Source: Heterotrichella gracilis (taxonomy: Eukaryota; Sar; Xanthophyceae; Tribonematales; Xanthonemataceae). From it: a stretch of 64,000 nucleotides of DNA. The notes under the pieces are model-generated. The model was not told where the DNA came from. It worked only from the letters and a program-made list of their open reading frames with translations, and searched no databases. Numbering within the stretch: the first letter of the stretch is position 1; the number at the start of each line of letters is the position of its first letter. Position numbers and translations under genes: made by a program. The DNA is taken from contig JAULBX010007329.1 in assembly GCA_032358255.1 (NCBI GenBank), positions 1-64,000 of the forward strand. The letters run 5' to 3'. This document shows, in pieces, positions 1 through 64,000 of this stretch.

Positions 1-262
1 GTTCCCAACCGACAGGCCACTGAATGTGCGGTGCTTCACATCGCAGCAGTGCCATCAACTGCCCCCCCCGTTTCACTCCCAGTAAAGCGTTCTCGTTTCC
101 GTGGCGCCCAGTGTATGGGTCACCAAAACTATCAAAACTGGGAATCTGTAAACGGTGGAATTACCCTACCCTGACTGTAGATACCCTATCAACCCCGACC
201 TTGACCTTGGTCAACCCCTCACGAGCCCCTCAAATCCTTTCAAGCATGCCCTAGCCCAGGGC

Positions 263-936
263 TTACATGCAGTACTCATGGGCGTGCGTGAGGATGTTGT
301 CAAATACGCGGCTATCAGGCGCGTGCCACAACACATCTAGGAGAAGGCGTTGGATGGCCTTCAACTTTTGTTCATGGCACTCGGCCAGGAGGTCAAAGAT
401 GGCCTGTGCTGCGCTCAAAGTAAAATCATGGGCCAGTTCATACACCATGCTCGGCCAGGAGACTATCCCGGGGAAGGGCAGGCCTTCCGCCCACAAGTGC
501 TCACTGACGATGATGGGGATCCCGCCATAGCGAATGATGTCATACAGCCTGGAAATGGTTGGCGTGTCGCCGTGGATGACCCACCCATAGCGGGAGTTGC
601 GCAGGCGCGTGCTGTAAAAGTGGTCGTCCTTTCGGTAGGTGCGGCAGTACACGCACTTGCCTGTGGCCAAGCACTCGGACTCGCCGCACTCTCCAGGGAA
701 GCTGAGTCAGGTCCGGTTTTTCTGCTCCATGCTTGCAAACAGGTATGTGAACCTGTGGTGGGTGGGTGGGTGGGTAGATGGGCGACAGCTGTGGTGGATT
801 AGGTGGAGGTATGGCTGGTGTGACCGGGCTGACGCGGAGCAGTTGCCAATCCAGTCGTATTCCGGCCCCTCGTACACGTAGAAGGGTACCGGTTTTGAGA
901 GTGCAACGCAAAACGTGGAAGCCAAGAGCAGCAGGG
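263..936 (-). CDS. exostosin-like glycosyltransferase (GT47), short, probably truncated
   Basis: Two exons are visible, about 825(or 834)-936 and 263-701, joined in phase. The first gives a hydrophobic leader (LLLLASTFCVAL) followed by PFYVYEGPEYDW, the usual opening of the exostosin fold. The second gives the C-terminal block HGDTPTISRLYDIIRYGG, then IPIIVS and LPFPGIV, typical of the GT47 donor-binding half, and ends at a stop. GT47 enzymes are Golgi type II membrane enzymes that build cell-wall or matrix glycans. Family members usually exceed 350 residues. Here only about 180 are found, and the central ~200 residues between the two blocks are absent; the 120-base intron cannot hold them. 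No ATG was fixed: an acceptor-like AG at 937-939 suggests a further 5' exon in 940-1200. It may be a decayed copy. The family call rests on the C-terminal block. Confidence 0.6.
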
Positions 937-2004
937 CTGCAATATTGAGCCCGCCGGTTGCTCAGAGTCTCACACCCTGGCAAGGCATCGTCTCGTGGGC
1001 GTATTCCAGGCACAGCAAAGCAACAAGTACCGAACGTTTGCTTCACGCCTGGACTAGCCACAGTCCAATCCGTGGCGGGAGCCTAATTGACAAATCACAC
1101 ATTGCTCCCGGTGATACAGGCTACGGCCTGACAGAAGTGTGTCGCTCGTCAAGTAGCTGGTTAAGGCGAAGGATAACACAGGTGGTGTGAAAATGGGTAT
1201 CCGACCTCTCCTGGAGTTGTGTGCTGTAGAGTCAAAATCAAGGGGTATAATAACCCTTGACAGAAGGACGGTGGTGGGTACCCCCCACTAGTTCCCGTTG
1301 ACACATCCTCCACCCCACCCCATATGGCTTGCAGCCGAGGTGTGTAAGTTACAGAAGCAAAAGGCTGCTTGGAAACGGAATCATGCCCTTCGGAGCCACT
1401 GCAAGAATCGACCTATGGATATCGACCCCATGGGGATGCACCAGAGCGCTGCCTGCCTTTCCTCTCCTGCAGCACAGTTCCACATAGCCACACGCCACTT
1501 GCAGAGGGATCACCCCATTCGATAGAAAGGGTCTGCCTGCTTCTGCCCATGAACCCTGTAGGAGGGCTCGCAGCCGCTACAACACCCTTCCAATTTTGCG
1601 CAACTTTTAACCCTACACCTTAACTCCTACAGTGCGTTCCCTCCCTTTCTATATTCTATGTGACTTCACTGCGACAAATGGGAAATGAATGACACCCAAA
1701 GTGCCTTTGCCACAGGCAAACCAGGCACCGCCCTCCCTTAACCGCTCCTCGTATCAAAATTCTCAGTACACACAAAAGTTCAATCCAAGCAGGTGTTGAT
1801 GCCAAGCGTAAAATTGGCAACAGAGGATCCAATCTGTCCCCCCACACACTGCCCCATTTTCCCTCACCCGAGGCAATGCTCTCAACGCGTCCCACGCCGC
1901 TCACGCCAATCCCCACCCCTCCTGCCACCAATCCCCATCCCCTCGCTCGTCCAATGCCACCGCCACCCCCAGCGCATCAGCTACACCGCCCTCCCCGCAT
2001 GCTC
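937..2004. other. gene-free stretch with a 23-base palindrome
   Basis: No coding region can be supported. It would hold any missing 5' exon of the exostosin-like gene and the 3' flank of the GTP cyclohydrolase gene. At 1238-1260 lies a short palindrome beginning TCAAGGGG and ending CCCTTGA. Positions 1800-2000 are C-rich, with reading frames that resemble no known protein. Confidence 0.5.
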
Positions 2005-2088
2005 CTTCGCCCATCTCCCCTTGCATAAGTGGCCAGGGTGCGGGTCGGGTGGCCTCTAACCCCCCGCACCATCACGCACGTGTGTGCA
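2005..2088 (-). repeat. 3'-flank echo of GTP cyclohydrolase exon 5
   Basis: The plus strand here (CAGGGTGCGGGT, then GGTGGCCTCTAACCCCCC, then the CATCACGCAC block) is a diverged copy of 2230-2285 in the last coding exon, which carries the zinc-cysteine motif. It lies just beyond the stop codon and is not in an intron. Confidence 0.7.
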
Positions 2089-2111
2089 TGTTGACACCCT
2101 ACCAAACCCCA

Positions 2112-5100
2112 TTAGCTGTACCCCCCCCTGCTTGTACCACCACCACCAGCAGCAGCAGCAGCCAGCAGCTGCGCCACCGCCGCCGCCCTCCCCGCGTGGT
2201 CGGTCGCCCACTCCCCCCTTGCGGCAGTGGTCAGGGTGCGGGAGGAGTGGCTCTCCACCCCCCGTGCGATCATGCACATATGGGCGGCCTCGCATACCAC
2301 AACCGCTGCACTGGTGCCTGGTAGGGTTTCTAGGGCTTCCGCTAGCTGGTGGGTCAGCCGCTCCTGGACCTGTGGGTGGCAGAAAAACACTTTAGTGATT
2401 AAAATAATGACGGCAAATTACATTTTAATATGTAGGTCTAAAAGGGATATTGGATCGAGGCCAAGCATGCACACGTGCGCCAATTCACAGATTGTCGGCG
2501 CATATGTTTAGGTGCCGGGTAGGGTTTCTAGGGCTTCCGCGAGCTGGTGGGTCCTTTGCTGCATTCACCTTTGTCTCACACATTAAATGGTTCCCGACCC
2601 CTAGAGGCCTTGCGGGGTCAATGTGGCCAGGAACCCCCATGCACTGCCGGCGCTGCATTCCATACATGCCGACAGCTCGAGAAAATCCATGCCCACAACG
2701 ACACCGCAAGGCCTGCCAGGTGCAAGAACCATCTAGTGCACAAGGGGAACCAAAATACACTTGTAAGGTTGTAGACCAGATGTGTGCCAGGGGGCCTACC
2801 CGTAGCCTGCAGTTTTACACCCTAACCCGAGACCATGACCCTAAACCCAACCTGTGGCCTAGGGCGCTTCACCCTACCACCCAAACCCTAACCTCTGCCT
2901 GTGCCTGTACACCCCAACCCTAAACCCCAAAACCTACCTGTAGCCTGTGGCTGTACACCCGCAGCATCTCTGCCAGCTTGGCTTAACGCCCACGGCTGTA
3001 CATCCTAACCCCCAAACCCTAAATCTTAAACCCTAAACCCTACCTGTAGCCTGTGGCTGTACACCCGCAGCATCTCTGCCAGCTTGGCTTAACGCCCGTG
3101 GCTGTACATCCTAACCCCCAAACCCTAAATCTTAAACCCTAAACCCTACCTGTAGCCTGTGGCTGTACATCCGCAGCATCTCTGCCAGCTTGGCTTGGAG
3201 CACATGTACCGGTAGGCTGGACCTGCGCAGGCACCGGAGGTTTTTAGTAGGGTTTTAATAGGGTTTTGGTAGGGTTTTGCTGACACCCGCAGCATCTCTG
3301 CCAGCTTGGCTTGGAGCACATTCACAGGTAGGCTGGACCTGCGAGAGGCACAGCAGGGTTAAGTAGGGTATAATAGGGTTTGGTGGGGCGTTGATAGGGT
3401 TTTGCTGACACTCGCAGCCTCTCTGCCAGCTTGGCTTGGAGCACATGCACAGGTAGGCTGGACTTGCGCAGACACAGTAGGGTTTTAATAGGCCATCGAT
3501 AGGGTTTTGCTGACACTCGCAGCATCTCTGCCAGCTTGGCTTGGAGCACAGGTAGGCTGGACCTGCGCAGGGACAGTAGGGTTTCAGGAGGGTTTTGGTA
3601 GGGTTTTGGTAGGGTTGGACCACTTGCACATGCAGGCTGTTAGGGTGTCAGAAGGGTTTTGGTGCGGTGTTGTTAGGGTTTTGTTAGGGTTGGAGCACAT
3701 GCACATGCAGGCTGGACCTGCACAAGCACGGTAGGGTTTCAGAAGGGTTTTGGTGCGGTGTTGCAGGTTCTGGCAGGGTTTTGGTACGGCTTTGGAAGGG
3801 TTTTGCTGTACACCCGCAACAACTCTGACAATTGAAAACACCCCCGATAACACTCACGTAATATATCAGCACGTGCACCCTCCCATAGGGTTTTTTTGTA
3901 GAGGGCCATGTGGTGCTCATGTTGCCGGCATAATTATGACGAGTAACAAAACGTAAAAACGAATGACAACACTCTAGACAACACCTAATGACGGTATGGT
4001 ATTTTGCACCATTGTCCCGGGAATACAACACCATAGCGCGCACCTGCACGCCACGTGCGCCCTGCCATAAAATGCCAAGGGCTAGACTGGGAATAGCCCT
4101 TGCTCGCACACAGTTGAGAAGGGGAGGTAAAAGACAAGCTGACGCCCGGGGAGGGAGGGTGCCACCAGGGCGTATGGAAAATAAAGCCTACCAAAACGTA
4201 GATGACACGACACTGGAGGGTAGTGAAAGTAGAATACTAGCGGGGATACACACCTGCACGCCACGTGCGCCCTGCCATAGAACGGCAGCATGTGGTGCTC
4301 GCACACTGTTGAGAAGGGGAGGTGGAAGGCGTGTAGGCGAACGGGGAGGGTGCATGCCTCCAGCGCGTACCCGTTGGGTAGGCTGGGCGAGGGCTGCACA
4401 TGGGTGCCAGATGTCGCGTGGCAGAGCCACCGCACATACCTGCAGACAATGAAGGTGTAGGGTTTAGGGTTTAGGGTGCATGCCTCTAGAACATTCCCCT
4501 TGACTAGGATGGTGGGTTTAGGGTGTGAGGGTTAGAGGGTTTAAAGTTTGATGCTCCAGCGCGTAGCCATTGGGTAGGCTGGGTGAGGGCTGCACATGGG
4601 TGCCAGATGTCGCGTGGAGGAGCCACCGCACGTACCTGGAGGACAATTAGGGTTTAGGGTTGATCATTTAGGGTTTAGGGCTTGCACTGGACGTGAGTGC
4701 CATTTTTGCGTGCATGCCACATGGCGCAATGCCCCCGCTTCTTCGCGCACCCTAAACCCTAAACCCTAAACCCAATGAATGCAGCTGGCATGGGGCATGC
4801 TGCATGTCCCTCCTACCACAAATGCCTCTTGATACCATGCTACAATCACAATGCCTAGTAACAGCGGCCCCACTTTGACCGCCCCCGTTCCCTCTCCTGC
4901 CGCTGCACGCACGCCATCACCTGCCCACCTCCTCCTGCACATTGTAGACCCCCATGGGACGGGACCACACGCCCAAACCGCGACCCAGCCCCCCATTGGC
5001 AGCCTACCCTTAAAAAAACCCTAAACAAAACCCCGTCCCCCGTCCCCATGATCCATTGCATGCACGCCCCTCACCTCCTCGCCCCCTCTTGCGCAGCATG

Positions 5101-6713
5101 ACTCAAACCCTCCGGTAGGGTTGGCACCACGCGCTCAAGCAGCCCCTGCACTGCCGCCACCATGCCCCCCTCGCTGGCCGCCTGCGGGTGCGTCGAATGC
5201 AACCCATGGTCGCCCCCAATGCTGGTGCTGGTGCTGGTGCTGGTGCTGGTGCTGCAACAGCTGTAGTGGGTGTGGGGGGCTGGCTGGTGGTGCGAGTCTC
5301 CACAGCCGTTGGTGCTGGTGCTGGTGCTGGCGGTGGGGTGGGGGCCGGGTCGTTGCGCCTCCCCACAGCCGCTGGTGGAGGGGGGGCTTGTGGTGGTCGG
5401 GCTGGTGGTGCAGTGGGAGAGGCCGTGGAGGTGGAGTAGGGCGGTGAGCTCCTGTGGGGAGGTGCATTTAGCGTTTAGGGTTTGGATAGGGTTTTGGGTT
5501 AAGGGTTTAGGGTGGTGGAGGTGAAGCAGGGCGGTGAGCTCCTGTGGAGAAATGAATACAAGGTTTAGGGTTTAGGTAGGGTGTGGATGTGGTAACACGT
5601 GGAATGAAGCATACAAGGAAGCAACCAGCCATTAACGCATGCAGTATATACCATTATGTATGGTGCAATGGCACTAGCTAACGCCAGTGCTTGTAATTAG
5701 AAACGTGTGTGTGTACCCCTCGCAGTCTGAGGGGCAGTGTATGTGCACTTCTGCTGCTGATAGCCTGTTGGGCCTACTAAGCTGCCCAACAGCTGCTTTG
5801 TTACGTGCTATGGACCAGTGCTTGACAGCGAATCAAGTGGGATGGGCTGTGCTTGCCAGCATGAAACCATGCAGTCACGATCGACCCCTGTCTGAATGCA
5901 CTGCGCCTTGTGCACACCTGGTGTTGGTAGCCTGCCGGATCCTCCAAACTACCCAACAGCTGCATTGTCGCGTGCTATGGACCAATGCTTTGCAGCACAT
6001 CAAATGGACATGGGTTGTGCATGACAGCAGACCCCTCTCCAAATTGCAAGGTGAGTGGGTGTACACACCTGCTGTTGGTAGCCTGCCGGGTCCTCCAAAC
6101 TACCCAGAAGCTGGGTTGTTACATGCCATGGCCCAGTGGCGCCTTCAGAGGTGAACCGGGCCTCCACCACCACTGCCACACCATGGGCTGCCAACCCCTG
6201 CTGCACAGCTTCAGCTATCTGCGAGGTCAGCTGCGTTTGGCTCTGTAACCGCTTGGAAAAGGCTTTTGTGACTCTCGCGAACTTGCTGAGGCCCAGAACC
6301 ACCCCATTTTGTGGGATGTAGGCGACGTGGACCTTGCCATAGAAGGGGAGGAGCGTGGAATGGCACAGGGATGCGAACTGCAGGTCCCGCACAAGGACTA
6401 TCCCTTGGTGTTGGGAGCTGGAAGGAACCTCGTGGAAGAGGGCGTCCCCACACACGCTCTTGAAGCTTTGGCTGTATCCACTGCATAAGTCCAACCAGGC
6501 TCTGGCAACCCGATCTGGCGTGTCCCGTAGCCCTTCCCGTTCCGTGTCCTCCCCAATCCCCTCCAGAAGCGTGTCGATGAAGGGAGTCAGCTTGTGGTGA
6601 GGCTCCAACGGCTCCATCTCTTCTTGATCTGAGGTGCTGCAGGTGCTTGTGGCATGGTCATCACCATCACCGCAGCCACACGCCTCCGCATGACCGCTGA
6701 ATGTGATGCACAT
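2112..6713 (-). CDS. bimodular GTP cyclohydrolase I, 512 aa, 5 exons
   Basis: Converts GTP to 7,8-dihydroneopterin triphosphate, the first step of the pterin branch of folate synthesis, probably in the cytosol. Exons 6069-6713, 5075-5451, 4254-4439, 3150-3222 and 2112-2369 join in phase with GT-AG ends. Domain 1 (residues ~45-205) has [27 protein letters not shown] and LSKFARV, but its zinc site is degraded: SLCHST replaces CEHH near 117, and EARFTS lacks the second Cys. Domain 2 (~290-512) keeps [10 protein letters not shown] at 387-396, VQERLTHQ at 428 and HMCMIARG at 457-464, hence all three zinc ligands. It has lost the YIP...GLSK segment, replaced by [17 protein letters not shown], and its TPxRVA motif is only ARRYVRWL. 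Plants are known to have two-domain GTP cyclohydrolase I in which neither domain is complete. A Ser/Thr/Pro-rich linker (~216-295) joins the domains. The start is the first ATG of the exon. Confidence 0.88.
2511..2562 (-). repeat. echo of GTP cyclohydrolase exon 5 (5' part) in intron 4
   Basis: The plus-strand string GGTAGGGTTTCTAGGGCTTC recurs here after its appearance at 2321, followed by CGCGAGCTGGTGGGTC. It matches the [13 protein letters not shown] coding block of exon 5 with a few changes. It stops before the acceptor and is preceded and followed by unrelated intron DNA. Confidence 0.75.
2820..3149. repeat. interstitial telomere-like CCCTAAA block with two exon-4 echoes
   Basis: Runs of CCCTAAACCC and variants alternate with two partial copies (about 2935-2984 and 3048-3096) of the exon coding [13 protein letters not shown]. 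Each copy keeps the donor-side CTACCTGTAGCC context and is cut off at the same point (GGCTTAACGCCC), so the ~113-base unit is a true tandem duplication. Confidence 0.8.
3280..3575 (-). repeat. three further echoes of GTP cyclohydrolase exon 4
   Basis: The core CATCTCTGCCAGCTTGGCTT (one copy reads CCTCTCTG), followed by GGAGCACA and AGGTAGGCTGGAC, recurs at about 3285-3340, 3408-3465 and 3505-3568. Copies are separated by TAGGGTTTTG-type strings. They keep the acceptor side but have lost the RMYSHRLQ end and its donor, so they look like decoy acceptors. Confidence 0.8.
3860..4130 (-). repeat. two decayed echoes of GTP cyclohydrolase exon 3 (CEHH exon)
   Basis: At 4040-4130 the block CACCTGCACGCCACGTGCGC, then CCTGCCATA, repeats that of exon 3, but the CEHH codons are damaged (TTGCTCGCACACAG remains). 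At 3868-3925 only GTGCACCCTCCCATAGG and GTGGTGCTC survive. Both retain the AC-CTGCACG donor context or part of it. Confidence 0.65.
4545..4660 (-). repeat. echo of the 5' half of GTP cyclohydrolase exon 3
   Basis: GCGTAGCCATTGGGTAGGC, then GGGCTGCACATGGGTGCCAG and ATGTCGCGTGG, repeats 4370-4437 with few changes. It is flanked on both sides by TTTAGGGTTTAGGG strings (4457-4540, 4649-4682). Confidence 0.75.
5221..5256. repeat. (GCTGGT)n in-frame hexamer repeat
   Basis: Five or more tandem GCTGGT units lie within exon 2 of the GTP cyclohydrolase gene and encode alternating Thr-Ser on the minus strand in the linker between the two domains. A second short run lies at 5310-5330. Confidence 0.8.
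5517..5560 (-). repeat. echo of GTP cyclohydrolase exon 2 start
   Basis: GCAGGGCGGTGAGCTCCTGT repeats the acceptor-side sequence of exon 2 (around 5435-5455) in intron 1, next to TTTAGGGTTTAGG. Confidence 0.65.
5735..5985 (-). repeat. two echoes of the end of GTP cyclohydrolase exon 1
   Basis: The end of domain 1 (plus strand GGTAGCCTGCCGGGTCCTCC, then AAACTACCCAGAAGC) is repeated at about 5915-5975 and, more diverged, at 5755-5815. Each copy is followed by a GCTATGGACCA(A/G)TGCTTG block that has no counterpart at the true exon, so the duplicated unit includes intron DNA. Confidence 0.7.
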
Positions 6714-7463
6714 GGCCCCACGGCACCGGCCAGCACATCCACGATATGGTTTAGTTTAATTGTTCAGCAACCAAGGCGTATCTGTGCGCAGGATTGGCAG
6801 GATGTGCGTACTGAAGCTGCACCTCAGCCAGGTCAGCCGCAGAAAATGTGTCAGCGATTTGCGAAACAATCAAATCCTTTTTTGACGCAAAAATAAATGG
6901 AATTCTTCCAGGAAAATGTTGGGTGTTTTCATGTTTGCTTCTTACACCCTGCAGAACCCTGGCCACAGTCACTGTGCCATGGTGTATTTCCTCGAACAAC
7001 AACACATGCTGTTGCACAAGGCGTGCAAAGATATGCATACACCACACTCAGGAACTAGAAGCAATGCTCCGGGGTTGAGCCGCCACAACGCCATGAACAT
7101 GCCCTATGTAATTGAATACACGCCAGTGAGCAACCAGTTTACCTGCATTCCAGCATTACAGACAGATGAGAGGTCATCTGCAACCTTGCACAAGTGGTGC
7201 CAAGCAATTTTCTCCCAAACCCCTCTCACACTAAATCAAGCACCAACAATTATTGGACCAGTGCTAGGGTTTGTTATTATAACAAACCCTAGCACTGGGC
7301 AACAAGCTTAACGTGGATATGGTAGTCACTAGCCTGTCCAATGCAGTGTTTGCGGTTCTGGAGAAGGACTGTCCACTGCAATAATGTAAATGATGATGTG
7401 CACTAATGTAAATCATGATGATCCACCACCATCAGATATCCATCCATCGACCCAATCCATATG
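6714..7463. other. intergenic stretch with a 41-base palindrome
   Basis: Lies between the start of GTP cyclohydrolase and the end of the SET/MYND gene. A 98-codon minus-strand frame (6751-7047) resembles no family I recognise. A near-perfect palindrome lies at 7258-7298. Confidence 0.5.
7258..7298. repeat. 41-base near-perfect palindrome
   Basis: The left arm begins CCAGTGCTAGGGTTTG and the right arm is its reverse complement, 20 bases each around a single central T. Each arm contains a telomere-like TAGGGTTT. It could form a long hairpin. Confidence 0.85.
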
Positions 7464-7600
7464 TCAGCACAACCCTGCTTCCAGCTCCGCGTAAAACTCC
7501 TCCTCGCTGCGCTTCCACCCACACATGTTGCACTCGCACAGCGAGGATCCCGGGCCACAGGGGCAAATGTGCCAAAACAGCTTTCCCGGGTGAATTGAAA
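7464..7600 (-). repeat. 3'-flank echo of the last SET/MYND exon
   Basis: A copy of about 135 bases of exon 8 lies just beyond the stop. It keeps the SCFGTFAP-like and CECNMCGWKRSEEEFYAELE-like coding blocks in recognisable but shifted form, and even the stop codon context (GTGCTGA). One-base changes and a small indel separate the two copies. Confidence 0.85.
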
Positions 7601-7640
7601 CTGTTTTTGAATTGCAGGAAAGGCGGCAACAACGCCCAAA

Positions 7641-10600
7641 TCAGCACATCCCCGCTTCCAGCTCCGCGTAGAACTCCTCCTCGCTGCGCTTCCACCCACA
7701 CATGTTGCACTCGCATAGGAAGGATCCGGGTGCCACGGGGGCAAACGTGCCGAAGCAGCTCTCCCGGGTGCACAGGTACTTGAGCAAGAACATGTTGATG
7801 TAGGCGGCATCCACGTGGCCCGTTTCCTCCCCTGGGACCTCGGTGTCTGCTTCTTCCCCAAGGTGGGCATGCGAGTGCGGGCCACATGGGTCTGCATCGG
7901 AGTCCATGTCTGGTTCACTGCCCTGGCTGCCCTCCTCCTCCCACGTGCTCTCCTCCTGGAAAATGACAATAAGCAATTAAGAATAAACTATATCACATCG
8001 AACAATCCGTATGTCAAATGGGTTATATACAGGGAGAGTGGGAGCGTGATAACTTTAGGCTCCTACCCTGCGCACACAACCCCCACCTTGCAACGCACGC
8101 AGGAGGCGCAGCAAAACCACACTGCTTGATGCCTGGCTGTGCAGCAACACCCAAACCTCCTAACTCCCCACCTGGTTGAACGGTTTAGGTGTTGCTATTG
8201 CGTGATATAGCGGTCTTACCTTGCAGCGCGGGCAGGCGCAGGAGAAGCCATACTGCTGCGCACACCGCTCCTGCCTCTCATCGTACTCCCAATTGAGGGG
8301 GAAGTAAGACTGCGTGATCTCCTCCCCTGCTGGGATGTCGTGCAGCGCTCGGAAGGTCAGGGCGGTCCTGCAAGGGTTTAGAAAAGGGTTTTAGTAAGGG
8401 TTTGGACGAGGAGAATTGCTGCTCGGGAGGTCCCGGCGTGTGAATGCGCACGAGGGCGTAAACGGGGTTTTGGTAAGGGTTTTGACTCAAGTTGAAGGGG
8501 GAGTAGGCCTGCGTGTCTCCTCCCCTGCTGAGATGTCGTGCAACGCTCCGAAGATGAGGGTGGTCCTGCAAAGATTTGGATAAGGGTTTTGGCAAGGAAA
8601 GCAGCCGCTTGGGAGTTCTGGACAGCCCTGCAAGAAGGATTGGCAGGACCCATGGCTAGGTTATGACTAGGGTTTTGACATGGTGGGCCGAGGGTTGTGA
8701 CCAGGGCCTCGTCGAGGGTTTGGATTAGGGTTTGGCAGCGGCGAGGCCTGCACCTGCCGCGCCAGACACCCAGGGCCCAAGTCAGAAATGCCTCGCTGCC
8801 TCTAAACCCTACGCCAGGGGTGTTGATATGTAAACCAGGAAGGTTTATATATTAACACCCCTGCCTACACCGTACACTCTACACCGTGCACCCTAAACAC
8901 GCTAGTGTCCCTCTTTCGCGATGCACTCCAAACCCACCCTCCCGCCCATTCACCCACCTTGTCCCTATTGGGAGATCAGCTTGGTCAAATCTGGCCACGT
9001 TGGGTAGGCACTCCTGATTGATAAGGGAGGCGGCGTGCTCTCCAGGCAGCTTAGCCACGCCATGCCAAACACACAGGGCACACCTGAAGGTGCCTCTAAA
9101 CCCTAAACCCTACAGTGCACACCAAGTGCGGTCCACCCACCCACCCCACCCACCTTGTCCCTATTGGGAGATCAGTTTGGTCAAAGCTGTCAAACCTGGC
9201 CACGTTGGGTAGGCACTCGTGGTTGATGAGAGAGGCGGTAGGGTAGATGCCGCTCCCGCGAATCTTGCGCTCCCCCTGGCATGGTAAAAAAACAGGGGTG
9301 GTGTCGGTGCTGTTGTTGGATGATATATTACCATGATTATGATATATATTCATAGTTACATGCCGTCGGAGGCATGCATGCACCATCAGTGGCCACATGC
9401 CATGCCTGCCTTCCTGTCGTGCACTAGCCGCTGCCACCTCCCGACGCCATGTAAACCCTAAACAGGTGCCAGCTCCATGTAAACCCTAGCCAGGGGCCAG
9501 CAACATATAAACCCTAAACAGGGGTCAGCTCCATGTGATCCCCTGGCAGTAGGTCCTTTTCCATGCATTGGGCTTTGTGATGCATGCGCATGCATTTCTG
9601 AGCAGGTGTAGGGTTTGTAGGGTTTCCTCTCCTCCCCTCCCAAAGGCGCCCTGAGACCATACGCGTCAAGAACTGTTTGAAGGGTTTTGTAGAGTTTTGT
9701 GGGGGTTTGTATGGTCTTTGTAGGGTTTCCTCCTTACCTCCTCTCCTGATGGTGCCATGATGCCATACGAGTTGGCCTCCTCCACTAGCAGCAGGTGCTG
9801 GACCTCCTCTACGCTCACAGCTGTAGAACCACAAACAAAGGGTTTTAGGGTTTGGAATGTAGGGTTTTGATGTTTGCCTCTTCAACGTGCAGCAATTTAA
9901 ATGCTGGACCTCCTCTAAGCTCACAGCTGCAACACCACAAACAATGGTTTATGAATTCTGGATTTAGATGTTTGCCACCTCCAATGGGCGCTAGGCGTTT
10001 TGTCGCACCCCGAGGTAGGGTTTTGTTGCCCATAATCACAGCACAAGCCCTTTTAACCACACAAAGCTTGCACAAACGCTATCGAAACCCTAGCAAACCC
10101 CTTGCCAGGGTTTCCTTCACCCACCGGTGAGCGGCACTCCCAGCAGGTGGCAGGCAGCCTGGTGCAGCTGATGGGCGCTAGGGTTTTCGTCACACCCTGA
10201 ACTAGGGTTTTGCGGCGCGCTTCGCAGCTGTAGGAGCTGTTGGTATTGCTCGGAAGCACCTGCGGCATGCGATGCAGACAAGTCACAATTGCGCTACGCA
10301 CTTTTAATTATCGCAATTAACGTATTGCGATAACTTTAATTATGATATGAGTTGGAGTTCCCACAGTCCAAATGCCATGCAAAACCCTGTCCACTGCCGG
10401 CGCAAGCTTGCAAAAGGAAACATAGGAGTCAACGGCCTGTCATCCAAGGTGGAAAACTGGCAAAAAAACTCGGCAAGCTGGAAAGGCAAGCCTGGTCAGA
10501 AATGTTGTACTTCACGAAAGACTGTACCCTGAAATGCCATGCCCTGACGCAAAATGCATGTATATAGCCGTCACCCATGCCATGCACAACCCTACCCGGG

Positions 10601-12103
10601 GTGAGCTTCAAGGTGAGCGCTTGCAGTAGAAAGCATAGGGAGTCGCTTGCCTCCCCTCCTAGGTGGCTGAAGGCACCCAGCTGTGCCATTGCCCTGCACA
10701 AAAAACCCTTGCTCAGGGTTTATCACTGCGCACACCAAGGAAACCCTACTGCACGTGACCCCAGCCAAAGTGCAACACAACCAACCCACATTACATGGGT
10801 TACCATGTCATCATCATGTAAATCACAGTATGTAAACGACGCCTGTAGGTGCGCACGGTAAGGGTATGGCTGGCGGGCGGCCTACGGACTGACTGCGCTG
10901 TTGTTGTTTAGGGTTCAATCATTATGTTCCAGGGTATCCTGCAGAGTTTTCTATGCAGCTATGGTACCTGCATACGGCTGGCGGGTGCCCCCGCGGATGC
11001 CTGCCTGTGCATGCGCTGTTTAGGGTTTAGGGTTTAGGTTTTTGCTGCAGGGCATCCTAAAGGGTTCGGTGTGCTGCTGGGGTACCTGCCTGTGCCTGAG
11101 CCTGGCAACTGCGGCAATAGGGTTTAGGGTTGAAGGTTTAGGGTATGCGGCTATGTGTGGGTGCCTGCATGCGTCTGGCAGGCGGCATGGAAGGGTTTAC
11201 GGTTTGACCTTTGTTTAGGTGTAGGCTTTGCAGCACGTAGGTACCCGCCTTCTGGGTCAGGCTGCGCTTGTGCCTGGCAGCTGGGGCTATGCAGTTAGGG
11301 TTTAGGGTTTAGGGTTTGAGGGCGGGTGGTACCTGCATACCGTTGGCGGATGCCCCGCGGGTGCTGCCTGTGCCTGTGCCTGGCAGCTGGTGCTGCAGAA
11401 GCGCGCCTGGCGGCACTGGGGACACTCTATGGAGGGACCTGTGGGAGGTGCAACGGTGCACATCTGCTTCGGCAACTTTGAAATGCTGGCGTATACCAAC
11501 TCTTGACTCTGTTATTCTGTAAGTTGTGTGGCGGTGTGCAACTGTGTGGCTGGGCCGCAGCCAGCGCCACGCAAGCACACACACCGCGCAAGCATATGCA
11601 TGAATGCATTTGCAAACTGCGTCTGCCCGTCAATGCCGGTGAGGCAGAGGAGGCATTCAAGGTTTACCGGGTAGCAGACAGCAAAACGGTGGGAGTTGTA
11701 AGGGATCTGCTGGCTTTGCCTCCCCCGCTTGTATACGCGCACACGCATGCATATGCATATGCATGTGCACACCACACCACCCCTGTCAATGCGGCGAGGC
11801 AGCAGCTACACGCATAGTCCTTGCCTTCCCGGGTAGCAACGTGTACCAGTGTGACTCGCGAGGAACCTCCCCCGCTTGTATATGCGCACGCGCACGCATA
11901 TATATGCACGCATATGCACATGCATGCATGTGCATCCCACCTGTCAGTGCGGTGAGGCAGCAGGTGCATACGTAGTCCTTGGCTTCCCGGGTAGCTGTGA
12001 GTAACAGTGGGCAGTCGGTAAGCACCGCCTCCCCCGCTTGTATATGCCGGGCGGATATTAACCCCCTCCCCCTGTCAGGGATCTCAGCCAGCGTCACCGC
12101 CAT
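7641..12103 (-). CDS. SET and MYND domain protein-lysine methyltransferase (SMYD/ASHR-like), 389 aa, 8 exons
   Basis: Probably a SAM-dependent lysine methyltransferase acting on histones or other proteins. Exons 11941-12103, 11333-11438, 10596-10693, 10125-10259, 9738-9820, 9154-9275, 8220-8367 and 7641-7955 join in phase. Residues 1-40 are the first SET segment (DRGRGLISARHIQAGEAVL). The MYND zinc finger follows: CTCC at ~47-50, then CPQCRQARFCSTSC and a final H..TVC. A helical stretch leads to EANSYGI. The second SET segment carries the signature NHECLPN at 213-219, then AGEEITQSYFPL, and post-SET cysteines follow in YGFSCACPRC. This is the domain order of SMYD proteins. The acidic C-terminal exon adds CECNMCGW, an extra Cys cluster. 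Exon 4 contains telomere-like CCCTAG motifs in frame, read as NPS. The start is the only ATG ahead of the SET segment, divergent from HSCB. Confidence 0.88.
8475..8580 (-). repeat. echo of SET/MYND exon 7
   Basis: The block TGCGTGTCTCCTCCCCTGCT, then GAGATGTCGTGCAACGCTCC, copies 8305-8360 of exon 7 in the intron upstream of it. It includes the TCCTGCA acceptor side and is flanked by GGGTTTTGG strings. Confidence 0.75.
8815..8863. repeat. 49-base imperfect palindrome in a SET/MYND intron
   Basis: Arms starting CAGGGGTGTT and ending AACACCCCTG, about 22 bases each with two mismatches around AGGAA, just after a CTAAACCCTA motif. Confidence 0.75.
8955..9065 (-). repeat. echo of SET/MYND exon 6
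   Basis: CTTGTCCCTATTGGGAGATC, then TGGCCACGTTGGGTAGGCAC and TCCTGATTGAT, copies the NHECLPN-coding exon at 9154-9240 with a small deletion. The donor-side CACCTTGTCC is kept, so it could act as a decoy exon. Confidence 0.8.
9845..9940 (-). repeat. echo of SET/MYND exon 5
   Basis: CTGGACCTCCTCTAAGCTCA, then CAGCTG, copies 9795-9824 of exon 5 including its acceptor, with the neighbouring CCACAAACAA intron bases. TAGGGTTTTG strings separate it from the true exon. Confidence 0.7.
11010..11325. repeat. interstitial telomere-like TTTAGGG runs
   Basis: Short runs such as GGGTTTAGGGTTTAGG (11020-11035, 11120-11145, 11296-11322) alternate with repeated TGGTACCTGC(A/C)T and GTGCCTG motifs in intron 2 of the SET/MYND gene. 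The latter resemble the donor side of exon 2. Confidence 0.7.
11620..11900 (-). repeat. tandem echoes of SET/MYND exon 1
   Basis: The end of exon 1 (plus strand GTCAGTGCGGTGAGGCAGCA, then GGTGCATACGTAGTCCTTG and CCCGGGTAGC) recurs at about 11785-11840 and, decayed, at 11626-11680. CCCCCGCTTGTATA and CGCACACGCATGCATATGC tracts fill the rest of a ~155-base unit. The first Cys pair of the MYND finger is repeated in each. Confidence 0.8.
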
Positions 12104-12603
12104 TGTGCTCGCCCAGCGAGGGTGCCGGTTTTAGTTCGACGCAACACCCAGACGCACCAGGCAGTCTGCTACGCGCGACCCTATGCTTTGCTAGTCTTGC
12201 CACTATCGTGTAGCCTTAGCTAAGTTGCTAAGTAACTGCTGCAAGGCTCGGGTTGAAACTGGTTTTGGGCACTTTTGCCAGCTGACATTCGAGGCACCAA
12301 CTGGAAGCTATATGTAGCTGCGCTGCACTATATGGGTATCTTGGTTGTGTTGAGACGTGGAAAAATTCCGTGGCACTGCCGTCTGATACCTCGCAGTCCG
12401 TCCAATAGCTGGTGTGCCAGTGGCCCAGAGCAAATTTGGCAACATATGTATGCGTGCACCCACAGATCCCACGGCTGGAGACCAACAACCACATCTCAGC
12501 AATCAACTCCCACTACTCAGCAACGCGTTCAACCATTAGCCCCGCTCCGAACCTACCCTCCTCATAACCAGTAGGCGGTGAAACGCCTAGCACAACCCCT
12601 ACC
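12104..12603. promoter_or_regulatory. 500-base divergent intergenic region (SET/MYND and HSCB)
   Basis: Both neighbouring genes are transcribed away from this stretch, so it should carry both promoters. I see no TATA box or other motif I would trust, no echo and no telomere-like run. The promoter call is by position only. Confidence 0.4.
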
Positions 12604-15085
12604 ATGCTGGGTGCATGCATACGGCATGGCCGGGCTGCCTGCCAGCAGCGCCTAGGGTTTGCCTCGGCAACCCTACACACCCTACAAGCGCCGCCACAGC
12701 ACCCCCAATCCCCCCTTACACCCCCCTCCACGCCTGCTGGGGGCGGCACCAACCCCACCCCCCACCACAGCCAACCCACCACACAGCCACACTCCGCCCT
12801 CGCGCCGCCACCACCCCCCTCCCTGAATCAGACCCTACGCTGCGCCCTATACCACCGCACACGGCAACAACCCTACCCAAGGGTTTCGCAAGCGCGCCAT
12901 GCCAGCCACATGTCTTGTCCCAAGGAGGAGGCCTCGGGCCATCCTGCCGGCACAAGGTAAACCCTAAACCCTAAACCCTACATTATATTCCTACATCCTA
13001 CTCACTCCTACTACTCTTGTATGCAAGCCGAACGGAAACCCTGATCCCTAATCCCTAAACCCTACACCCTACTTACTCCTACCTATGTTTGCTGAAGGCA
13101 GGCAAAAGGGTTCCCAGACAGGCGCGAGTGCTGGAGCTGCAAGGCGCAGCAGACCTCTCTCCCCCAGTTCTGCTCGCACTGCGGGGCGGTGCAGCCTGCG
13201 GATGAAGGGCAGGGGTACTACCAACTACTAGGCCTGTGAGTGCGCATGCAACACCCCATATTAGGGTTATATTGTATTGGCTAGGGTGCAGGGTTTATCT
13301 GTTGGAATTGCCTGGCGCAACAGGCCTCCCCTCCCCCAATTCTGCTATTCCGGTGTAACGTAAAGGAACCGGGATAAGGAATTAGGGTTTCGTGCTGTCT
13401 TCCAATGAAGGGCAGGGGTACTACTAGTGCTAGGGCATGTGAGTACTGTATTGCATGGGGTCTATGCAACCCTAATGTGAACCTTTGTCCCCCAGGCCTG
13501 AGGAGACATTTGACATCGATCTGGATGATCTAGAGTCCCGCTACAAGGCCCTGCAGTGGCAACTGCACCCAGACAAGGTCTCCACGCGCAGCCAGGTAAG
13601 GGCAGTCGTCTAGGGTTTTTGGGTTTTCACTGCGCTCTCTGGGGGTAGTCGCCTACGGTTTTAGGGTTCTCCCAGCGCTCTCCTTGGGTTTTCTGTCGCC
13701 CTGTGTCAGCTGCACCCATACAAACGTCTCCATGGGCAGCCAGTCAAGGTTTCAGGGATTGCGGGCGAAGTCCTTGGGTTTTTTACATGCAGCCAGGTTT
13801 TGGCAGTGCCCTCTTGGGATAACGTTTTGCCAGCCGCCTGCTGCTGCATACAGACAAAGGTCTTCACTCATGCAGCCATTCTGTACAAGGTGCATTCATT
13901 GCGCTGTGACAAATTCCATTATTTTGCAGGAGGAGAAGGGCTACTCTGATGTGCAATCAGCTGCCGTGAATAACGCCTATAGCATACTGCGCAGCCCGCT
14001 GCAGAGGGCATACTATCTGGTAGGGGGCTGGGGGTGGGAGGGTGAGGTAGTGTGGGGGTGGGGGGGTGACATAGGGTGGTTGGTGGTGGGAGTGCCTGGT
14101 GGCGCCTCGGTGGTTTTGGTGGTGGAGCAGGTGGGGTGGGCGACTTAGTGGGGATTGCGTACATGGACAAATACACAAGTACAAACGATTCAATAGAGTG
14201 TCTATAAAGTTTGAGCAGCAGTGTAAACAAAAATTCTTTGCTGCAGCTGCACCAGGCGGGCGTGGCCTGCGGCGAGGGTTTTGAGGGCACCATCGAAGAC
14301 CCTAGCCTCCTGATGGAGGTTATGGAGGCCAGGGAGGCGGTGGAAGAGGCTGAAGGGGAGGAAGAGCTGCTGGGCATGAAGGAGGCTAACGCGGCCAAGC
14401 AAAGAGACATTGTGGCGGTGCGGGACCAAAACCTTAAAGTGCAAACCCTGAACCCTAAGGAGGGGGAGGTTGTGGCGGTGCTGGACCCTGTCCTAGGGTT
14501 TGGCAGTGAGCCCTGACCATGATCCTTGCAATGACTGACTGCTAATCTGGCTGTATTGCTGCAATGCATGTAACTTACCCTCCAACGGTCGACCCAGCCG
14601 TTGGCTCAGCACCTGAGTTTAAGTTGAGTCTTGAGTTCAACTAAGCAGGGGGTCGCAGGTTCGAATCCGAAGGGTAGCAATATTTTTCGAATTTCCCTGA
14701 ACTTTGTGACGGGATAAAATGGGGAGCACACAAGTGCGGTAAGCGACTGGTTGGCCACCATCTGCCACACTGGAAACAGTGTCATTTAAGCCTTGGCTAT
14801 AGGACTTGGGTGAGGCGTACCCAGACATGCTAACCTGGCTTCAAAGCTGGAAAGCAGATACTTACTTATGTAACTATCTCCCTAACTACTGACCATGATC
14901 CTAGCAACGATGGAAAGAAGTACACCGTAAGTGTACGGAGGACTAGCAATGACACCACTGTTGCCCTTGCTCTGCAGAAATTGTCGGAGGCCTTCGAGAA
15001 GGGAGATGTGGGCGCCGCCTCTGACCTGGCAACCCAGCTGCGCTACGTGGCGCGCATTGGGGAGGCCATTCTGGCAAAGCTGTGA
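12604..15085 (+). CDS. HSCB: HSCB/Jac1-type J-domain co-chaperone for Fe-S cluster assembly, 318 aa, 6 exons
   Basis: Presents the Fe-S scaffold to a mitochondrial Hsp70. Exons 12604-12956, 13122-13235, 13496-13595, 13930-14019, 14247-14438 and 14978-15085 join in phase to a TGA. The N-terminal ~115 residues are Arg/Pro-rich, low in acid and fit an organelle transit peptide. A CWSC...FCSHC zinc-binding pair at 121-138 is typical of eukaryotic HSCB. The J-domain (FDIDLDDLESRYKALQW) carries the Hsp70-binding HPDK at 180-183 and continues through NAYSILRSPLQRAYYL. The C-terminal helical part (EDPSLLMEVMEAREAVEE, then the AFEKGD and LRYVARIGEAI blocks) is the scaffold-binding HSCB fold. Exon 2 has an alternative, equally in-phase acceptor at 13097/13098 that adds eight residues. 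Start chosen as the first ATG of the exon. Confidence 0.9.
12955..13080. repeat. telomere-like CCCTAAA run at the HSCB exon 1 donor
   Basis: The intron begins GTAAACCCTAAACCCTAAAC, so the donor GT is directly followed by the telomere-like unit. A second run (CCCTAAACCCTACACCC) lies at 13054-13072. Confidence 0.75.
13300..13445 (+). repeat. echo of HSCB exon 2
   Basis: GGCGCAACAGGCCTCCC, then CCCCCAATTCTGCT and GATGAAGGGCAG- or CAATGAAGGGCAGGGGTACT-type blocks, copy the CWSC...FCSHC exon and its donor side (GTGAGTACTG), with an inserted segment in the middle. The second Cys pair is lost. Confidence 0.75.
13685..13870 (+). repeat. two echoes of HSCB exon 3 (HPDK exon)
   Basis: CAGCTGCACCCATACAAACG, then TCTCCATGGGCAGCCAG, and a weaker CTGCTGCATACAGACAAAGG, then TCTTCACTCATGCAGCCA, copy the LHPDKVSTRSQ block. 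In the first the Asp codon of HPDK reads TAC. Confidence 0.7.
14462..14505 (+). repeat. echo of HSCB exon 5 end
   Basis: GTTGTGGCGGTGCTGGACC repeats the exon 5 end (ATTGTGGCGGTGCGGGACC at 14409-14427) after a CCCTGAACCCTAAGG string. Confidence 0.6.
14595..14690 (+). other. tRNA-like A/B-box segment, possible SINE remnant
   Basis: TGGCTCAGCAC resembles a pol III A box, and GGTTCGAATCC about 55 bases on is a perfect B-box match. The flanking stems do not pair as a tRNA, so it is not a tRNA gene. GTTGGCTCAGCACC recurs at 50395. A tRNA-derived SINE is possible but unproven. Confidence 0.4.
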
Positions 15086-15129
15086 ATGTGCGAAATGGAT
15101 TTTTCTGGAAGTACCCATTGGGGCCGCAT

Positions 15130-15795
15130 GCGTCCCAGCCGGAGGCTTTTAGCAAGCGGTGTGTGGGTGTTGGCGCTGACTTGGCAGCGCATCTGCACTG
15201 CAAGTTTGAGGCTCTGGCGGGAATTGGGGAGAGGCCATCCTGGCAAAACAGCTGCTGTGGAGTTGCCACACGCGCCCAGGAGATGTAGATGCAAGGTTAA
15301 GTGGTGCATTGCCAGTACATGTCTGGGGGAAACAGGGAGGAGCAAATGGTTAGCAGTCTACAGTTTGAATTGTAAACTAATTTACAATGGACTAGTAGTT
15401 TATAACGTTTACGTTTACGCAATGCATCCAGACTTTGCCGCTGACCTGGCCACCAGCTGGGCTATGTGGAACGCATTTGCAGTTCAACCAAGTTGGGAGG
15501 CCATCATGGCAAAAGCTTTGGAATTGAATTGGTTTTTCTGATTCAGAAGGTGCCCATGGAACCTGGTTCACAACCATTTGCGAGGCCATCCTGGCAATGG
15601 GCACAGCTACCAGCTTAGCTGCCAGCTTAGCTGCCAGCTTAGCTGCCAGCTTAGCTGCCAGCTTTGCTGCTAGTAGAATGGCAACTAGTTCTTGGGGAGT
15701 GCCCATGGAACCACAATCGTCTCAGACTGTGAGGCCATCCTGGCATCTAGCTGTAAAATCACAACTGGATTTCCAAAGCTGCCCATCATGGTTCA
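15130..15795 (+). repeat. 3'-flank echo array of HSCB exon 6
   Basis: Beyond the stop codon the last exon (ctctgacctggcaacc...attggggaggccattctggc) is echoed at about 15170-15250, 15430-15510, 15575-15600 and 15727-15750, each ending GAGGCCATCCTGGCA or a near copy. A five-fold CTTAGCTGCCAG tandem lies at 15613-15664. Confidence 0.8.
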
Positions 15796-16318
15796 TGGCA
15801 CGTGCTAATAGTATTCCTCAAAGCCTTTGTCAGCTGACCTGAAAAAGCCAGCATGCTGCCAGTGCAGCTGCAGACTCTGAAGAAAGAAAGAAAGAAGGGA
15901 CCCTCCGGAACGCACTGCACTACGCCTCTGAGAGGCGTAGTGCGTGCAGGAAGAGATCATTCGTTTGATGGTATGTATTTTACAATGGTGTGATAAGTCG
16001 GTAATAACTTGTACAAGAAAAGCGTATTGGAACACCTATCTATTAGAAAAGCGTGCTGGAACACCTATCTATTTTAGTAAAAGCAATGACTGTCACATTT
16101 AGTGAAAAGATTGTCAAGAAGCATGGAAGATGTTATCACAGTGCAGTAGACTAGGTACAATTACCGTATTCTATTATAGAATAAAAATGTAGCACAGTGC
16201 AGTACTGCTGGGGAGTCTTGAACACCCAAGTAACCACCCCCAAAATATTGTACAAGCCCGGAGAAAAAACTGTGCTTCCTCAAATAATCCCTAAAAATGT
16301 TGACCTTGTCCAAGCAAG
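15796..16318. other. AT-rich intergenic region between convergent genes
   Basis: Apart from the palindrome at 15917-15943 and a short ATTCTATTATAGAAT inverted repeat at 16168, nothing is recognised. It should contain both 3' ends. Confidence 0.45.
15917..15943. repeat. 27-base perfect palindrome
   Basis: GCACTACGCCTCT and its reverse complement surround a single G, between the convergent HSCB and GT23-like genes. It could be a bidirectional terminator-like hairpin, but no U-tract follows. Confidence 0.75.
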
Positions 16319-17692
16319 CTACCATCTGTAATCATCCACTTGCCCATCACCGAACGCGTCCACGTAGGGCAGGTGTGCTTTGCACCGAACCGTCGACCGC
16401 ATCTCATCGATCAGCCTGCACCAGTTGGACTTAAACATCCCGACCCAAGCATCGCATTCCAGCGCCATGTCAAGATTGAACAGCGCGTTCAACACCTCCC
16501 GGTCCCACCCCAGCTTCGACCCGTGGTTCAGCGGGGTCATCTTGCCGTTATCGTATCGGTCGGCGTCGGCAACCAATAGGGTCCAAGGGGGCCCACCAGC
16601 GGCTGCCGTTCGATTAATTTCATGGTGGAAAAAGTCCACACTCTTGTTGCTTTCAGTACTGAGGAAAATGGTCCGGCGGAGAACACCGGGGAACCGGGCC
16701 GCAGCCTGGGACGCCCGTTTAAAGTACACGGCGTCATCCGGCAGGGGCCCTTCCCTCCCCTTGTCACCTTTGCGGACGTGCACAGAGATGGTCCCCGGCT
16801 CAACCACCCCACCAGCAAAGTGTTGTTGCTTCCACAATGCCAGGCGCGCGTGGGTGCGCGCATTGGGTCGCACCAGGTACGTCGCCGCCTGCGCCCTCCA
16901 CCAGTAGAGCTGGCTCGCTTTGGGCAAGGGGGAGTGGTCCAGCAGCTCTGCAAACTGGGGAGGGATATCCGACCGCCTGCTTGTGCCTTCGTTCAGGTGC
17001 ATTCGGACGGTGCGCGCAGAGCCATTGCCCACAGGCGGGAACCGCTTGTACAGCTGTTCAAAGGTGGTCTCCGCATCGGGCGTTGCACCATTCACTGCGT
17101 CTCGCCAGGTGCAGGAGGACAGCGGCTGGAAGTAGCACTCGTCCAGGGTCGTCATGTTGGCGCAGTACTCGGTTGCCAGCCAGAGCTCGTCGGGCTGCGG
17201 GTACAGCACCAAGATCCGCTGCAGGGACATGGCGTATGCATGCACAGCTCCCAGCACGTGAACGGTGGACCCGAGCCCGTGCCCGAGCCCCATGCCCCGT
17301 AGCATGAGGAACCTGAGCGATGGGTCGCTGCAGTTGCTGGGGTGCTGGTACGCGTAGATGTACTGCTGGGCGTAGCTGCTGCCATAGAGCTGGAAGCCAC
17401 GGAAGAAGGTGCTGTTGCTGAGGTCCCCCAAGGTGTGTTGTGAGAGGTTGCTGGATGTCCAGCTGCCGGGTGGGAACATCCAGGGGCCGCACCGCTCCGC
17501 GCCATCTACGCCCCAGGCGCCTTGCGACTTGAGGTCCGCCAAGGCCGACGGGTGTGAGGTGACGTTTGTCACGTTATACGCGTGGTGGACGCGCGGCACC
17601 TTGTTGGAATGTTTCCGTGCGTCTAGTGAGTCACCAGAGATCAAGCCTGTCACAACTACCGCCAGCCATATGTGGAGCTGGCGTGCAGGCAT
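16319..17692 (-). CDS. intronless FUT8/GT23-like fucosyltransferase-fold protein, 457 aa
   Basis: Probably a Golgi-type glycosyltransferase using a nucleotide sugar (GDP-fucose in the family). After a short basic start, IWLAVVVTGLISG (residues ~8-20) is a signal anchor. GLGSTVHVLGAVHAYAMSLQ matches the first nucleotide-binding half of FUT8. WWRAQAATYLVRPN and ISVHVRKGDKGREG match the FUT8 blocks WWxxQ...YLxRP and VHVRRTDK, with the basic pair read as RK. A late block, DAWVGMFKSNWCRLIDEM, matches the SSxVCRxxYEIM region. Nine NxS/T sequons fit a lumenal protein. The single 1.37-kb exon contrasts with its intron-rich neighbours and has no echoes or telomere-like strings, suggesting a retrocopy or late arrival. 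Start chosen just before the anchor; an in-frame ATG at 17746 adds 18 residues. The acceptor sugar is unknown. Confidence 0.75.
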   Translation of the reverse strand: MPARQLHIWLAVVVTGLISGDSLDARKHSNKVPRVHHAYNVTNVTSHPSALADLKSQGAWGVDGAERCGPWMFPPGSWTSSNLSQHTLGDLSNSTFFRGFQLYGSSYAQQYIYAYQHPSNCSDPSLRFLMLRGMGLGHGLGSTVHVLGAVHAYAMSLQRILVLYPQPDELWLATEYCANMTTLDECYFQPLSSCTWRDAVNGATPDAETTFEQLYKRFPPVGNGSARTVRMHLNEGTSRRSDIPPQFAELLDHSPLPKASQLYWWRAQAATYLVRPNARTHARLALWKQQHFAGGVVEPGTISVHVRKGDKGREGPLPDDAVYFKRASQAAARFPGVLRRTIFLSTESNKSVDFFHHEINRTAAAGGPPWTLLVADADRYDNGKMTPLNHGSKLGWDREVLNALFNLDMALECDAWVGMFKSNWCRLIDEMRSTVRCKAHLPYVDAFGDGQVDDYRW

Positions 17693-19019
17693 GGTGAGCG
17701 GCACTATGGCCTGCGGTGGGGAACGGGTGGGTGAGGGTGGAAACATGCAGGTAGAGAGAGGAGTGGAAAGATGCAGCAGCGTGGTTGGCACGCGTTCACA
17801 CTTATCTAACCCCGTTCAAGCTGGGTTGCAGTCAATGTGGCTGTGGCAGTGCACCTGCTTGCAAGCAAGGCGGGCCCAGGCAGGATGCAGGCAAGAAGAT
17901 GAGGTGGGTAACAGGCAAATACAGCCGAACATCGCAGCCGAGTGGTTGGGTGAGTACACGAGATGGTAAGCACACAGTTTAGGACTGTGCACTCTGGATG
18001 TTGTGGTTGGCGTTGACCCTAAACCAGGGGTAAACTAACTAGACTACCCTGCCTACACCCTGACCCCGTTTAACACCATCTGACCACGCCCAAGCTGGGG
18101 TTGCAGCACTGTACAGAGCACCTGCTTGCAGCCAAGACGAGGCACAGGCAGGATGCAACGAAAGGAGAGGGGGGGGGGGGCGGAAGGCGCAAGGCGCACA
18201 CCCCTCTGTCTAAACAGCGGACCCACCTTTGTCTATGCCATGTTTGAAGCGTGCTCACGTTTCTAGGTCACGTTTTCAGAGAGGCCGTTTCTTGATCTAG
18301 GGCACTGTTTCGAACCTTGCATGCAACAGAAGCCTTCTATCGAGGCAAGCATGAGGTGAGCATGGCGTCCGTCTACGCAGATGAACCAAGCGCAACGTTT
18401 TTGCTAGTCTACAAATCAAGATGCAGCAGCAGCGCCACGAGCTCAGCAGTTTGATCACCTCAGTTTTGCATGCATGCATGCATGCATCAGCTCAGTAAAA
18501 GTTGTGTCATAAGTTCTAAACCTATGTGAATGCACAGCTTAAGGATAGCTATCACTGCACGCATCAGCGTCCCACGGAAACAACAAAAGACCACTTGCTA
18601 TATCAAGACACGGCATTGGGACCTTTGTGCACTGACGGGCTCCCCAACATCCTTCCCGATTCCCACAAACAATGCGGGACTTTATTTCAATTCTTACCAA
18701 GATTGCTCCTTGGGACCCGAATTGCAGCCCCAATTGCGAGGCATTGTTTCTTGGGGTTCATATCTGGCTTTTTCAGGAGAATATAAGTTTATCGTGCCAG
18801 TTTTTGTGTCGTCCAAGGCTTGAACGCCCTTTTCACCGTCCACCAAGCAAAGGCTCAATGATATGAACGGACTTAAAGTAACGACCTACTTGTGTCAACC
18901 CTGGCGAGACTTTTGCTGAGCATATTAAGACCCATCGTCAGGGACCCAATCCAAGCGATGGTTTGGGCATGTAGGCGTGTATAACCACTACAGTACAACA
19001 GCAGCAGGACCAACACAAG
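17693..19019. promoter_or_regulatory. 1.3-kb divergent intergenic region (GT23-like and lipin)
   Basis: Should hold both promoters. Visible are a G-run with a C (18170-18182), a (CATG/GCAT)n tract at 18466-18487 and a CAGGGGT...ACCCTGCCTACACC block at 18012-18058 that echoes the ends of the palindrome at 8815. Two related stretches (17810-17900 and 18090-18160: CAAGCTGGG, TTGCAG, CACCTGCTTGCA, GGCAGGATGCA) look like a local duplication. No coding region supported. Confidence 0.45.
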
Positions 19020-22000
19020 ATGTCGGTGACTTCTATGACGTCTACTCGTTCACGAGTTGCGGTGAGTGTGGAGTGCACCTTTCAGCGGCTTGTCACACGG
19101 TGGTCCATTGAAGCATGGTGTCAGCTATGCAACCTCACCTTGCTATCAGCATAGTCTGGAATGTAAACTCAGCACGTCCAACCTGACGTGTCTATATGTC
19201 CAGATCACAGCTGTTGTTCCAGTATACTCCCTGGTTTGCTACAATGCACTGGGCGTGGGGAGGCCATGACGGGGCATTTGTGCAAGCTGTGTTAACGACA
19301 CCGTGTGGATCTTGTGCAGGCTGCCGGTATGGCAGTGGGCAACTCGATCGCTTATGTTGCGCCCCATATCGCTGGGGCTATCGACATCATGGTTGTCAGC
19401 CACCCTGACGAATCCCGAAAGAGCTCCCCTTTCTATGGTGAGTGAGGTCCCCTGTGGGCATATGACACATCACTCAAGTTGCCCGATCTGGGCTTTATAC
19501 CAGCAGCCATACCACCACCTTCACCTAAACATATCCAACTCAAACCACCACCGTTTCTGCATCTTCCCTGCATATTGGGCAAATGTGTGCATGCCAGTTG
19601 TCACGGTGTATGCTTTGGCATGATGATCTGGCCTATAAAAATAAGCACTTGTTCCCCACCTCAAAACATAACGCTGTTCTGCTTTTCGCCTGCGTGGCAC
19701 TGGTGGTTTTGGCATTGCTCAACACACTCACTGTTGTTTGCGCTGCATGCAGTGCGCTTTGGCAAGTACACAGGCCTCCGTTCCAGAGATAAGCGAGTGC
19801 GTGTCACAGTTAACGGTAAGCACTGTGCAGAGCATACCAATTACTCTGACAACCTTGCATCTATGATTGCGATGTCTTGCACCTGTGACCTATGGTGCGC
19901 CTGACACGTCATGGCTGTGGTCACCATGGGGGTGCGCCGGCCTATGTCTTGCATAGGCCTTGGCGCGGCATGGCACCCTCATGGTAGATTCTGCACGCGA
20001 GGCGCTGCACATACGTTGCCAGACCTGTCATGTGCCATGGGCATGCTGGTGCATCATGCGTGTACCAACGGTGGCATTACACGTGCAATTTTGCATCTGT
20101 GAACTATAATTGCATCGCGATAAGTCATGGCATGTTGATAAAATCATGGCATGCTGCTGCACGCAAGGCACTGCATTGCAACATGGCATGCTGGTGCATC
20201 ACGCTGATTCGTTGTTTATGGGTTGGAGTCATTGCAACATGGCATGCTGGTGCACCTGATTCGTTGCTTATGGGATTGGAGTCATTGCAAGCTGTGCCTG
20301 TCCTGCCTGCAGACGTGGATGCGGACTTCGTGATGCACCTGGGGCGCACCGGGGAGGCGTACTTTGTGCAGGAAGCAATAGAGGAGGTTGAAGGTGGGTA
20401 AGCACCCTGATCGTGCTTTTAAGGTTCAGGGTTTAGGGTTTAGGGTGTTGGGTGTTGGGGCTACGGGTACATTGTGCAGGCAGCTATAGAAGAGGTTGAA
20501 GGTGGGGGCACAGCCTGAATTGTGCTTTAGGGTTTAGGGATTAGGGTTTAGGGTGTTGGGACTAGGGGTGCATTATGCAAGAAGCCATAGAGGAGGTTGA
20601 AGACGCGTTACATGCCTTTGGCCGTCTCAGTGCACCCTGCCCAATCGCCTGCGCACCCCACAAAAGCATGCTCATGCACGGTCCCAAGCATCAAATCTGC
20701 GTTGGCGCAGATCTGACCCAGCTATGTAGTCACATGCATTCCAGCAATACCAGCAGGATTGCTGGCCAGCCTCGCACATTGTGACACCATTCACTCCAGC
20801 ACGTGTTTTCCCATGCAGAGGATGAGATCCTCGAGTTTGAGGAGGCTACCCTGAGTGGCCTGTTCTCCCCACCCAGCGGCTACTACCAAGCACCTTTTGG
20901 GGTGGCTCACTCGCTATTCTAGGGTATCACATGCATCCGAGCGGTTGACAGTCAGCACTTGTACCCTGGCACCATTCACACCAGCACATGTTTGCTCGTG
21001 CAGAGGATGAGATCTTGGAGTTTGAGGAGGCTACCCTGAGTGGCCTGTTCTCCCCACCCAGCGGGTACTCCTCGGGGGATGAGCCCAGCTCGGCGGCGCA
21101 GGCGCGGCGGCGATCCATCCACCTTGCCATGGAGGAATACAACAGGACGCAAGGGGGGAAAGGTGGGTGCTAGGGTTTAGGTCCAAAGTTTGAATTGGGT
21201 TGGGTTGGGTTGGGTGCATCACGCGAGGCAATAGGGCAGCGCAGGCGGCGCGGCGGCGGTCGATCCACCTTCCAGTGGAGGAGAGCAACAGGACGCAAGG
21301 TGGTGCAGGTGGGTGTTTGAGGGTTTTGGGATTAGGGTTTAGGGTTCAAAGCTTGAAGTGGGTTGGGTGCATCACAGCTAGCAAGAGGGGGGGGCAGGCG
21401 CTGCGGGGCTAGATCCACCTGGCCATGGAGGAATGCAACAGGACGCAAGGGTCGGCAGGTGGGTGTTCTCGTGCATGAAATGAAATATTGACAGGGACAA
21501 TGCATGTGAACCATGTGGCAATATAATCATGTGTGCCTGGCCATGCCACGTGCAGTACCCATGCCTGACCCGCATGTGACTCAGTAAAGAGGTCTAACAA
21601 GGCATTTAAAACATTTCAAATAGTTTCATTGAAATAGTATCTTGAAAAATCATAAGTATTTTAAATGCTTTCTATGTAGGAACAACTGGTGAAATTTCCA
21701 GTTTCGTAAATTTTCAACTAGTTTTTCTGTGTGCTTCTGCCCTGCAGGTGGCAATGGCGCCACCCAGGCAGCTGATGGGATGTTCCCGGCAGACTGGGGG
21801 CGCAAGCAAGGGGAGCCGCCAGGTGGCGCACCGCAGGCGCATGTGACGGTGGAGCTCCAGGTGGGCCACCTTGCACTGATTGCCCACAATTTAATTTAAT
21901 CAGCATTTTCCATCCGGGCCATGTCAAATTATGCATACATGGGATGCGGGTGCATGAATAAATCATGCGTCATTTTTGTTACAATGGGAGCCGCCAGGTG

Positions 22001-25000
22001 GCGCACCGCAGGCGCATGTGACGGTGGAGCTGCAGGTGGGTTCACCTGGCATTAATTTCATGCATCCAGGCCATGCCACAGTATGCATACATGCGATGGG
22101 GCCGCATGAAGGGGAGAAATGTATCACGGTATTTCAAGGGGTGCCAGGCGCCCCACATGCGCATGCGATGGTGGAGCTGCCTCATCCACAGGCAATGCAA
22201 TATGCACTTGTAATTTCCTCTCCTTTAATATAACTGTTCTCTTCTCCTGTTTGCGCGCAGGTCCGAGATCCCAATGGCCATGTGAACGGCCCGGTGCACG
22301 TACTGCTGTTTGTCCAGGAGTTTGCAGCACAGCAGGTGGTGATCCACAAGGGGGAGGAAGAGAGCAGAGAAAACGGGCCGGAGGCGGGCGTGGCGTTCCC
22401 GGGATACCGGCTCAGGTATGGGGCATGCAGGCGGCTGAAGAAGTCAAGCGTTATCAGTGGTGAATGTTGTCCATGTGTGGCATGTGGTAATCGCCAGTTT
22501 GTCCTCCTCTAGACCCGTCTTCAATTCCTAAACCCTCAACACCCGATCTTTTTCACTATAATATACCCCCCACCTGCAGGTCCGAATTATCCTTCAGCGA
22601 TTTCTCACAACCCAGCGGGTCAAGCCAGCCAGTTGGGGGTCAAAGCAGGCCATACGGGGATTCCAGCGCGATGCCTGGGGACTCCAGCACGTTTCTGGGA
22701 GGATCCAGCACCGCCATTGATGCAGCAGGTGCGGGCATGTGTACAAGGATGTTGCGACGCTGCATTAGGGTTTGGAGGTTAGGGGTTTGCACAATTGTGA
22801 GCGTGCATGTGCATGTCAACGTGCAGGATCGAGGGGTTCTAAATTTAGCAAGGTCTGGGTAGAGTGTGGGTAGGCTTTGATGCCTTAGGTGTTTTATCCA
22901 TGTGCACTCCTCTTGACCTCGAGCGCACTTCTCGTCCCCTGAATAACTGTCGTCCCCTCGCTCCCCCTGCAGAATCTGCTGAGTTGGATGACACCGCCAC
23001 CTCCCCCCTGACACCACCCACCTCCCCCTTTGACCCCAACTGCACTTCCCCCCCTCTGAAAATTTCCTCCCCTTGCAGAATCCGCTGAGTTGGATGACAC
23101 CGCCACCTCGCCCCTGACGCCGCCCACCTCCCCTTTCGACCTCAACCCACGGCGGCAGGGGGGCGGGGCTGACGTCTCCCCCTTGCGGCTGCCACCCATG
23201 TCGCCCCTGGAAGGGATTGCGACCACTGGTGAGGGCTCAACATTCTCAAACCCTGGTTTTTTAATCATTGAAATATTATGTAACATAATTGTACAAATAC
23301 CCCTCCACCCATGTCGCCAGACCACTGGTGAGGGCTCATCATTTAAACCTTGAATTTAAGGAGAATAAAATCTCATGTAACATGATTGCATACAATATCC
23401 CTCCACCCATGTCGGCCCTGGAAGCGATTGCGACCACTAGTGGGGGCTCGTCGTTTAAAATCCCTTTTTTGAAAAGGTTTCAAAATAATGTAGCATAATT
23501 GCATATAATACCCCTCCTGGAAGGGATGGCGACCACTGGTCAGGCTGGTGTTCAGGAGGCCATGCCTTGGTGTGACTAGAATGCACGTGGTTGGCGTGTG
23601 TGCCAGCACTTCCCTGTGGAGGTATCTATGCATCCTATGCATCGAGTGCCTTGGCAATCACAGTGGGGACCAGCTGGCACATGGGGCTGGTGCCTTGCCC
23701 ATGCAGTTGCCACCCATGATGCCATTTCCATGGCTCCTGCCGCGTAAAGGCCGTCGGTTTCTTCTTAATTCTAGGCTCCTGCTGTGGAAAAGTCCCTGTT
23801 TTTTCATTCTTCTCCTATTACACCACACGCTCGTCGTTGCTGCGCCCTACTGTATCTTTTGAAATGTTGGTTCCTGTTTTGTTGCAAAGGTGGAGCTAGG
23901 GCAGTGGCACGCCAGCCCCAGCAATGGCGGTGCGCACGCAGCCCCAGCCACGCCATCTGTTTTTATTCCAAAAATCACTTACTCGTTCAAAATTTTTGGT
24001 TCCTGCTGTGTAGCTGCAGGGGTGGATCAAGAGCAGGGGCTCGCCAGCCCCAGCAACGGCGGTGCGCACTCAGCCCCAGCTGCAACCCCCGACATGCTGG
24101 AAGCAGGGGGCTCCAGCCCGATTCCCATCGCTCAAAATGGGGGTGGGGGTGCACATTGGCGGAGAGAGACCACCGAGGGCGAAGGTACTGTTTTGTTTAG
24201 GGTTTGGGATTCAGGGCTTAGGTTTTAGGGTACACGTAGGCGAGGGTTGGCCACGGAGGGCGACGGTACTGCGGGAATTGGCAGGGGTGTGCGGCAGTGC
24301 ATTGGGACCTGGGGAAATATAGAATTATTTCAAGTAGTGGGCTACCCGTGGGCGGGGAATTACATAAATGCATGATTGGGGCTCCAGCCATGTACCCACT
24401 GCGCAGAAAGGGAGTAGTCACCCACAGCACCCTGCAATGAACCCTAAACCCTTGATCCAAAAACCCTAACCCTGATTCTTTTCCTGGCCACAGGAGCTGT
24501 ACCTAGCAGCCCGGAGGGAACCAGCCTGGGCGGGTCGCCACCACAACCCTACACCCTTGATATTAAAACCCTAACCCTAATCTCCCCTGGCCACAGAACC
24601 CTATCCTGTACCCAGCAGCCCCGAGGGAACCAGCCTGGGCGCTTCCCCCTCAGACCCCTTCCTTGGGGCTTCCCCCTCGGACGGCTACCTGGGCGACTCC
24701 GAGTTTGGCAGATTTCCGTCCACCACCCTGCAGGTGCGAATGTCCCCAACCGGAACCCTAACCCAAACCCTGGATTCCCATCCACCACCCTGGGGGTTTG
24801 CATGTCAGTTACAATTGGAAGTCACAGTTCCATTACTTCACATGATGCAACTGTCTTCACATAATGCAACTGTCTTCACATGATGCAACTGTCTCGGTTT
24901 TGGTTACTCAAGCCTTTGAAGCCACTAAGCTTGTCAATACTTCATGAGTAAAATGCAATAAGTAAATCACTAGGCTTTCACTGCAAATACTGTGTCAAGA

Positions 25001-28000
25001 ACTGACTGCCCTACTCGCCCTGCAGCCGCCAGTTTCCGCCGCATCCGCCCCACCCGCGCTTGCGGTTGACCTCAGCATGAGCAGCAGTGTGCTGGATGCC
25101 TTCGACAGCGGCATCCTCCCCACAGCCGAAGTATTACTACCCCCTGTGGGCTCCCCGCACAAGTCCCGGGTGTCGGGCGGTGGGGGGGTGGGGGGTGCGG
25201 TGCCCGACAGCCCTGTGGGGGGTGCCAGCAGCCGGGATGGTTGGGAGCTGATGGGAAGCTTTGAGATCTCGCTGTGTAGGGGGGACCTGGAGCCATGCAT
25301 GAGGTGGGTGGTGTGGCGGTGGGTGATGGGGGTTAGGAGGGGTTGGAAGCCAATGAAGTCATGTGAAATATGTACTCATGAGAGGAGAGAACATGTTTTT
25401 GTCATATTCTGTTGATTAATATTGAAAAATGCCTTGTTTTATTCTAGAAAGATGATCACAAAGGGGAATGTGCGCATGGGGACATATCACCCATTTGTTG
25501 TGCGACACCGCTCTGTGCATCTGGTGAGCACGCCATCCCTCCCGTGCCCATCCCCCTTCCCCTCCCCGCAGCCCGCCCGATGCCCTGGTGGCCTTTGAGC
25601 GCCACAAGGTGAGCGAGGCAGAGATGCGCGCGGGGGGGGCATCCATCCTGGCCTCCCCAGACCTGGTGGTGCGGATCAGCACCACCCTCTACGCCTGGCA
25701 GGATGCGGCGCCGATCGTTCTCGGCTTGCTCGCTTTTGGCGCGGGGTATGCCGACGCCATCACCGGAGTCCCAGGGCTTGCGGTGATCCCCGCCCCCGAC
25801 GAGGGGGCGGGGGCCAAAGGGGGTTTGGACGGGGAGGATGTGGGGATGGCGGTGGGGGGCGAGGAGGGCAAGAAGACCAGCTGGGGTTGGCTTTTCCGGT
25901 GGAAGGGGGCGAGGAAAACGGGGGCGCCCATGCTTGGGGATGCGCTCAAGGTGGAGTCTGCGCCGCAGCTGGGGGGGGGGAGGGAGGGTGGGGCTTCGGG
26001 GCGCCAGCGCACCGTGCGGCGGAAAAAACAGGTGCGCCACCAAAGACACCCTAAACCCTACACCCTAAACCCTACAGTGATGGGCCTGGCAGCCATGACT
26101 TCCCCTCTGCCTTCCCCTTTGCCTTCCTCGTTGCCTTCCCCTCTGCCGGTGCTGGTAACCAAGAGCACGGTGCGGCGGAAGGAACAGGTGGGCTGCTGCA
26201 CACGGTAACGGTTGCACTTGCAGTATCTAAACCAAAACAACGCATTACCAACATCACCGCTAGCCTAATGCGCGCACCGGCCGGCCCCACACATGCACAC
26301 CAATGCGGCCCTCTCATGTGGCTTCATCCCCCCACTCCCAGGTTCTTGTGAAGAAGCGCGCATTTGTGCCCTCGCCGGAACAGCTGTCCCAGCTGCCCCT
26401 GTCCCTGGGACAGAACACCATCACCTTCACCTTTGGGAAAACCACGCTGCGCGCCTACGTGTATTACTACCGCTGGGATATCAAGTTGGTCATCTCAGAT
26501 GTGGATGGGACCATCACCAGGTAATTCTTTCAAAATCCTTACCAGCGCTGGGCTAAACCCTAAACCCATCACGTGTATTATTACCGCTGGGACATCAAGT
26601 TGGTAATCTCGGATGTGGATGGGACCATCACGCGGTACGATCAATTGAAAGTTTAGCGCTTAGATATTATAGTTTAGGGTCGGGGTTTAAACTGTAGGGT
26701 AAAGCTTTGAGGGTAGGTCGCAAGATTGTACAAGTGCTGGGAGGTCAATCTGGTGGTGCCTGATGTGAATGGGACCATCACCAGGTAATTTCTTCAAAAC
26801 CCTTACCAGCGCTGGGCTAAACCCTGAACCCTTCACGGGTATTATTACCGCTGGGACATCAAGCTGGTGGTCTCGGATGTGGATGGGACCATCACGCAAG
26901 GTACTTTAGGGTTTAACGCCTAGCTTTGACATGAAGTAACCCTCAATGTTTCTCGCTTGCCGTTGCTGCCTCAATTGATTCTAAGAATTGACTTTGTCCA
27001 TTCAGTGTCCGCTCAATTCACAAAAGTAGTAATTGTCCATTCAGTTATTCCGAGTACACACTCATCGTCTATTCTGTGCCAAAGTGCACGATTGTCCATT
27101 TTGTGTTCACTTTGACACAGGTCGTACCCAAGTGTCCTTGTTTGTCTGAAGTCTAACAAGGACCTTGATCGATCGCCTCTAGGTCTGACCTGCTGGGCCA
27201 TGTGCTCCCCCACATGGGCTACGACTGGTCGCACTTTGGGGTCACGCGCCTGTTCAACAACATCAGGAAAAACGGCTACGAGATCATGTTCCTGAGCTCG
27301 AGGGCCATTGCACAGGTGGGTGGAGGGTGTTTTGTTACCCTTATACCCTAGACAGAGCTGAAACCTAAACCCCCGATGAGCATGGTATCATGTTCCCCAG
27401 CTCGAGAGCCATTGCACAGGTGTGTGGAGGGTGTTTTTGTTACCCTAATACCCTAGACAGGGCTGAAATTCAAAACTTGAAAACCCTAAGGAGCATGAGA
27501 TCATGTTCCTCAGCTCGAGAGCCATTGCACAGGTGGGGGTGGGTGGAATGTGGGGATATACAGGATTAGGGTTTTAGGGTACATGATATGAACACCTTAA
27601 TACCCTAACCAGAGCTACATCCAAAACCCTCATGGGCATGTGCCACCCCTTGCCTAAACCCTGAAAACCCTCCTCCCTCCGCATGTGCAGGCCAGCATCA
27701 CGCGTGATTTCCTCGACACGCTCACCCAGGGGGAGCACAAAATGCCCTAAACCCTAAAACCCTAAAACCTAAAAACCCTAAAACCCTCCTCCCTGCGCAT
27801 GTGCAGGCCAGCATCACGCGGGACTACCTGCACACACTCATTTAAGGGGAGTACACCATGCCCCTAAAACCCTAGAACCCTACAGCCCTAAATCCCTGAC
27901 GCGGGACTACCTGTACACGCTCATCCAGGGGGAGCACACCCTGCTCTAAAACCTAAACCCTAAAACCCTCTCCCATGCGCAGGCCAGCATCACGCGGGAC

Positions 28001-30349
28001 TACCTCCACACCCTCACCCAGGGGGAGCACACAATGCCTACGGGTCCCGTCATCATCTCGCCAGATGGGCTCTTCCCATCGCTCTACAGGTGGGTACTGT
28101 GGGTGTGGGTATGCAGCGTCTGCTGATGTGGTGGGTGGGTGCGGTGGTGGATATGTGATGGTGTGCGTTGGTGGTTGGTGTGGGTGAAATTAGCTGTGTG
28201 GTGGCGCTGCGTCGCTTGTAAACCCTTCACCCCAACCCTAAATTAGCTGTGTGGGGGCAATGCATCGCTTGTAAACCCTTCACCCCAACCCTACATTACT
28301 GCAATTATCTCGCCCAATGTGCTCTTCCAGTCACCGTATGTGTACAGATAGGAGTGTAGTGGGGTGGGGGTGTTGGTGTTGGTGTGTGGGGTGTGTGATT
28401 TGGGCTGTGCCATGGGAAATCATGCCTGTGGCCTGAACCGTAACAAACCCTAACTCCAAACACTAACCCTAACCAGTGGCCTGTGTTGTGCAGGGAGCAG
28501 GTGCTGCGCAAGCCGCATACCCTAGCCCTAACCCTAATCCAAACCCTAAACCCCAACCAGGGACATGTGCTGTGCAGGGAGCTGGTGCTGCCCAGGCCAC
28601 ACACCCTAGCCTAACCCCTAAGAAACCTTAATTTCAAACCCTAAACCCTAATCTGTGCTGTGCAGGGAGCTGGTGCTGCGCAGGCCACACGAGTTCAAGA
28701 TAAGGTGCGGGGTGATGAGCTCATGGTTCTGGTGCGGTTGGCTGTAAGTGGTGGTGGCGGTGACGAGGGTTGGTGTGGGTGACGAGTGGTGGTGTGGTGG
28801 GTGGTGGTGTGGGTGGCGGGTGGTGGGTGGCTCTGAGTACTGTGTGTGGCGGGTGGCACTTTGGGTGGTGATGCTCTGGTGGGCGTGGTGTTGGGCACAC
28901 CTGAGCTTAGGGTTTAGGGTTTAGGGTTTAGGTCAAGACTCCCAACCCTGCTGGTCCTAATCCCTGCTGGTTTTAAACCCTGCTTTCTTCCTTTTCCACA
29001 GCTGCTTGGAGGGTATTCGCGCGCTGTTCCCGCCCGATTGGAACCCCTTCTACGCCGGCTTTGGCAACAGGGATACCGACGAGGTGTCGTACCTGTCGGT
29101 GGGGGTGCCGGCCAACAAGATCTTCATCATCAACCCCAAAGGTGCGAGCGGCGCCCTGGAAACCCTGCACCCTAAACCCTACAACCTACACCCTTAACCC
29201 CAAAGGTGTGCTGGGCGCAGGCATGGGAAGCATACCGGACTGCTCAGAACCCATCACGCACCTTACAGAAACGTGATCAGAATTGTCGCCAGGCACAAAT
29301 CAGGGGGGAAGCATATAACTGACCGCCACCGCCACCACTGCGGCAGCCACAACGTGCCGCCACCTGGCGCACACACATGCTGCCACCCTGGCACACACAC
29401 ATGCAGCCACTCGCAAAGCTAGCTCCGCTGCGCCCTGAGCAGCGTGCAGACCTCCACTTGGAATGCATGTACCTAACCAACACCGTCGCCACAACCACCA
29501 CTATAACATCCACCACCGCCATAACAACGCCATTAATCCCCACCCACCCACCCACACCACCACCCACCCCCCGCAGGCAAGCTGCGCCGCGCCCTGAGCA
29601 GCGTGCAGGTTCCCACCTGGAATGCGTGTGCCTTGCATGCACCGTCGTTGTAACCACCACAACCACCACTTTCACAACGAATACAGTCACAACGACAACC
29701 ACTCCCCTTTACCACCCCATCACCACCACCACCACCACCCACCCCACCCCCCGCAGGCCAGCTCACCATCAATGCCGCATTTGCATAACCACCATCATTA
29801 CCACCACCACACAATCCCAGACCCTAAAACCTAAACCCTAATCCTAAACAACCCACCCCCCGCAGGCCAGCTGCGCCGCGCCCTGAGCAGCGTGCAGACC
29901 TCCACATGGAACCTAGTCACAGTGAACGAGCTGGTTGACGATATTTTCCCCCCCTTGGGCGCCCAAGGAACCCCGGGGGGCCCTGTGGAGGAGGCCTTCA
30001 GCGACTTCAACTACTGGAAGGTGGCCACGCAGGTGCGGTCACAGGCCGTACAATACGCATTCAAATTCCAGCTGTTGTGCCATTTAAGTCATTCATGCTG
30101 TGGCCCTGCTCCAAACCCTAAGCCCTAGACCCGGCTGGTGGTGGTGGACAGTTGCGTTGTCCGTATCTCTAAACCCTAAATCCTATACTTTTAAACCTGC
30201 GCCCTACCCCGTGCAGGTGCTGGTGGACCAACTGCCTGGCCCTTTCCCATAAACCCCAAACCCTAGACTGAAAGAACCCTAAACCCTACCCTGTGCAGGT
30301 GCTGGTGGACAGTGATGGGGAGGAGTTCCAAGACGCCATGGACTCGTGA
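19020..30349 (+). CDS. lipin / phosphatidate phosphatase (PAH1-like), 961 aa, 20 exons
   Basis: Mg2+-dependent dephosphorylation of phosphatidate to diacylglycerol, controlling triacylglycerol and membrane lipid synthesis; cytosolic, acting on membranes. Exons 19020-19061, 19320-19437, 19753-19815, 20313-20393, 21004-21162, 21748-21860, 22261-22415, 22580-22728, 23079-23228, 24020-24184, 24597-24733, 25026-25303, 25572-26031, 26342-26520, 27183-27315, 27983-28089, 28666-28704, 29002-29141, 29866-30032 and 30299-30349 total 2,886 bases and stay in phase. [24 protein letters not shown], then PFYVRFGK and GRTGEAYFV. The middle is Ser/Pro-rich and probably disordered. [19 protein letters not shown], then ISDVDGTIT with the catalytic DxDGT at 743-747, [36 protein letters not shown] and [15 protein letters not shown] long acidic-basic insert separates LVVRI from DVDGT. 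The ATG follows an in-phase exon 1 of 14 codons. Confidence 0.93.
20430..20604 (+). repeat. two echoes of lipin exon 4 with TTTAGGG spacers
   Basis: The end of exon 4 (GTGCAGGAAGCAATAGAGGA, then GGTTGAAGGTGGG) recurs at 20476-20507 and 20572-20604. Each is preceded by GGTTTAGGGTTTAGGGTGTT strings, so the unit of about 100 bases is [telomere-like run + exon end]. The first echo keeps a donor-like GGTGGG. Confidence 0.85.
20810..20900 (+). repeat. echo of lipin exon 5 upstream of the true exon
   Basis: AGAGGATGAGATCCTCGAG, then TTTGAGGAGGCTACCCTGAG through CCCAGCGGCTACT, is nearly identical to 21002-21065 and keeps the GCAG acceptor. It then diverges, and no donor follows, so use of this acceptor would derail the frame. 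Confidence 0.85.
21215..21465 (+). repeat. two echoes of lipin exon 5 end
   Basis: CGATCCATCCACCTT(C/G)C(C)A-type blocks followed by GGAGGAGAGCAACAGGACGC and GGAGGAATGCAACAGGACGC recur at 21258-21310 and 21408-21462. Each is followed by a GCAGGTGGGTG donor-like string and TTTAGGG or GGTTGGGT repeats. Confidence 0.85.
21980..22190 (+). repeat. two echoes of lipin exon 6 end
   Basis: GGGAGCCGCCAGGTGGCGCA, then CCGCAGGCGCATGTGACGGT, at 21986-22035 is almost identical to 21812-21860, including the CAGGTGGG donor. A weaker copy lies at 22140-22182. Confidence 0.88.
22960..23040 (+). repeat. echo of lipin exon 9 with intact acceptor
   Basis: CTCCCCCTGCAGAATCTGCT, then GAGTTGGATGACACCGCCAC, repeats 23067-23105 almost exactly, including the acceptor. 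It lies 108 bases upstream. Splicing here would put a stop in frame inside the true exon, so it is a strong decoy. Confidence 0.85.
23300..23550 (+). repeat. three echoes of lipin exon 9 end
   Basis: CCCTCCACCCATGTCG, then GACCACTGGTGAGGGCTC-type blocks, recur at 23299-23341, 23398-23450 and 23508-23540, with TGTAACATAATTG or similar AT-rich intron bases copied between them. Confidence 0.8.
23885..23950 (+). repeat. echo of lipin exon 10
   Basis: GCAAAGGTGGAGCTAGGGCA, then CGCCAGCCCCAGCAATGGCG and GTGCGCACGCAGCCCCAGC, copies 24014-24080, with TTCCTGTTTTG intron context duplicated. About 130 bases separate the copies. Confidence 0.8.
24420..24545 (+). repeat. echo of lipin exon 11 start with CCCTAAACCC
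   Basis: CCTGGCCACAGGAGCTGTAC, then CTAGCAGCCCGGAGGGAACC, copies 24587-24635 including the acceptor. It is preceded by AACCCTAAACCCTTGATCC and followed by CCCTACACCCTTGATATT, the same telomere-like context as the true exon. Confidence 0.85.
24838..24895. repeat. three tandem ~20-base units in lipin intron 11
   Basis: CTTCACATGATGCAACTGT and close variants occur three times in a row. Confidence 0.85.
26565..26900 (+). repeat. three echoes of the lipin catalytic exon 14
   Basis: Copies at 26569-26635, 26735-26786 and 26838-26899 keep codons for YRWDIKLV and SDVDGTIT or a variant (the second reads PDVNGTIT). A larger unit of [exon end + GTAATT intron start + GCGCTGGGCTAAACCCT + echo] is itself duplicated with an offset of ~266 bases (26521 versus 26787). 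The catalytic motif is therefore present four times in the gene; only the first is joined to complete flanks. Confidence 0.9.
27375..27532 (+). repeat. two echoes of lipin exon 15 end
   Basis: ATCATGTTCCCCAGCTCGAG, then AGCCATTGCACAGGTGTGTG, and ATCATGTTCCTCAGCTCGAG, then AGCCATTGCACAGGTGGGGG, copy 27283-27320 with donor. A GTTACCCT(A/T)ATACCCTAGACAG-type intron block is copied with them. Confidence 0.9.
27688..27980 (+). repeat. three echoes of lipin exon 16 stitched by CCCTAAA runs
   Basis: GCCAGCATCACGCGTGATTT, then CCTCGACACGCTCACCCAGG, at 27691; a second at 27807; a third, lacking its start, at 27898. Each stops within the GGGGAGCACA...ATGC or CTGC block and passes directly into CTAAACCCTAAAACCC, which leads to the next copy. 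The true exon at 27983 continues beyond that point. Confidence 0.92.
28490..28615 (+). repeat. two echoes of the 39-base lipin exon 17
   Basis: TGTGCAGGGAGCAGGTGCTG, then CGCAAGCCGCAT, at 28491, and TGTGCAGGGAGCTGGTGCTG, then CCCAGGCCACAC, at 28573, both run into ACCCTAGCC(CTAA)CC strings. The true exon at 28666 runs on to a donor instead. Confidence 0.88.
28905..28935. repeat. TTTAGGG run in lipin intron 17
   Basis: GAGCTTAGGGTTTAGGG continues as three or four uninterrupted GGGTTTA units. Confidence 0.8.
29415..29645 (+). repeat. two echoes of lipin exon 19 start
   Basis: GCTGCGCCGCGCCCTGAGCA, then GCGTGCAGGTTCCCACCTGG, at 29581 keeps the CCCGCAGGC acceptor. GCTGCGCCCTGAGCAGCGTG, then CAGACCTCCACTTGG, at 29428 lacks it. 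CACCACC-rich intron DNA fills the gaps. Confidence 0.88.
30128..30250 (+). repeat. two echoes of the last lipin exon start
   Basis: GGCTGGTGGTGGTGGACAGT at 30131 and GTGCAGGTGCTGGTGGACCA at 30214 copy GTGCAGGTGCTGGTGGACAG at 30294, with CCCTAAATCC- or CCCAAACCCTAG-type strings between. Confidence 0.8.
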
Positions 30350-33300
30350 GGGGTGGGGGGTGGGGGGTGCGGGGCCATGCACCGGGGAGGGGAGAGGCAC
30401 TGGGCAGTACTTTACTGCCATGTGCATCTTTTCTTGTACTTTGACACCGCATAGTACAAGGGGAGAGCCACAAGGGTGTACTTTGGAAATTCCTTGGTAA
30501 GCGAGGGCATCCCCATGTGCTGTGCCGTTTAGGTAGCTAGGTGTGAGCTCAAGCAAGTGGTGTGCGTGTATAGGCAATAAGGGCCGGTCGCAATTGTGTT
30601 TGCGATGGTTTCTAAAATACGCCTTTTTATGAAATTAGAGTAGGTCTGTAAGTCAAGAGCTCCCTATTTTTTTTTTTTTTGTGGACCTATATTTTATTTG
30701 GTTGTACTTGTGCGCTGCTGCCCCACAGTTTTATCCTTGCAGGTAATTTTGCTTCAAGGATTACATGGGTACAAATGCCGATCCTCCCTTTTTTTTGTCG
30801 CCAGGGAATGTTGTGCATGCGAATGAGAGCGTTGGGAGAGCTAGTTGGAAATGCAATGTGCCGATGGGCGTCAGCTGACAGCCTATGTTTTGAGGCGCTG
30901 ACCAGGGTAGGTGACACGCCTTGCTATAGAGTGTGCCTGTGAGCACAAAAGAATTGAGAACGGGTTTGCGGTGACACTGTAGACACTTGCTAGGCCACTG
31001 ACAGTCACCAGGCAGGTTGTGGGTGGTGCACAGAGTGTTCTCCATCAACATGGTAAACTTTCTCTAATTTAAAGTGTGTTTTCCGGTACTTGCGCGAGAC
31101 TCGGTGTAATATTATGGAAGTGTGACTGTGGGTGGTTTGCAAAGCTGGGCTGCGTTCACCGTGCCTTTGTTCGTCCCCTTTCTTTCTTTCTTCTTTCTAC
31201 GCGTGTGGCCATGCTTGGCATGGTGCAGATGTGCGGGGATGACATCTGTACCACACCCATGCTCGCCACATACATGGCATCACATCGCACAGTGCACTGT
31301 GCTCAGCTAGCAGCATATCATGATGCCTGCTACCATATGGATCCAGTATTTCACTGGCAGGCAGCGTGAGTTTCAAGTGCAGTGCGGTTAGGGTTAACGG
31401 CTGCTGTAGGGTCGGAACCCTGGACCCCAGCGGCCCATCCCGCAGCGCATGCCATAGAGGGTCGGCACACCAACCAATGCGTTCACCACCGCCGCGTCCA
31501 GACTAACCCCTGTGTGGATGGAGCTCCAAGAAGGCACACTGAGCAACCTGTGGTACTTATTACAACTCTTGTTAAAGGGCAGTGACAGACCCACTGTGGT
31601 GCACTTGCAGTGCATCCATGCCAGTCCCAAGGTGATGGTTGCTCGTGATCACATAGGTTCTAGTGGGGTGGAGAGCCCCGAGGAGTGGTTGTGGCGCGGG
31701 TTTGAAGCCAGTGGCTAGGGTTTCGTCTACTAGTGGCCATAAGGGTCTGGCTCGAGCGGTACAAGCGCTGGACTGCCGGCAAGTCAGGAGGCAGCAGGAA
31801 CGTACCTGTTACTAAGCGGGAATACCAACCGCCCACAGCAAATGCCAATGGTTAACACACTACTACCACAACCACCACTACTTGCAGTTGTGGACAGTGC
31901 CATCTGGCTGGCGTTGCGAGATTTAGCCAATGGGACCCGGCGTGTTGACGGCAACTCTGATACGCCGCGGTGCGCCGCGCCACTTGAGTGGCGATTACGT
32001 ACCCCTCGGCCAGGTCAAGAGGCAAGGAATATATACCTTTGGGGCACAGGGGTGTACACCAGGGCCCAGCCGCCACGCGCTAGGTTAGCATGTGGTGCCA
32101 GGAGCCTGGCGGGAGGCAGGTATCAAACCACAACGTTGAGATTGACACCATGGCATGAGACCGGCATGTCTCTTGCCATGCGCCCCACCGTGACCACCCA
32201 TCGCAAGTCCTGATCTGGACCATTCACCAGAGCCAGCGTCGCATATGCTGCCCAACTGATTGGTTATCGGCAAAGCAGCTACCTTCCTGCCTCTCTCTCG
32301 CAGAGGCGCTTGGGATGCAACTGTACTTGCAAAAACCTCCAAACACCTAGGGTGGCAGCGATCGTGCCACCACCTGTTGTCACCCTGTTGGCAAGGGTGC
32401 AGTGCATAGCTGGAGGTGGCTGGCACACTGGCCGAAGGATTAAGCCCTCAAGAGGCACTGGTAGGGCGCGGTGTATGTAGACCCATACCATCCAGAAAAT
32501 CGAATATTGTTGATATGTGCGGGTTGCTCAATGTGCAAGCCCTGCAGCGTCACTAACCAAGCCAGTGCCACGTCTTGGTGGCCCAGTGGCCTGGGTTGGC
32601 AGACACGGGGCGCTGGGACTTTTCTAGAGCGGCCCTTCAGGTGGGTAATCGGCACAATGAACTGTTCAGTTGTCTAAGCAAGCAGCCAAAACAGGCTGGG
32701 GTTTGGAAGCTACATCGGCTCCCCGCGGAGAAACAGGTTTCACCTCTGCCATGATTACTGATTCATCTACCTGATTAGTCAAGCTGATGATGCCGTATTC
32801 CTGATTTCATATGGTTAAACCCAATTGAATCAACGGGTGGTCAAGATCAGGGCAGATCTTGGAGTGATTGAATGATCATCATTTCAGGGATCAGTTTCTT
32901 GATTAGCCCAATCGGCGACCGCGGCGGCACAACCGGCCGCCGCGGCGGCGGATGGACTGGAAACCTGGCAAGCACGTGGGGCTTCAAAAGTTGTAAGGCC
33001 TACACGCCTACGCAGTACTTCAACGCTGGCTACAGCGTTTAGTCAAGTGGTTCGGTGCAATCGGCTTTGACTTCTATTGGCGTGGCTCACTACGTGCTGC
33101 TTTGGTGCGCTAAACACCATTCACTTGGGGGCATGCTGCTTGGTACCAGACACTTGGGCAGAAAAGAAGGTAAGCTAGGTGACCCCGGATGTTCGTGGTC
33201 CTTTGACGTTGTTCAGGTCCGCATATCGTCAACTGGGCGCAGGACAACACGCGTTAGGAGCCAAGGAACAACCTCCTTTGTAGCAGGATCGCATCCATGA

Positions 33301-34199
33301 GGTGTACTAACTTCGGGTCTAGCATCCCTTTGTTGGCCAGTTGCCATCGCCGTTTCACCTAGACTCCAGTGGTTTGTTTTCAAGAGTACAGCGTAAACGA
33401 CTGCTTGGCTGTGCAATCATGCCAGCTTGCAACGCACGATGACTGTACCCAGCTTCATCAAGGCCAATTCGTGGCTGTCCTGTCGCATGCAATGGCTGTT
33501 GCCAGCTGCCATTACATAATCAGCGGCCCACGGCTCGATCCTGCACCAGCTCGTGTAGATGGGCTGGATTGGGCACGGGCCGCCGCTTGGCGGCCGCGCC
33601 GTTACCCCTCGAGTTGTATGTGATGTGCTTATGTACCGATTCCAAGGGGTACATGGCGGGGCGAAACCGCTTGCACGTGACGGGTTCGATCCCCCCCCCA
33701 CACTGCCCACCTGTTGACCACTCTCGCGGTATCCTTATGTGTATTCCAACATGTTACCGTGCAATCCGCCAAAGCCATGCAGCTCCAGGCGTCCTCAGTA
33801 GCTGCGCTGGTGGCTCCCCCACTGGTACACACCAATCCCCTTTGCAGAAACCCCACCCCCACACCTCACCCACCACACCTTGTGACACCCCTCCCTTGTG
33901 TTGTTGTAGGCTCCCAATAAAGCCTGCCCCAGCAAAACCCCACTCGCAGTGCAAGCCATATCAGCCCTGCAGCTCCAGACCTGCCTCTGCACTGGTACAG
34001 TTTAAATTACCAAACTACCTACAGAAACTGCACCTCAGCCCCCCCTACCCTCGTCAGTACTCCCCACACCCGACTGCAGTGTCTTCCCCTGGTGTGGGAA
34101 TTTTCAACACACAGTGCTGTAAAGGGCCCTGCTCCTCCTAGTGCCGCTTGGACCCTACAAAGGGGTTTTAGCAGTTCAGCATCCCTGCACTCTACTTGG
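30350..34199. other. 3.8-kb intergenic stretch, no supported gene
   Basis: The longest frames (up to ~190 codons) overlap on several frames and match nothing I know. Visible are a T14 run at about 30668, TTTC-rich DNA at 31178-31200, GC-rich palindromic CCGCGGCGG at 32920-32950, and weak pol III-like boxes: TGGCTCGAGCGG at 31750 and GGTTCGATCCC at 33683. No exon echo of a neighbour was recognised. Confidence 0.5.
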
Positions 34200-37100
34200 A
34201 TGGCGGGCCCCGCTATGGGCAGGAATTCGGCGAGGCAAAAGGCACAAACTGTGTTGCTAGTGCTGGCTTTGGTGGCAGGTATGGGCCACCTCACCCTAAA
34301 CCCTAAACCCTGCATTCACGCCACCATAGTACATCCACGCCGCCCTCCATACCATCCTGCTTGCACGTTACCTCCATACAGTTACAACATTTCCATACCA
34401 CCCTGCCTTCACGCCACCTCCGTAATGCTTCCATCCACACCGCCCGCTACAGCAACAACGGCCTGGGGATTTCACTATAGCAATCAGTGGCTGGGGAATC
34501 TTGGGGATCCTTGTCATGCGCTCTGGAAGCTGGGGCATATATGGGTGCCGCACTCCCATGAAAGCTGCATCGTACTCGTGCATGTCGTATCCTGGTCCCA
34601 CCCACCCACCACCTCCAAGCCCCTCCACTGCCTGTGCCACCTTGCCCACACACTGTTTCAGCTGGACCACATTGAAGGATGGGGGTTAACTTGTATGTGC
34701 ACCATTTGACTGCGCCCTCCTTTCATGGCCCTAGAACCCTAAACCCTACAACCCATGTCCCGTGCTGCATGGAGACGATACCAGGAACTCCCGTATACAG
34801 CAAACACACATATTCTTCAGGTTGGATGGAGACTATACCTGAAAAACTTTCAAATATAGCAAGCACGCATAACCATCAGGGTGGATGGACCAACCGGCTC
34901 CTGAGCATATCCATTGCCAAATACAACTGATTTTTCTTAGGAAATATATTCTTGCTTTCTTTAGGAAATATTGTACTGAATGGTTCCATTGCCGCCTGTC
35001 GCAGGGTGCGTATTTGGCGATGGGAACGCGCCATCCCCAAGTGAAATCCTCGTAGACTTTGCGCCAGGGGAGGCGCCCTTAGGCGAAGACCCTTCGCCAC
35101 CCTCCCCCCCACCCCCACCCGCACCCAGCCTCCCCTTGGGGAGTGCGTCCATCACCCCATCCACGCTGGTTAAGAAGCCGCCTGCAGGGTGGTGGGGTCT
35201 GTCCATCGAGCCCTCCTATTTCAAGTAGGGTTTCCTTAACCCTTAACCCAACCCTGCGGTGTAAACCCTACACCCTGTCTCCAAGCTTTCATTAAAGCTT
35301 CCCCCCCCCCCCCCCCCTTCCCCCAAAAACCCTAAATCATCACCCCATCCCTGCTGGTCATGAAGCCGCCCGCGGGGTGGTGGGGTCTGTCAATCGAGCC
35401 CTCCTATTTCAAGCTGGGTTCACTAAACCCTCAACCCTTCACTCAGGGTGCTGCACGCGAAAACCCTACCTGTATAACCCTGACTGGATAAGCCTGATGC
35501 ATAATCCTGGTCAACGTTGGGGGCAAAGGCCACCCGGGGCCGCTCACCATGAACCCTAACCCCTAATCTCAGGGTCCATGAACCCTAAACCCTACACATG
35601 GGCCTCGTCTCCTGACCGGCTTACGGTGCTCACTCATCCCCTTCCCAATCCCAATCCCCAGGTTCCCCCTCACCTCCCAGAAGTTCACTGTGTACATCAA
35701 AACCCTAGCCAGGGCCGCACGCAGGCGCCGCGTGGCGCTCCTCACCAACCCCTTAATCCCTAGGTGTCAGGACAAACCCTATCTTAGGATAAACCTCGGC
35801 CCCTTACCACACCACCGGCTAGCTTGCCTACAAATTCATATGGCTCCCCATCCCCCCCGCAGGTTCCTCCTCAACTCCCAGAAGTTCACTGGTTACATCA
35901 AGACCCTAGCCAGGGCCGCACGCAGGCGCCGCATGATCCTTCGAATCAACGGCCAGTCCTCCGAAATGGCCAAGATCGAATGGACCAAGGCGGATTACAA
36001 GGCTATGAAGACCCTGTGCCTCAAGTACCGGGTGCAGTTCACCATTGGGCTCAACTATCTGCAGGGCGACTTCGCATTCACCTCGAAACAGGTGCGGCCA
36101 ACACCCTGTATCGTATACTCTTAGCTAGGGTATTTGCGTCGTTACCTCAAACCCTACACCGCCAAGATAGTGGGGACCAAAGGCGGATTTCCAGGCTTTG
36201 AAGACCCTGTGCCTCAAGTACCGGGTGCAGTACTTCATAGGGCTAGTACTACTTTGCATTCACCTCGAAACAGGTGCAGAAACACCCGATTACCCTATAT
36301 CCTAAGGTAGGTTTTTGGCGCTGGTGCCCTGGACCCTAAACCCCTGGCTCGGGCATTGGTGTTTGGTATCCAGAACCCTGAACAGGGTGCAGTGCGCAAT
36401 AGGGCCCAACCACCACCTCAAAATAGATGAGGAGTGCACAACACTACCCTTGTTTAGGGCATCGTGGCAAACCCCTACACCCTTAGCTGGGGGGTTGTAT
36501 TGGTATCCTGAGCCCACCCTTCAATTCCCACCATTCCCCCCCTTTTTTAGGTCACCAATGCCCTTTCAAATCTGCCTGGGCACTGCATCAAGGGTAATAA
36601 GATAATAATAGGACCTGTTATTATCTTATTACCCTTGATTGCATCTACTCCTTTGAGCCGGGGTCACCCCATCATTTGAGCCCCACATTTTTTTTAATTT
36701 CCTCCCCCTCAAAGACCGCCATGCTGTCATGGCCCAGCCCACCCAATTAAATCACTTAATTTCCCACATTTCCCCCACGCTTTTAGGTCACCGATGCCCT
36801 TTCCAACCTCCCCAAGCACTGCATCTACTCCTTTGAACTGGGTGCTCAGCCCGATAGGGTGGTCAAGAACGGCAAGATCCCACTCACCACCTGTGACAAA
36901 CCCTCCAAGGGTTTATGGCAGGGCTACCAATCCACCTACATCGACTGGCTGGGAAAGCTGTCGGCAGGTGGGAAAATATAGGAGGAAAACATGACTGTTG
37001 TACAGCATGTAGGGTGCAGTTGTGCTTTCATCGGAAGGGAGTTCGTCCTGTTAAAAATATTATAACTAGGAGGTTCCCTCGAACTCCTGTAAAAACCCTT

Positions 37101-39976
37101 CCCAAGGGTCTGCGGCAGGGCTACCAAGCCACCTACAGCGACTGGCTGGCGCGCCTGTCGGCCTGTGGGGCAGAATGCTGAGGAATGTACAGTGTGTGAG
37201 ATACAGTTGTGTGTTGAAGGGAAGGGAGTTCATCATGCGAAAAGAAACGACACTGAAAACCCTGCATTCTCCGCCCAAAACCCATTCCATCAAACTGACC
37301 CTCGACCCCTTTTGCAGCACCCCCTCACAGGCGCCCAAATTTCAAAAGTGCAGTAACACTTGCCACTCAAATATTCTGGTCCAACATTCCAAAGGTGCCA
37401 ATTGGCAACCTGGGCATGGCACCAAAGAAGCGCAACAGCATCCCCCTGGGGGGGGCAGGCTCAATATCTCCCCAATTTCAAACGCCCTGCAGACTATACC
37501 CTGCACACTCCCAACACAAAACCCTCCCTGAACCCTAAACCCTAGAAATCCCCTTCCGCAGGCCCCCTCACAGGCGCCCAGCTCCTAAAAATGGCCAATG
37601 GCAACGTGGGCATGGTTCTTAAGAAGCGCAACAGAATCCCCCTGGGGGGCCCAGGGTTTACCACCTCGTTGGGAAACCCTATCGAGGAAAACTGCCTCAT
37701 CGGCTTCCTCTCCAGCGCCCAGGTGTACATGCGCCAGTTTGCGGTCGAGTACTTTGGGGTAGTGAGGCGGAGCCAGCTGAATATCGATGTGAGTGGGTGG
37801 ATGGGTGGTGGTGGGTGGTGGCGGTGGTGGTGGTGGGTGGTGTGGCGGTGGTGGTGGGTGGGTAGGATTTGTTGTCTGGGACCTAGGAGTCCCTGTACCT
37901 GTTTAGGGTTCAGGGTTTAGGGTTTGCGGTGGAGTACTTCAAAGTTACCCAGGCACAGCCAGCTGAACATGGATGTGAGTGTGGTGGTGGTGGTGGTGGG
38001 TGGTGGTGGTGGTGGTGGTGGTGGTGGTGTGCATGTGGGTGGATGGGTGGGGTGGCACGCTCTCCATTGCTCAAATGTACCTCGTGCAGATTGTAAGCCG
38101 GTGGGTGGGTGGGTAGGAAGTGCATTGGGGTTGCCAATGTGCAGCCGGCTGAACAGCGACGTGAGTGAGGTGGTGTGTGGGGGGGGGGGGGGGCTGTCTT
38201 CTCCATTGCTCGGAAACACCTCACCACGCACCGCATCAGGCGCCGCTTGGTGGGGTGCACTCGAGCTAGCCGCATACTCATTTTGGCACCATACAGCAAT
38301 GATACAGGCAGGGTGGATGATGCAATTCATGCAATACCGAGAGGAAAATACCCAAGACAAACCCATGTGATTGCACCGAGGTTCTTAAACCTGTTTTCAC
38401 CCCCTGGCCCATAGGCGCTGCTGGCGGATTCCACCCAAGACAACCACAAGCTCATCTTGGCGGAGTACATCAACGATGCAAACGGGGTGGATGGCGCCGG
38501 CAACACGGTCAGCGTTCCCGTGCGCCTCGCCTCTACAGGCTCGGCAGGAAGTGGGGGCACCGCGGGGGTCAGCGACTCGTATGCTGCAGCCCTGTGGGCG
38601 CTTGAGTTCAACATGGCCAACCTCGGCCTGCCCTTCATGAAGGGTGTCAACTGGTACACAGGTGGGCGCAGACCCTAGGGTTTTTAGGGTTCAGGGTGTG
38701 CAAGTGGGTACCATTCCTTTGGTAGGGGTCTAGGGTGTTGGAGGGGTGAGCGACTCGTATGCTGCTGCCCTGTGGGCATTGGAGTTTAACATGGCCAACC
38801 TTGGGTTGCTCTTCATGAAGGGTGTCAACTGGTGCACAGGTGGGTGTTTAGGGTTTAGGTGTAGGCCTAGGAAACCCCGAGGAGCTTGGCGCTAGTGTTT
38901 TATCATGTGGCCCTTAGCCATAGTAAACCCTTGTCCCTGATCCAGGTGGCCCTGACTATCACAATTCAATACACAATACTACAACACAAAACGCCATGTC
39001 TTTAACGACCCCACTGATGCTGGCTACACCCTACACCCTACTCCTGTTGCCCTAATCCTTCAAAAACCCTTGATCCGCCTGCAGGCGGCCCTGATTACAA
39101 CGCCATATTCTATATGTCCCCTGCGGAATCTGGCTACAACATCGCCACCCAAGCCACCTTCTATGCCCAGCTCATGTTCCTAGAGGTGCGGCCAAAACCC
39201 TAGACCTGAACCCTAGACCCTGCACCCTGGCTGAACCCTAGGCCAGCTTGTATAGTATTACCCTTGCTGGACCCTAGACCTTTACGCCCAGCTCATGTTC
39301 CGGGAGGTGCGCTAAAACCCTAGACCTGAACCCTAGACCCTCCCTGTTTGCGCCAAGCACAGGATCCTGGAGGTGCCCGCAAAACCCTTAGCTGAACCCT
39401 AGCTGGACCTCCACCCTGCCTTCTTGCATAGGCAAAACCGAGTATATCCCCCTGGCTACACTGCATCTGAACCCTGGACCACCTAAACCCTGCAGCCTAC
39501 GCCTAAACCCTGCTCCGCTTATGTAGATGATCGGTGGGAGCGGCCAGCTGGTGGGGGTGGACTGGGCCCCCTGGACGTATGACAGCAAGAGCGTGTATGC
39601 AGCCTACGACGACGTCGACAACACAGTGCGTGTTTTGATCAACAACCGCGACGTGACCGTGTACGGCGACACCACCATCACCTTCAACCTGCCCCGGGGA
39701 CTCTCCCTGCCCAACAACGCCACCGTGAAATACCTGACCAATACCGTGGATGTGACGGACAAGGCGCCCCAGATGGCGTATGGGGGCATGGTGGTGAATG
39801 AGGCCTCCGGGGAGCTTATACCCTCAAAAAATCCCAACATTTTGGGGACCCGAATTGTGCCCCTGGTGGATAACACCTACACGGTTTTTTTGACAAATGG
39901 AGGGGCGGCAATGGTGGTGATATATTTGAATGGCCCCATCATCCGTCCAGTGAAGCCTGTTGACCCTAACAGCTAG
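34200..39976 (+). CDS. GH79 (heparanase/beta-glucuronidase-like) secreted protein, 577 aa, 8 exons
   Basis: Exons 34200-34278, 35005-35224, 35863-36091, 36787-36967, 37562-37788, 38415-38661, 39085-39185 and 39527-39976 join in phase. Residues 1-26 are a signal peptide (TVLLVLALVA). A Ser/Pro linker (SPPSPPPPPAPS) precedes WWGLSIEPSYF, the first strand of the GH79 barrel, and then LRINGQSSE. The acid/base region reads FELGAQPD at 192-199, where the family has xExGNEPD, so the expected Glu is Gln197. The presumed nucleophile Glu329 lies in LILAEYIND, followed by GVSDSYAAALWALEFNMANL and GVNWYTGG as in the family. A C-terminal beta-sandwich follows. GH79 enzymes hydrolyse beta-glucuronides in proteoglycans or arabinogalactan proteins; with the acid/base changed, this may be weak, altered or a binding protein. 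The start ATG directly precedes the signal peptide. Confidence 0.82.
35296..35420 (+). repeat. C20 run and echo of GH79 exon 2 end
   Basis: A run of about 20 C (35298-35317) precedes CATCACCCCATCCCTGCTGG, then the GGGTGGTGGGGTCTGTCAAT and CGAGCCCTCCTATTTCAAG blocks, a copy of 35151-35225. The donor GTAGGG is changed to CTGGGT, so this copy cannot splice. Confidence 0.88.
35655..35765 (+). repeat. echo of GH79 exon 3 start
   Basis: CAGGTTCCCCCTCACCTCCC, then AGAAGTTCACTGTGTACATC through AGGGCCGCACGCAGGCGCCG, copies 35861-35932 including the acceptor. Confidence 0.88.
36175..36280 (+). repeat. echo of GH79 exon 3 end
   Basis: AAAGGCGGATTTCCAGGCTT, then TGAAGACCCTGTGCCTCAAG, TACCGGGTGCAGT and CATTCACCTCGAAACAGGTG, copies 35987-36095 with a deletion, donor included. 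Confidence 0.85.
36545..36665 (+). repeat. echo of GH79 exon 4 interrupted by a 51-base palindrome
   Basis: AGGTCACCAATGCCCTTTCA through GGGCACTGCATC, then ATCTACTCCTTTGAGCCGGG, copies 36785-36845. It is broken by a palindrome (36588-36638) whose arms begin TCAAGGGTAATAAG, 25 bases with one mismatch. TGCATC stands on both sides, as a target duplication would. Confidence 0.85.
37065..37170 (+). repeat. echo of GH79 exon 4 end
   Basis: CTTCCCAAGGGTCTGCGGCA, then GGGCTACCAAGCCACCTACA and GCGACTGGCTGGC, copies 36904-36960, continuing past the donor into related intron bases (GAATGCTGAGGAATGT versus GAAAATATAGGAGGA). Confidence 0.8.
37310..37470 (+). repeat. echo of GH79 exon 5 start
   Basis: GCAGCACCCCCTCACAGGCG, then CCAATTGGCAACCTGGGCAT and AAGAAGCGCAACAGCATCCC, copies 37558-37650 with an inserted segment (37350-37395). 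Confidence 0.82.
37790..38195 (+). repeat. GGT-rich tracts with two echoes of GH79 exon 5 end
   Basis: (GGT)n and TGGTGGTGG tracts fill 37800-37862 and 37984-38036, and a G run ends at 38192. Between them GCGGTGGAGTACTTCAAAG, then CAGCCAGCTGAACATGGATG and TGAGTG (37926-37982), and CAGCCGGCTGAACAGCGACG, then TGAGTG (38142-38168), copy the exon end with donor. Confidence 0.85.
38735..38845 (+). repeat. echo of GH79 exon 6 end
   Basis: GGTGAGCGACTCGTATGCTG through AACATGGCCAACCTTGGGTT and GGGTGTCAACTGGTGCACAG, then GTGGGTG, is a ~100-base copy of 38566-38665. Donor and frame are kept; Tyr in GVNWYTG becomes Cys. Confidence 0.9.
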
Positions 39977-42900
39977 GGAGGAAAACCCTTGGGTGGGGTT
40001 TTGTAGAGGGGGAGCGGAATTTGATATTCTGGGGGGATGCGCTAGGGATTGGTGCTTTGCGGTGGGGATGATGCACTGGGTGGATTGCAATGCTATAGAG
40101 GGGCAGGCGACGGGGGCCTGGCGCTTTCAATTGGGTTCCAATGAGGTTTTAATTCTCAAAACTAAAGCTCAAAACCCCTTTTTCTTGTATGTTGCCTTCC
40201 TATTTACATTAGAGACTTGCAGCATTGCACCCAGCTTTGCACAGTTTTATTTTTTCCTGTTGTGCACACCGCCCGCGAGAGCGCCGGCTGTGGTTGTTTA
40301 GGGTTTTGGGGTTTTGGCTGTTGCGCCCGGGGCGGCGTGTGTGGTGTAAACGCTGTTGCCCCATTCCATCCAACTCAGGGTTTAGGGTTTAGGGTTGGGG
40401 TTTAGAGGACCACTATAGCTGCTTGCAAACACTTCGACATTTGCCTTGTGATTTTTGTGGCGTATGCCATGCGCGCATGGGAGTGTGGTGATTGCCAATT
40501 TGTGTCGTTTTCTCAAGCTGGAACTGTCCGTCTGTCGTCAAGCATTCTGCTTTCATACCAGTGATCATCGTTTGTTAATTTTAGTTCAATAAAGGCGTGG
40601 CGCCGTGCATGTTTTAGCCCTTGGCGACACATGCATGCGCACACACATGCGCACTTGCCAATGCCGTTGTCAGTTTGGCCCCTGTGAGCTTGTAGATCAG
40701 ATTATGGCCTGTACTGTTTTACAGTTGACCTTCACAACGGTTGTGAAGACTTCGTGCACCCTTGTTCCTTTTAGAAAGGGGTCGTAGCATTTCCAAGAAC
40801 TTCCCAACCCTTTTTTGCTGCCCAAGCCCCCAGTCCCATGATTAGCATGGGAAACGTTTTTGGCCCGTAGTTGCCAAGATTGAATGTGCACATTCGCACC
40901 TATTTGATTTTGGTCTTTATGATGGATCCATGGTCCTTTGGTTGCATACATCACTAGTAATTATACTATATTGATTGTAATAGATATGACAGTTCGTTCC
41001 CGGGACTCCCGAGCTTCAACTCCAGGTCCTGGACCTGGATCCTAGTGCCCAAACTGGGGCCGCCCAGCAGCAGCCCCTAGCCGCTAGCCTGGGCAGTCTT
41101 GGAGAGGAGTCTTCTTCAAAAGATCCGGACGGCGAAAAAACATGCAACGTTAAACATACATGCCATGGCGGGGCCACCGCGCCGAGCAGCCATCACTGAT
41201 GCAGCACACACACACTCGGTCACTGCTCATGCCACAGACGGTCAGTGACTGGCACGTGATTCACTGAACTTCATGTGAGTCAAAATGGATCAGTGACCTT
41301 GGCCGATCACTGTAATAGTATTAGGCTAATACTACTAGTGGCTAATAGTATTAGTAATTGGCCAAGGCCACTGATCCATTTTTGGCACCATCAACACCCG
41401 CTGTGCCATGCCATTGCCATCCTACGCACCTGGTGGTCCATGAGTCAGTGATATGCCGCAGTACTGCGATGCCGTGTGGGCCACATGTCATGTGGGCCAC
41501 AGTGTGCACAGCTCCGGCAAGCCACCTCAGTGAGTTGGGACACCTCAATTGAATGTAGTAAGATTATTTGCATGCCGCATGCAATAACAGGGCCTTCACT
41601 GCACGCCGGTCGGGCTGGTTTTGGTGAAGGCCTCAAAGTTTGCCTTCATGTCACTTATCATATGGCATGGTGATCACCTGCCAGGGCGGTCCAGCCGTTC
41701 TGGGTTGGGCCCCAGTGGGTGCACGAGCCACCAGCGGTTTTAGGGGTTTCAGTTGTGTAGGCTGCGTAACTCCGTCTCTGTGCACCCCCATATCTCAAAA
41801 ATTCTTTCACTCAGTTAAGTTAAGTATACTTATACATTTAATCCACCTTTACCTTTGATGCTCTGATTGCTATTGCCAGGGGCTAGCTCCTAGTGTGGTT
41901 GCCGACTCAGGCTGATTCCTGAGTTGCAACTTCTTGCTAGCTATTCAAGGTTTTTGCATGCAATGCATGCTGGCATTGATTAAGGCCTGTGCATGACCAG
42001 CCGTTCACAGACTGGCCGGTCAATACGCCTTGTGCGTCCCCTTTCTTTCGTTTCCTTTTTGGTAGTGTCTTACAGCGATAGTGTTACTGATACCATGACG
42101 GAAAACTTCCAAGCAATGCCTGGTTCGTCAGTGGCCAATCAATGTGCCAAACATATCAAACATTACTCAGTATTGATTCAACTCAAATAATTGGCGACTC
42201 GCTGAATGACGGTACCAGGGCTGGGTGGGCATCCATAACAATAGGCATCCATATTGTGGGATTATAAAGCGGTGTGCGTTCAAAAAATGATCAACAAACA
42301 CACCGAGAAAACGCCAAAATGCGCCGGTACATCCAGCCGGGTTCAACTTTTACACACATAGCCACAATGGGCCAACCACCGACTGTCACTTCCTGATAAT
42401 TGTTGTTCGTACTCTAGTGATATAAAAACTCATCCTGCAAGTTGTCAATGAGAGAGACACCCCTGCAAAATACACACGCCCTGCCAGCAGCTAACTTGTT
42501 GAACACCCGTGCCACGGAAATACTGATAAACACCGTGGGCCTATCACCGCCGCAATCTTGAATCAAGATATAACTGACAAAATCTAGAGGTTGATAACAT
42601 TACGCAGCTTCAAAAATTTCCATCGCCAAATAACAGCAATGACATGGCGAGCTTGCGTCCTAGATTGGGATAATTCCGATTATTGAGATCAGTACATCCT
42701 GAGGATATAGTTTAATACGGTGCACTTCAAGTTAAACCGACAGCAAGCAATATAATGCACATACATCCTGTTCGAAATTGAAAAAATTCAAAGGCATCGA
42801 TTGCAGTTCGTGCTGGATATTTGAGTTCAGTACATTGCATAGATACACACTAATTTGATGCACTTGAACCAGCAGCAAGAAACACACACAAAAAGGTTTC

Positions 42901-43363
42901 GAATGGCAGTAACCAGGTTTGATAACAACCTGCACACCTGCTGCTATGGTACATGCATCTTTCAGCTACACCCAAACCCAATTTAGTAAACAGGGTGACG
43001 CTGAGATAAGGAGTGATAATAATATAAGGGATTGATTCCGATTCATCAGGTGTCAGATCGGATAACAGTTGCAACATAGTAGAAACAATGGAGCAGAGGT
43101 TGGAGCAGCGAAACCGGTCGGTGCGCAGTTAGAAAAAAAATGCAAATAAAGCGATAAATGGCCCAAATAAAAGGCTTCAAATTTGCGCAAGAGGATTGCA
43201 GCCTCTCACAGGTGTACCACCCTAAACCCTAACCCTGCACCCTAAACCCAGCCCCCTCGGAGGTGTGTGCCCCCTGACAAGAGTGGAATGGCAATTCGGA
43301 ATGGAAACCACGTAGAATAGAAACCCTCCTCCACTGCCGGCAGCGGCTTAGGGTTTAGGGTTT
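39977..43363. other. 3.4-kb intergenic stretch with a foldback element
   Basis: Contains the 3' ends of two convergent genes. The only structure is the large imperfect inverted repeat at 41281-41387. Positions 42000-43190 are AT-rich and featureless. No coding region supported. Confidence 0.5.
41281..41387. repeat. foldback (inverted repeat, arms ~43 bases)
   Basis: The left arm begins AAAATGGATCAGTGACCTTG and the right arm ends with its near reverse complement (GGCCACTGATCCATTTT), with a few mismatches around a CTACTAGTG centre. GTCAGTGA- and GGCAC-type strings on both sides hint that the element is longer. It could be a non-autonomous foldback or MITE remnant. Confidence 0.75.
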
Positions 43364-46300
43364 TCACATCTGCGTGACCCTCACAGAGTGAAAGCCCTGC
43401 CCCATAGCCAGGCGCATCCGCACCCCGTCCCCGCTCCCCACCAAGTACCCCCCTTCCTCCCCTTGCTTATGATCGTCGTGCACCCCTTTAGGGTACATCG
43501 GGAATCCCTGGGACTGGCGTGGGGACTGGCTGTACATGCTGGCCTCAACCTCCTTGTGCATCGGGAATCCCTGGGACTGGTGGTGCATCGGGAATCCCTG
43601 GGACTGGCGGTACATGCTGGCCTCGAGCTCTTGGTGCATGGCTGCGGTGCCCACCTGGAAGAAAAGAAAACGTTTGATTAATGGACAGACAGCGGCAAAA
43701 CGTTTGTGAAAAACGCGCAAGTCACTTTGTGTGTGCACTGCATGTTTGTCGAATTGGTCTCTCAAGGGAGGCAACAGGCCCGGGACAGCGGAGGGTTTAG
43801 GCCATAGGTTAGGGTTTAGGCACAAGGTGCATGGCTGCGGGGCCCACCTCCCATTCAACAGCCACCAAAACCTTGAGCTCCCCGGTCTAGGGTTTGCAGT
43901 TTAGGGTTCTCACCTCCCAGTCGACAGCCGCCAGCACCTGGAGCTCCCTAGTCTAGGGTTTAGGGTCGAAGGGCTCTCAAATTAGGGTTTACATGGCATT
44001 TCATTTCCCCACCCCTCTGAGGCCCGGTAAATGGGTGCCACGTCAGCAGTGACGTGGCACTTTTTGCTCAAAACATGCCCAAGACCTGCGTTGTACGGAT
44101 CAAGGTTTGGCAGGCACATCGGGAGAGTGTAAAGTAATCTATTGAATGCAAGAACGCGTAGTGAATCGATGTGTGGTTAAAGATATCAGCATTTGACATT
44201 TTTGCCAAGTTGGATGGGGAAATGAAATGCCATGGGGTCTGAGGTTTAGGGTTCTCACCTCCCAGTTGACAGCCACCAGCACCTAGAGCTCCCTAGTCAA
44301 GGGTTTAGGGTTGAAGGGCTCCCAAATTTAGGGTTTGGGGTTTAGGGTTCTCACCTCCCAGTCGACAGCCACCAGGACCTTGAGCTCCCTTGCGCGCAGG
44401 TCATCTGACTCCACACCCGCTGCGTGGCTCATGAGGGTACAGCTAGATGCCACTGCACGTACACCCTCGGCCTGCAGATGCATAAACCAAATCAGTACAG
44501 TGTATAGAAACCAAACCCAGTCATTAGGACCCACACCCACTGCGCCGCTCATGAGGGTTTAGGGTTTAAGGTCATTGGGAACACCACCCGCTGCGCAGGT
44601 CATGGGGGTGCAGCTAGATGCCACTGTGCGCCCACCCTCGGCCTGCATGGTCACAGCCAACAGGTAAGAGGTGGGCCAAGGAAGGGAGACAGCATAGGGG
44701 ACGACAATCAAATGGGACACAGTGTTAAAAGACAGGGTGTAGGAGGCAGGGTCTGAGTGTTCAGGAGGGTGCAGCTATGGCATGTCGGGGTTCAGGGTTT
44801 AGGGTTTACCTTGCAGGCGATCCACAGGCAGGCCGCCATGTCGAGCCGCAGCGCCGAGGTCTTAGGGTTTGAGGTCGGGGTTTAGGTATCAAGGGTTTAA
44901 GGGTTTAGGGTTTACCTTGCAGGCAATCCACAGGCAGGCCGCCATGTCATGGTGCGGCGCCAAGGTCTTAGGGTTCTGTGTTAGGGTTTCATGGCTTAGG
45001 GTCTAGGGTTTACCTTGCAGGCAATCCACAGGCAGGCCGCCATGTCGAGGCGCAGCAGTGAGGTCTTCCGCTGGCGACACAAGGTTTAGGATTTAAGGTT
45101 TCAAGGCTTAGGGTTTACCTTGCAGGCGATCCACAGGCAGGCCGCCATGTCCAGGCGCAGCAGCGATGTCTTCCTCTGGCGCAGGTAGGTCTCAAGACTG
45201 GGTTGGCCCTTGCCACCTGGGCATTGGGTGGCCTGGTAGCGCACAAAGAGGGTAGAGGCGCACTGGATGGTTATTGTCTCGACCACGCACTTGGGCTGGA
45301 GGTGGGTGAGGCCGGTGGCCACCTGGAGCAGAAAATACAAGCAATTATAGAAGTGAAATAGAAATTTCAAGGACAAAGACAGATAAACAAGGGGCGGGTG
45401 GAGGTGGGTGCGGCTGGTGGCCCGTGAAGCAGAGAACAGAGCCTCTTATTGAATAAGCAGATGTGAAACAGATCAATAACGATAAGGAAACGATGACTAG
45501 CCCCTTTTCATCTACAAGAACGAACCTTTGTGCATACAGTGTCACCACTGGATGGTTTGGATGCCGTAGTGGAGCTCTATACCCTAAACCATAAACCCTA
45601 CCTGGATGAGCCAGGTTTGGATGCCGTGGTAGAGGCCGGGGGTCAAGGGGGTGGAGGAGGCGGCCTGGGGGGTTTCTGGGGTGGGGCAGGGGGATGTCCA
45701 CAGCAGACTCTCTGATGTGTTACTGTCGAAGGATTGGCAGCGAGTGAAGCAGCCGAGGTTGCTGGCTGAGCCTGTGTGGTGGGAGGGTTTGGGGTTTAGG
45801 ATTTAGGTTTTTTGTCAAAGGACTGGCAGCGAGTGAAGCAGTGGGGGTCCCTGGCAGAGCCTGTGCGGCGGAAGGCCATGCACATTTAGGGTTTAGGGTT
45901 GGTGGTTGGAGCCCATGCGCGATCGAGGCAGTGCAACACATCAGAAAGAGGTCAGTACATGACTGAAGTAAGTAGGCAATCAGGCTACTACACAGGCTTG
46001 CAGGGTAAGGAAGGAGAAGTTGGCAAAGGGGATGGGATTTGCAACCTATGCAGTGTGGGCAACCCTTACCACGCGGGGGGGCGCACTGGGCGGCGGTGCG
46101 GGGGACGCGGGTGGGGGGGCAGTGGGTGTCGGGGGCCTGGGAGGAGGTGGGTGGGGGGCGCTTGCGCTTGCCCGAGTGGGAAATGGGGGTGTTGTCGGGG
46201 TTGCCTTCCATGTCACTGGCGTCGCCAGAGTCTTCTGACAGGTCGAAGCTCTGCCATGACATCTGTGGGTAACAAGGGGGTGCGGGGGGGTTAGGGGATC

Positions 46301-47162
46301 GGAAGTGGAGGGGGAGAGGGAGGAGGGGGGAGGACGGGGGGGTGTTCAGGCAGTGTGGGGGGATATCTGATTGCCTCCAGGAGTAGACAGGTGCAGGCAC
46401 AGTGTGTGGATGGAAGGGTTGATAGAGGGAAACCCTAAACCACAAAGGATTTGGCACCAGCCAGAGAATTGTCCAATAAAAGAGGGTCAGGGGATAGAAA
46501 GGCACGGAAAAGCTCAAGTGGATAGGAAACCAAAAGCAAGTTGCTGAGGCCACAGGGAGAAGGGGAGGGGGATTGCGTTTGGAACAAGCGCACGAGTGTA
46601 TGCACATGTGCGTGAGTTCAAGCAGGTTGACAGACGCCAACTGTTATCGCGATCGAGCCAAAGCAAGGGATGGAAGTGCAACCAACAGCAACAGCAGGCG
46701 TTGGAGAAAACGTCTGGAAGTGAAGAGGGTAATGGCTGCGTGTTTGGTCTGGTACCGAGACATAGCCCGGTGCAGTACACCGATAGCGTCGCCTGCCTCC
46801 GCATATTCATGCGTGCAAGCCACCATGGTACACCCACTCACCGAGCGCCTGTCGCCGTCGTCGCGCAGCAGCGCCGTGCAGGCACTGTTGACCTCATCGG
46901 CGACCAGGTTCGCCATCGGTGATGCCTGGTTGTCGTGCTCGGTGAGGCAGTCAAACGTAGGCTCGAAGGCGTACATGCCATCGGCGTCGAGGGTGGGGGC
47001 GGTGCGGTAGTAGGACAGGTTGTCGTCGCCGGCGCCCCAGTATGACTCTAGAGGGATGTGCTTGGCATCTGCCACTTCCTTGTACTGGCCTCCCAGCATC
47101 TGGTGCCAGCTGTGGCCCTCCCGGGGCGCCCTGGTGAGATTTGAGGAGAGAAACCCTGCCAT
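43364..47162 (-). CDS. cyclin-box protein, 431 aa, 6 exons
   Basis: Exons 46842-47162, 46070-46262, 45602-45771, 45119-45322, 44355-44471 and 43364-43654 join in phase. A Ser/Pro-rich middle holds a nuclear signal-like KRKRPPP (residues ~139-145). The cyclin box begins GLYHGIQTWLIQVATGL, has LLRLDMAACLWIACKAEGVR (the family block LqLxAxaClxIAxKxEE) and ends GVESDDLRARELKVLVAVDW (family E..vL..L.W). This is the N-terminal cyclin fold that binds a CDK. It is atypical: the Arg that usually precedes the W is absent, and only one Glu follows the Lys. The C-terminal exon carries three QSQGFPM repeats and ends in a normal stop. The N-terminus is uncertain; the ATG at 47162 is the first in frame, but an acceptor-like CACCAG at ~47133 allows another start. 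A transcription-type or degenerate cyclin is possible. Confidence 0.7.
43840..43960 (-). repeat. two echoes of cyclin exon 5 donor end
   Basis: CACCTCCCAGTCGACAGCCG, then CCAGCACCTGGAGCTCCC (43912-43949), and CACCTCCCATTCAACAGCCA, then CCAAAACCTTGAGCTCCC (43846-43884), copy 44352-44390, each followed by CTAGGGTTT. Confidence 0.88.
44245..44345 (-). repeat. echo of cyclin exon 5 donor end
   Basis: CACCTCCCAGTTGACAGCCA, then CCAGCACCTAGAGCTCCC, followed by TAGTCAAGGGTTTAGGGTTG. Same unit as at 43912, with TTTAGGG spacers. Confidence 0.88.
44525..44660 (-). repeat. two echoes of cyclin exon 5 start
   Basis: ACCCACTGCGCCGCTCATGA, then GGGTTTAGGG (44534), and GTGCAGCTAGATGCCACTGT, then ACCCTCGGCCTGCA (44608), copy parts of 44417-44475, the second with its acceptor. 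Confidence 0.8.
44800..45080 (-). repeat. three tandem echoes of cyclin exon 4 end
   Basis: TTACCTTGCAGGCGATCCAC, then AGGCAGGCCGCCATGTC, recurs at 44809, 44912 and 45011, ahead of the true exon end at 45116. The period is ~100 bases and each copy is followed by GTCTTAGGGTTT or GTCTTCCGCTGGCG. All keep the donor, so four equivalent donors stand in a row. Confidence 0.92.
45530..45600 (-). repeat. echo of cyclin exon 3 donor end
   Basis: GGTTTGGATGCCGTAGTGGA copies 45614-45633 and is followed by CCCTAAACCATAAACCC. Confidence 0.75.
45790..45900 (-). repeat. echo of cyclin exon 3 start
   Basis: TCAAAGGACTGGCAGCGAGT, then GAAGCAG and CTGGCAGAGCCTGTGCGG, copies 45726-45778 with acceptor, flanked by TTTAGGATTTAGG and TTTAGGGTTTAGGG. 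Confidence 0.85.
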
Positions 47163-49517
47163 ATTGCTTCTAGAAGGTTTCGGCGCGGCGGTTGGGTGTT
47201 CCCGCGCGGGTGTCGGGTGCCGATTGCAACTGTCTGGAAGAACACTGGTGAATGATCCACGCTGGGCGGCTACCAGGTGACGAGGGTTGCTGGGTATCAG
47301 GCCCTGGAAGAATGTCAACCCAGCGATGGCAATGCCGTCGAAGGGCTAGCGGTGTGATTGGAGGTGGTGGGAAGCGATTGCCTGCGGAATATGGAAGCTC
47401 GTATTAGTAAATATGCAATCAATAGTAGGCACGACAAAGGCTGATGGTGTTGGGTGAAAGCAACTGCAACAGCGGTTGGAGCAACTGCACCTATCGTATG
47501 GCATGCCAGCACACATGCCACAGGCAACGTCTGCTACATTCCAGACACATGAGCTGAGGCCTATTCTCTAAACACACCTGAAGCCGTGTAGGAAAACAAA
47601 CGAATAATAATGAAGATACGATGGGCCATTGATGCAAGTGTCCCAGCAGGTGTCCAGTAAGAAAGTGGGCAACTGCTTGGTCAACCGGTGGCTAGAGCCT
47701 AGAAGGTGTCGGCATCGGCAAAGCACGAAAGCACCACGACTGTCCGTGAACCCCCTGACGAAACAGGGGTTGCACAGAGAGCAAGCAAATGAATGGCACT
47801 AGCACCCCAAAAGACGTTGTGAAGAGCACCAAAGCGGGAGCCCATTCCGACAAAACCGGTTCAGGATAGCAACGATCGTGCCATCATTAAAGAGGTGCAA
47901 GCACCCAGGTAGAGCACTGCCTACGCCGAGCTTCAGCAAGGCTGTATTGACCAAAATATTCACTACACCACTTTCTCGAAACCCAGTGCTCCAAAGGGCA
48001 CTGTTGCTAAACTGAGGGTACAGAACATGCCAGCTATGTATGCAAGCTGCGAGATCGGCATGTTGACAGCAATGGGACAGGGTGCAGCAAACATACGGCA
48101 AAAGGGACACAATCACAAAACAAAACCTTCCGTTAAAGCCTCATGAGACGCGTGTGGCAAGCGCAACGTGCATTACACTCAACTGGGCGACGAAATATCG
48201 GTGCAGGTGGCCTGAACGGCCTCGACGCATATGGTACCCAAACCCAACCTGGTCGAACTCCCAAACCAAGGCTATGGAAACACTGAGGAAAACGAGCGTG
48301 TGGAGGGTGAATGCGTGACTGCGTGCACCGGCACCAGTAGCAGAAATACAGAGCAATACCTTTGGTACCCATGAGCCATGACTGGTCCCCTGAGCTGGAG
48401 TGTGCATATCACAGTAAACTACCCAGCGCACGACCCGTAACTGTCGATAGATAACAGCACATTGCTACCCTCTGAGCGTTGGCCTCACCCGTGTGCATTC
48501 CTCCTACCCAACCAGCTAAACAACACGAGCACTCTTACCGTCACCCAGGCTGGGGAGCAAACACCGTCACCGATCAAAACATCCATCAGCTCAGCCACGC
48601 TCACCTGTGGATGGTGTGATCCCTTGCTGGTGTTGAACTTCCTCAGCCGTCGTCAGTGTGTGTGTTGTGTCGGAAACATCTCGTGGAAAAACAACTTTGT
48701 AGTAGCCTGAGCAAAGGGGAGTGGCCTGGCCCAAACTCCCGCCCTTTTGCCTGCGGAATCACAATGACGACACCGACCGTCGTCACTCCTTCCTGGCCCC
48801 CCCAGACGAGGCCACCCAGTGCGATGGTATGAGGAACCTGGAAAATCTGGGGATCTTCCGATCCATCAAAACGGCAGAGTGGACTCACATGGACCGTACC
48901 AGATATCCTCTCCGAATGATCCCCGGCCTCGAAAATGCCATCCAAACACCGTCAAACCCTAAAGGTCAGGCCGGCAGGAGCAATCTGGTACGGTGTAGAT
49001 AGCGCCACATGCGCATAAAGTACCAGCGCATGTGCAGATTTTTGTGTGCACGTGACTATGTCCTACAATTGTAGGCTACAAAAAAAAACGGCTCAAAACG
49101 GCCAGAAACGTCAAGTGCCTTTTAAACTTTTTCCCTGAGGGACAGGCTGCTTGGTCTTTTGACTACTGGCGAGTTTTGAACAGAACAATGCTTCGCCTAG
49201 CGGCTAGTGTGCAGGTGATGGATGGGCAGTTCCCAATGCCAAGCAGTGGTTGGGTTATGCGGATCACTTGACAGCGCAGGTCACTTCCTAATGCAGGTCT
49301 TGTCTTGGAGGATGGCTTGGTGGTGTTTCTTAACACGCCATGGCGCATCATCGCTGATCAATGCCCAATGCATTGGTACAACACGCCGTTGACCAACAGT
49401 ACCCGACCCGCGCATAGTGCATTGCACCGGGTCAATTTTCGCAAGCATCTGCCCTTGTAACAACCTGTTGCATGCTGACCAGAATGACACCCCATTTCAG
49501 CCACCCAATTCCACCAA
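47163..49517. other. 2.3-kb intergenic stretch
   Basis: Between the cyclin gene start and the phosphatase 3' end. No coding region supported. An A9 run lies at 49079-49088. The block at 49425-49490 is an echo of the phosphatase last exon, listed separately. Confidence 0.5.
49420..49495 (-). repeat. 3'-flank echo of the last IMPL1 exon
   Basis: CACCGGGTCAATTTTCGCAA, then GCATCTGCCCTTGTAACAAC and CTGACCAGAATGA, is a diverged copy of 49612-49672 placed 90 bases beyond the stop. Confidence 0.8.
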
Positions 49518-52500
49518 CTACGTGTCCAGCTGGGCGCCTGTGTGTACCCTGTACCCCTGGGGGATGAACCAGGGCGATAAATCCACGCCCTTCTTCAGCA
49601 AATTGGCCTGCACAGGGTCTGTTTTCGCCAGCATCTGCTCGTGTAGCAAGCCGTTGCTGGCCAGAATGGAGCGATCAAAGACCGAGTACTGGATGCCGTC
49701 CATGGTGGTCACCAGCCCCCCTGCCTCCTCCAAAATGAGCACCCCCGCTGCCACATCCCAGGGCTTGAGGCGGTACTCCCAGTAGCCATCCACCACGCCT
49801 GCGGGGAGCGGAATAGGGGTTTAGGGCCATTCCCAGGTTAAACAGTGAACTTTAGGGTTAGGGACCAGGGTTTAGGGCTTGAGGCGGTACTCCCAGTAGC
49901 CATCCACAACGCCTGCGGGGAGCGGATTAGGTTTTTGGGCCATTCTAGGTTAACCAGTAAACCTTAGGGTTAGGGACCAGGGTTTAGGGCTTGAGGAGGT
50001 ACTCCCAGTAGCCCTCCACCACACCGGTAGGGAGCAGAATTAGGGTTTGAGGTTCAAGATGATTAGTAGGTAAGAAGTTATGGTTGAGGGCTTGCGGCGC
50101 TAGTCTCAGCAGCCATCCACCACCTTTGCAAGGAAAATCATGGGGGAATGGCACCACTGGGTAGCATCCCTGCATTCCTGCCCCGGCATCCCTTCCCCAG
50201 CATGATGCTGCGCACCCCATGCGCACACTGCTGGACACCCTAAACCCTAAACCCTAAACCCTAAAGCCATGCACCCACTGCTGACCATCCCTGCCAGGCG
50301 CCCATGGCTGCTGCTGTATTAATGACAAATTGCAGCTCTATCCAATCATATAATCATGTTCCCCTAGCCCTTCCATACTCCCAAACCCAGCAGTTGGCTC
50401 AGCACCCCACAAAAATCGTTTTGGCTCAGCACCAATCGCCGCCATCGCTGCGTCTCCCCCTAAGTGCTTGAACAGCCATCATGTGGCAACGCAAACCTCC
50501 AAACCCTACACCGCCACTCACACGGCGCCACGTGGCACAGGTCCACCGCCGCCGCCCCCAGCCGCCGCACCCCTTGGGTCTCATCCATTATCTCCTTGAA
50601 CAGGCGCATGTTGGCAGCCCAGGGCTCAACATCCTTGCAACCATACCCCGCCCACCACCCCACCACCAACATATGCCAAACTAGCAGCCTGGCCCAACCC
50701 TCCAAAACCCTAGACACTCACCCAGCGCCACGTGGCACAGGTCCACCGCTGCCGCACCCAGCCGCCGCACCCCTTGGGTCTCATCCGTGAACTCCTTGAA
50801 CAGGCGCATGTTGGCGGCCCAGGGCTCGTCATGTTCGTAGCCAAACCCGGTCACCTGCGCAGGATCGGTTCCAGGGGCGTCGGTGACCTGTGGGCAGGGA
50901 TCGACCCCGATCGGCCCAAAAATTGTGCAAAGTGTAGGGTTTAGGGTTTAGAGTTTGTGGTTTGTAACCTCCCTGATCGCCAGCGCGGGATCAGTGACCT
51001 GTGGGGGCAATGGGAACCCTAGGGAAGGGTTCTGGCGGCACAACACCAGCATGCCAGTACGTACTTTCTGGGATTGGGTAACCTCTAGGGTTCGGGTTTA
51101 GGGTTTCTGAGCTCATCGTTTTCATGGCCAACCCGGTCACCTGCGCAGGATCGGTTCCGGGGGCGTCGTTGACCTGTGGGCAGGGATCGACCCCAATCGG
51201 CCCAAAAAGTGTGCATACTTCAGGGTTCAGGGTTTCATTGTTAGGGTTTAGGGTATAATATATAATTGGACAATTAAGGGTTTAGACTATAGGTTTTAGG
51301 GTATGTGCTATGAAGTCACCTGCGCAGGATCGGTGCCAGGGGCGTCGGTGACCTGTGGGCAGGGATCGCCCCAATCGGCCCAGCATCGTGCAAACAGTAG
51401 GGTTAACGGTGTAGGGTTTAGGTAGGTGCTATGTAGCCCGCCTGATTGATTGGCGCCGTTGCGAGTAAAGTTCCCTTGTAACTAGCTACACCCTATAGGG
51501 TTTTGGCTGGTCACCAGCACTGGCCGGCTCTAGGGTTTTCTGTAGGGTTTCCCCACCAGCAGTGACTTTGTCAGCTCCTTGACCCCTTTTCCTAGGGCTG
51601 GCTGTAGGGTTCCTCCTTTTCCTAGGGTTTTCTGTAGGGTTTACTCACCAGCAGCGACTTTGTAAGCTCCTTCACCCTGCTGCACTGGATGGCCTTGCCA
51701 TTGCAGGTGGCGCCCCCGTTGCGGTGCGCGGCAAAGGTCCTTGTCGCCCACACCCCCGGTCCCCCCGTGAACTCGATCACGCACCCCGCCACGGGGGTCG
51801 AGTGGCGCAGCACGCCCACCGACACCGCAAAGGCGGGGTAGCTGTGTGTGAAGTTGGTGGTGCCATCCAGGGGGTCTGCAGGGGAGAAAGGCAGGGGTTA
51901 TCTAAGATAACTCATCTTTGATTTCTACACTTTCAAGTTTCTATATTCATTAAAAGAAGGAGATTTTGCCAAGGGGGTGGGAGTGGCGCAGCACACCCAC
52001 CGAGACTGCAAAGGCGGGGTGGCTGTGGGTGAAGTTGGTGGTGCCATCCAGGGGGTCTGCGGGGCGAGAAGGCAGGTGTTATGGTTCTTTTGTTTCCTTT
52101 CTCTTCTATGGATCAGCTGAAGTGGTGCAGCACCTCACCAAAAATCCTAAAACCCTAGACATGCGCAGGCGGGCTAGCTATGCGCAAAGCTGACAAAAAA
52201 AACGTTTTTTTGCATTTTGTAGACCTAGCCCAAAAAACACAGTTCCTTTCGTCATTTTCGGTGCAATTCAGGAATGTCCCAGCAGGTATATTAGGTAATG
52301 AGATATCTCTTAGCTACGGAATACATATGTCCATTGCTCTGCTTACCTACACACCAGAGGTAGTCCGACGCCATGTCGCCTGACACGCCCCCCTCCTCCC
52401 CTAGGATTGCGTGGTTTGCAAAGGTTGCGCGAATGACCTGCGGGCGGTGGTGGAGGTGGGTGGTTGGTTGGTTAGTTTGGGGCTGCGAGTCATTCCCTGA

Positions 52501-53634
52501 AATTGGGGCATTATTTCACCCGGGGGGTGGCGGCGCGGTTACAATGAACGCTGCACATGTATCATGGATTGTGGCAACTCTCTAAGAACCTCTGCATGTT
52601 GCAGAGGTGGCCCGCATGACGTGCGGGCAGGTGTCAGTGGTTTCACCAAGGTTAAGCGGACGACCTGCGGGCGGGCTTGGGAAGGAAACAGTGGCCCATT
52701 TGTGAGGGTCCTGGTGGCAGGCAATTGCTAGGACTCAGGCATGTACGTACCACGATGTGGGACGGCTGGCATGTACGCATGCTCAGGGTTAGGTTCATTA
52801 GGTTGACTAACGCACCGCCAGCACCGCCTCTTCAGCCGCCTTGTCTGTTTCTGTGACCAGATCCGTGACCCCCTTGTACTGCACGTTGCGGGGCTTGTCC
52901 ACTGCATCCATCACCACCTGCGGGGGCCAATGAAGGGAGCTCCATTAGTTCCTGTTTTGTTGCGTGTATTCAATTTTACCAGAGAGCAACATGGTAGTGG
53001 CAGCCGAAAGGTGAAGTGGATGGTCGGCCTAACAGGGATGACGAGGGAATTCTAGACGTCACCTTTAACGGCTGCTGTTGCTTTCTTGGCCACAGAAAGG
53101 AGCTCTTGGGCTAAGGTTTAGGGTTTGGACTTTATGGTGTGATAGGGTTTACACGCACCTCTGCACCTGCTTCAGCTGCCTTCTTGGCCACAGAAAGGGG
53201 CTCTAGCAAGGGCACTTTCTCAGTGCTGGTTTAGGGTATAGGGTTTAGGGACTATAGGGTCTAGGGTTTGCGCGCACCTCTGCACCGGCTTCAGCTGCCT
53301 TCTTGGCAACAGCCAGGAGCTCCAGCAAAGGCACCTTCTCAGTGCTGGTTTAGGGTGTAGGGTTTGGTCATTAGGGTGTGTTAGGGTTTGAGCGCACCTC
53401 TGCACCGGCTTCAGCCGCCTTCTTGGCCACAGAAAGAAGCTCTAGCAAGGGTACCTTCTCGGTGCTAGCATATACAACGAGTGCAGATGCCCGGTGGCCG
53501 CGGTGGGGGTGTGCCGGCTTGAAGGCCCTGGAAAAAACCCTAGGGTTTCCCCTCCAATGCCCTAAGCTGTGGTGGCAGTGTGCGGTGGCTTGAGGGGGGT
53601 TTGCACAGCCCAGCGCTGCGTGTGGTGGCAGCAT
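49518..53634 (-). CDS. plastid inositol monophosphatase family protein (IMPL1-like), 356 aa, 6 exons
   Basis: Mg2+-dependent hydrolysis of inositol or related sugar phosphates, probably in the plastid. Exons 53398-53634, 52816-52917, 52347-52437, 51649-51875, 50722-50854 and 49518-49798 join in phase. A His/Arg/Ala-rich N-terminus (~1-55) with RASALVVYAS fits a chloroplast transit peptide. Catalytic elements: TDLVTETDKAAEEAV, metal-binding GEE (126-128), DPLDGTTNF (144-152) and KPWDVAAG (275-282). The stretch VTGFGYEHDEPWAANMRLFK, then GVRRLGAAAVDLCHVALG and YWEYRLKPWD, is the plant IMPL1 signature region rather than bacterial SuhB or animal IMPase. The last exon gives SVFDRSILASNGLLH, also IMPL1-like. 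No key residue is missing. The start ATG is the only one ahead of the transit-like region. It is divergent from the HP30-like gene, also plastid-associated. Confidence 0.9.
49860..50125 (-). repeat. three echoes of IMPL1 exon 6 start
   Basis: GGCTTGAGGCGGTACTCCCA, then GTAGCCATCCAC, recurs at 49878 and (with AGGAGG) at 49989, plus a decayed copy at ~50088. The first two keep the GCCTGCGGGG- or CCGGTAGGG-type acceptor side and a GGACCAGGGTTTAGGGC spacer. Period ~110 bases, copied from 49762-49805. Confidence 0.9.
50236..50268. repeat. uninterrupted CCCTAAA run
   Basis: Four perfect or near-perfect CCCTAAA units in IMPL1 intron 5, among the cleanest telomere-like runs in the window. Confidence 0.85.
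50510..50640 (-). repeat. large echo of IMPL1 exon 5
   Basis: CGCCACGTGGCACAGGTCCA, then CCGCCGCACCCCTTGGGTCT, TATCTCCTTGAACAGGCGCA and TGTTGGCAGCCCAGGGCTC, copies 50724-50828 at over 90% identity. The Phe-Thr of KEFTDETQ is changed, and the copy ends before the acceptor. Confidence 0.92.
50935..51425 (-). repeat. repeated acceptor-side units of IMPL1 exon 5 with TTTAGGG
   Basis: CACCTGCGCAGGATCGGTTC, then GGGGCGTC and TTGACCTGTGGGCAGGGATC, recurs (with variants) at 50853, 51137 and 51317, each followed by CCCAATCGGCCCA and TAGGGTTTAGGG-type strings. It contains the acceptor plus ~90 upstream intron bases. Confidence 0.88.
51535..51600 (-). repeat. echo of IMPL1 exon 4 donor end
   Basis: CACCAGCAGTGACTTTGTCA, then GCTCCTTGACCC, copies 51645-51676. 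TTTTCTGTAGGGTTT precedes both. Confidence 0.85.
51965..52070 (-). repeat. echo of IMPL1 exon 4 start
   Basis: GTGGCGCAGCACACCCACCG, then AAAGGCGGGGTGGCTGTGGG and TGAAGTTGGTGGTGCCATCC, copies 51810-51880 with acceptor. The DGTTNF codons are intact. Confidence 0.92.
52595..52690 (-). repeat. two short echoes of IMPL1 exon 3 start
   Basis: GCATGACGTGCGGGCAGGTG and GACGACCTGCGGGCGGGCTT resemble GAATGACCTGCGGGCGGTGG at 52431, the exon 3 acceptor. Confidence 0.65.
53060..53345 (-). repeat. three tandem echoes of IMPL1 exon 1 end
   Basis: GCACCTCTGCACCGGCTTCA, then GCTGCCTTCTTGGCAACAGC and CAGGAGCTCCAGCAAAGGCA, at 53274; a second at 53155; a third, shorter, at 53064. The true exon is at 53395. Period ~120 bases, each followed by TAGGGTTTAGGG-like strings. 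The AKKAAEAGAE codons and donor are repeated. Confidence 0.92.
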
Positions 53635-54982
53635 TGCGCCTGGTTGGGGCTTGGACCGCCCCTTGAGGCAAGCAAGTGGAGGTTGCCCTGCAGTGAAAAG
53701 AAGTTAGCATTATTCTACTACATGCATACCGGCGACAAAGCCAGATCAGCAACCAGCCTTGCACAAGCTTGCACCACCCAGCCCTGTCCTGGCAATGCTT
53801 CTTTGACCCATTTTTTGAAGTTTCCCGCCTGCAGATCCTCAGCATGTAGAGAGGGAAAAGCAGTACCCTATTTCAACCCACATCGTCACCACCCATTGGA
53901 ATGGCTATTGACTCTCGGGTATGCAGGCACTAGTGAAACAGGACTGGCATCAGCAGCTAAGCAGGGAGTCATATAAATCTAGCCTAGATAGTTGGTCTAC
54001 CTGCCCAAGGTCTCCCCAGGCAATGTTGGGTACTGAGAGTGGAACGCAAGCTCCCATTGGACAGGGGTACAACAACTGGGTAAGATGGATCGTTTCCTAT
54101 CACAACGTCACAATACTTTGAAGCAAGTTTGGGCACCAGGAAAGGGTTCACCCCCAGTGTCGAGCCTTCTAGCTACTTGCCTGAAGTCAGGTGGTGACGT
54201 AGCTTGGAAGCAAGACCCACGGTGGAATGCGACTAGTAGGTGCACAAAACAGGGCCCAAAGGGCGGTGCCTTGGGTTTCCTTGCGGAAACTTCTATTGGC
54301 ACTTTGTAGGGGGACCCAATCTGTGTAAGCTTGCTGGTGGGTGAGTGCAATGCCTAGATGGCGGTCACATGGGCGTCACAAGCCCTTGCAATACGTGCAG
54401 ACCGGTTCAATCCCAGTATACGTGTAATAACCTAGAGGTTAGCAGGTGTAAATATGGACAAGGTACTCAGTAGAAGAGACCCACTTTAAAGAACCATTGC
54501 ACCCTCACAAACGGCGGCAGCGGCGGAGCATGCCGCGTTCAACGGCGGTGACCCCCCCCCAATGTGCTCCCAAACCGCATTGTTTATAAGGTGTTACGGT
54601 GACCGCAACCGTCCACTTTGTACGTCACGCAACAGTCTCAACGTCTCTCATATCGTGGTGCGTCCTTGTAGCGTAGGCCACTATTCTTAGGGATAAGTTC
54701 GTGTATGCATGCAAAAGTGCATGCCAGCCGCCGAGAAAACAAGTTTGATTCAAGAGCAAAGCGGAACCCGATCAGCAGCCCGAGTACGTATCTGACTGTG
54801 CATCGTCTTCCTTTGCACAATCCTCGGGTTGGCGTTACCAACTGTGTTTTATCCAGCTTCTCGTCGTCATATTGGTCACCTATTCAGTAGTAGGGAACCA
54901 TATTCTTCCCAGCCTTTGCCCTTCGTTCAGCCTTGATAGTCCAGTAATACACAGCCAGATACGCTAAATAAGAAAAAACACC
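53635..54982. promoter_or_regulatory. 1.3-kb divergent intergenic region (IMPL1 and HP30-like)
   Basis: Should hold both promoters. A C9 run lies at 54549-54557. GGTTCAATCCC at 54400 with TGGCGGTCACATGGG about 40 bases upstream is a weak tRNA-like pair of pol III boxes. No echoes, no telomere-like runs and no coding region recognised. Confidence 0.4.
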
Positions 54983-57900
54983 ATGGCCTTGAAGGCGCCC
55001 CTGGGCTTGCCCATCGACCTCAGCGGGGTGCAGAAAGTGAAGGACAACTTTGACGAATGGGTGAAGAAGCAGGGCATCGGGGCTGAAGTGGCAGCCCATG
55101 CGCTCTTCGGAGGCGTCCAGGGAGCCTTCTTTGGTGGTTTGATGGGCGGTATGTCGAAACTGGACCCATCTATGGCCCCTGCCCCAGGGGTGATGTCGAT
55201 GGGTGGGCCACTGCAGCAAGCCAGAAGCTTTGCAGTAATGACTGGAGTGAATGCTGGCCTGGCGAGGGCGATCAAGCACCACAGGGGAGGTGTTGAGGAC
55301 TGGAAGGGAGCGTGAGTGCCCTAAACCCTAGAAATCACACCTTGTATTGCAAACATGCCAGGTGCAGTGCTAGCTGCCTGTGTGGGGCTAGGCGAACGAT
55401 CGCCTGGGTCAAACTTTGCACTAGTTACTGTGTTCAGCAGAACCGAAAGAACTGCGTGTGGGGGTATGGGTGGCAGAAGGGAACATGGTGCTTGAATCCT
55501 AGTTTTACACAGTGCAACTGGTACCACAACTGTATGCCGGGGGCGTGGTCGCCAGACATGGGTGCTTGTGTGATGCGCTGTGCGGCGCCAGGCGAACAGT
55601 TGTCTTGGTGAAAGCGTTGGATTAGGTGTAGCAGGTAGCTGTTGCATAGCATCGCTCCCTGTGTGCCCAACCCTAAACCCAACCCTACCAAACCTTATTT
55701 ATGACAATGAGCGCCCTACCAATGATGTGTCCCTTGGCACTGCACCACATTGCTCCTCGCTGCCCCCCAAACCCATGTTCGTTCCCAGCATTGGCTTGGT
55801 ACCTGACCACTGCTGCACCAAGTACAGGATGGGCGCCGCTTTCGGGTCGGGCATTTGCTTCTCATTCGTGAGCGGCATGGCGCCTCAGGGCAAGCCTGCC
55901 CTGTACCAAACCCTATTGCATTGAGAACCCTACCAACTGATATGTCCACTGGCATGCACTACCCTGCTCCCTCGTTGCCCCAAGCATGTTCATTTTCTAC
56001 AGGATGGGTGCCGCTTTCGGGTCGGGCATCTGCTTCTCATTCGTGAGCGGCATGGCGCCGCAGGGCAACCCAGTTGCGGCCGCCATCGTCACCGGCGCCT
56101 CCTTTGCTATTGTGCAAGGCATGTTCTCAAAGGTAAGGGAGCCCACGCCATGGCCATGGGGGGGGAGTTGTAGAATTTAGGGTTTGCGCTCCTTTTCTTG
56201 CGCGGCATGGTGCCTCAGGGCAACCCAGTGGCTGCTGCCATCGTGGTCGGTGCCTCCTTTGCTATCGTGCACGGCACTTGCTACACGCCATGGTAAAGAC
56301 AGCATTGGCGTCATGTATAGGCCAACTGCAGATTAGAAAAAATATATGGAAACATGAGCGTTGGCATGGTAGGACAGTTCAGGTCTTACCATGGGGGGAT
56401 AAACCTGCCATGCAGTTTAGAACAGGGAGCAAAGCACCATCATGGGGCCTGGGGATTCACGGTCAAAGGGTTTAGGCTTAGAGCAGGGTTATGGCTTCCC
56501 TTCGCAGCGGCATGGTCCCGTAATAAGGGGTTAGGGTGTTAGGGCAAGCTGGGGGTTGCAGCCATCTTGCCTGTTTTTTCCTGTGCTGTTCTGTTTTCAA
56601 CGCATGTTCTCACACGGCACCGGACCATGTGGCTGCGCCATGCTGTCGGTATGGATATTACACGTGATGCAAACGTTTCCGTGAAAAGGTATCGTTTCCG
56701 TGAAAAAGGTTCATCCTGCAGCTTGCGCCGTGTATGCGGCGTCTCTCACTGGAACGCTTGTAATTAGCTGGTCAATGTTGTTATCAGCTCATTAATCATT
56801 GTGTCTAGCGCGGAGTCCATTGACCTTGTGCATGTAGCACATTTGTCCTGAAGCATTACCACCGCCACCCCCGCCGCCGCCACCACCACCATCAGCTGCC
56901 ACCAGCCCCTTGCATATTGTACGGCATGTCCTGTCCCCCCACTTCACCCCACCACCCACCGCTTGAGCACAACATCTGAAACCTCAAATTTCTCGCTCAC
57001 ATTTACCCACTGCTTTGTGCCCCCTTCAGGTGGGTGAGGTGCTGACTGGGAGGAAGCAGGAGGACCCCAACTTTGTGCGGGTGAAGACCATGCTGAAGCT
57101 GCTCAACCTGTCGGTGAGTGTAGGATTTAGGGTTTAGGGTTTAAGGTTTAGGGTGAAGACGAAGCTCAACCTGTTGGTGGGTGTAGGGTTTAGGGTTTAA
57201 GGTATAGGGTGAAGACATGCTCAAGCTGCTCAAGCTGTCGGTGGGTGTAGGGTTCAGGGTTCAGGGCCATGTCAATGCCCAGCTGCTTAAACCCTTGGTG
57301 AATGTGCATGAACCCTTTTCTGCCCATGCACTTTATCAATATTTAAGGCTAAATTTAGGCCTGTGCGCTCCACTTTGATTACCACCACCACATCCCCGCA
57401 TCGTCCTCCCCTCCACAGCAGCAAGCGCTGGACCCTAAACCCTAGACTTCAAGCACGCCGTTACACACACGCTAAACCGCGCTCTCGCTCCGGCCTCCCA
57501 ACAGAAACACCCCCCTTCCGCACTTCTCCCCTCCCAATCTATCCACACACACCACCCACCCACTTCCCACATGCTCCCCACCGACCCCCTTTCCCCCCAC
57601 CTCCCCAGCAATATGAGCGCAACCCTTAGAAGGGCCTCCTGACAGGCAACACCATCATGCTGTGGAACGATTGGTGCACAGACCTTCATCCCTAACCTGC
57701 AACACACTTGCTCATCTGGGCGCAAGCTCAATTCCCCCACCCCTCACCCCCTTCCTCCCCTCCTCCGCAGTACTATGAGCAGCGCTCAAACGCACCCTGA
57801 ACTGTAAACCCTAAACCCTAATTTCCCTCCCCTCCTCCGCAGCAATATGAGCGCCAGCTCCAGAAGGCCTTCCTGGGCAGACACCACCATCACGCTGTGG

Positions 57901-58234
57901 AACAACCCTGCGCCCATCACCCTCCTCGCCCCCTCCCCAGGAACAAACCCTAAACCCTAAACACAGGCCCTCTACGGGGCTCCCAGCACCCCTTACCCCC
58001 TCCGCACTAACCGCCTCCTCCCCTCTCCCGCAGCAATACGAGCGCCAGCTCCAGAAGGGCCTCCTGGCAGACAACACCATCATGCTGTGGAACGACTCAG
58101 CACTGCGGGAGGTGCGCATCCCCCCCGGCCCCCGCCTCCTCATCCTCCACCACCTGGACCAGTACCGCCACCTGCTCAAGCCAGCCATGCCCCTGCCGGG
58201 CGCGGTGGCACCGCCCCAGCCGACGTACAAGTGA
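54983..58234 (+). CDS. HP30-like Tim17/Tim22/Tim23 family protein with C-terminal SAM domain, 247 aa, 4 exons
   Basis: Plant HP30 proteins are inner-envelope import components for transit-peptide-less plastid proteins. Exons 54983-55311, 56003-56132, 57030-57113 and 58034-58234 join in phase. The N-terminus (KVKDNFDEWVKKQGI) matches the HP30 start. Four hydrophobic segments with glycine motifs form the Tim17-type channel domain: GGVQGAFFGGLMGG, the block around RSFAVMTGVNAGLA, AFGSGICFSFVSGM and AAAIVTGASFAIVQGMF (to ~155). The last exon gives YERQLQKGLLADNTI and VRIPPGPRLLILHHL, the SAM-like domain at ~182-230, then a short Pro-rich tail. The length fits the family (~250-260). The start ATG (ACACCATGG) has a good context. 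It faces away from the plastid IMPL1-like gene. Confidence 0.88.
55820..55930 (+). repeat. upstream echo of HP30-like exon 2
   Basis: ACAGGATGGGCGCCGCTTTC through TTCTCATTCGTGAGCGGCAT and GGCGCCTCAGGGCAA copies 56000-56071, acceptor kept, then passes into ACCAAACCCTATTG. A decoy acceptor 170 bases ahead of the true one. Confidence 0.92.
56185..56285 (+). repeat. downstream echo of HP30-like exon 2
   Basis: GCGGCATGGTGCCTCAGGGC, then AACCCAGTGGCTGCTGCCAT and GTGCCTCCTTTGCTATCGTG, copies 56047-56120 but lacks the donor. GAATTTAGGGTTTGCG joins it to the exon. Confidence 0.9.
57115..57305 (+). repeat. echoes of HP30-like exon 3 end with TTTAGGG
   Basis: GTGAAGACGAAGCTCAACCT, then GTTGGTGGGTG (57153), and GTGAAGACATGCTCAAGCTG, then CTCAAGCTGTCGGTGGGTG (57209), copy 57081-57119. 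Each donor-like GGTGGGTGTAGGG runs into TTTAGGGTTTAAGG. A weaker copy lies at ~57270. Confidence 0.88.
57600..57910 (+). repeat. three echoes of HP30-like exon 4 start
   Basis: CAGCAATATGAGCGCAACCC, then AACACCATCATGCTGTGGAA (57607), a short CAGTACTATGAGCAGCGCTC (57768), and CAGCAATATGAGCGCCAGCT, then CCAGAAGGCCTTCCTGG (57840), copy 58031-58095. All keep a C-rich tract and acceptor, and CTAAACCCTAA-type strings lie between. Confidence 0.92.
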
Positions 58235-58304
58235 GCGGCGCGCGGTGATGGTGGCGTGGTGGTGGTGGTGGTGACAGGCGGGCGGGTGATGTTGCGGGTG
58301 GCGG

Positions 58305-58420
58305 GCCAGAAGGCGCTCATCCCTCACCATCTGGACGAGTACCGCCACCTGCTCTAGCCAGCCAGGGCCGCTGCCAGGCGTGGTGTCACCCCCACAGCCA
58401 ACGTACAAGTGAGCGGGCGC
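58305..58420 (+). repeat. 3'-flank echo of the last HP30-like exon
   Basis: ACCATCTGGACGAGTACCGC, then CACCTGCTCTAGCCAGCCA and CCAACGTACAAGTGAGCG, copies 58157-58237 including the stop codon, after the gene end. Confidence 0.92.
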
Positions 58421-61055
58421 TTGATGGTGTGTGTTCTGGGGAGTGGTGGGTGGGGTGGGGTGGGTGGGGGCAATACCGGCGGAGGGGCGTTAGGGCGTTA
58501 AAAGGGGGTGTGGTAGTGCTGGTGCTGGTGCTGGTGCCGTCACCACAGTCAGCGTTGGGGTGGCGAGCGGTTGGTACTCCAAGCACTTCCATAGTCTTTG
58601 CACTGGTGGGAGGCTGGTGGTGTTTGGTTAGAGTGAGAGGATTATATCAGTACCCAAGGGTGATGCTTCGGGGGTTACGTGGGTTGCTATATGTGGGGAC
58701 ATGGTGCATCCCGGGGAGGGTTCATGCTTATTGCGGTATCAGCCTGGCAGCACCACTGGGCTGGGGGCCGACTTAGTTGACCCGGTGCTTGCAGGTGCCT
58801 CTATTGGGTGCAGCTTTGTGTTTTAACATGCTTGTGGCTTTGTGAGTGTATCAGTTGCTTTGGGACAAATGTAGCGTGGGCCAATTTGCTGGGCGGCTCT
58901 TCCACAGTTAGTTTTGGCACCAGTTTTATATGCAGTAGGGTTGCAGTAGGGTTGCAGTAGGGTTGCAGTAGGAGCGGAATATTAGGGGGGCTGCTTTGTT
59001 TTGCACTCCCGTGTAAAAACACACTTGCCAGATTGGTCCCTGCGGCCCTATAAGCCCTTTCCAAATCCAGCTGTACGTCACGGTACACTGCTTGGGTATA
59101 TTCGGCAACTGCTGAATGAGTGGTACGCAGACTGCACTACACTGGAAGTGTTGTAACCTGTTTCATGGCCTGTGTGGCACACTTGAACACGTAAGTTATT
59201 CTTATAGGATTCTCTGCGGCGGCGGGGTTTGTGTCACACAATGTGTGCAACCTAGTGCTTGGCAGTGCACCAATCCAGGGGACAGTAGCACCACAGAACA
59301 GTCGAATATGCTACTGGACTGCATGGTCCACCAAGGTGTACAGCCTACCATTCCCCACTGGTCCATTAAAACGTACAGCCATTCCCCTTTATACAACTTT
59401 GGTTACCACAGCCCCTTCAACCCTTCGTACTGCTGCGTGTTGGGCCATGCTACAGTTTTTCCCGCGGCACACGAGTACATTCTAGTAACAGGGGCTCCGC
59501 GCCCTTCGCTGCTGGTACGTTCAAGGCATGGCGGCATGGCACTTGCATGTACCAGAGAGTGTGACTAGTAGAGTGTGACTGGTCTGTACATGCCTCGACC
59601 AAGACGTCTTCGTATGCAAGCGCAAGTTATGCGGGCGGATTGAGGTAGCAGCGCTGCTTGGTGCTCCTGAGGAGGCAGCGGGGAGTGAGCATGCATGCCA
59701 AAGTTTCCCGCCCACTTTGCACTCGAGTCTCGGATGCCTGCTGGTAAAAGCTTGTGAAAATATCGCACTCCCCTGGCGATGCCAGACGAACGCTTCGTTT
59801 CATCTCGGACGCATCATCAATAGAGCGCCACGTCAGGGCCACCTTCCCCCCATTTCTTGTCCCATATTATGTTTTTACGCACGGGGCCCCGCACCTGTTC
59901 AGGTTTCCTGCACACAACTCGAGCTTGCATTCCCTCTTTCCGTTGATCAAGATGCTCTGGTGTCGCATAGTATCGCCTCAAGCTGGAGCGTCGTGGATTG
60001 CAAGGACAGTCCTAGCCTTGTAAGCGTCGGGTTATCTCCGGTAAGTGTGCACATGGGCGGGCGGGCGGGCGTTAAAACCGTGCACAGTACAGTACCACAT
60101 CGGGAGTAGGCGGGTAGGAGTAGGAAGGTTCCTGCTGGGTGTGTACGGTTGCTGCACTTGCATCCCGCACCAGGTGTGCTCGCTGTCGCTCTTGCTGGTA
60201 AACCCTGGCCATCTGCACTACTGTCGGATTGCTAGCGCAATCCACTAGCACGTCCCGTGCCGTTCCAAATGTTATGCGGCGTAGTGTCACACTTAGGGTG
60301 CTGGCTACCCGGTAGCCTGGTGAAGACGTGGGGAGCTTGAAGTTGCGGGTTGTGGGTCAGCCATGGCTCTCTCTGGGTGATCATGCGGCCACTTAATCAC
60401 CCAGCTGGGACCCATTCAACATCCTACTTTGCGCACCACGGCTGACGTCTAAACGCTCTGCCCACTGTCGCAAAGTGTCGCAGCTACTGGTAGATACTAG
60501 ATAGGACACGAGGTAACCACTTACGATGTGCGTTGGTAGGGCTAGGACGCGACGAGTTTTGCTGTAGCCGGTTCCTTAGTGATGGCAGCTTCCTCCACCT
60601 GCCTCGCATCATGCCGCTGCGTTGCTGAGTCAGCTGCAGTCTAAAAAGCTTGAACAACTTGCAACAGTTGACCGGCACTCAGCTGTCGTAGTTAGTAACC
60701 CAAGTGTCTCGCCAGCTGTGGTTTTTAAACATTTTCCTCCGTCACACCACGTATGCAAGATGTATGCACACTCTTGGCTTTCATACACACCCTGACAAGT
60801 TCCTGGACCCTTGCAGGACTTCACCCTCTGCACAACAGTGGATCTATCCAGGGCCTGCCCACAACCTGTAAGCCTAGTACTTTATCAGAGGGGGCTGTCA
60901 ACACGCAACCACCTTCTAATGCTCCATAACCTCCAGCTCCTTGCCAACCTTCTACACCTCCAGTCCCACCAGTAACTCTTCCCTGGACAGCTTTGCAAGC
61001 ACAGCTAGACTTATACCAACTGCCACTGCCCCCTGGAACATCATCAGCAGCCATC
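58421..61055. other. 2.6-kb intergenic stretch
   Basis: GCTGGT-type repeats at 58517-58535 and four GCAGTAGGGTT-type tandem units at 58930-58975. A 150-codon plus-strand frame from 59116 resembles nothing known and has no coding-like bias. No other feature seen. Confidence 0.5.
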
Positions 61056-61691
61056 ATGGTCTCCCAGCTCTACCTGTTGGTGCCACTAGCGCTGGCCCTG
61101 TTGGCCCATCACACCACCGCCCAAACCCCTTCCCTGCCCGCCGACCAAGGCGTGCCCGACAAGCCCAGGGGGTGGTACAACGCACAGTGCTCCGACAAAG
61201 GGGATGTCGACTACTGCCGCTACGTGGGCAGCGGCAACGCAGAGTGGTTCTCCTGCGCCTTGGCCACCCACCCAGACAACGAGTTCACCTCAGAACTGGC
61301 GGGTTTCAACGAGACCACGGTGGGCAAGTGCCCACTTAGACGCATCGTGGTGCAGAAGACCCTATCCAATGGCCTCCTGCTGGTGGCGTTTGTGTCCCGC
61401 CCGCCCTACCCCCCCGGCCAGTTCCAAGGCGGCCTGCCCACCTACCCACCACCCCCACCCCTCCTGGAGACCCTGTTCAAGAAGCCGCCACCCCACAAGG
61501 CAGGCGCCAAGCACCCCCCACCCCACAAGACTGTCAAGCACCCCCCACCCCACAAATCGACCAAGAAGCCCCCTCCCAAGAAGTCCAACAAGAAGCCCCC
61601 ACCCAAGAAATCAACAAAGAAGCCCCCGCCCAAGAAGAGCACCTTGCGGCCCCCACCCAGGAAGCTCTCCCCCAAGAACACTGGGCGATGA
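61056..61691 (+). CDS. intronless secreted Pro/Lys-rich (extensin-like) protein, 211 aa
   Basis: Probably an extracellular matrix or wall glycoprotein. Residues 1-23 are a signal peptide (LYLLVPLALALLA) ending near TTAQ. A globular part (~25-125) has four Cys (QCSDKG, YCRYVG, FSCALA, KCPLRR), an NET sequon and no fold I recognise. From ~128 the chain is Pro-rich: PPPPPLLETLF, then about nine PPPHK and PPPKK repeats spaced by KS(T/N)KK, and a basic end. Such motifs are typical of hydroxyproline-rich wall proteins, where prolines are hydroxylated and glycosylated and lysines may bind acidic polysaccharide. Of two in-frame ATGs, 61056 directly precedes the signal peptide; 60993 would bury it. 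Confidence 0.75.
   Translation: MVSQLYLLVPLALALLAHHTTAQTPSLPADQGVPDKPRGWYNAQCSDKGDVDYCRYVGSGNAEWFSCALATHPDNEFTSELAGFNETTVGKCPLRRIVVQKTLSNGLLLVAFVSRPPYPPGQFQGGLPTYPPPPPLLETLFKKPPPHKAGAKHPPPHKTVKHPPPHKSTKKPPPKKSNKKPPPKKSTKKPPPKKSTLRPPPRKLSPKNTGR
61505..61660 (+). repeat. tandem PPPHK/PPPKK coding repeat
   Basis: CCCCCACCCCACAA and CCCCC(A/G)CCCAAGAA units of 24-27 bases repeat about nine times in frame. Confidence 0.85.
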
Positions 61692-61759
61692 GCGTCCCCA
61701 GACAACGCCCTTGTGCAAGGATCTCACTAGGTGGATGTACAGCGGAGCCCACCTTTCAA

Positions 61760-61815
61760 GGTTTCCAAGAGGCCCCGCCCAGGAAGATCTCCCATAAACA
61801 ACACAGGGCGTCGCA
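61760..61815 (+). repeat. 3'-flank echo of the Pro/Lys-rich coding end
   Basis: GCCCCGCCCAGGAAGATCTC, then CCATAAACAACACAGGGCG, copies 61650-61690 beyond the stop. No telomere-like string is involved here. Confidence 0.8.
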
Positions 61816-64000
61816 CCACTGAAGTGCTGACAAGCACCAATTGACGGCAGCTGGTTTGCCTTGTACATTTACCCGGCACACATAGTACAGCACGCCACCG
61901 TCATGCGCTATCAGATGTTACTTTCCAACTCTTGCTGCAGTGCATATCGTTGTCCATCCACGCTTTTGGTGTCCCTTCACTCGCAAAAAGACCCTTCCTT
62001 TTTTCTGTGCTGCGCTTCCACAGGCCCTTGGCCCTCTGCTTTTTATGTGTCTCATTTTAATGTCGTTTCTACGCCTTGACCCACGTTGTTGTGCCCTGCC
62101 ACCCCCGGGATGAAGGCTGCATCCCTGCCCTGGACTGATTTTGAACTCACAGGCTGGTATCGATACCCGCTAGTACTCTGTGGTCCTTAGTACTTGCAGC
62201 GCGGTCCCAGTACATCCCTGTGTTGTACCGCTGGTTGTGCCTGTGGCATTGAGCCGTTGCAGGCTGGGAATACCTTTCTTTTTTTTCTTTTTTTTTACGT
62301 GCCTAGGCTTTTTTATGTGCCTGTGTTCGCCTGCGCTTGATGGCTAGTTTGTGTAGTGCCCTACCCATGCCACGCCGTGCTGACAGTTTACCAATTAGCC
62401 AAATACGCCCTTTAACTTGATGATCACCTTTGTTTCTTTATCACCTTTTTATGAGTGCTGCAACGCACTGGCTGAGCAGCTTTGCTCTACTTCAACTGAA
62501 TGAAGTTCTTTGTGATTATCGGTGGAAGGGAGAATGTCACAAGTTGGACTGAACTGTGTTAAGTGTATAAAGAGTGAACAGTTTTAGGTGGACACCAAAG
62601 CGTCACATGCTGCAGAATCCTTCCTGAGGCTAAGGATTGCCTGTCTGACTGCAGTACTGCTATCAAATGGTATTCTATCACTGACGGTGGAGAATAAGAT
62701 AGTGCTGAATCACAATGGATGCCAACCCCAGTGGCGGCGGTCAGTGGCTTTCTGCCCCCAGCACCCACCGGCCGTATTCTACTTCCCCGTTCGCACAAAA
62801 TACTCCCCTGATATGTTGTTCAGAGTCTATCGTATAAAGAACACACACAGAGACCTAGTGTAGCATAAATCTACAGTGCTCCTTGTTGATAAGCGGCTGG
62901 TGATCGCTGGGTTTGTCTTGAGGACCTCAGTGGTATCAAACCAGCGAATACTTGCCGGTGGTTTGCATTCTACGTCGAGTTGTGCCACACCCACCAATAC
63001 ATGCACAAGTCTTTGTCGGTGCACCGTGGCCTGGTTACAAGCGCAGCAACTGTTAGACAAGAGTGTAACCTAGCATTGGGTAGCCTTCTATCGTTCCCTG
63101 CCAAAGAGTTTGCCAGCTCCATGCACTGGCATTGAAGGGGAGGTTGTGGTTAGCTGGCATACCCCCAGCCAGTTCAAGGACCCCCATTCGATCACAAGGT
63201 AAGCAGAGGCGCCAGACGCCGACCCAAAGTAGTATTTATCATTGCAAACTCCTCGTTAAGTGCACCTGGGTGCTGGTTAGACCGGCTATCGTCTTGTGGC
63301 CTGCGTTTTTCCGGCCAACACATGGCGAGCTGTCAGTACTCCTTCAAACTTTGAACAATACTTTTCTTGCCGGACGTAACGCCACACATGTGCCAAGCGT
63401 TGACCCAAAGGTAGTCCAAGGATGTTTTGCACTGGAGACCCTTGCCACTACCCTGTTTTTCCCGTGTGTTGTGACACCATCTTTTGCACCGCATCGAGGA
63501 TCCTGGGCGAATCACGGCATGTGGGTCAGTGGCGTTGTTCGGACCAAGCAGTACCCGTCCGCTTGTTCATCTATCACCCACAGCAGTATTTTCCAGCAGC
63601 ATTCGACGCATACCAGTGATTTTCCTTCCGATTCCTTGCATTGATATGGGCTGCTTTTGCTCCCCTTCGAGTTACGACCCCCCTTTGACGGCACGCCAGG
63701 GGAAACAGCCACCACAGATCTTGTCCGCTCACCACCTCTAGTCTCCTGCTGCCCACAGCACTTATATTCCTGTTCACGGCATTGTCTTGTTCAACCTAGG
63801 TATAGTGCTGCAGTACGTTGCACACAACATTACTGGCACATTTCCACGAGTTGGTTAGCACGACCCCCCATGCCGGAACTTCATCGACGGCTTCGTCTCC
63901 TGTCTGGCTATGAACCCCTAAACCTGCGTAACCCCTCTACAACACCGTTTATTTTCACCATATCCCAATACAGCCGGTAGAGTCTTCGTCTCTTTCTGCC
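61816..64000. other. 2.2-kb right end, no supported gene
   Basis: A T-rich tract (TTTCTTTTTTTTCTTTTTTT-like) lies at 62276-62297. Frames of up to 170 codons (63132-63644) show no family motif and no ATG-led coding structure. Confidence 0.5.

Follow-up and report, generated by a model that had tools for sequence, protein, structure and literature searches.

Tandem duplications in plants reportedly arise from adjacent nicks or through patch-mediated repair, a view ascribed to Schiml 2016 and to Vaughn and Bennetzen 2014, and exonic tandem duplication around AG|GT is a route of intron gain known in other lineages. In mouse and human cells, according to PMC8355091, fill-in by CST/Pol alpha-primase and Ku-dependent joining convert staggered breaks into small tandem duplications. 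Mammalian interstitial telomeric repeats are inserted in the course of break repair, sometimes with a direct duplication of the target (PMC7215372); at the horse loci described there the duplication alone is seen in 3 of 66, and the share of human repeats lying in introns fits random insertion. Daphnia neointrons carry repeats of 4-12 bp shared with the adjacent exon, and PMC4202315 attributes these new introns to staggered double-strand breaks.

We analyzed a 64-kb stretch of the Heterotrichella gracilis genome (the window), where a sequence-only reading had described "exon echoes", i.e. diverged partial copies of exons in the adjoining introns, and had named no standard class of element known to produce them. 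That no known process does so is not supported, since staggered-break tandem duplication and telomeric insertion at breaks are both known (PMC4202315, PMC8355091 and PMC7215372). As in the duplications of mouse and human cells, a segment between nicks would be duplicated directly and without being driven by homology, and Ku is encoded here; moreover, the CST fill-in complex is itself the telomere-capping complex, a possible link to the telomeric filler of the echoes. Unlike these and the plant duplications, the echoes have filler between most copies, often telomeric, cluster at exon borders and show two spacings. With the mammalian telomeric insertions they share direct duplication and short telomeric repeats at what would here be break sites, and with the Daphnia neointrons intron-linked direct repeats, an explanation by staggered breaks and a proposed lengthening of introns; however, the repeats are of about 30-170 bp and lie at splice sites of introns that may be of any age. 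Introners (PMC9860276) are likewise intron-shaping insertions, in algae among others, that are tied to nucleosome spacing, but our sample has no shared element family. Among the publications listed by our literature searches, which were run in part with over-long phrases, none described duplicated exon edges that are anchored at splice sites and joined to telomeric filler. The chemistry is like that of known repair scars; what is unusual is how densely the echoes occur, their anchoring at splice sites, their spacing and the telomeric nature of the filler.

When aligned against itself by blastn (word 11, fixed search space), the window gave 96 same-strand repeat pairs no more than 1.5 kb apart, which cover 21% of it, versus 1 inverted pair, and 0 direct and 0 inverted pairs after one dinucleotide-type block shuffle. 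Identity ranges from 68 to 97% and almost every offset lies between 60 and 560 bp, in keeping with the original claim. The echoes are not peculiar to the window: 20 other 10-kb stretches of the same genome (200 kb) yielded 59 same-strand, 0 inverted and 0 shuffled pairs, with at least one direct local pair in 16 of them, albeit at a density of 3 as against 15 per 10 kb. Over the pooled 264 kb, BLAST counts amount to 155 direct local pairs versus 1 inverted and 0 shuffled. An alignment-free 12-mer count at 48 loci gave a weaker contrast (482 direct runs versus 182 inverted word pairs), the inverted word pairs being left uncollapsed and the direct ones collapsed to runs. Collapsing left 99 non-overlapping pairs in the 264 kb, 52 of them in the window (Table 1), where a predicted exon is involved in 45 (EI 17, IE 16, EE 11, EN 1) and the others are intron-intron (4), intergenic (2) or intron-intergenic (1).

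Within the window, 44 of the 70 introns contain an echo of the adjoining exon at a score of at least 30 (37 at a score of at least 38), as do 39 of 263 introns outside it at the former threshold. Comparison of introns with an unrelated exon, or with the reverse-complemented adjoining exon, gave 0 of 333 in either control, in agreement with the view that the copies are too systematic for chance. A correction to the original description concerns the exons, not all of which are echoed; the single-exon FUT8 gene and the regions at about 31-34, 40-43 and 59-64 kb are nearly repeat-free. The origin and lengthening of intron sequence are usually inferred from faint traces; in these 44 and 39 introns the event can still be read. 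The gene models come from a small gene finder trained on the same genome, which fuses neighboring genes and sometimes calls an echo an exon (an exon is called on both sides in 18 of 99 pairs). Which copy is taken for the real exon depends on predicted models, backed in some genes by Pfam matches (GTP cyclohydrolase, LNS2/lipin, inositol phosphatase and HscB), and exon edges outside the Pfam-supported genes are less certain because codon bias is weak.

Table 1. Echo pairs and arrays in the window
Coordinates	Strand	Feature	Lag and identity
1986..2285	-	pair 1986-2087/2183-2285, both partly called exon	lag 197, 78%
2313..2553	-	exon 2313-2355 / echo 2511-2553	lag 198, 95%
2921..3763	-	array, ~106-bp units: cyclohydrolase exon edge, donor, telomere repeat	2921-3196: 97%
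4358..4674	-	exon + acceptor 4358-4477 / echo 4554-4674; both copy ends telomere repeat	lag 196, 88%
5425..5582	-	acceptor-type pair, filler telomeric	lag 90, 82%
5742..6138	-	array, overlapping	lag 167, 71%
7464..7770	-	echo 7464-7592 / exon + donor 7641-7770; one gap in echo exon part	lag 177, 90%
8293..8597	-	acceptor-type pair	lag 199, 84%
8934..9238	-	donor-type pair, gap with telomere block	lag 199, 82%
9796..9976	-	acceptor-type pair	lag 106, 77%
9984..10212	-	pair, intron-intron	lag 187, 83%
10962..11379	.	pair outside gene models, gap with telomere blocks	lag 365, 85%
11719..12047	.	array outside gene models	lag 147, 75%
17804..18177	.	pair, intron/intergenic	lag 274, 74%
20359..20602	+	donor-type array, lipin gene model, every unit with telomere repeat	lag 108
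20782..21069	+	echo 20782-20884 / acceptor + exon 20967-21069	lag 185, 91%
21092..21467	+	array	lag 143, 74%
21807..22180	+	array	lag 175, 70%
22961..23146	+	acceptor-type pair	lag 106, 90%
23192..23544	+	donor-type pair, extra copy in between	lag 211, 78%
23867..24080	+	acceptor-type pair	lag 129, 84%
24440..24659	+	acceptor-type pair, CCCTAAA repeat ahead of each copy	lag 105
26457..26907	+	lipin exon ([15 protein letters not shown]) + 3 partial echoes	lags 114/264/378, 81-91%
27280..27545	+	array, lipin exon edge + donor	lag 104, 84%
27653..28038	+	array, start of lipin exon + telomere repeat	lags 117/199/299
28431..28690	+	acceptor-type array with telomere repeat	lag 84
29383..29911	+	copies	lags 157/289/448, 68-91%
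30114..30310	+	array with CCCTAAA repeat	lag 79, 72%
35150..35437	+	donor-type pair	lag 188, 87%
35643..35935	+	pair, both copies acceptor + exon	lag 202, 88%
35969..36320	+	donor-type pair	lag 192, 76%
36519..36825	+	acceptor-type pair, palindromic insert within gap	lag 236, 80%
36890..37243	+	donor-type pair	lag 196, 71%
37397..37655	+	exon-part-only pair	lag 197, 86%
37737..38051	+	pair, second copy abutted by telomere repeat	lag 185, 81%
38565..38844	+	exon + donor 38565-38666 / echo 38743-38844; telomere repeat in gap	lag 178, 89%
39156..39341	+	pair with CCCTAA blocks	lag 122, 91%
43493..43639	-	overlapping pair within predicted exon	lag 63, 74%
43845..44390	-	several partial copies of one exon edge, TTTAGGG repeat	lags 66/96/345/441/507
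44414..44647	-	pair	lag 171, 86%
44787..45181	-	array, ~106-bp units: exon, donor, telomere repeat	
45724..45900	-	acceptor-type pair, telomeric filler	lag 89, 77%
49760..50123	-	acceptor-type array, inositol phosphatase exon + telomere repeat	lag 114
50492..50848	-	donor-type pair	lag 203, 85%
50824..51419	-	3 copies + telomere repeat	lags 179/287/465, 88-94%
51530..51677	-	donor-type pair, both copies with telomere repeat	lag 92, 91%
51788..52082	-	pair in inositol phosphatase gene, exon called both sides	lag 180, 90%
53069..53466	-	array, ~119-bp units, telomere repeat	82%
55823..56071	+	acceptor-type pair	lag 175, 95%
57079..57266	+	array with telomere repeat	lags 63/128
57574..58096	+	acceptor-type, 3 copies	lags 191/232/426, 80-89%
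58139..58449	+	pair, last exon / 3' flank, echo with stops	lag 177, 83%

Relative to the gene models, the copied segment (X) includes the splice site on the side of its echo in every one-border case (27/27 donor and 17/17 acceptor); for exons exceeding the lag in length, this rule is partly a geometric necessity. Of the 56 rows, the remaining 12 concern the exon only (9), exon and flank (2) or the whole exon (1). Under simulated random placement, each border-spanning pair should be accompanied by 1.8 pairs internal to introns and 1.2 intergenic ones, against 7 and 8 observed for 61 exon-intron pairs, a shortfall of about 9- to 15-fold, or of 7- to 11-fold when only the 44 one-border cases are counted. 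The distance from splice site to echo is bimodal, at about 106 and about 192 bp, across introns of many lengths. The sequence-only reading was silent on these two preferred distances and on the telomere-type repeat as a regular companion.

Of the 99 pairs, 59 entered a comparison of the sequence between the copies with the flanks, the other 40 being overlapping arrays (25) or beyond the limits of the test (15); in 52 of the 59 no resemblance was seen. In the short class the filler contains the telomere repeat TTTAGGG in 34 of 44 cases (9 of 13 at loci not telomere-picked); in the 190-bp class, outside telomere-picked loci and the window, telomeric filler is scarce, with 4 of 13 cases and 4.4% of the filler bases. 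Conversely, telomere clusters of at least 21 telomeric bases have direct-repeat flanks in 9/19 cases at unpicked loci, 9/27 at telomere-picked loci and 30/41 in the window, compared with positional controls of 2.5%, 9.7% and 23%, respectively; inverted flanks, for clusters of all sizes, number 0/233, 0/27 and 5/210. At unpicked loci the direct-flank rate climbs with cluster size (11/158, 12/56, 9/19). Both this frequency at unpicked loci and the concentration of telomere motifs within 60 nt of splice sites set the echoes apart from the mammalian insertions. The filler repeat is the telomere repeat of the same genome: of the 11 contigs that bear (CCCTAAA)9, six have it in forward orientation within their first 200 positions and five in reverse orientation, a placement as for true telomeres, with the near-end position established for the forward six. 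The genome also encodes a telomerase RNA-binding domain; the Stn1 model matched no genome, controls included, and is hence uninformative.

Other origins of the filler were considered. Head-to-head telomere fusion, which places the G strand before the C strand, was rejected, as the order of blocks is even overall and unordered in filler. Our own prediction of a G-then-C order for telomerase extending two 3' ends was likewise absent from short-class filler (8 versus 29 cases, p 0.88). Copying of nearby sequence was also rejected. Matches no more than 1.2 kb away, 34 of them direct and 19 inverted, were obtained for 25 of 61 fillers; many are telomere-like or further echoes, and about a third of the fillers should match by chance because each has four targets with a null rate of 9% per target. 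Homology of the gap in the lag register is weak, in few pairs and against one control.

Our preferred reading, to which we assign a probability of roughly 60%, is that an echo is one half of a tandem duplication produced by error-prone repair of a staggered break across an exon border. The break would straddle the border, with X (about 30-170 bp) as the segment between the nicks; X would be filled in on both ends, and these would be joined through filler F to give left-X-F-X-right. The telomere repeat in short-class F suggests that telomerase or telomeric nucleic acid acted on the break end. Where X spans a donor, the upstream donor would stay in use and the second copy would land inside the intron; where it spans an acceptor, the downstream acceptor would stay in use. 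In either case the outer splice site would remain functional, which would place the duplicated border segment within the intron. The copying of exons into introns, as first described, is thus probably better read as a tandem duplication of border segments with filler. Such an event would be nearly silent, the inner copy would decay and recurrence would lengthen introns. Counting against this reading are the scarcity of telomeric filler in the 190-bp class, the absence of the repeat order predicted for telomerase, the third-position excess among the most similar pairs and the few gaps that do match a flank.

Contiguous tandem duplication in units of about 100/190 bp, by replication slippage, Okazaki-flap ligation or template switching and with subsequent decay of the intronic part, is an unlikely alternative. 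Arrays of similar unit size do exist (e.g. 2921-3196 and 44787-45172), a quarter of all pairs (25/99) overlap as arrays, and similarity to a flank is seen in 7 of the 59 gaps, in a few of them almost in register, so that some events are contiguous duplications. Yet the aligned intronic parts differ by just 16% (199/1223), and the rest of an intronic unit should therefore still align, whereas most gaps are unalignable. Beyond the copy ends, 15-16% of pairs at 30 nt and 0-3% at 60 nt exceed the 95% control level, against an expected 5%.

The decay of the echoes bears on whether they are working exons. Mismatches at codon positions 1, 2 and 3 number 104/1048, 92/1051 and 184/1047, about 1:1:2, as for a neutral copy; the exon part is interrupted by a gap or stop in 26 of 51 echoes, and 36 of 37 gaps there are not multiples of three. 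These patterns fit one decaying and one conserved copy, and on average the echoes look like neutral relics. That they serve as alternative or mutually exclusive exons, or as decoy splice sites under selection, is accordingly improbable, although the pairs with an exon called on both sides might be read in this way. The copies are truncated and usually keep their splice site, as first described (GT in 24/30, AG in 31/36), and some echo sites score at least as high as the real one (donor 13/30, acceptor 9/36); the means are nonetheless lower (donor 3.7 versus 6.3, acceptor 4.3 versus 7.2), as scored with a matrix that was itself derived from the real sites. Among pairs at least 89% identical (15 rows, counted by hand), 52 of 79 mismatches fall at third positions, more than the neutral half (heterogeneity p 0.04), suggesting that some echoes may have coded for a time and that a young subset may be under coding constraint; overall, the frame and coding constraint in both copies expected of mutually exclusive exons were not found.

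That the filler is an introner or other transposon and the echoes its target-site duplications appears very improbable. Introners are present in green algae and prefer nucleosome linkers, but PMC9860276 gives target duplications of 3-9 bp, far from the long gapped repeats seen here, and the sample has no shared filler family: across loci, the 115 filler pieces yield 2 matching pairs and the 431 introns 14, with lengths of 41-74 bp among the matches listed. Still less credible is the birth of introns by tandem duplication within an exon around AG|GT, with the echoes as birth marks; neointrons in Daphnia are attributed to staggered breaks (PMC4202315), but this route predicts junctions that match and an offset as long as the intron itself, a combination found in 0 of 335 introns (0 in the control as well), and the echoes mostly keep their distances from the splice site whatever the intron length. 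Misassembly can create short-range repeats, but an artefact of assembly or sequencing is extremely improbable, given the divergence to about 30%, a codon-position pattern that shows evolution after copying, the like pairs in other stretches and the anchoring at exon borders.

For the break-repair reading, the targeting of exon borders could, as a guess, reflect a positioned exon nucleosome or transcription-linked R-loops. A tentative extension, which we hold to be doubtful but worth stating, is that repair at exon borders is phased by chromatin, with the two spacings as half and whole nucleosome repeats, and that telomerase-linked fill-in builds introns outward from splice sites, such that much of the intron would be exon edge plus telomere repeat. 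Third codon positions give the echoes an internal clock, and the telomere repeat serves as a marker. In this genome one could measure how often, with what geometry and at which targets staggered-break repair acts on splice sites, and test whether telomerase works at internal breaks.

Regarding the genes of the window, the names heparanase-like, Tim17-like, SET-domain and cyclin-like are putative assignments from reading of the sequence, the first two proteins having no Pfam match. No Pfam family scored for FUT8 itself, and its name is provisionally taken from its relatives, the top named ones being from mosses and Coccomyxa, followed by Chlamydomonas and Scenedesmus, with all matches at 43% identity or less.

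The diverged exon copies described in the sequence-only reading of the window proved real: self-BLAST of this initial 64 kb of contig 75 (assembly 68.5 Mb, 903 contigs) recovered 96 same-strand pairs lying no more than 1.5 kb apart, against one inverted pair and none in a shuffle. Extended to other scaffolds, the same check on 20 stretches, each of 10 kb and sampled at round coordinates on contigs 2-22, gave 59 same-strand, no inverted and no shuffled pairs. Per 10 kb, the window holds 15 same-strand pairs and the other stretches 3 on average (from 0 to 13, four of the 20 having none). Counting 12-mers made preferred distances visible as two humps and gave a weaker direct-to-inverted contrast (482 direct runs vs 182 inverted word pairs, the latter uncollapsed). 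A further 30 stretches of 3 kb were picked around a telomere-type 21-mer; our genome-level statements cover the window, the 20 stretches of 10 kb and the 27 of these 3-kb stretches that were used. Repeat coverage in sampled stretches L031-L050 is uneven and tracks telomere-motif density (Spearman 0.64 excluding the window; the motifs can themselves contribute matches).

Because the coding signal is weak, genes were predicted with a small splice-aware model trained on the same data, which converged on donors of the CAG|GTGNG type and acceptors TGCAG|G; it fuses adjacent genes and sometimes calls an echo (a same-strand partial copy of an exon edge) as an exon. The models include GTP cyclohydrolase (Pfam 9e-44), lipin LNS2 (2e-80), inositol phosphatase (7e-75) and HscB (5e-16), while two others, named heparanase-like and Tim17-like from sequence reading, had no Pfam match. 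For an intact FUT8 reading frame, the nearest named relatives come from mosses and Coccomyxa, at no more than 43% identity, on which basis the source resembles a green alga. The GTP cyclohydrolase model apparently contains two cyclohydrolase-like stretches, with the Pfam run made on one of them; plant GTP cyclohydrolases likewise carry two.

The 99 non-overlapping pairs comprise 83 that involve a predicted exon, of which 61 are exon-intron, 18 exon-exon and 4 exon-intergenic, the remainder being 7 intron-intron, 8 intergenic and 1 intron-intergenic. When each intron was aligned only to its two adjoining exons, 83 of 333 contained an echo at a score of at least 30 (44 of 70 in the window), against 0/333 with reversed exons and 0/333 with the exons of another intron. 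At 38 or more, echoes were found in 37/70 window introns, 28/109 telomere-picked introns and 32/268 introns from loci not so chosen (unpicked), with none in any set using reversed exons. For each border-spanning pair, a detectability simulation that assumes random events tolerated anywhere outside exons would yield 1.8 intron-internal pairs and 1.2 intergenic ones, whereas 7 and 8, respectively, were observed per 61 exon-intron pairs. Exon borders are therefore preferred by the events, or favoured once these have happened, by a factor of about seven to fifteen that varies with the pairs counted.

In 51 clear exon-echo pairs mismatches at codon positions 1, 2 and 3 amount to 9.9%, 8.8% and 17.6% (104/1048, 92/1051 and 184/1047), and the intronic part of the copies shows 16.3% (199/1223, 55 pairs). 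These rates fit one freely decaying and one protein-constrained copy, so that the decay is neutral on average. A gap or stop falls within the exon part of 26 of the 51 echoes; of 37 such gaps, 36 have a length not divisible by three. In the 15 pairs with at least 89% identity third-position mismatches make up 52/79 (hand count; heterogeneity p 0.04), and from this excess a young subset may have been under temporary coding constraint. Echoed donors retain GT in 24/30 cases and acceptors AG in 31/36; their mean score lies below that of real sites, although the real site scores higher in only 17/30 donors and 27/36 acceptors.

The copied segment (X) spans exon into donor side in all 27 one-border cases with the real exon upstream in gene direction, and acceptor side into exon in all 17 with it downstream, a rule that is partly geometric necessity wherever exon length exceeds the offset between copies; 12 additional cases cover exon alone, exon plus flank, or a whole exon. 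The spacing between the real splice site and its echo, fitted on 91 border-anchored cases pooled from window, unpicked and telomere-picked loci, is bimodal at 106 (SD 22) and 192 (SD 25) bp (BIC 960 for two groups vs 975 for one; unimodality p 0.002).

Sequence between the copies (filler, F) was unlike either flank in 52 of 59 tests, 40 of the 99 pairs lying outside their scope. TTTAGGG/CCCTAAA heptamers cover 8.1% of intron, 2.1% of intergenic and 0.8% of exon bases in the window, and 2.1%, 1.0% and 0.4% outside it. They concentrate in the ~60 nt next to splice sites, in either direction past donors and almost exclusively as CCCTAAA ahead of acceptors, an asymmetry that selection can explain, since TTTAG|G would be a false acceptor. 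Telomere repeat is present in 34/44 fillers of the short (~106 bp) class (unpicked 9/13) and 23/44 of the long (~192 bp) class (unpicked 4/13). In unpicked loci telomere bases form 14% of the first 60 nt of introns with a donor-side echo (n=22) vs 4% in others (n=208; p 1e-4), and on the acceptor side 8% with an echo (n=12) vs 2.5% without (n=218; p 0.08). Direct repeats flank 9 of 19 unpicked clusters with at least 21 telomeric bases, against 2.5% of random positions, and this rate climbs with cluster size. Some predicted donors consist of telomere repeat, G|GTAGGGTTT, in two window introns (table) and in L037 and L043, so that telomeric insertion may supply splice sites.

Coordinates of individual features
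Feature	Stretch	Position	Strand	Context
GTP cyclohydrolase model	window	2147-6636	-
Intron, telomere-repeat donor	window	2370-3149	-
Intron, telomere-repeat donor	window	35225-35661	+
Palindromic MITE-like insert	window	36590-36637		intron of heparanase-like gene; AAGGGTAATAAGATAATA...TATTATCTTATTACCCTT
Intron with shared short sequence	window	from 53528
Clear telomeric-filler example	L034	8146-8019	-	exon edge, donor and 13-19 nt of intron; telomere repeat; repeated edge/donor/intron start; rest of intron

The pattern left-X-F-X-right is the scar expected when a staggered break has both sides filled in and is then closed by end joining, a reading suggested by the direct repeats, the lack of a dispersed element common to the fillers within the sample, and the presence of the genome's own telomere repeat in filler. 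A staggered break at an exon border would leave X between the nicks, fill-in of both ends would double it, and end joining would proceed through F, derived partly from the cell's telomere repeat. Ku and telomerase are both encoded in the genome, and the order of telomere blocks, including within filler, does not support a simple telomerase-extension polarity. Such duplications at 3' overhangs in mammalian cells require Ku and the CST complex (PMC8355091); staggered breaks were proposed as the source of new Daphnia introns (PMC4202315), as for the echoes here; and in the horse telomere repeats accompany target duplication at breaks (PMC7215372). Elements of this repair mechanism are already known; the literature search listings showed no account of duplicated splice borders with telomeric filler at such density. 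The two spacing classes may be of partly different origin, because the long class is telomere-poor in unpicked loci. As guesses, an exon nucleosome or transcription-linked nicking might account for the border preference and the two spacings.

The palindromic MITE-like insert has relatives in L011 and L034, likewise intronic, and a short sequence in another window intron (table) recurs in both orientations in introns of L001, L003 and L035. The array (CCCTAAA)9 is confined to contigs C70, C140, C173, C460, C607, C609, C660, C712, C717, C770 and C872, with forward matches at coordinates up to 200 and the rest reverse, a pattern that, judged from match coordinates and orientation, resembles chromosome ends.
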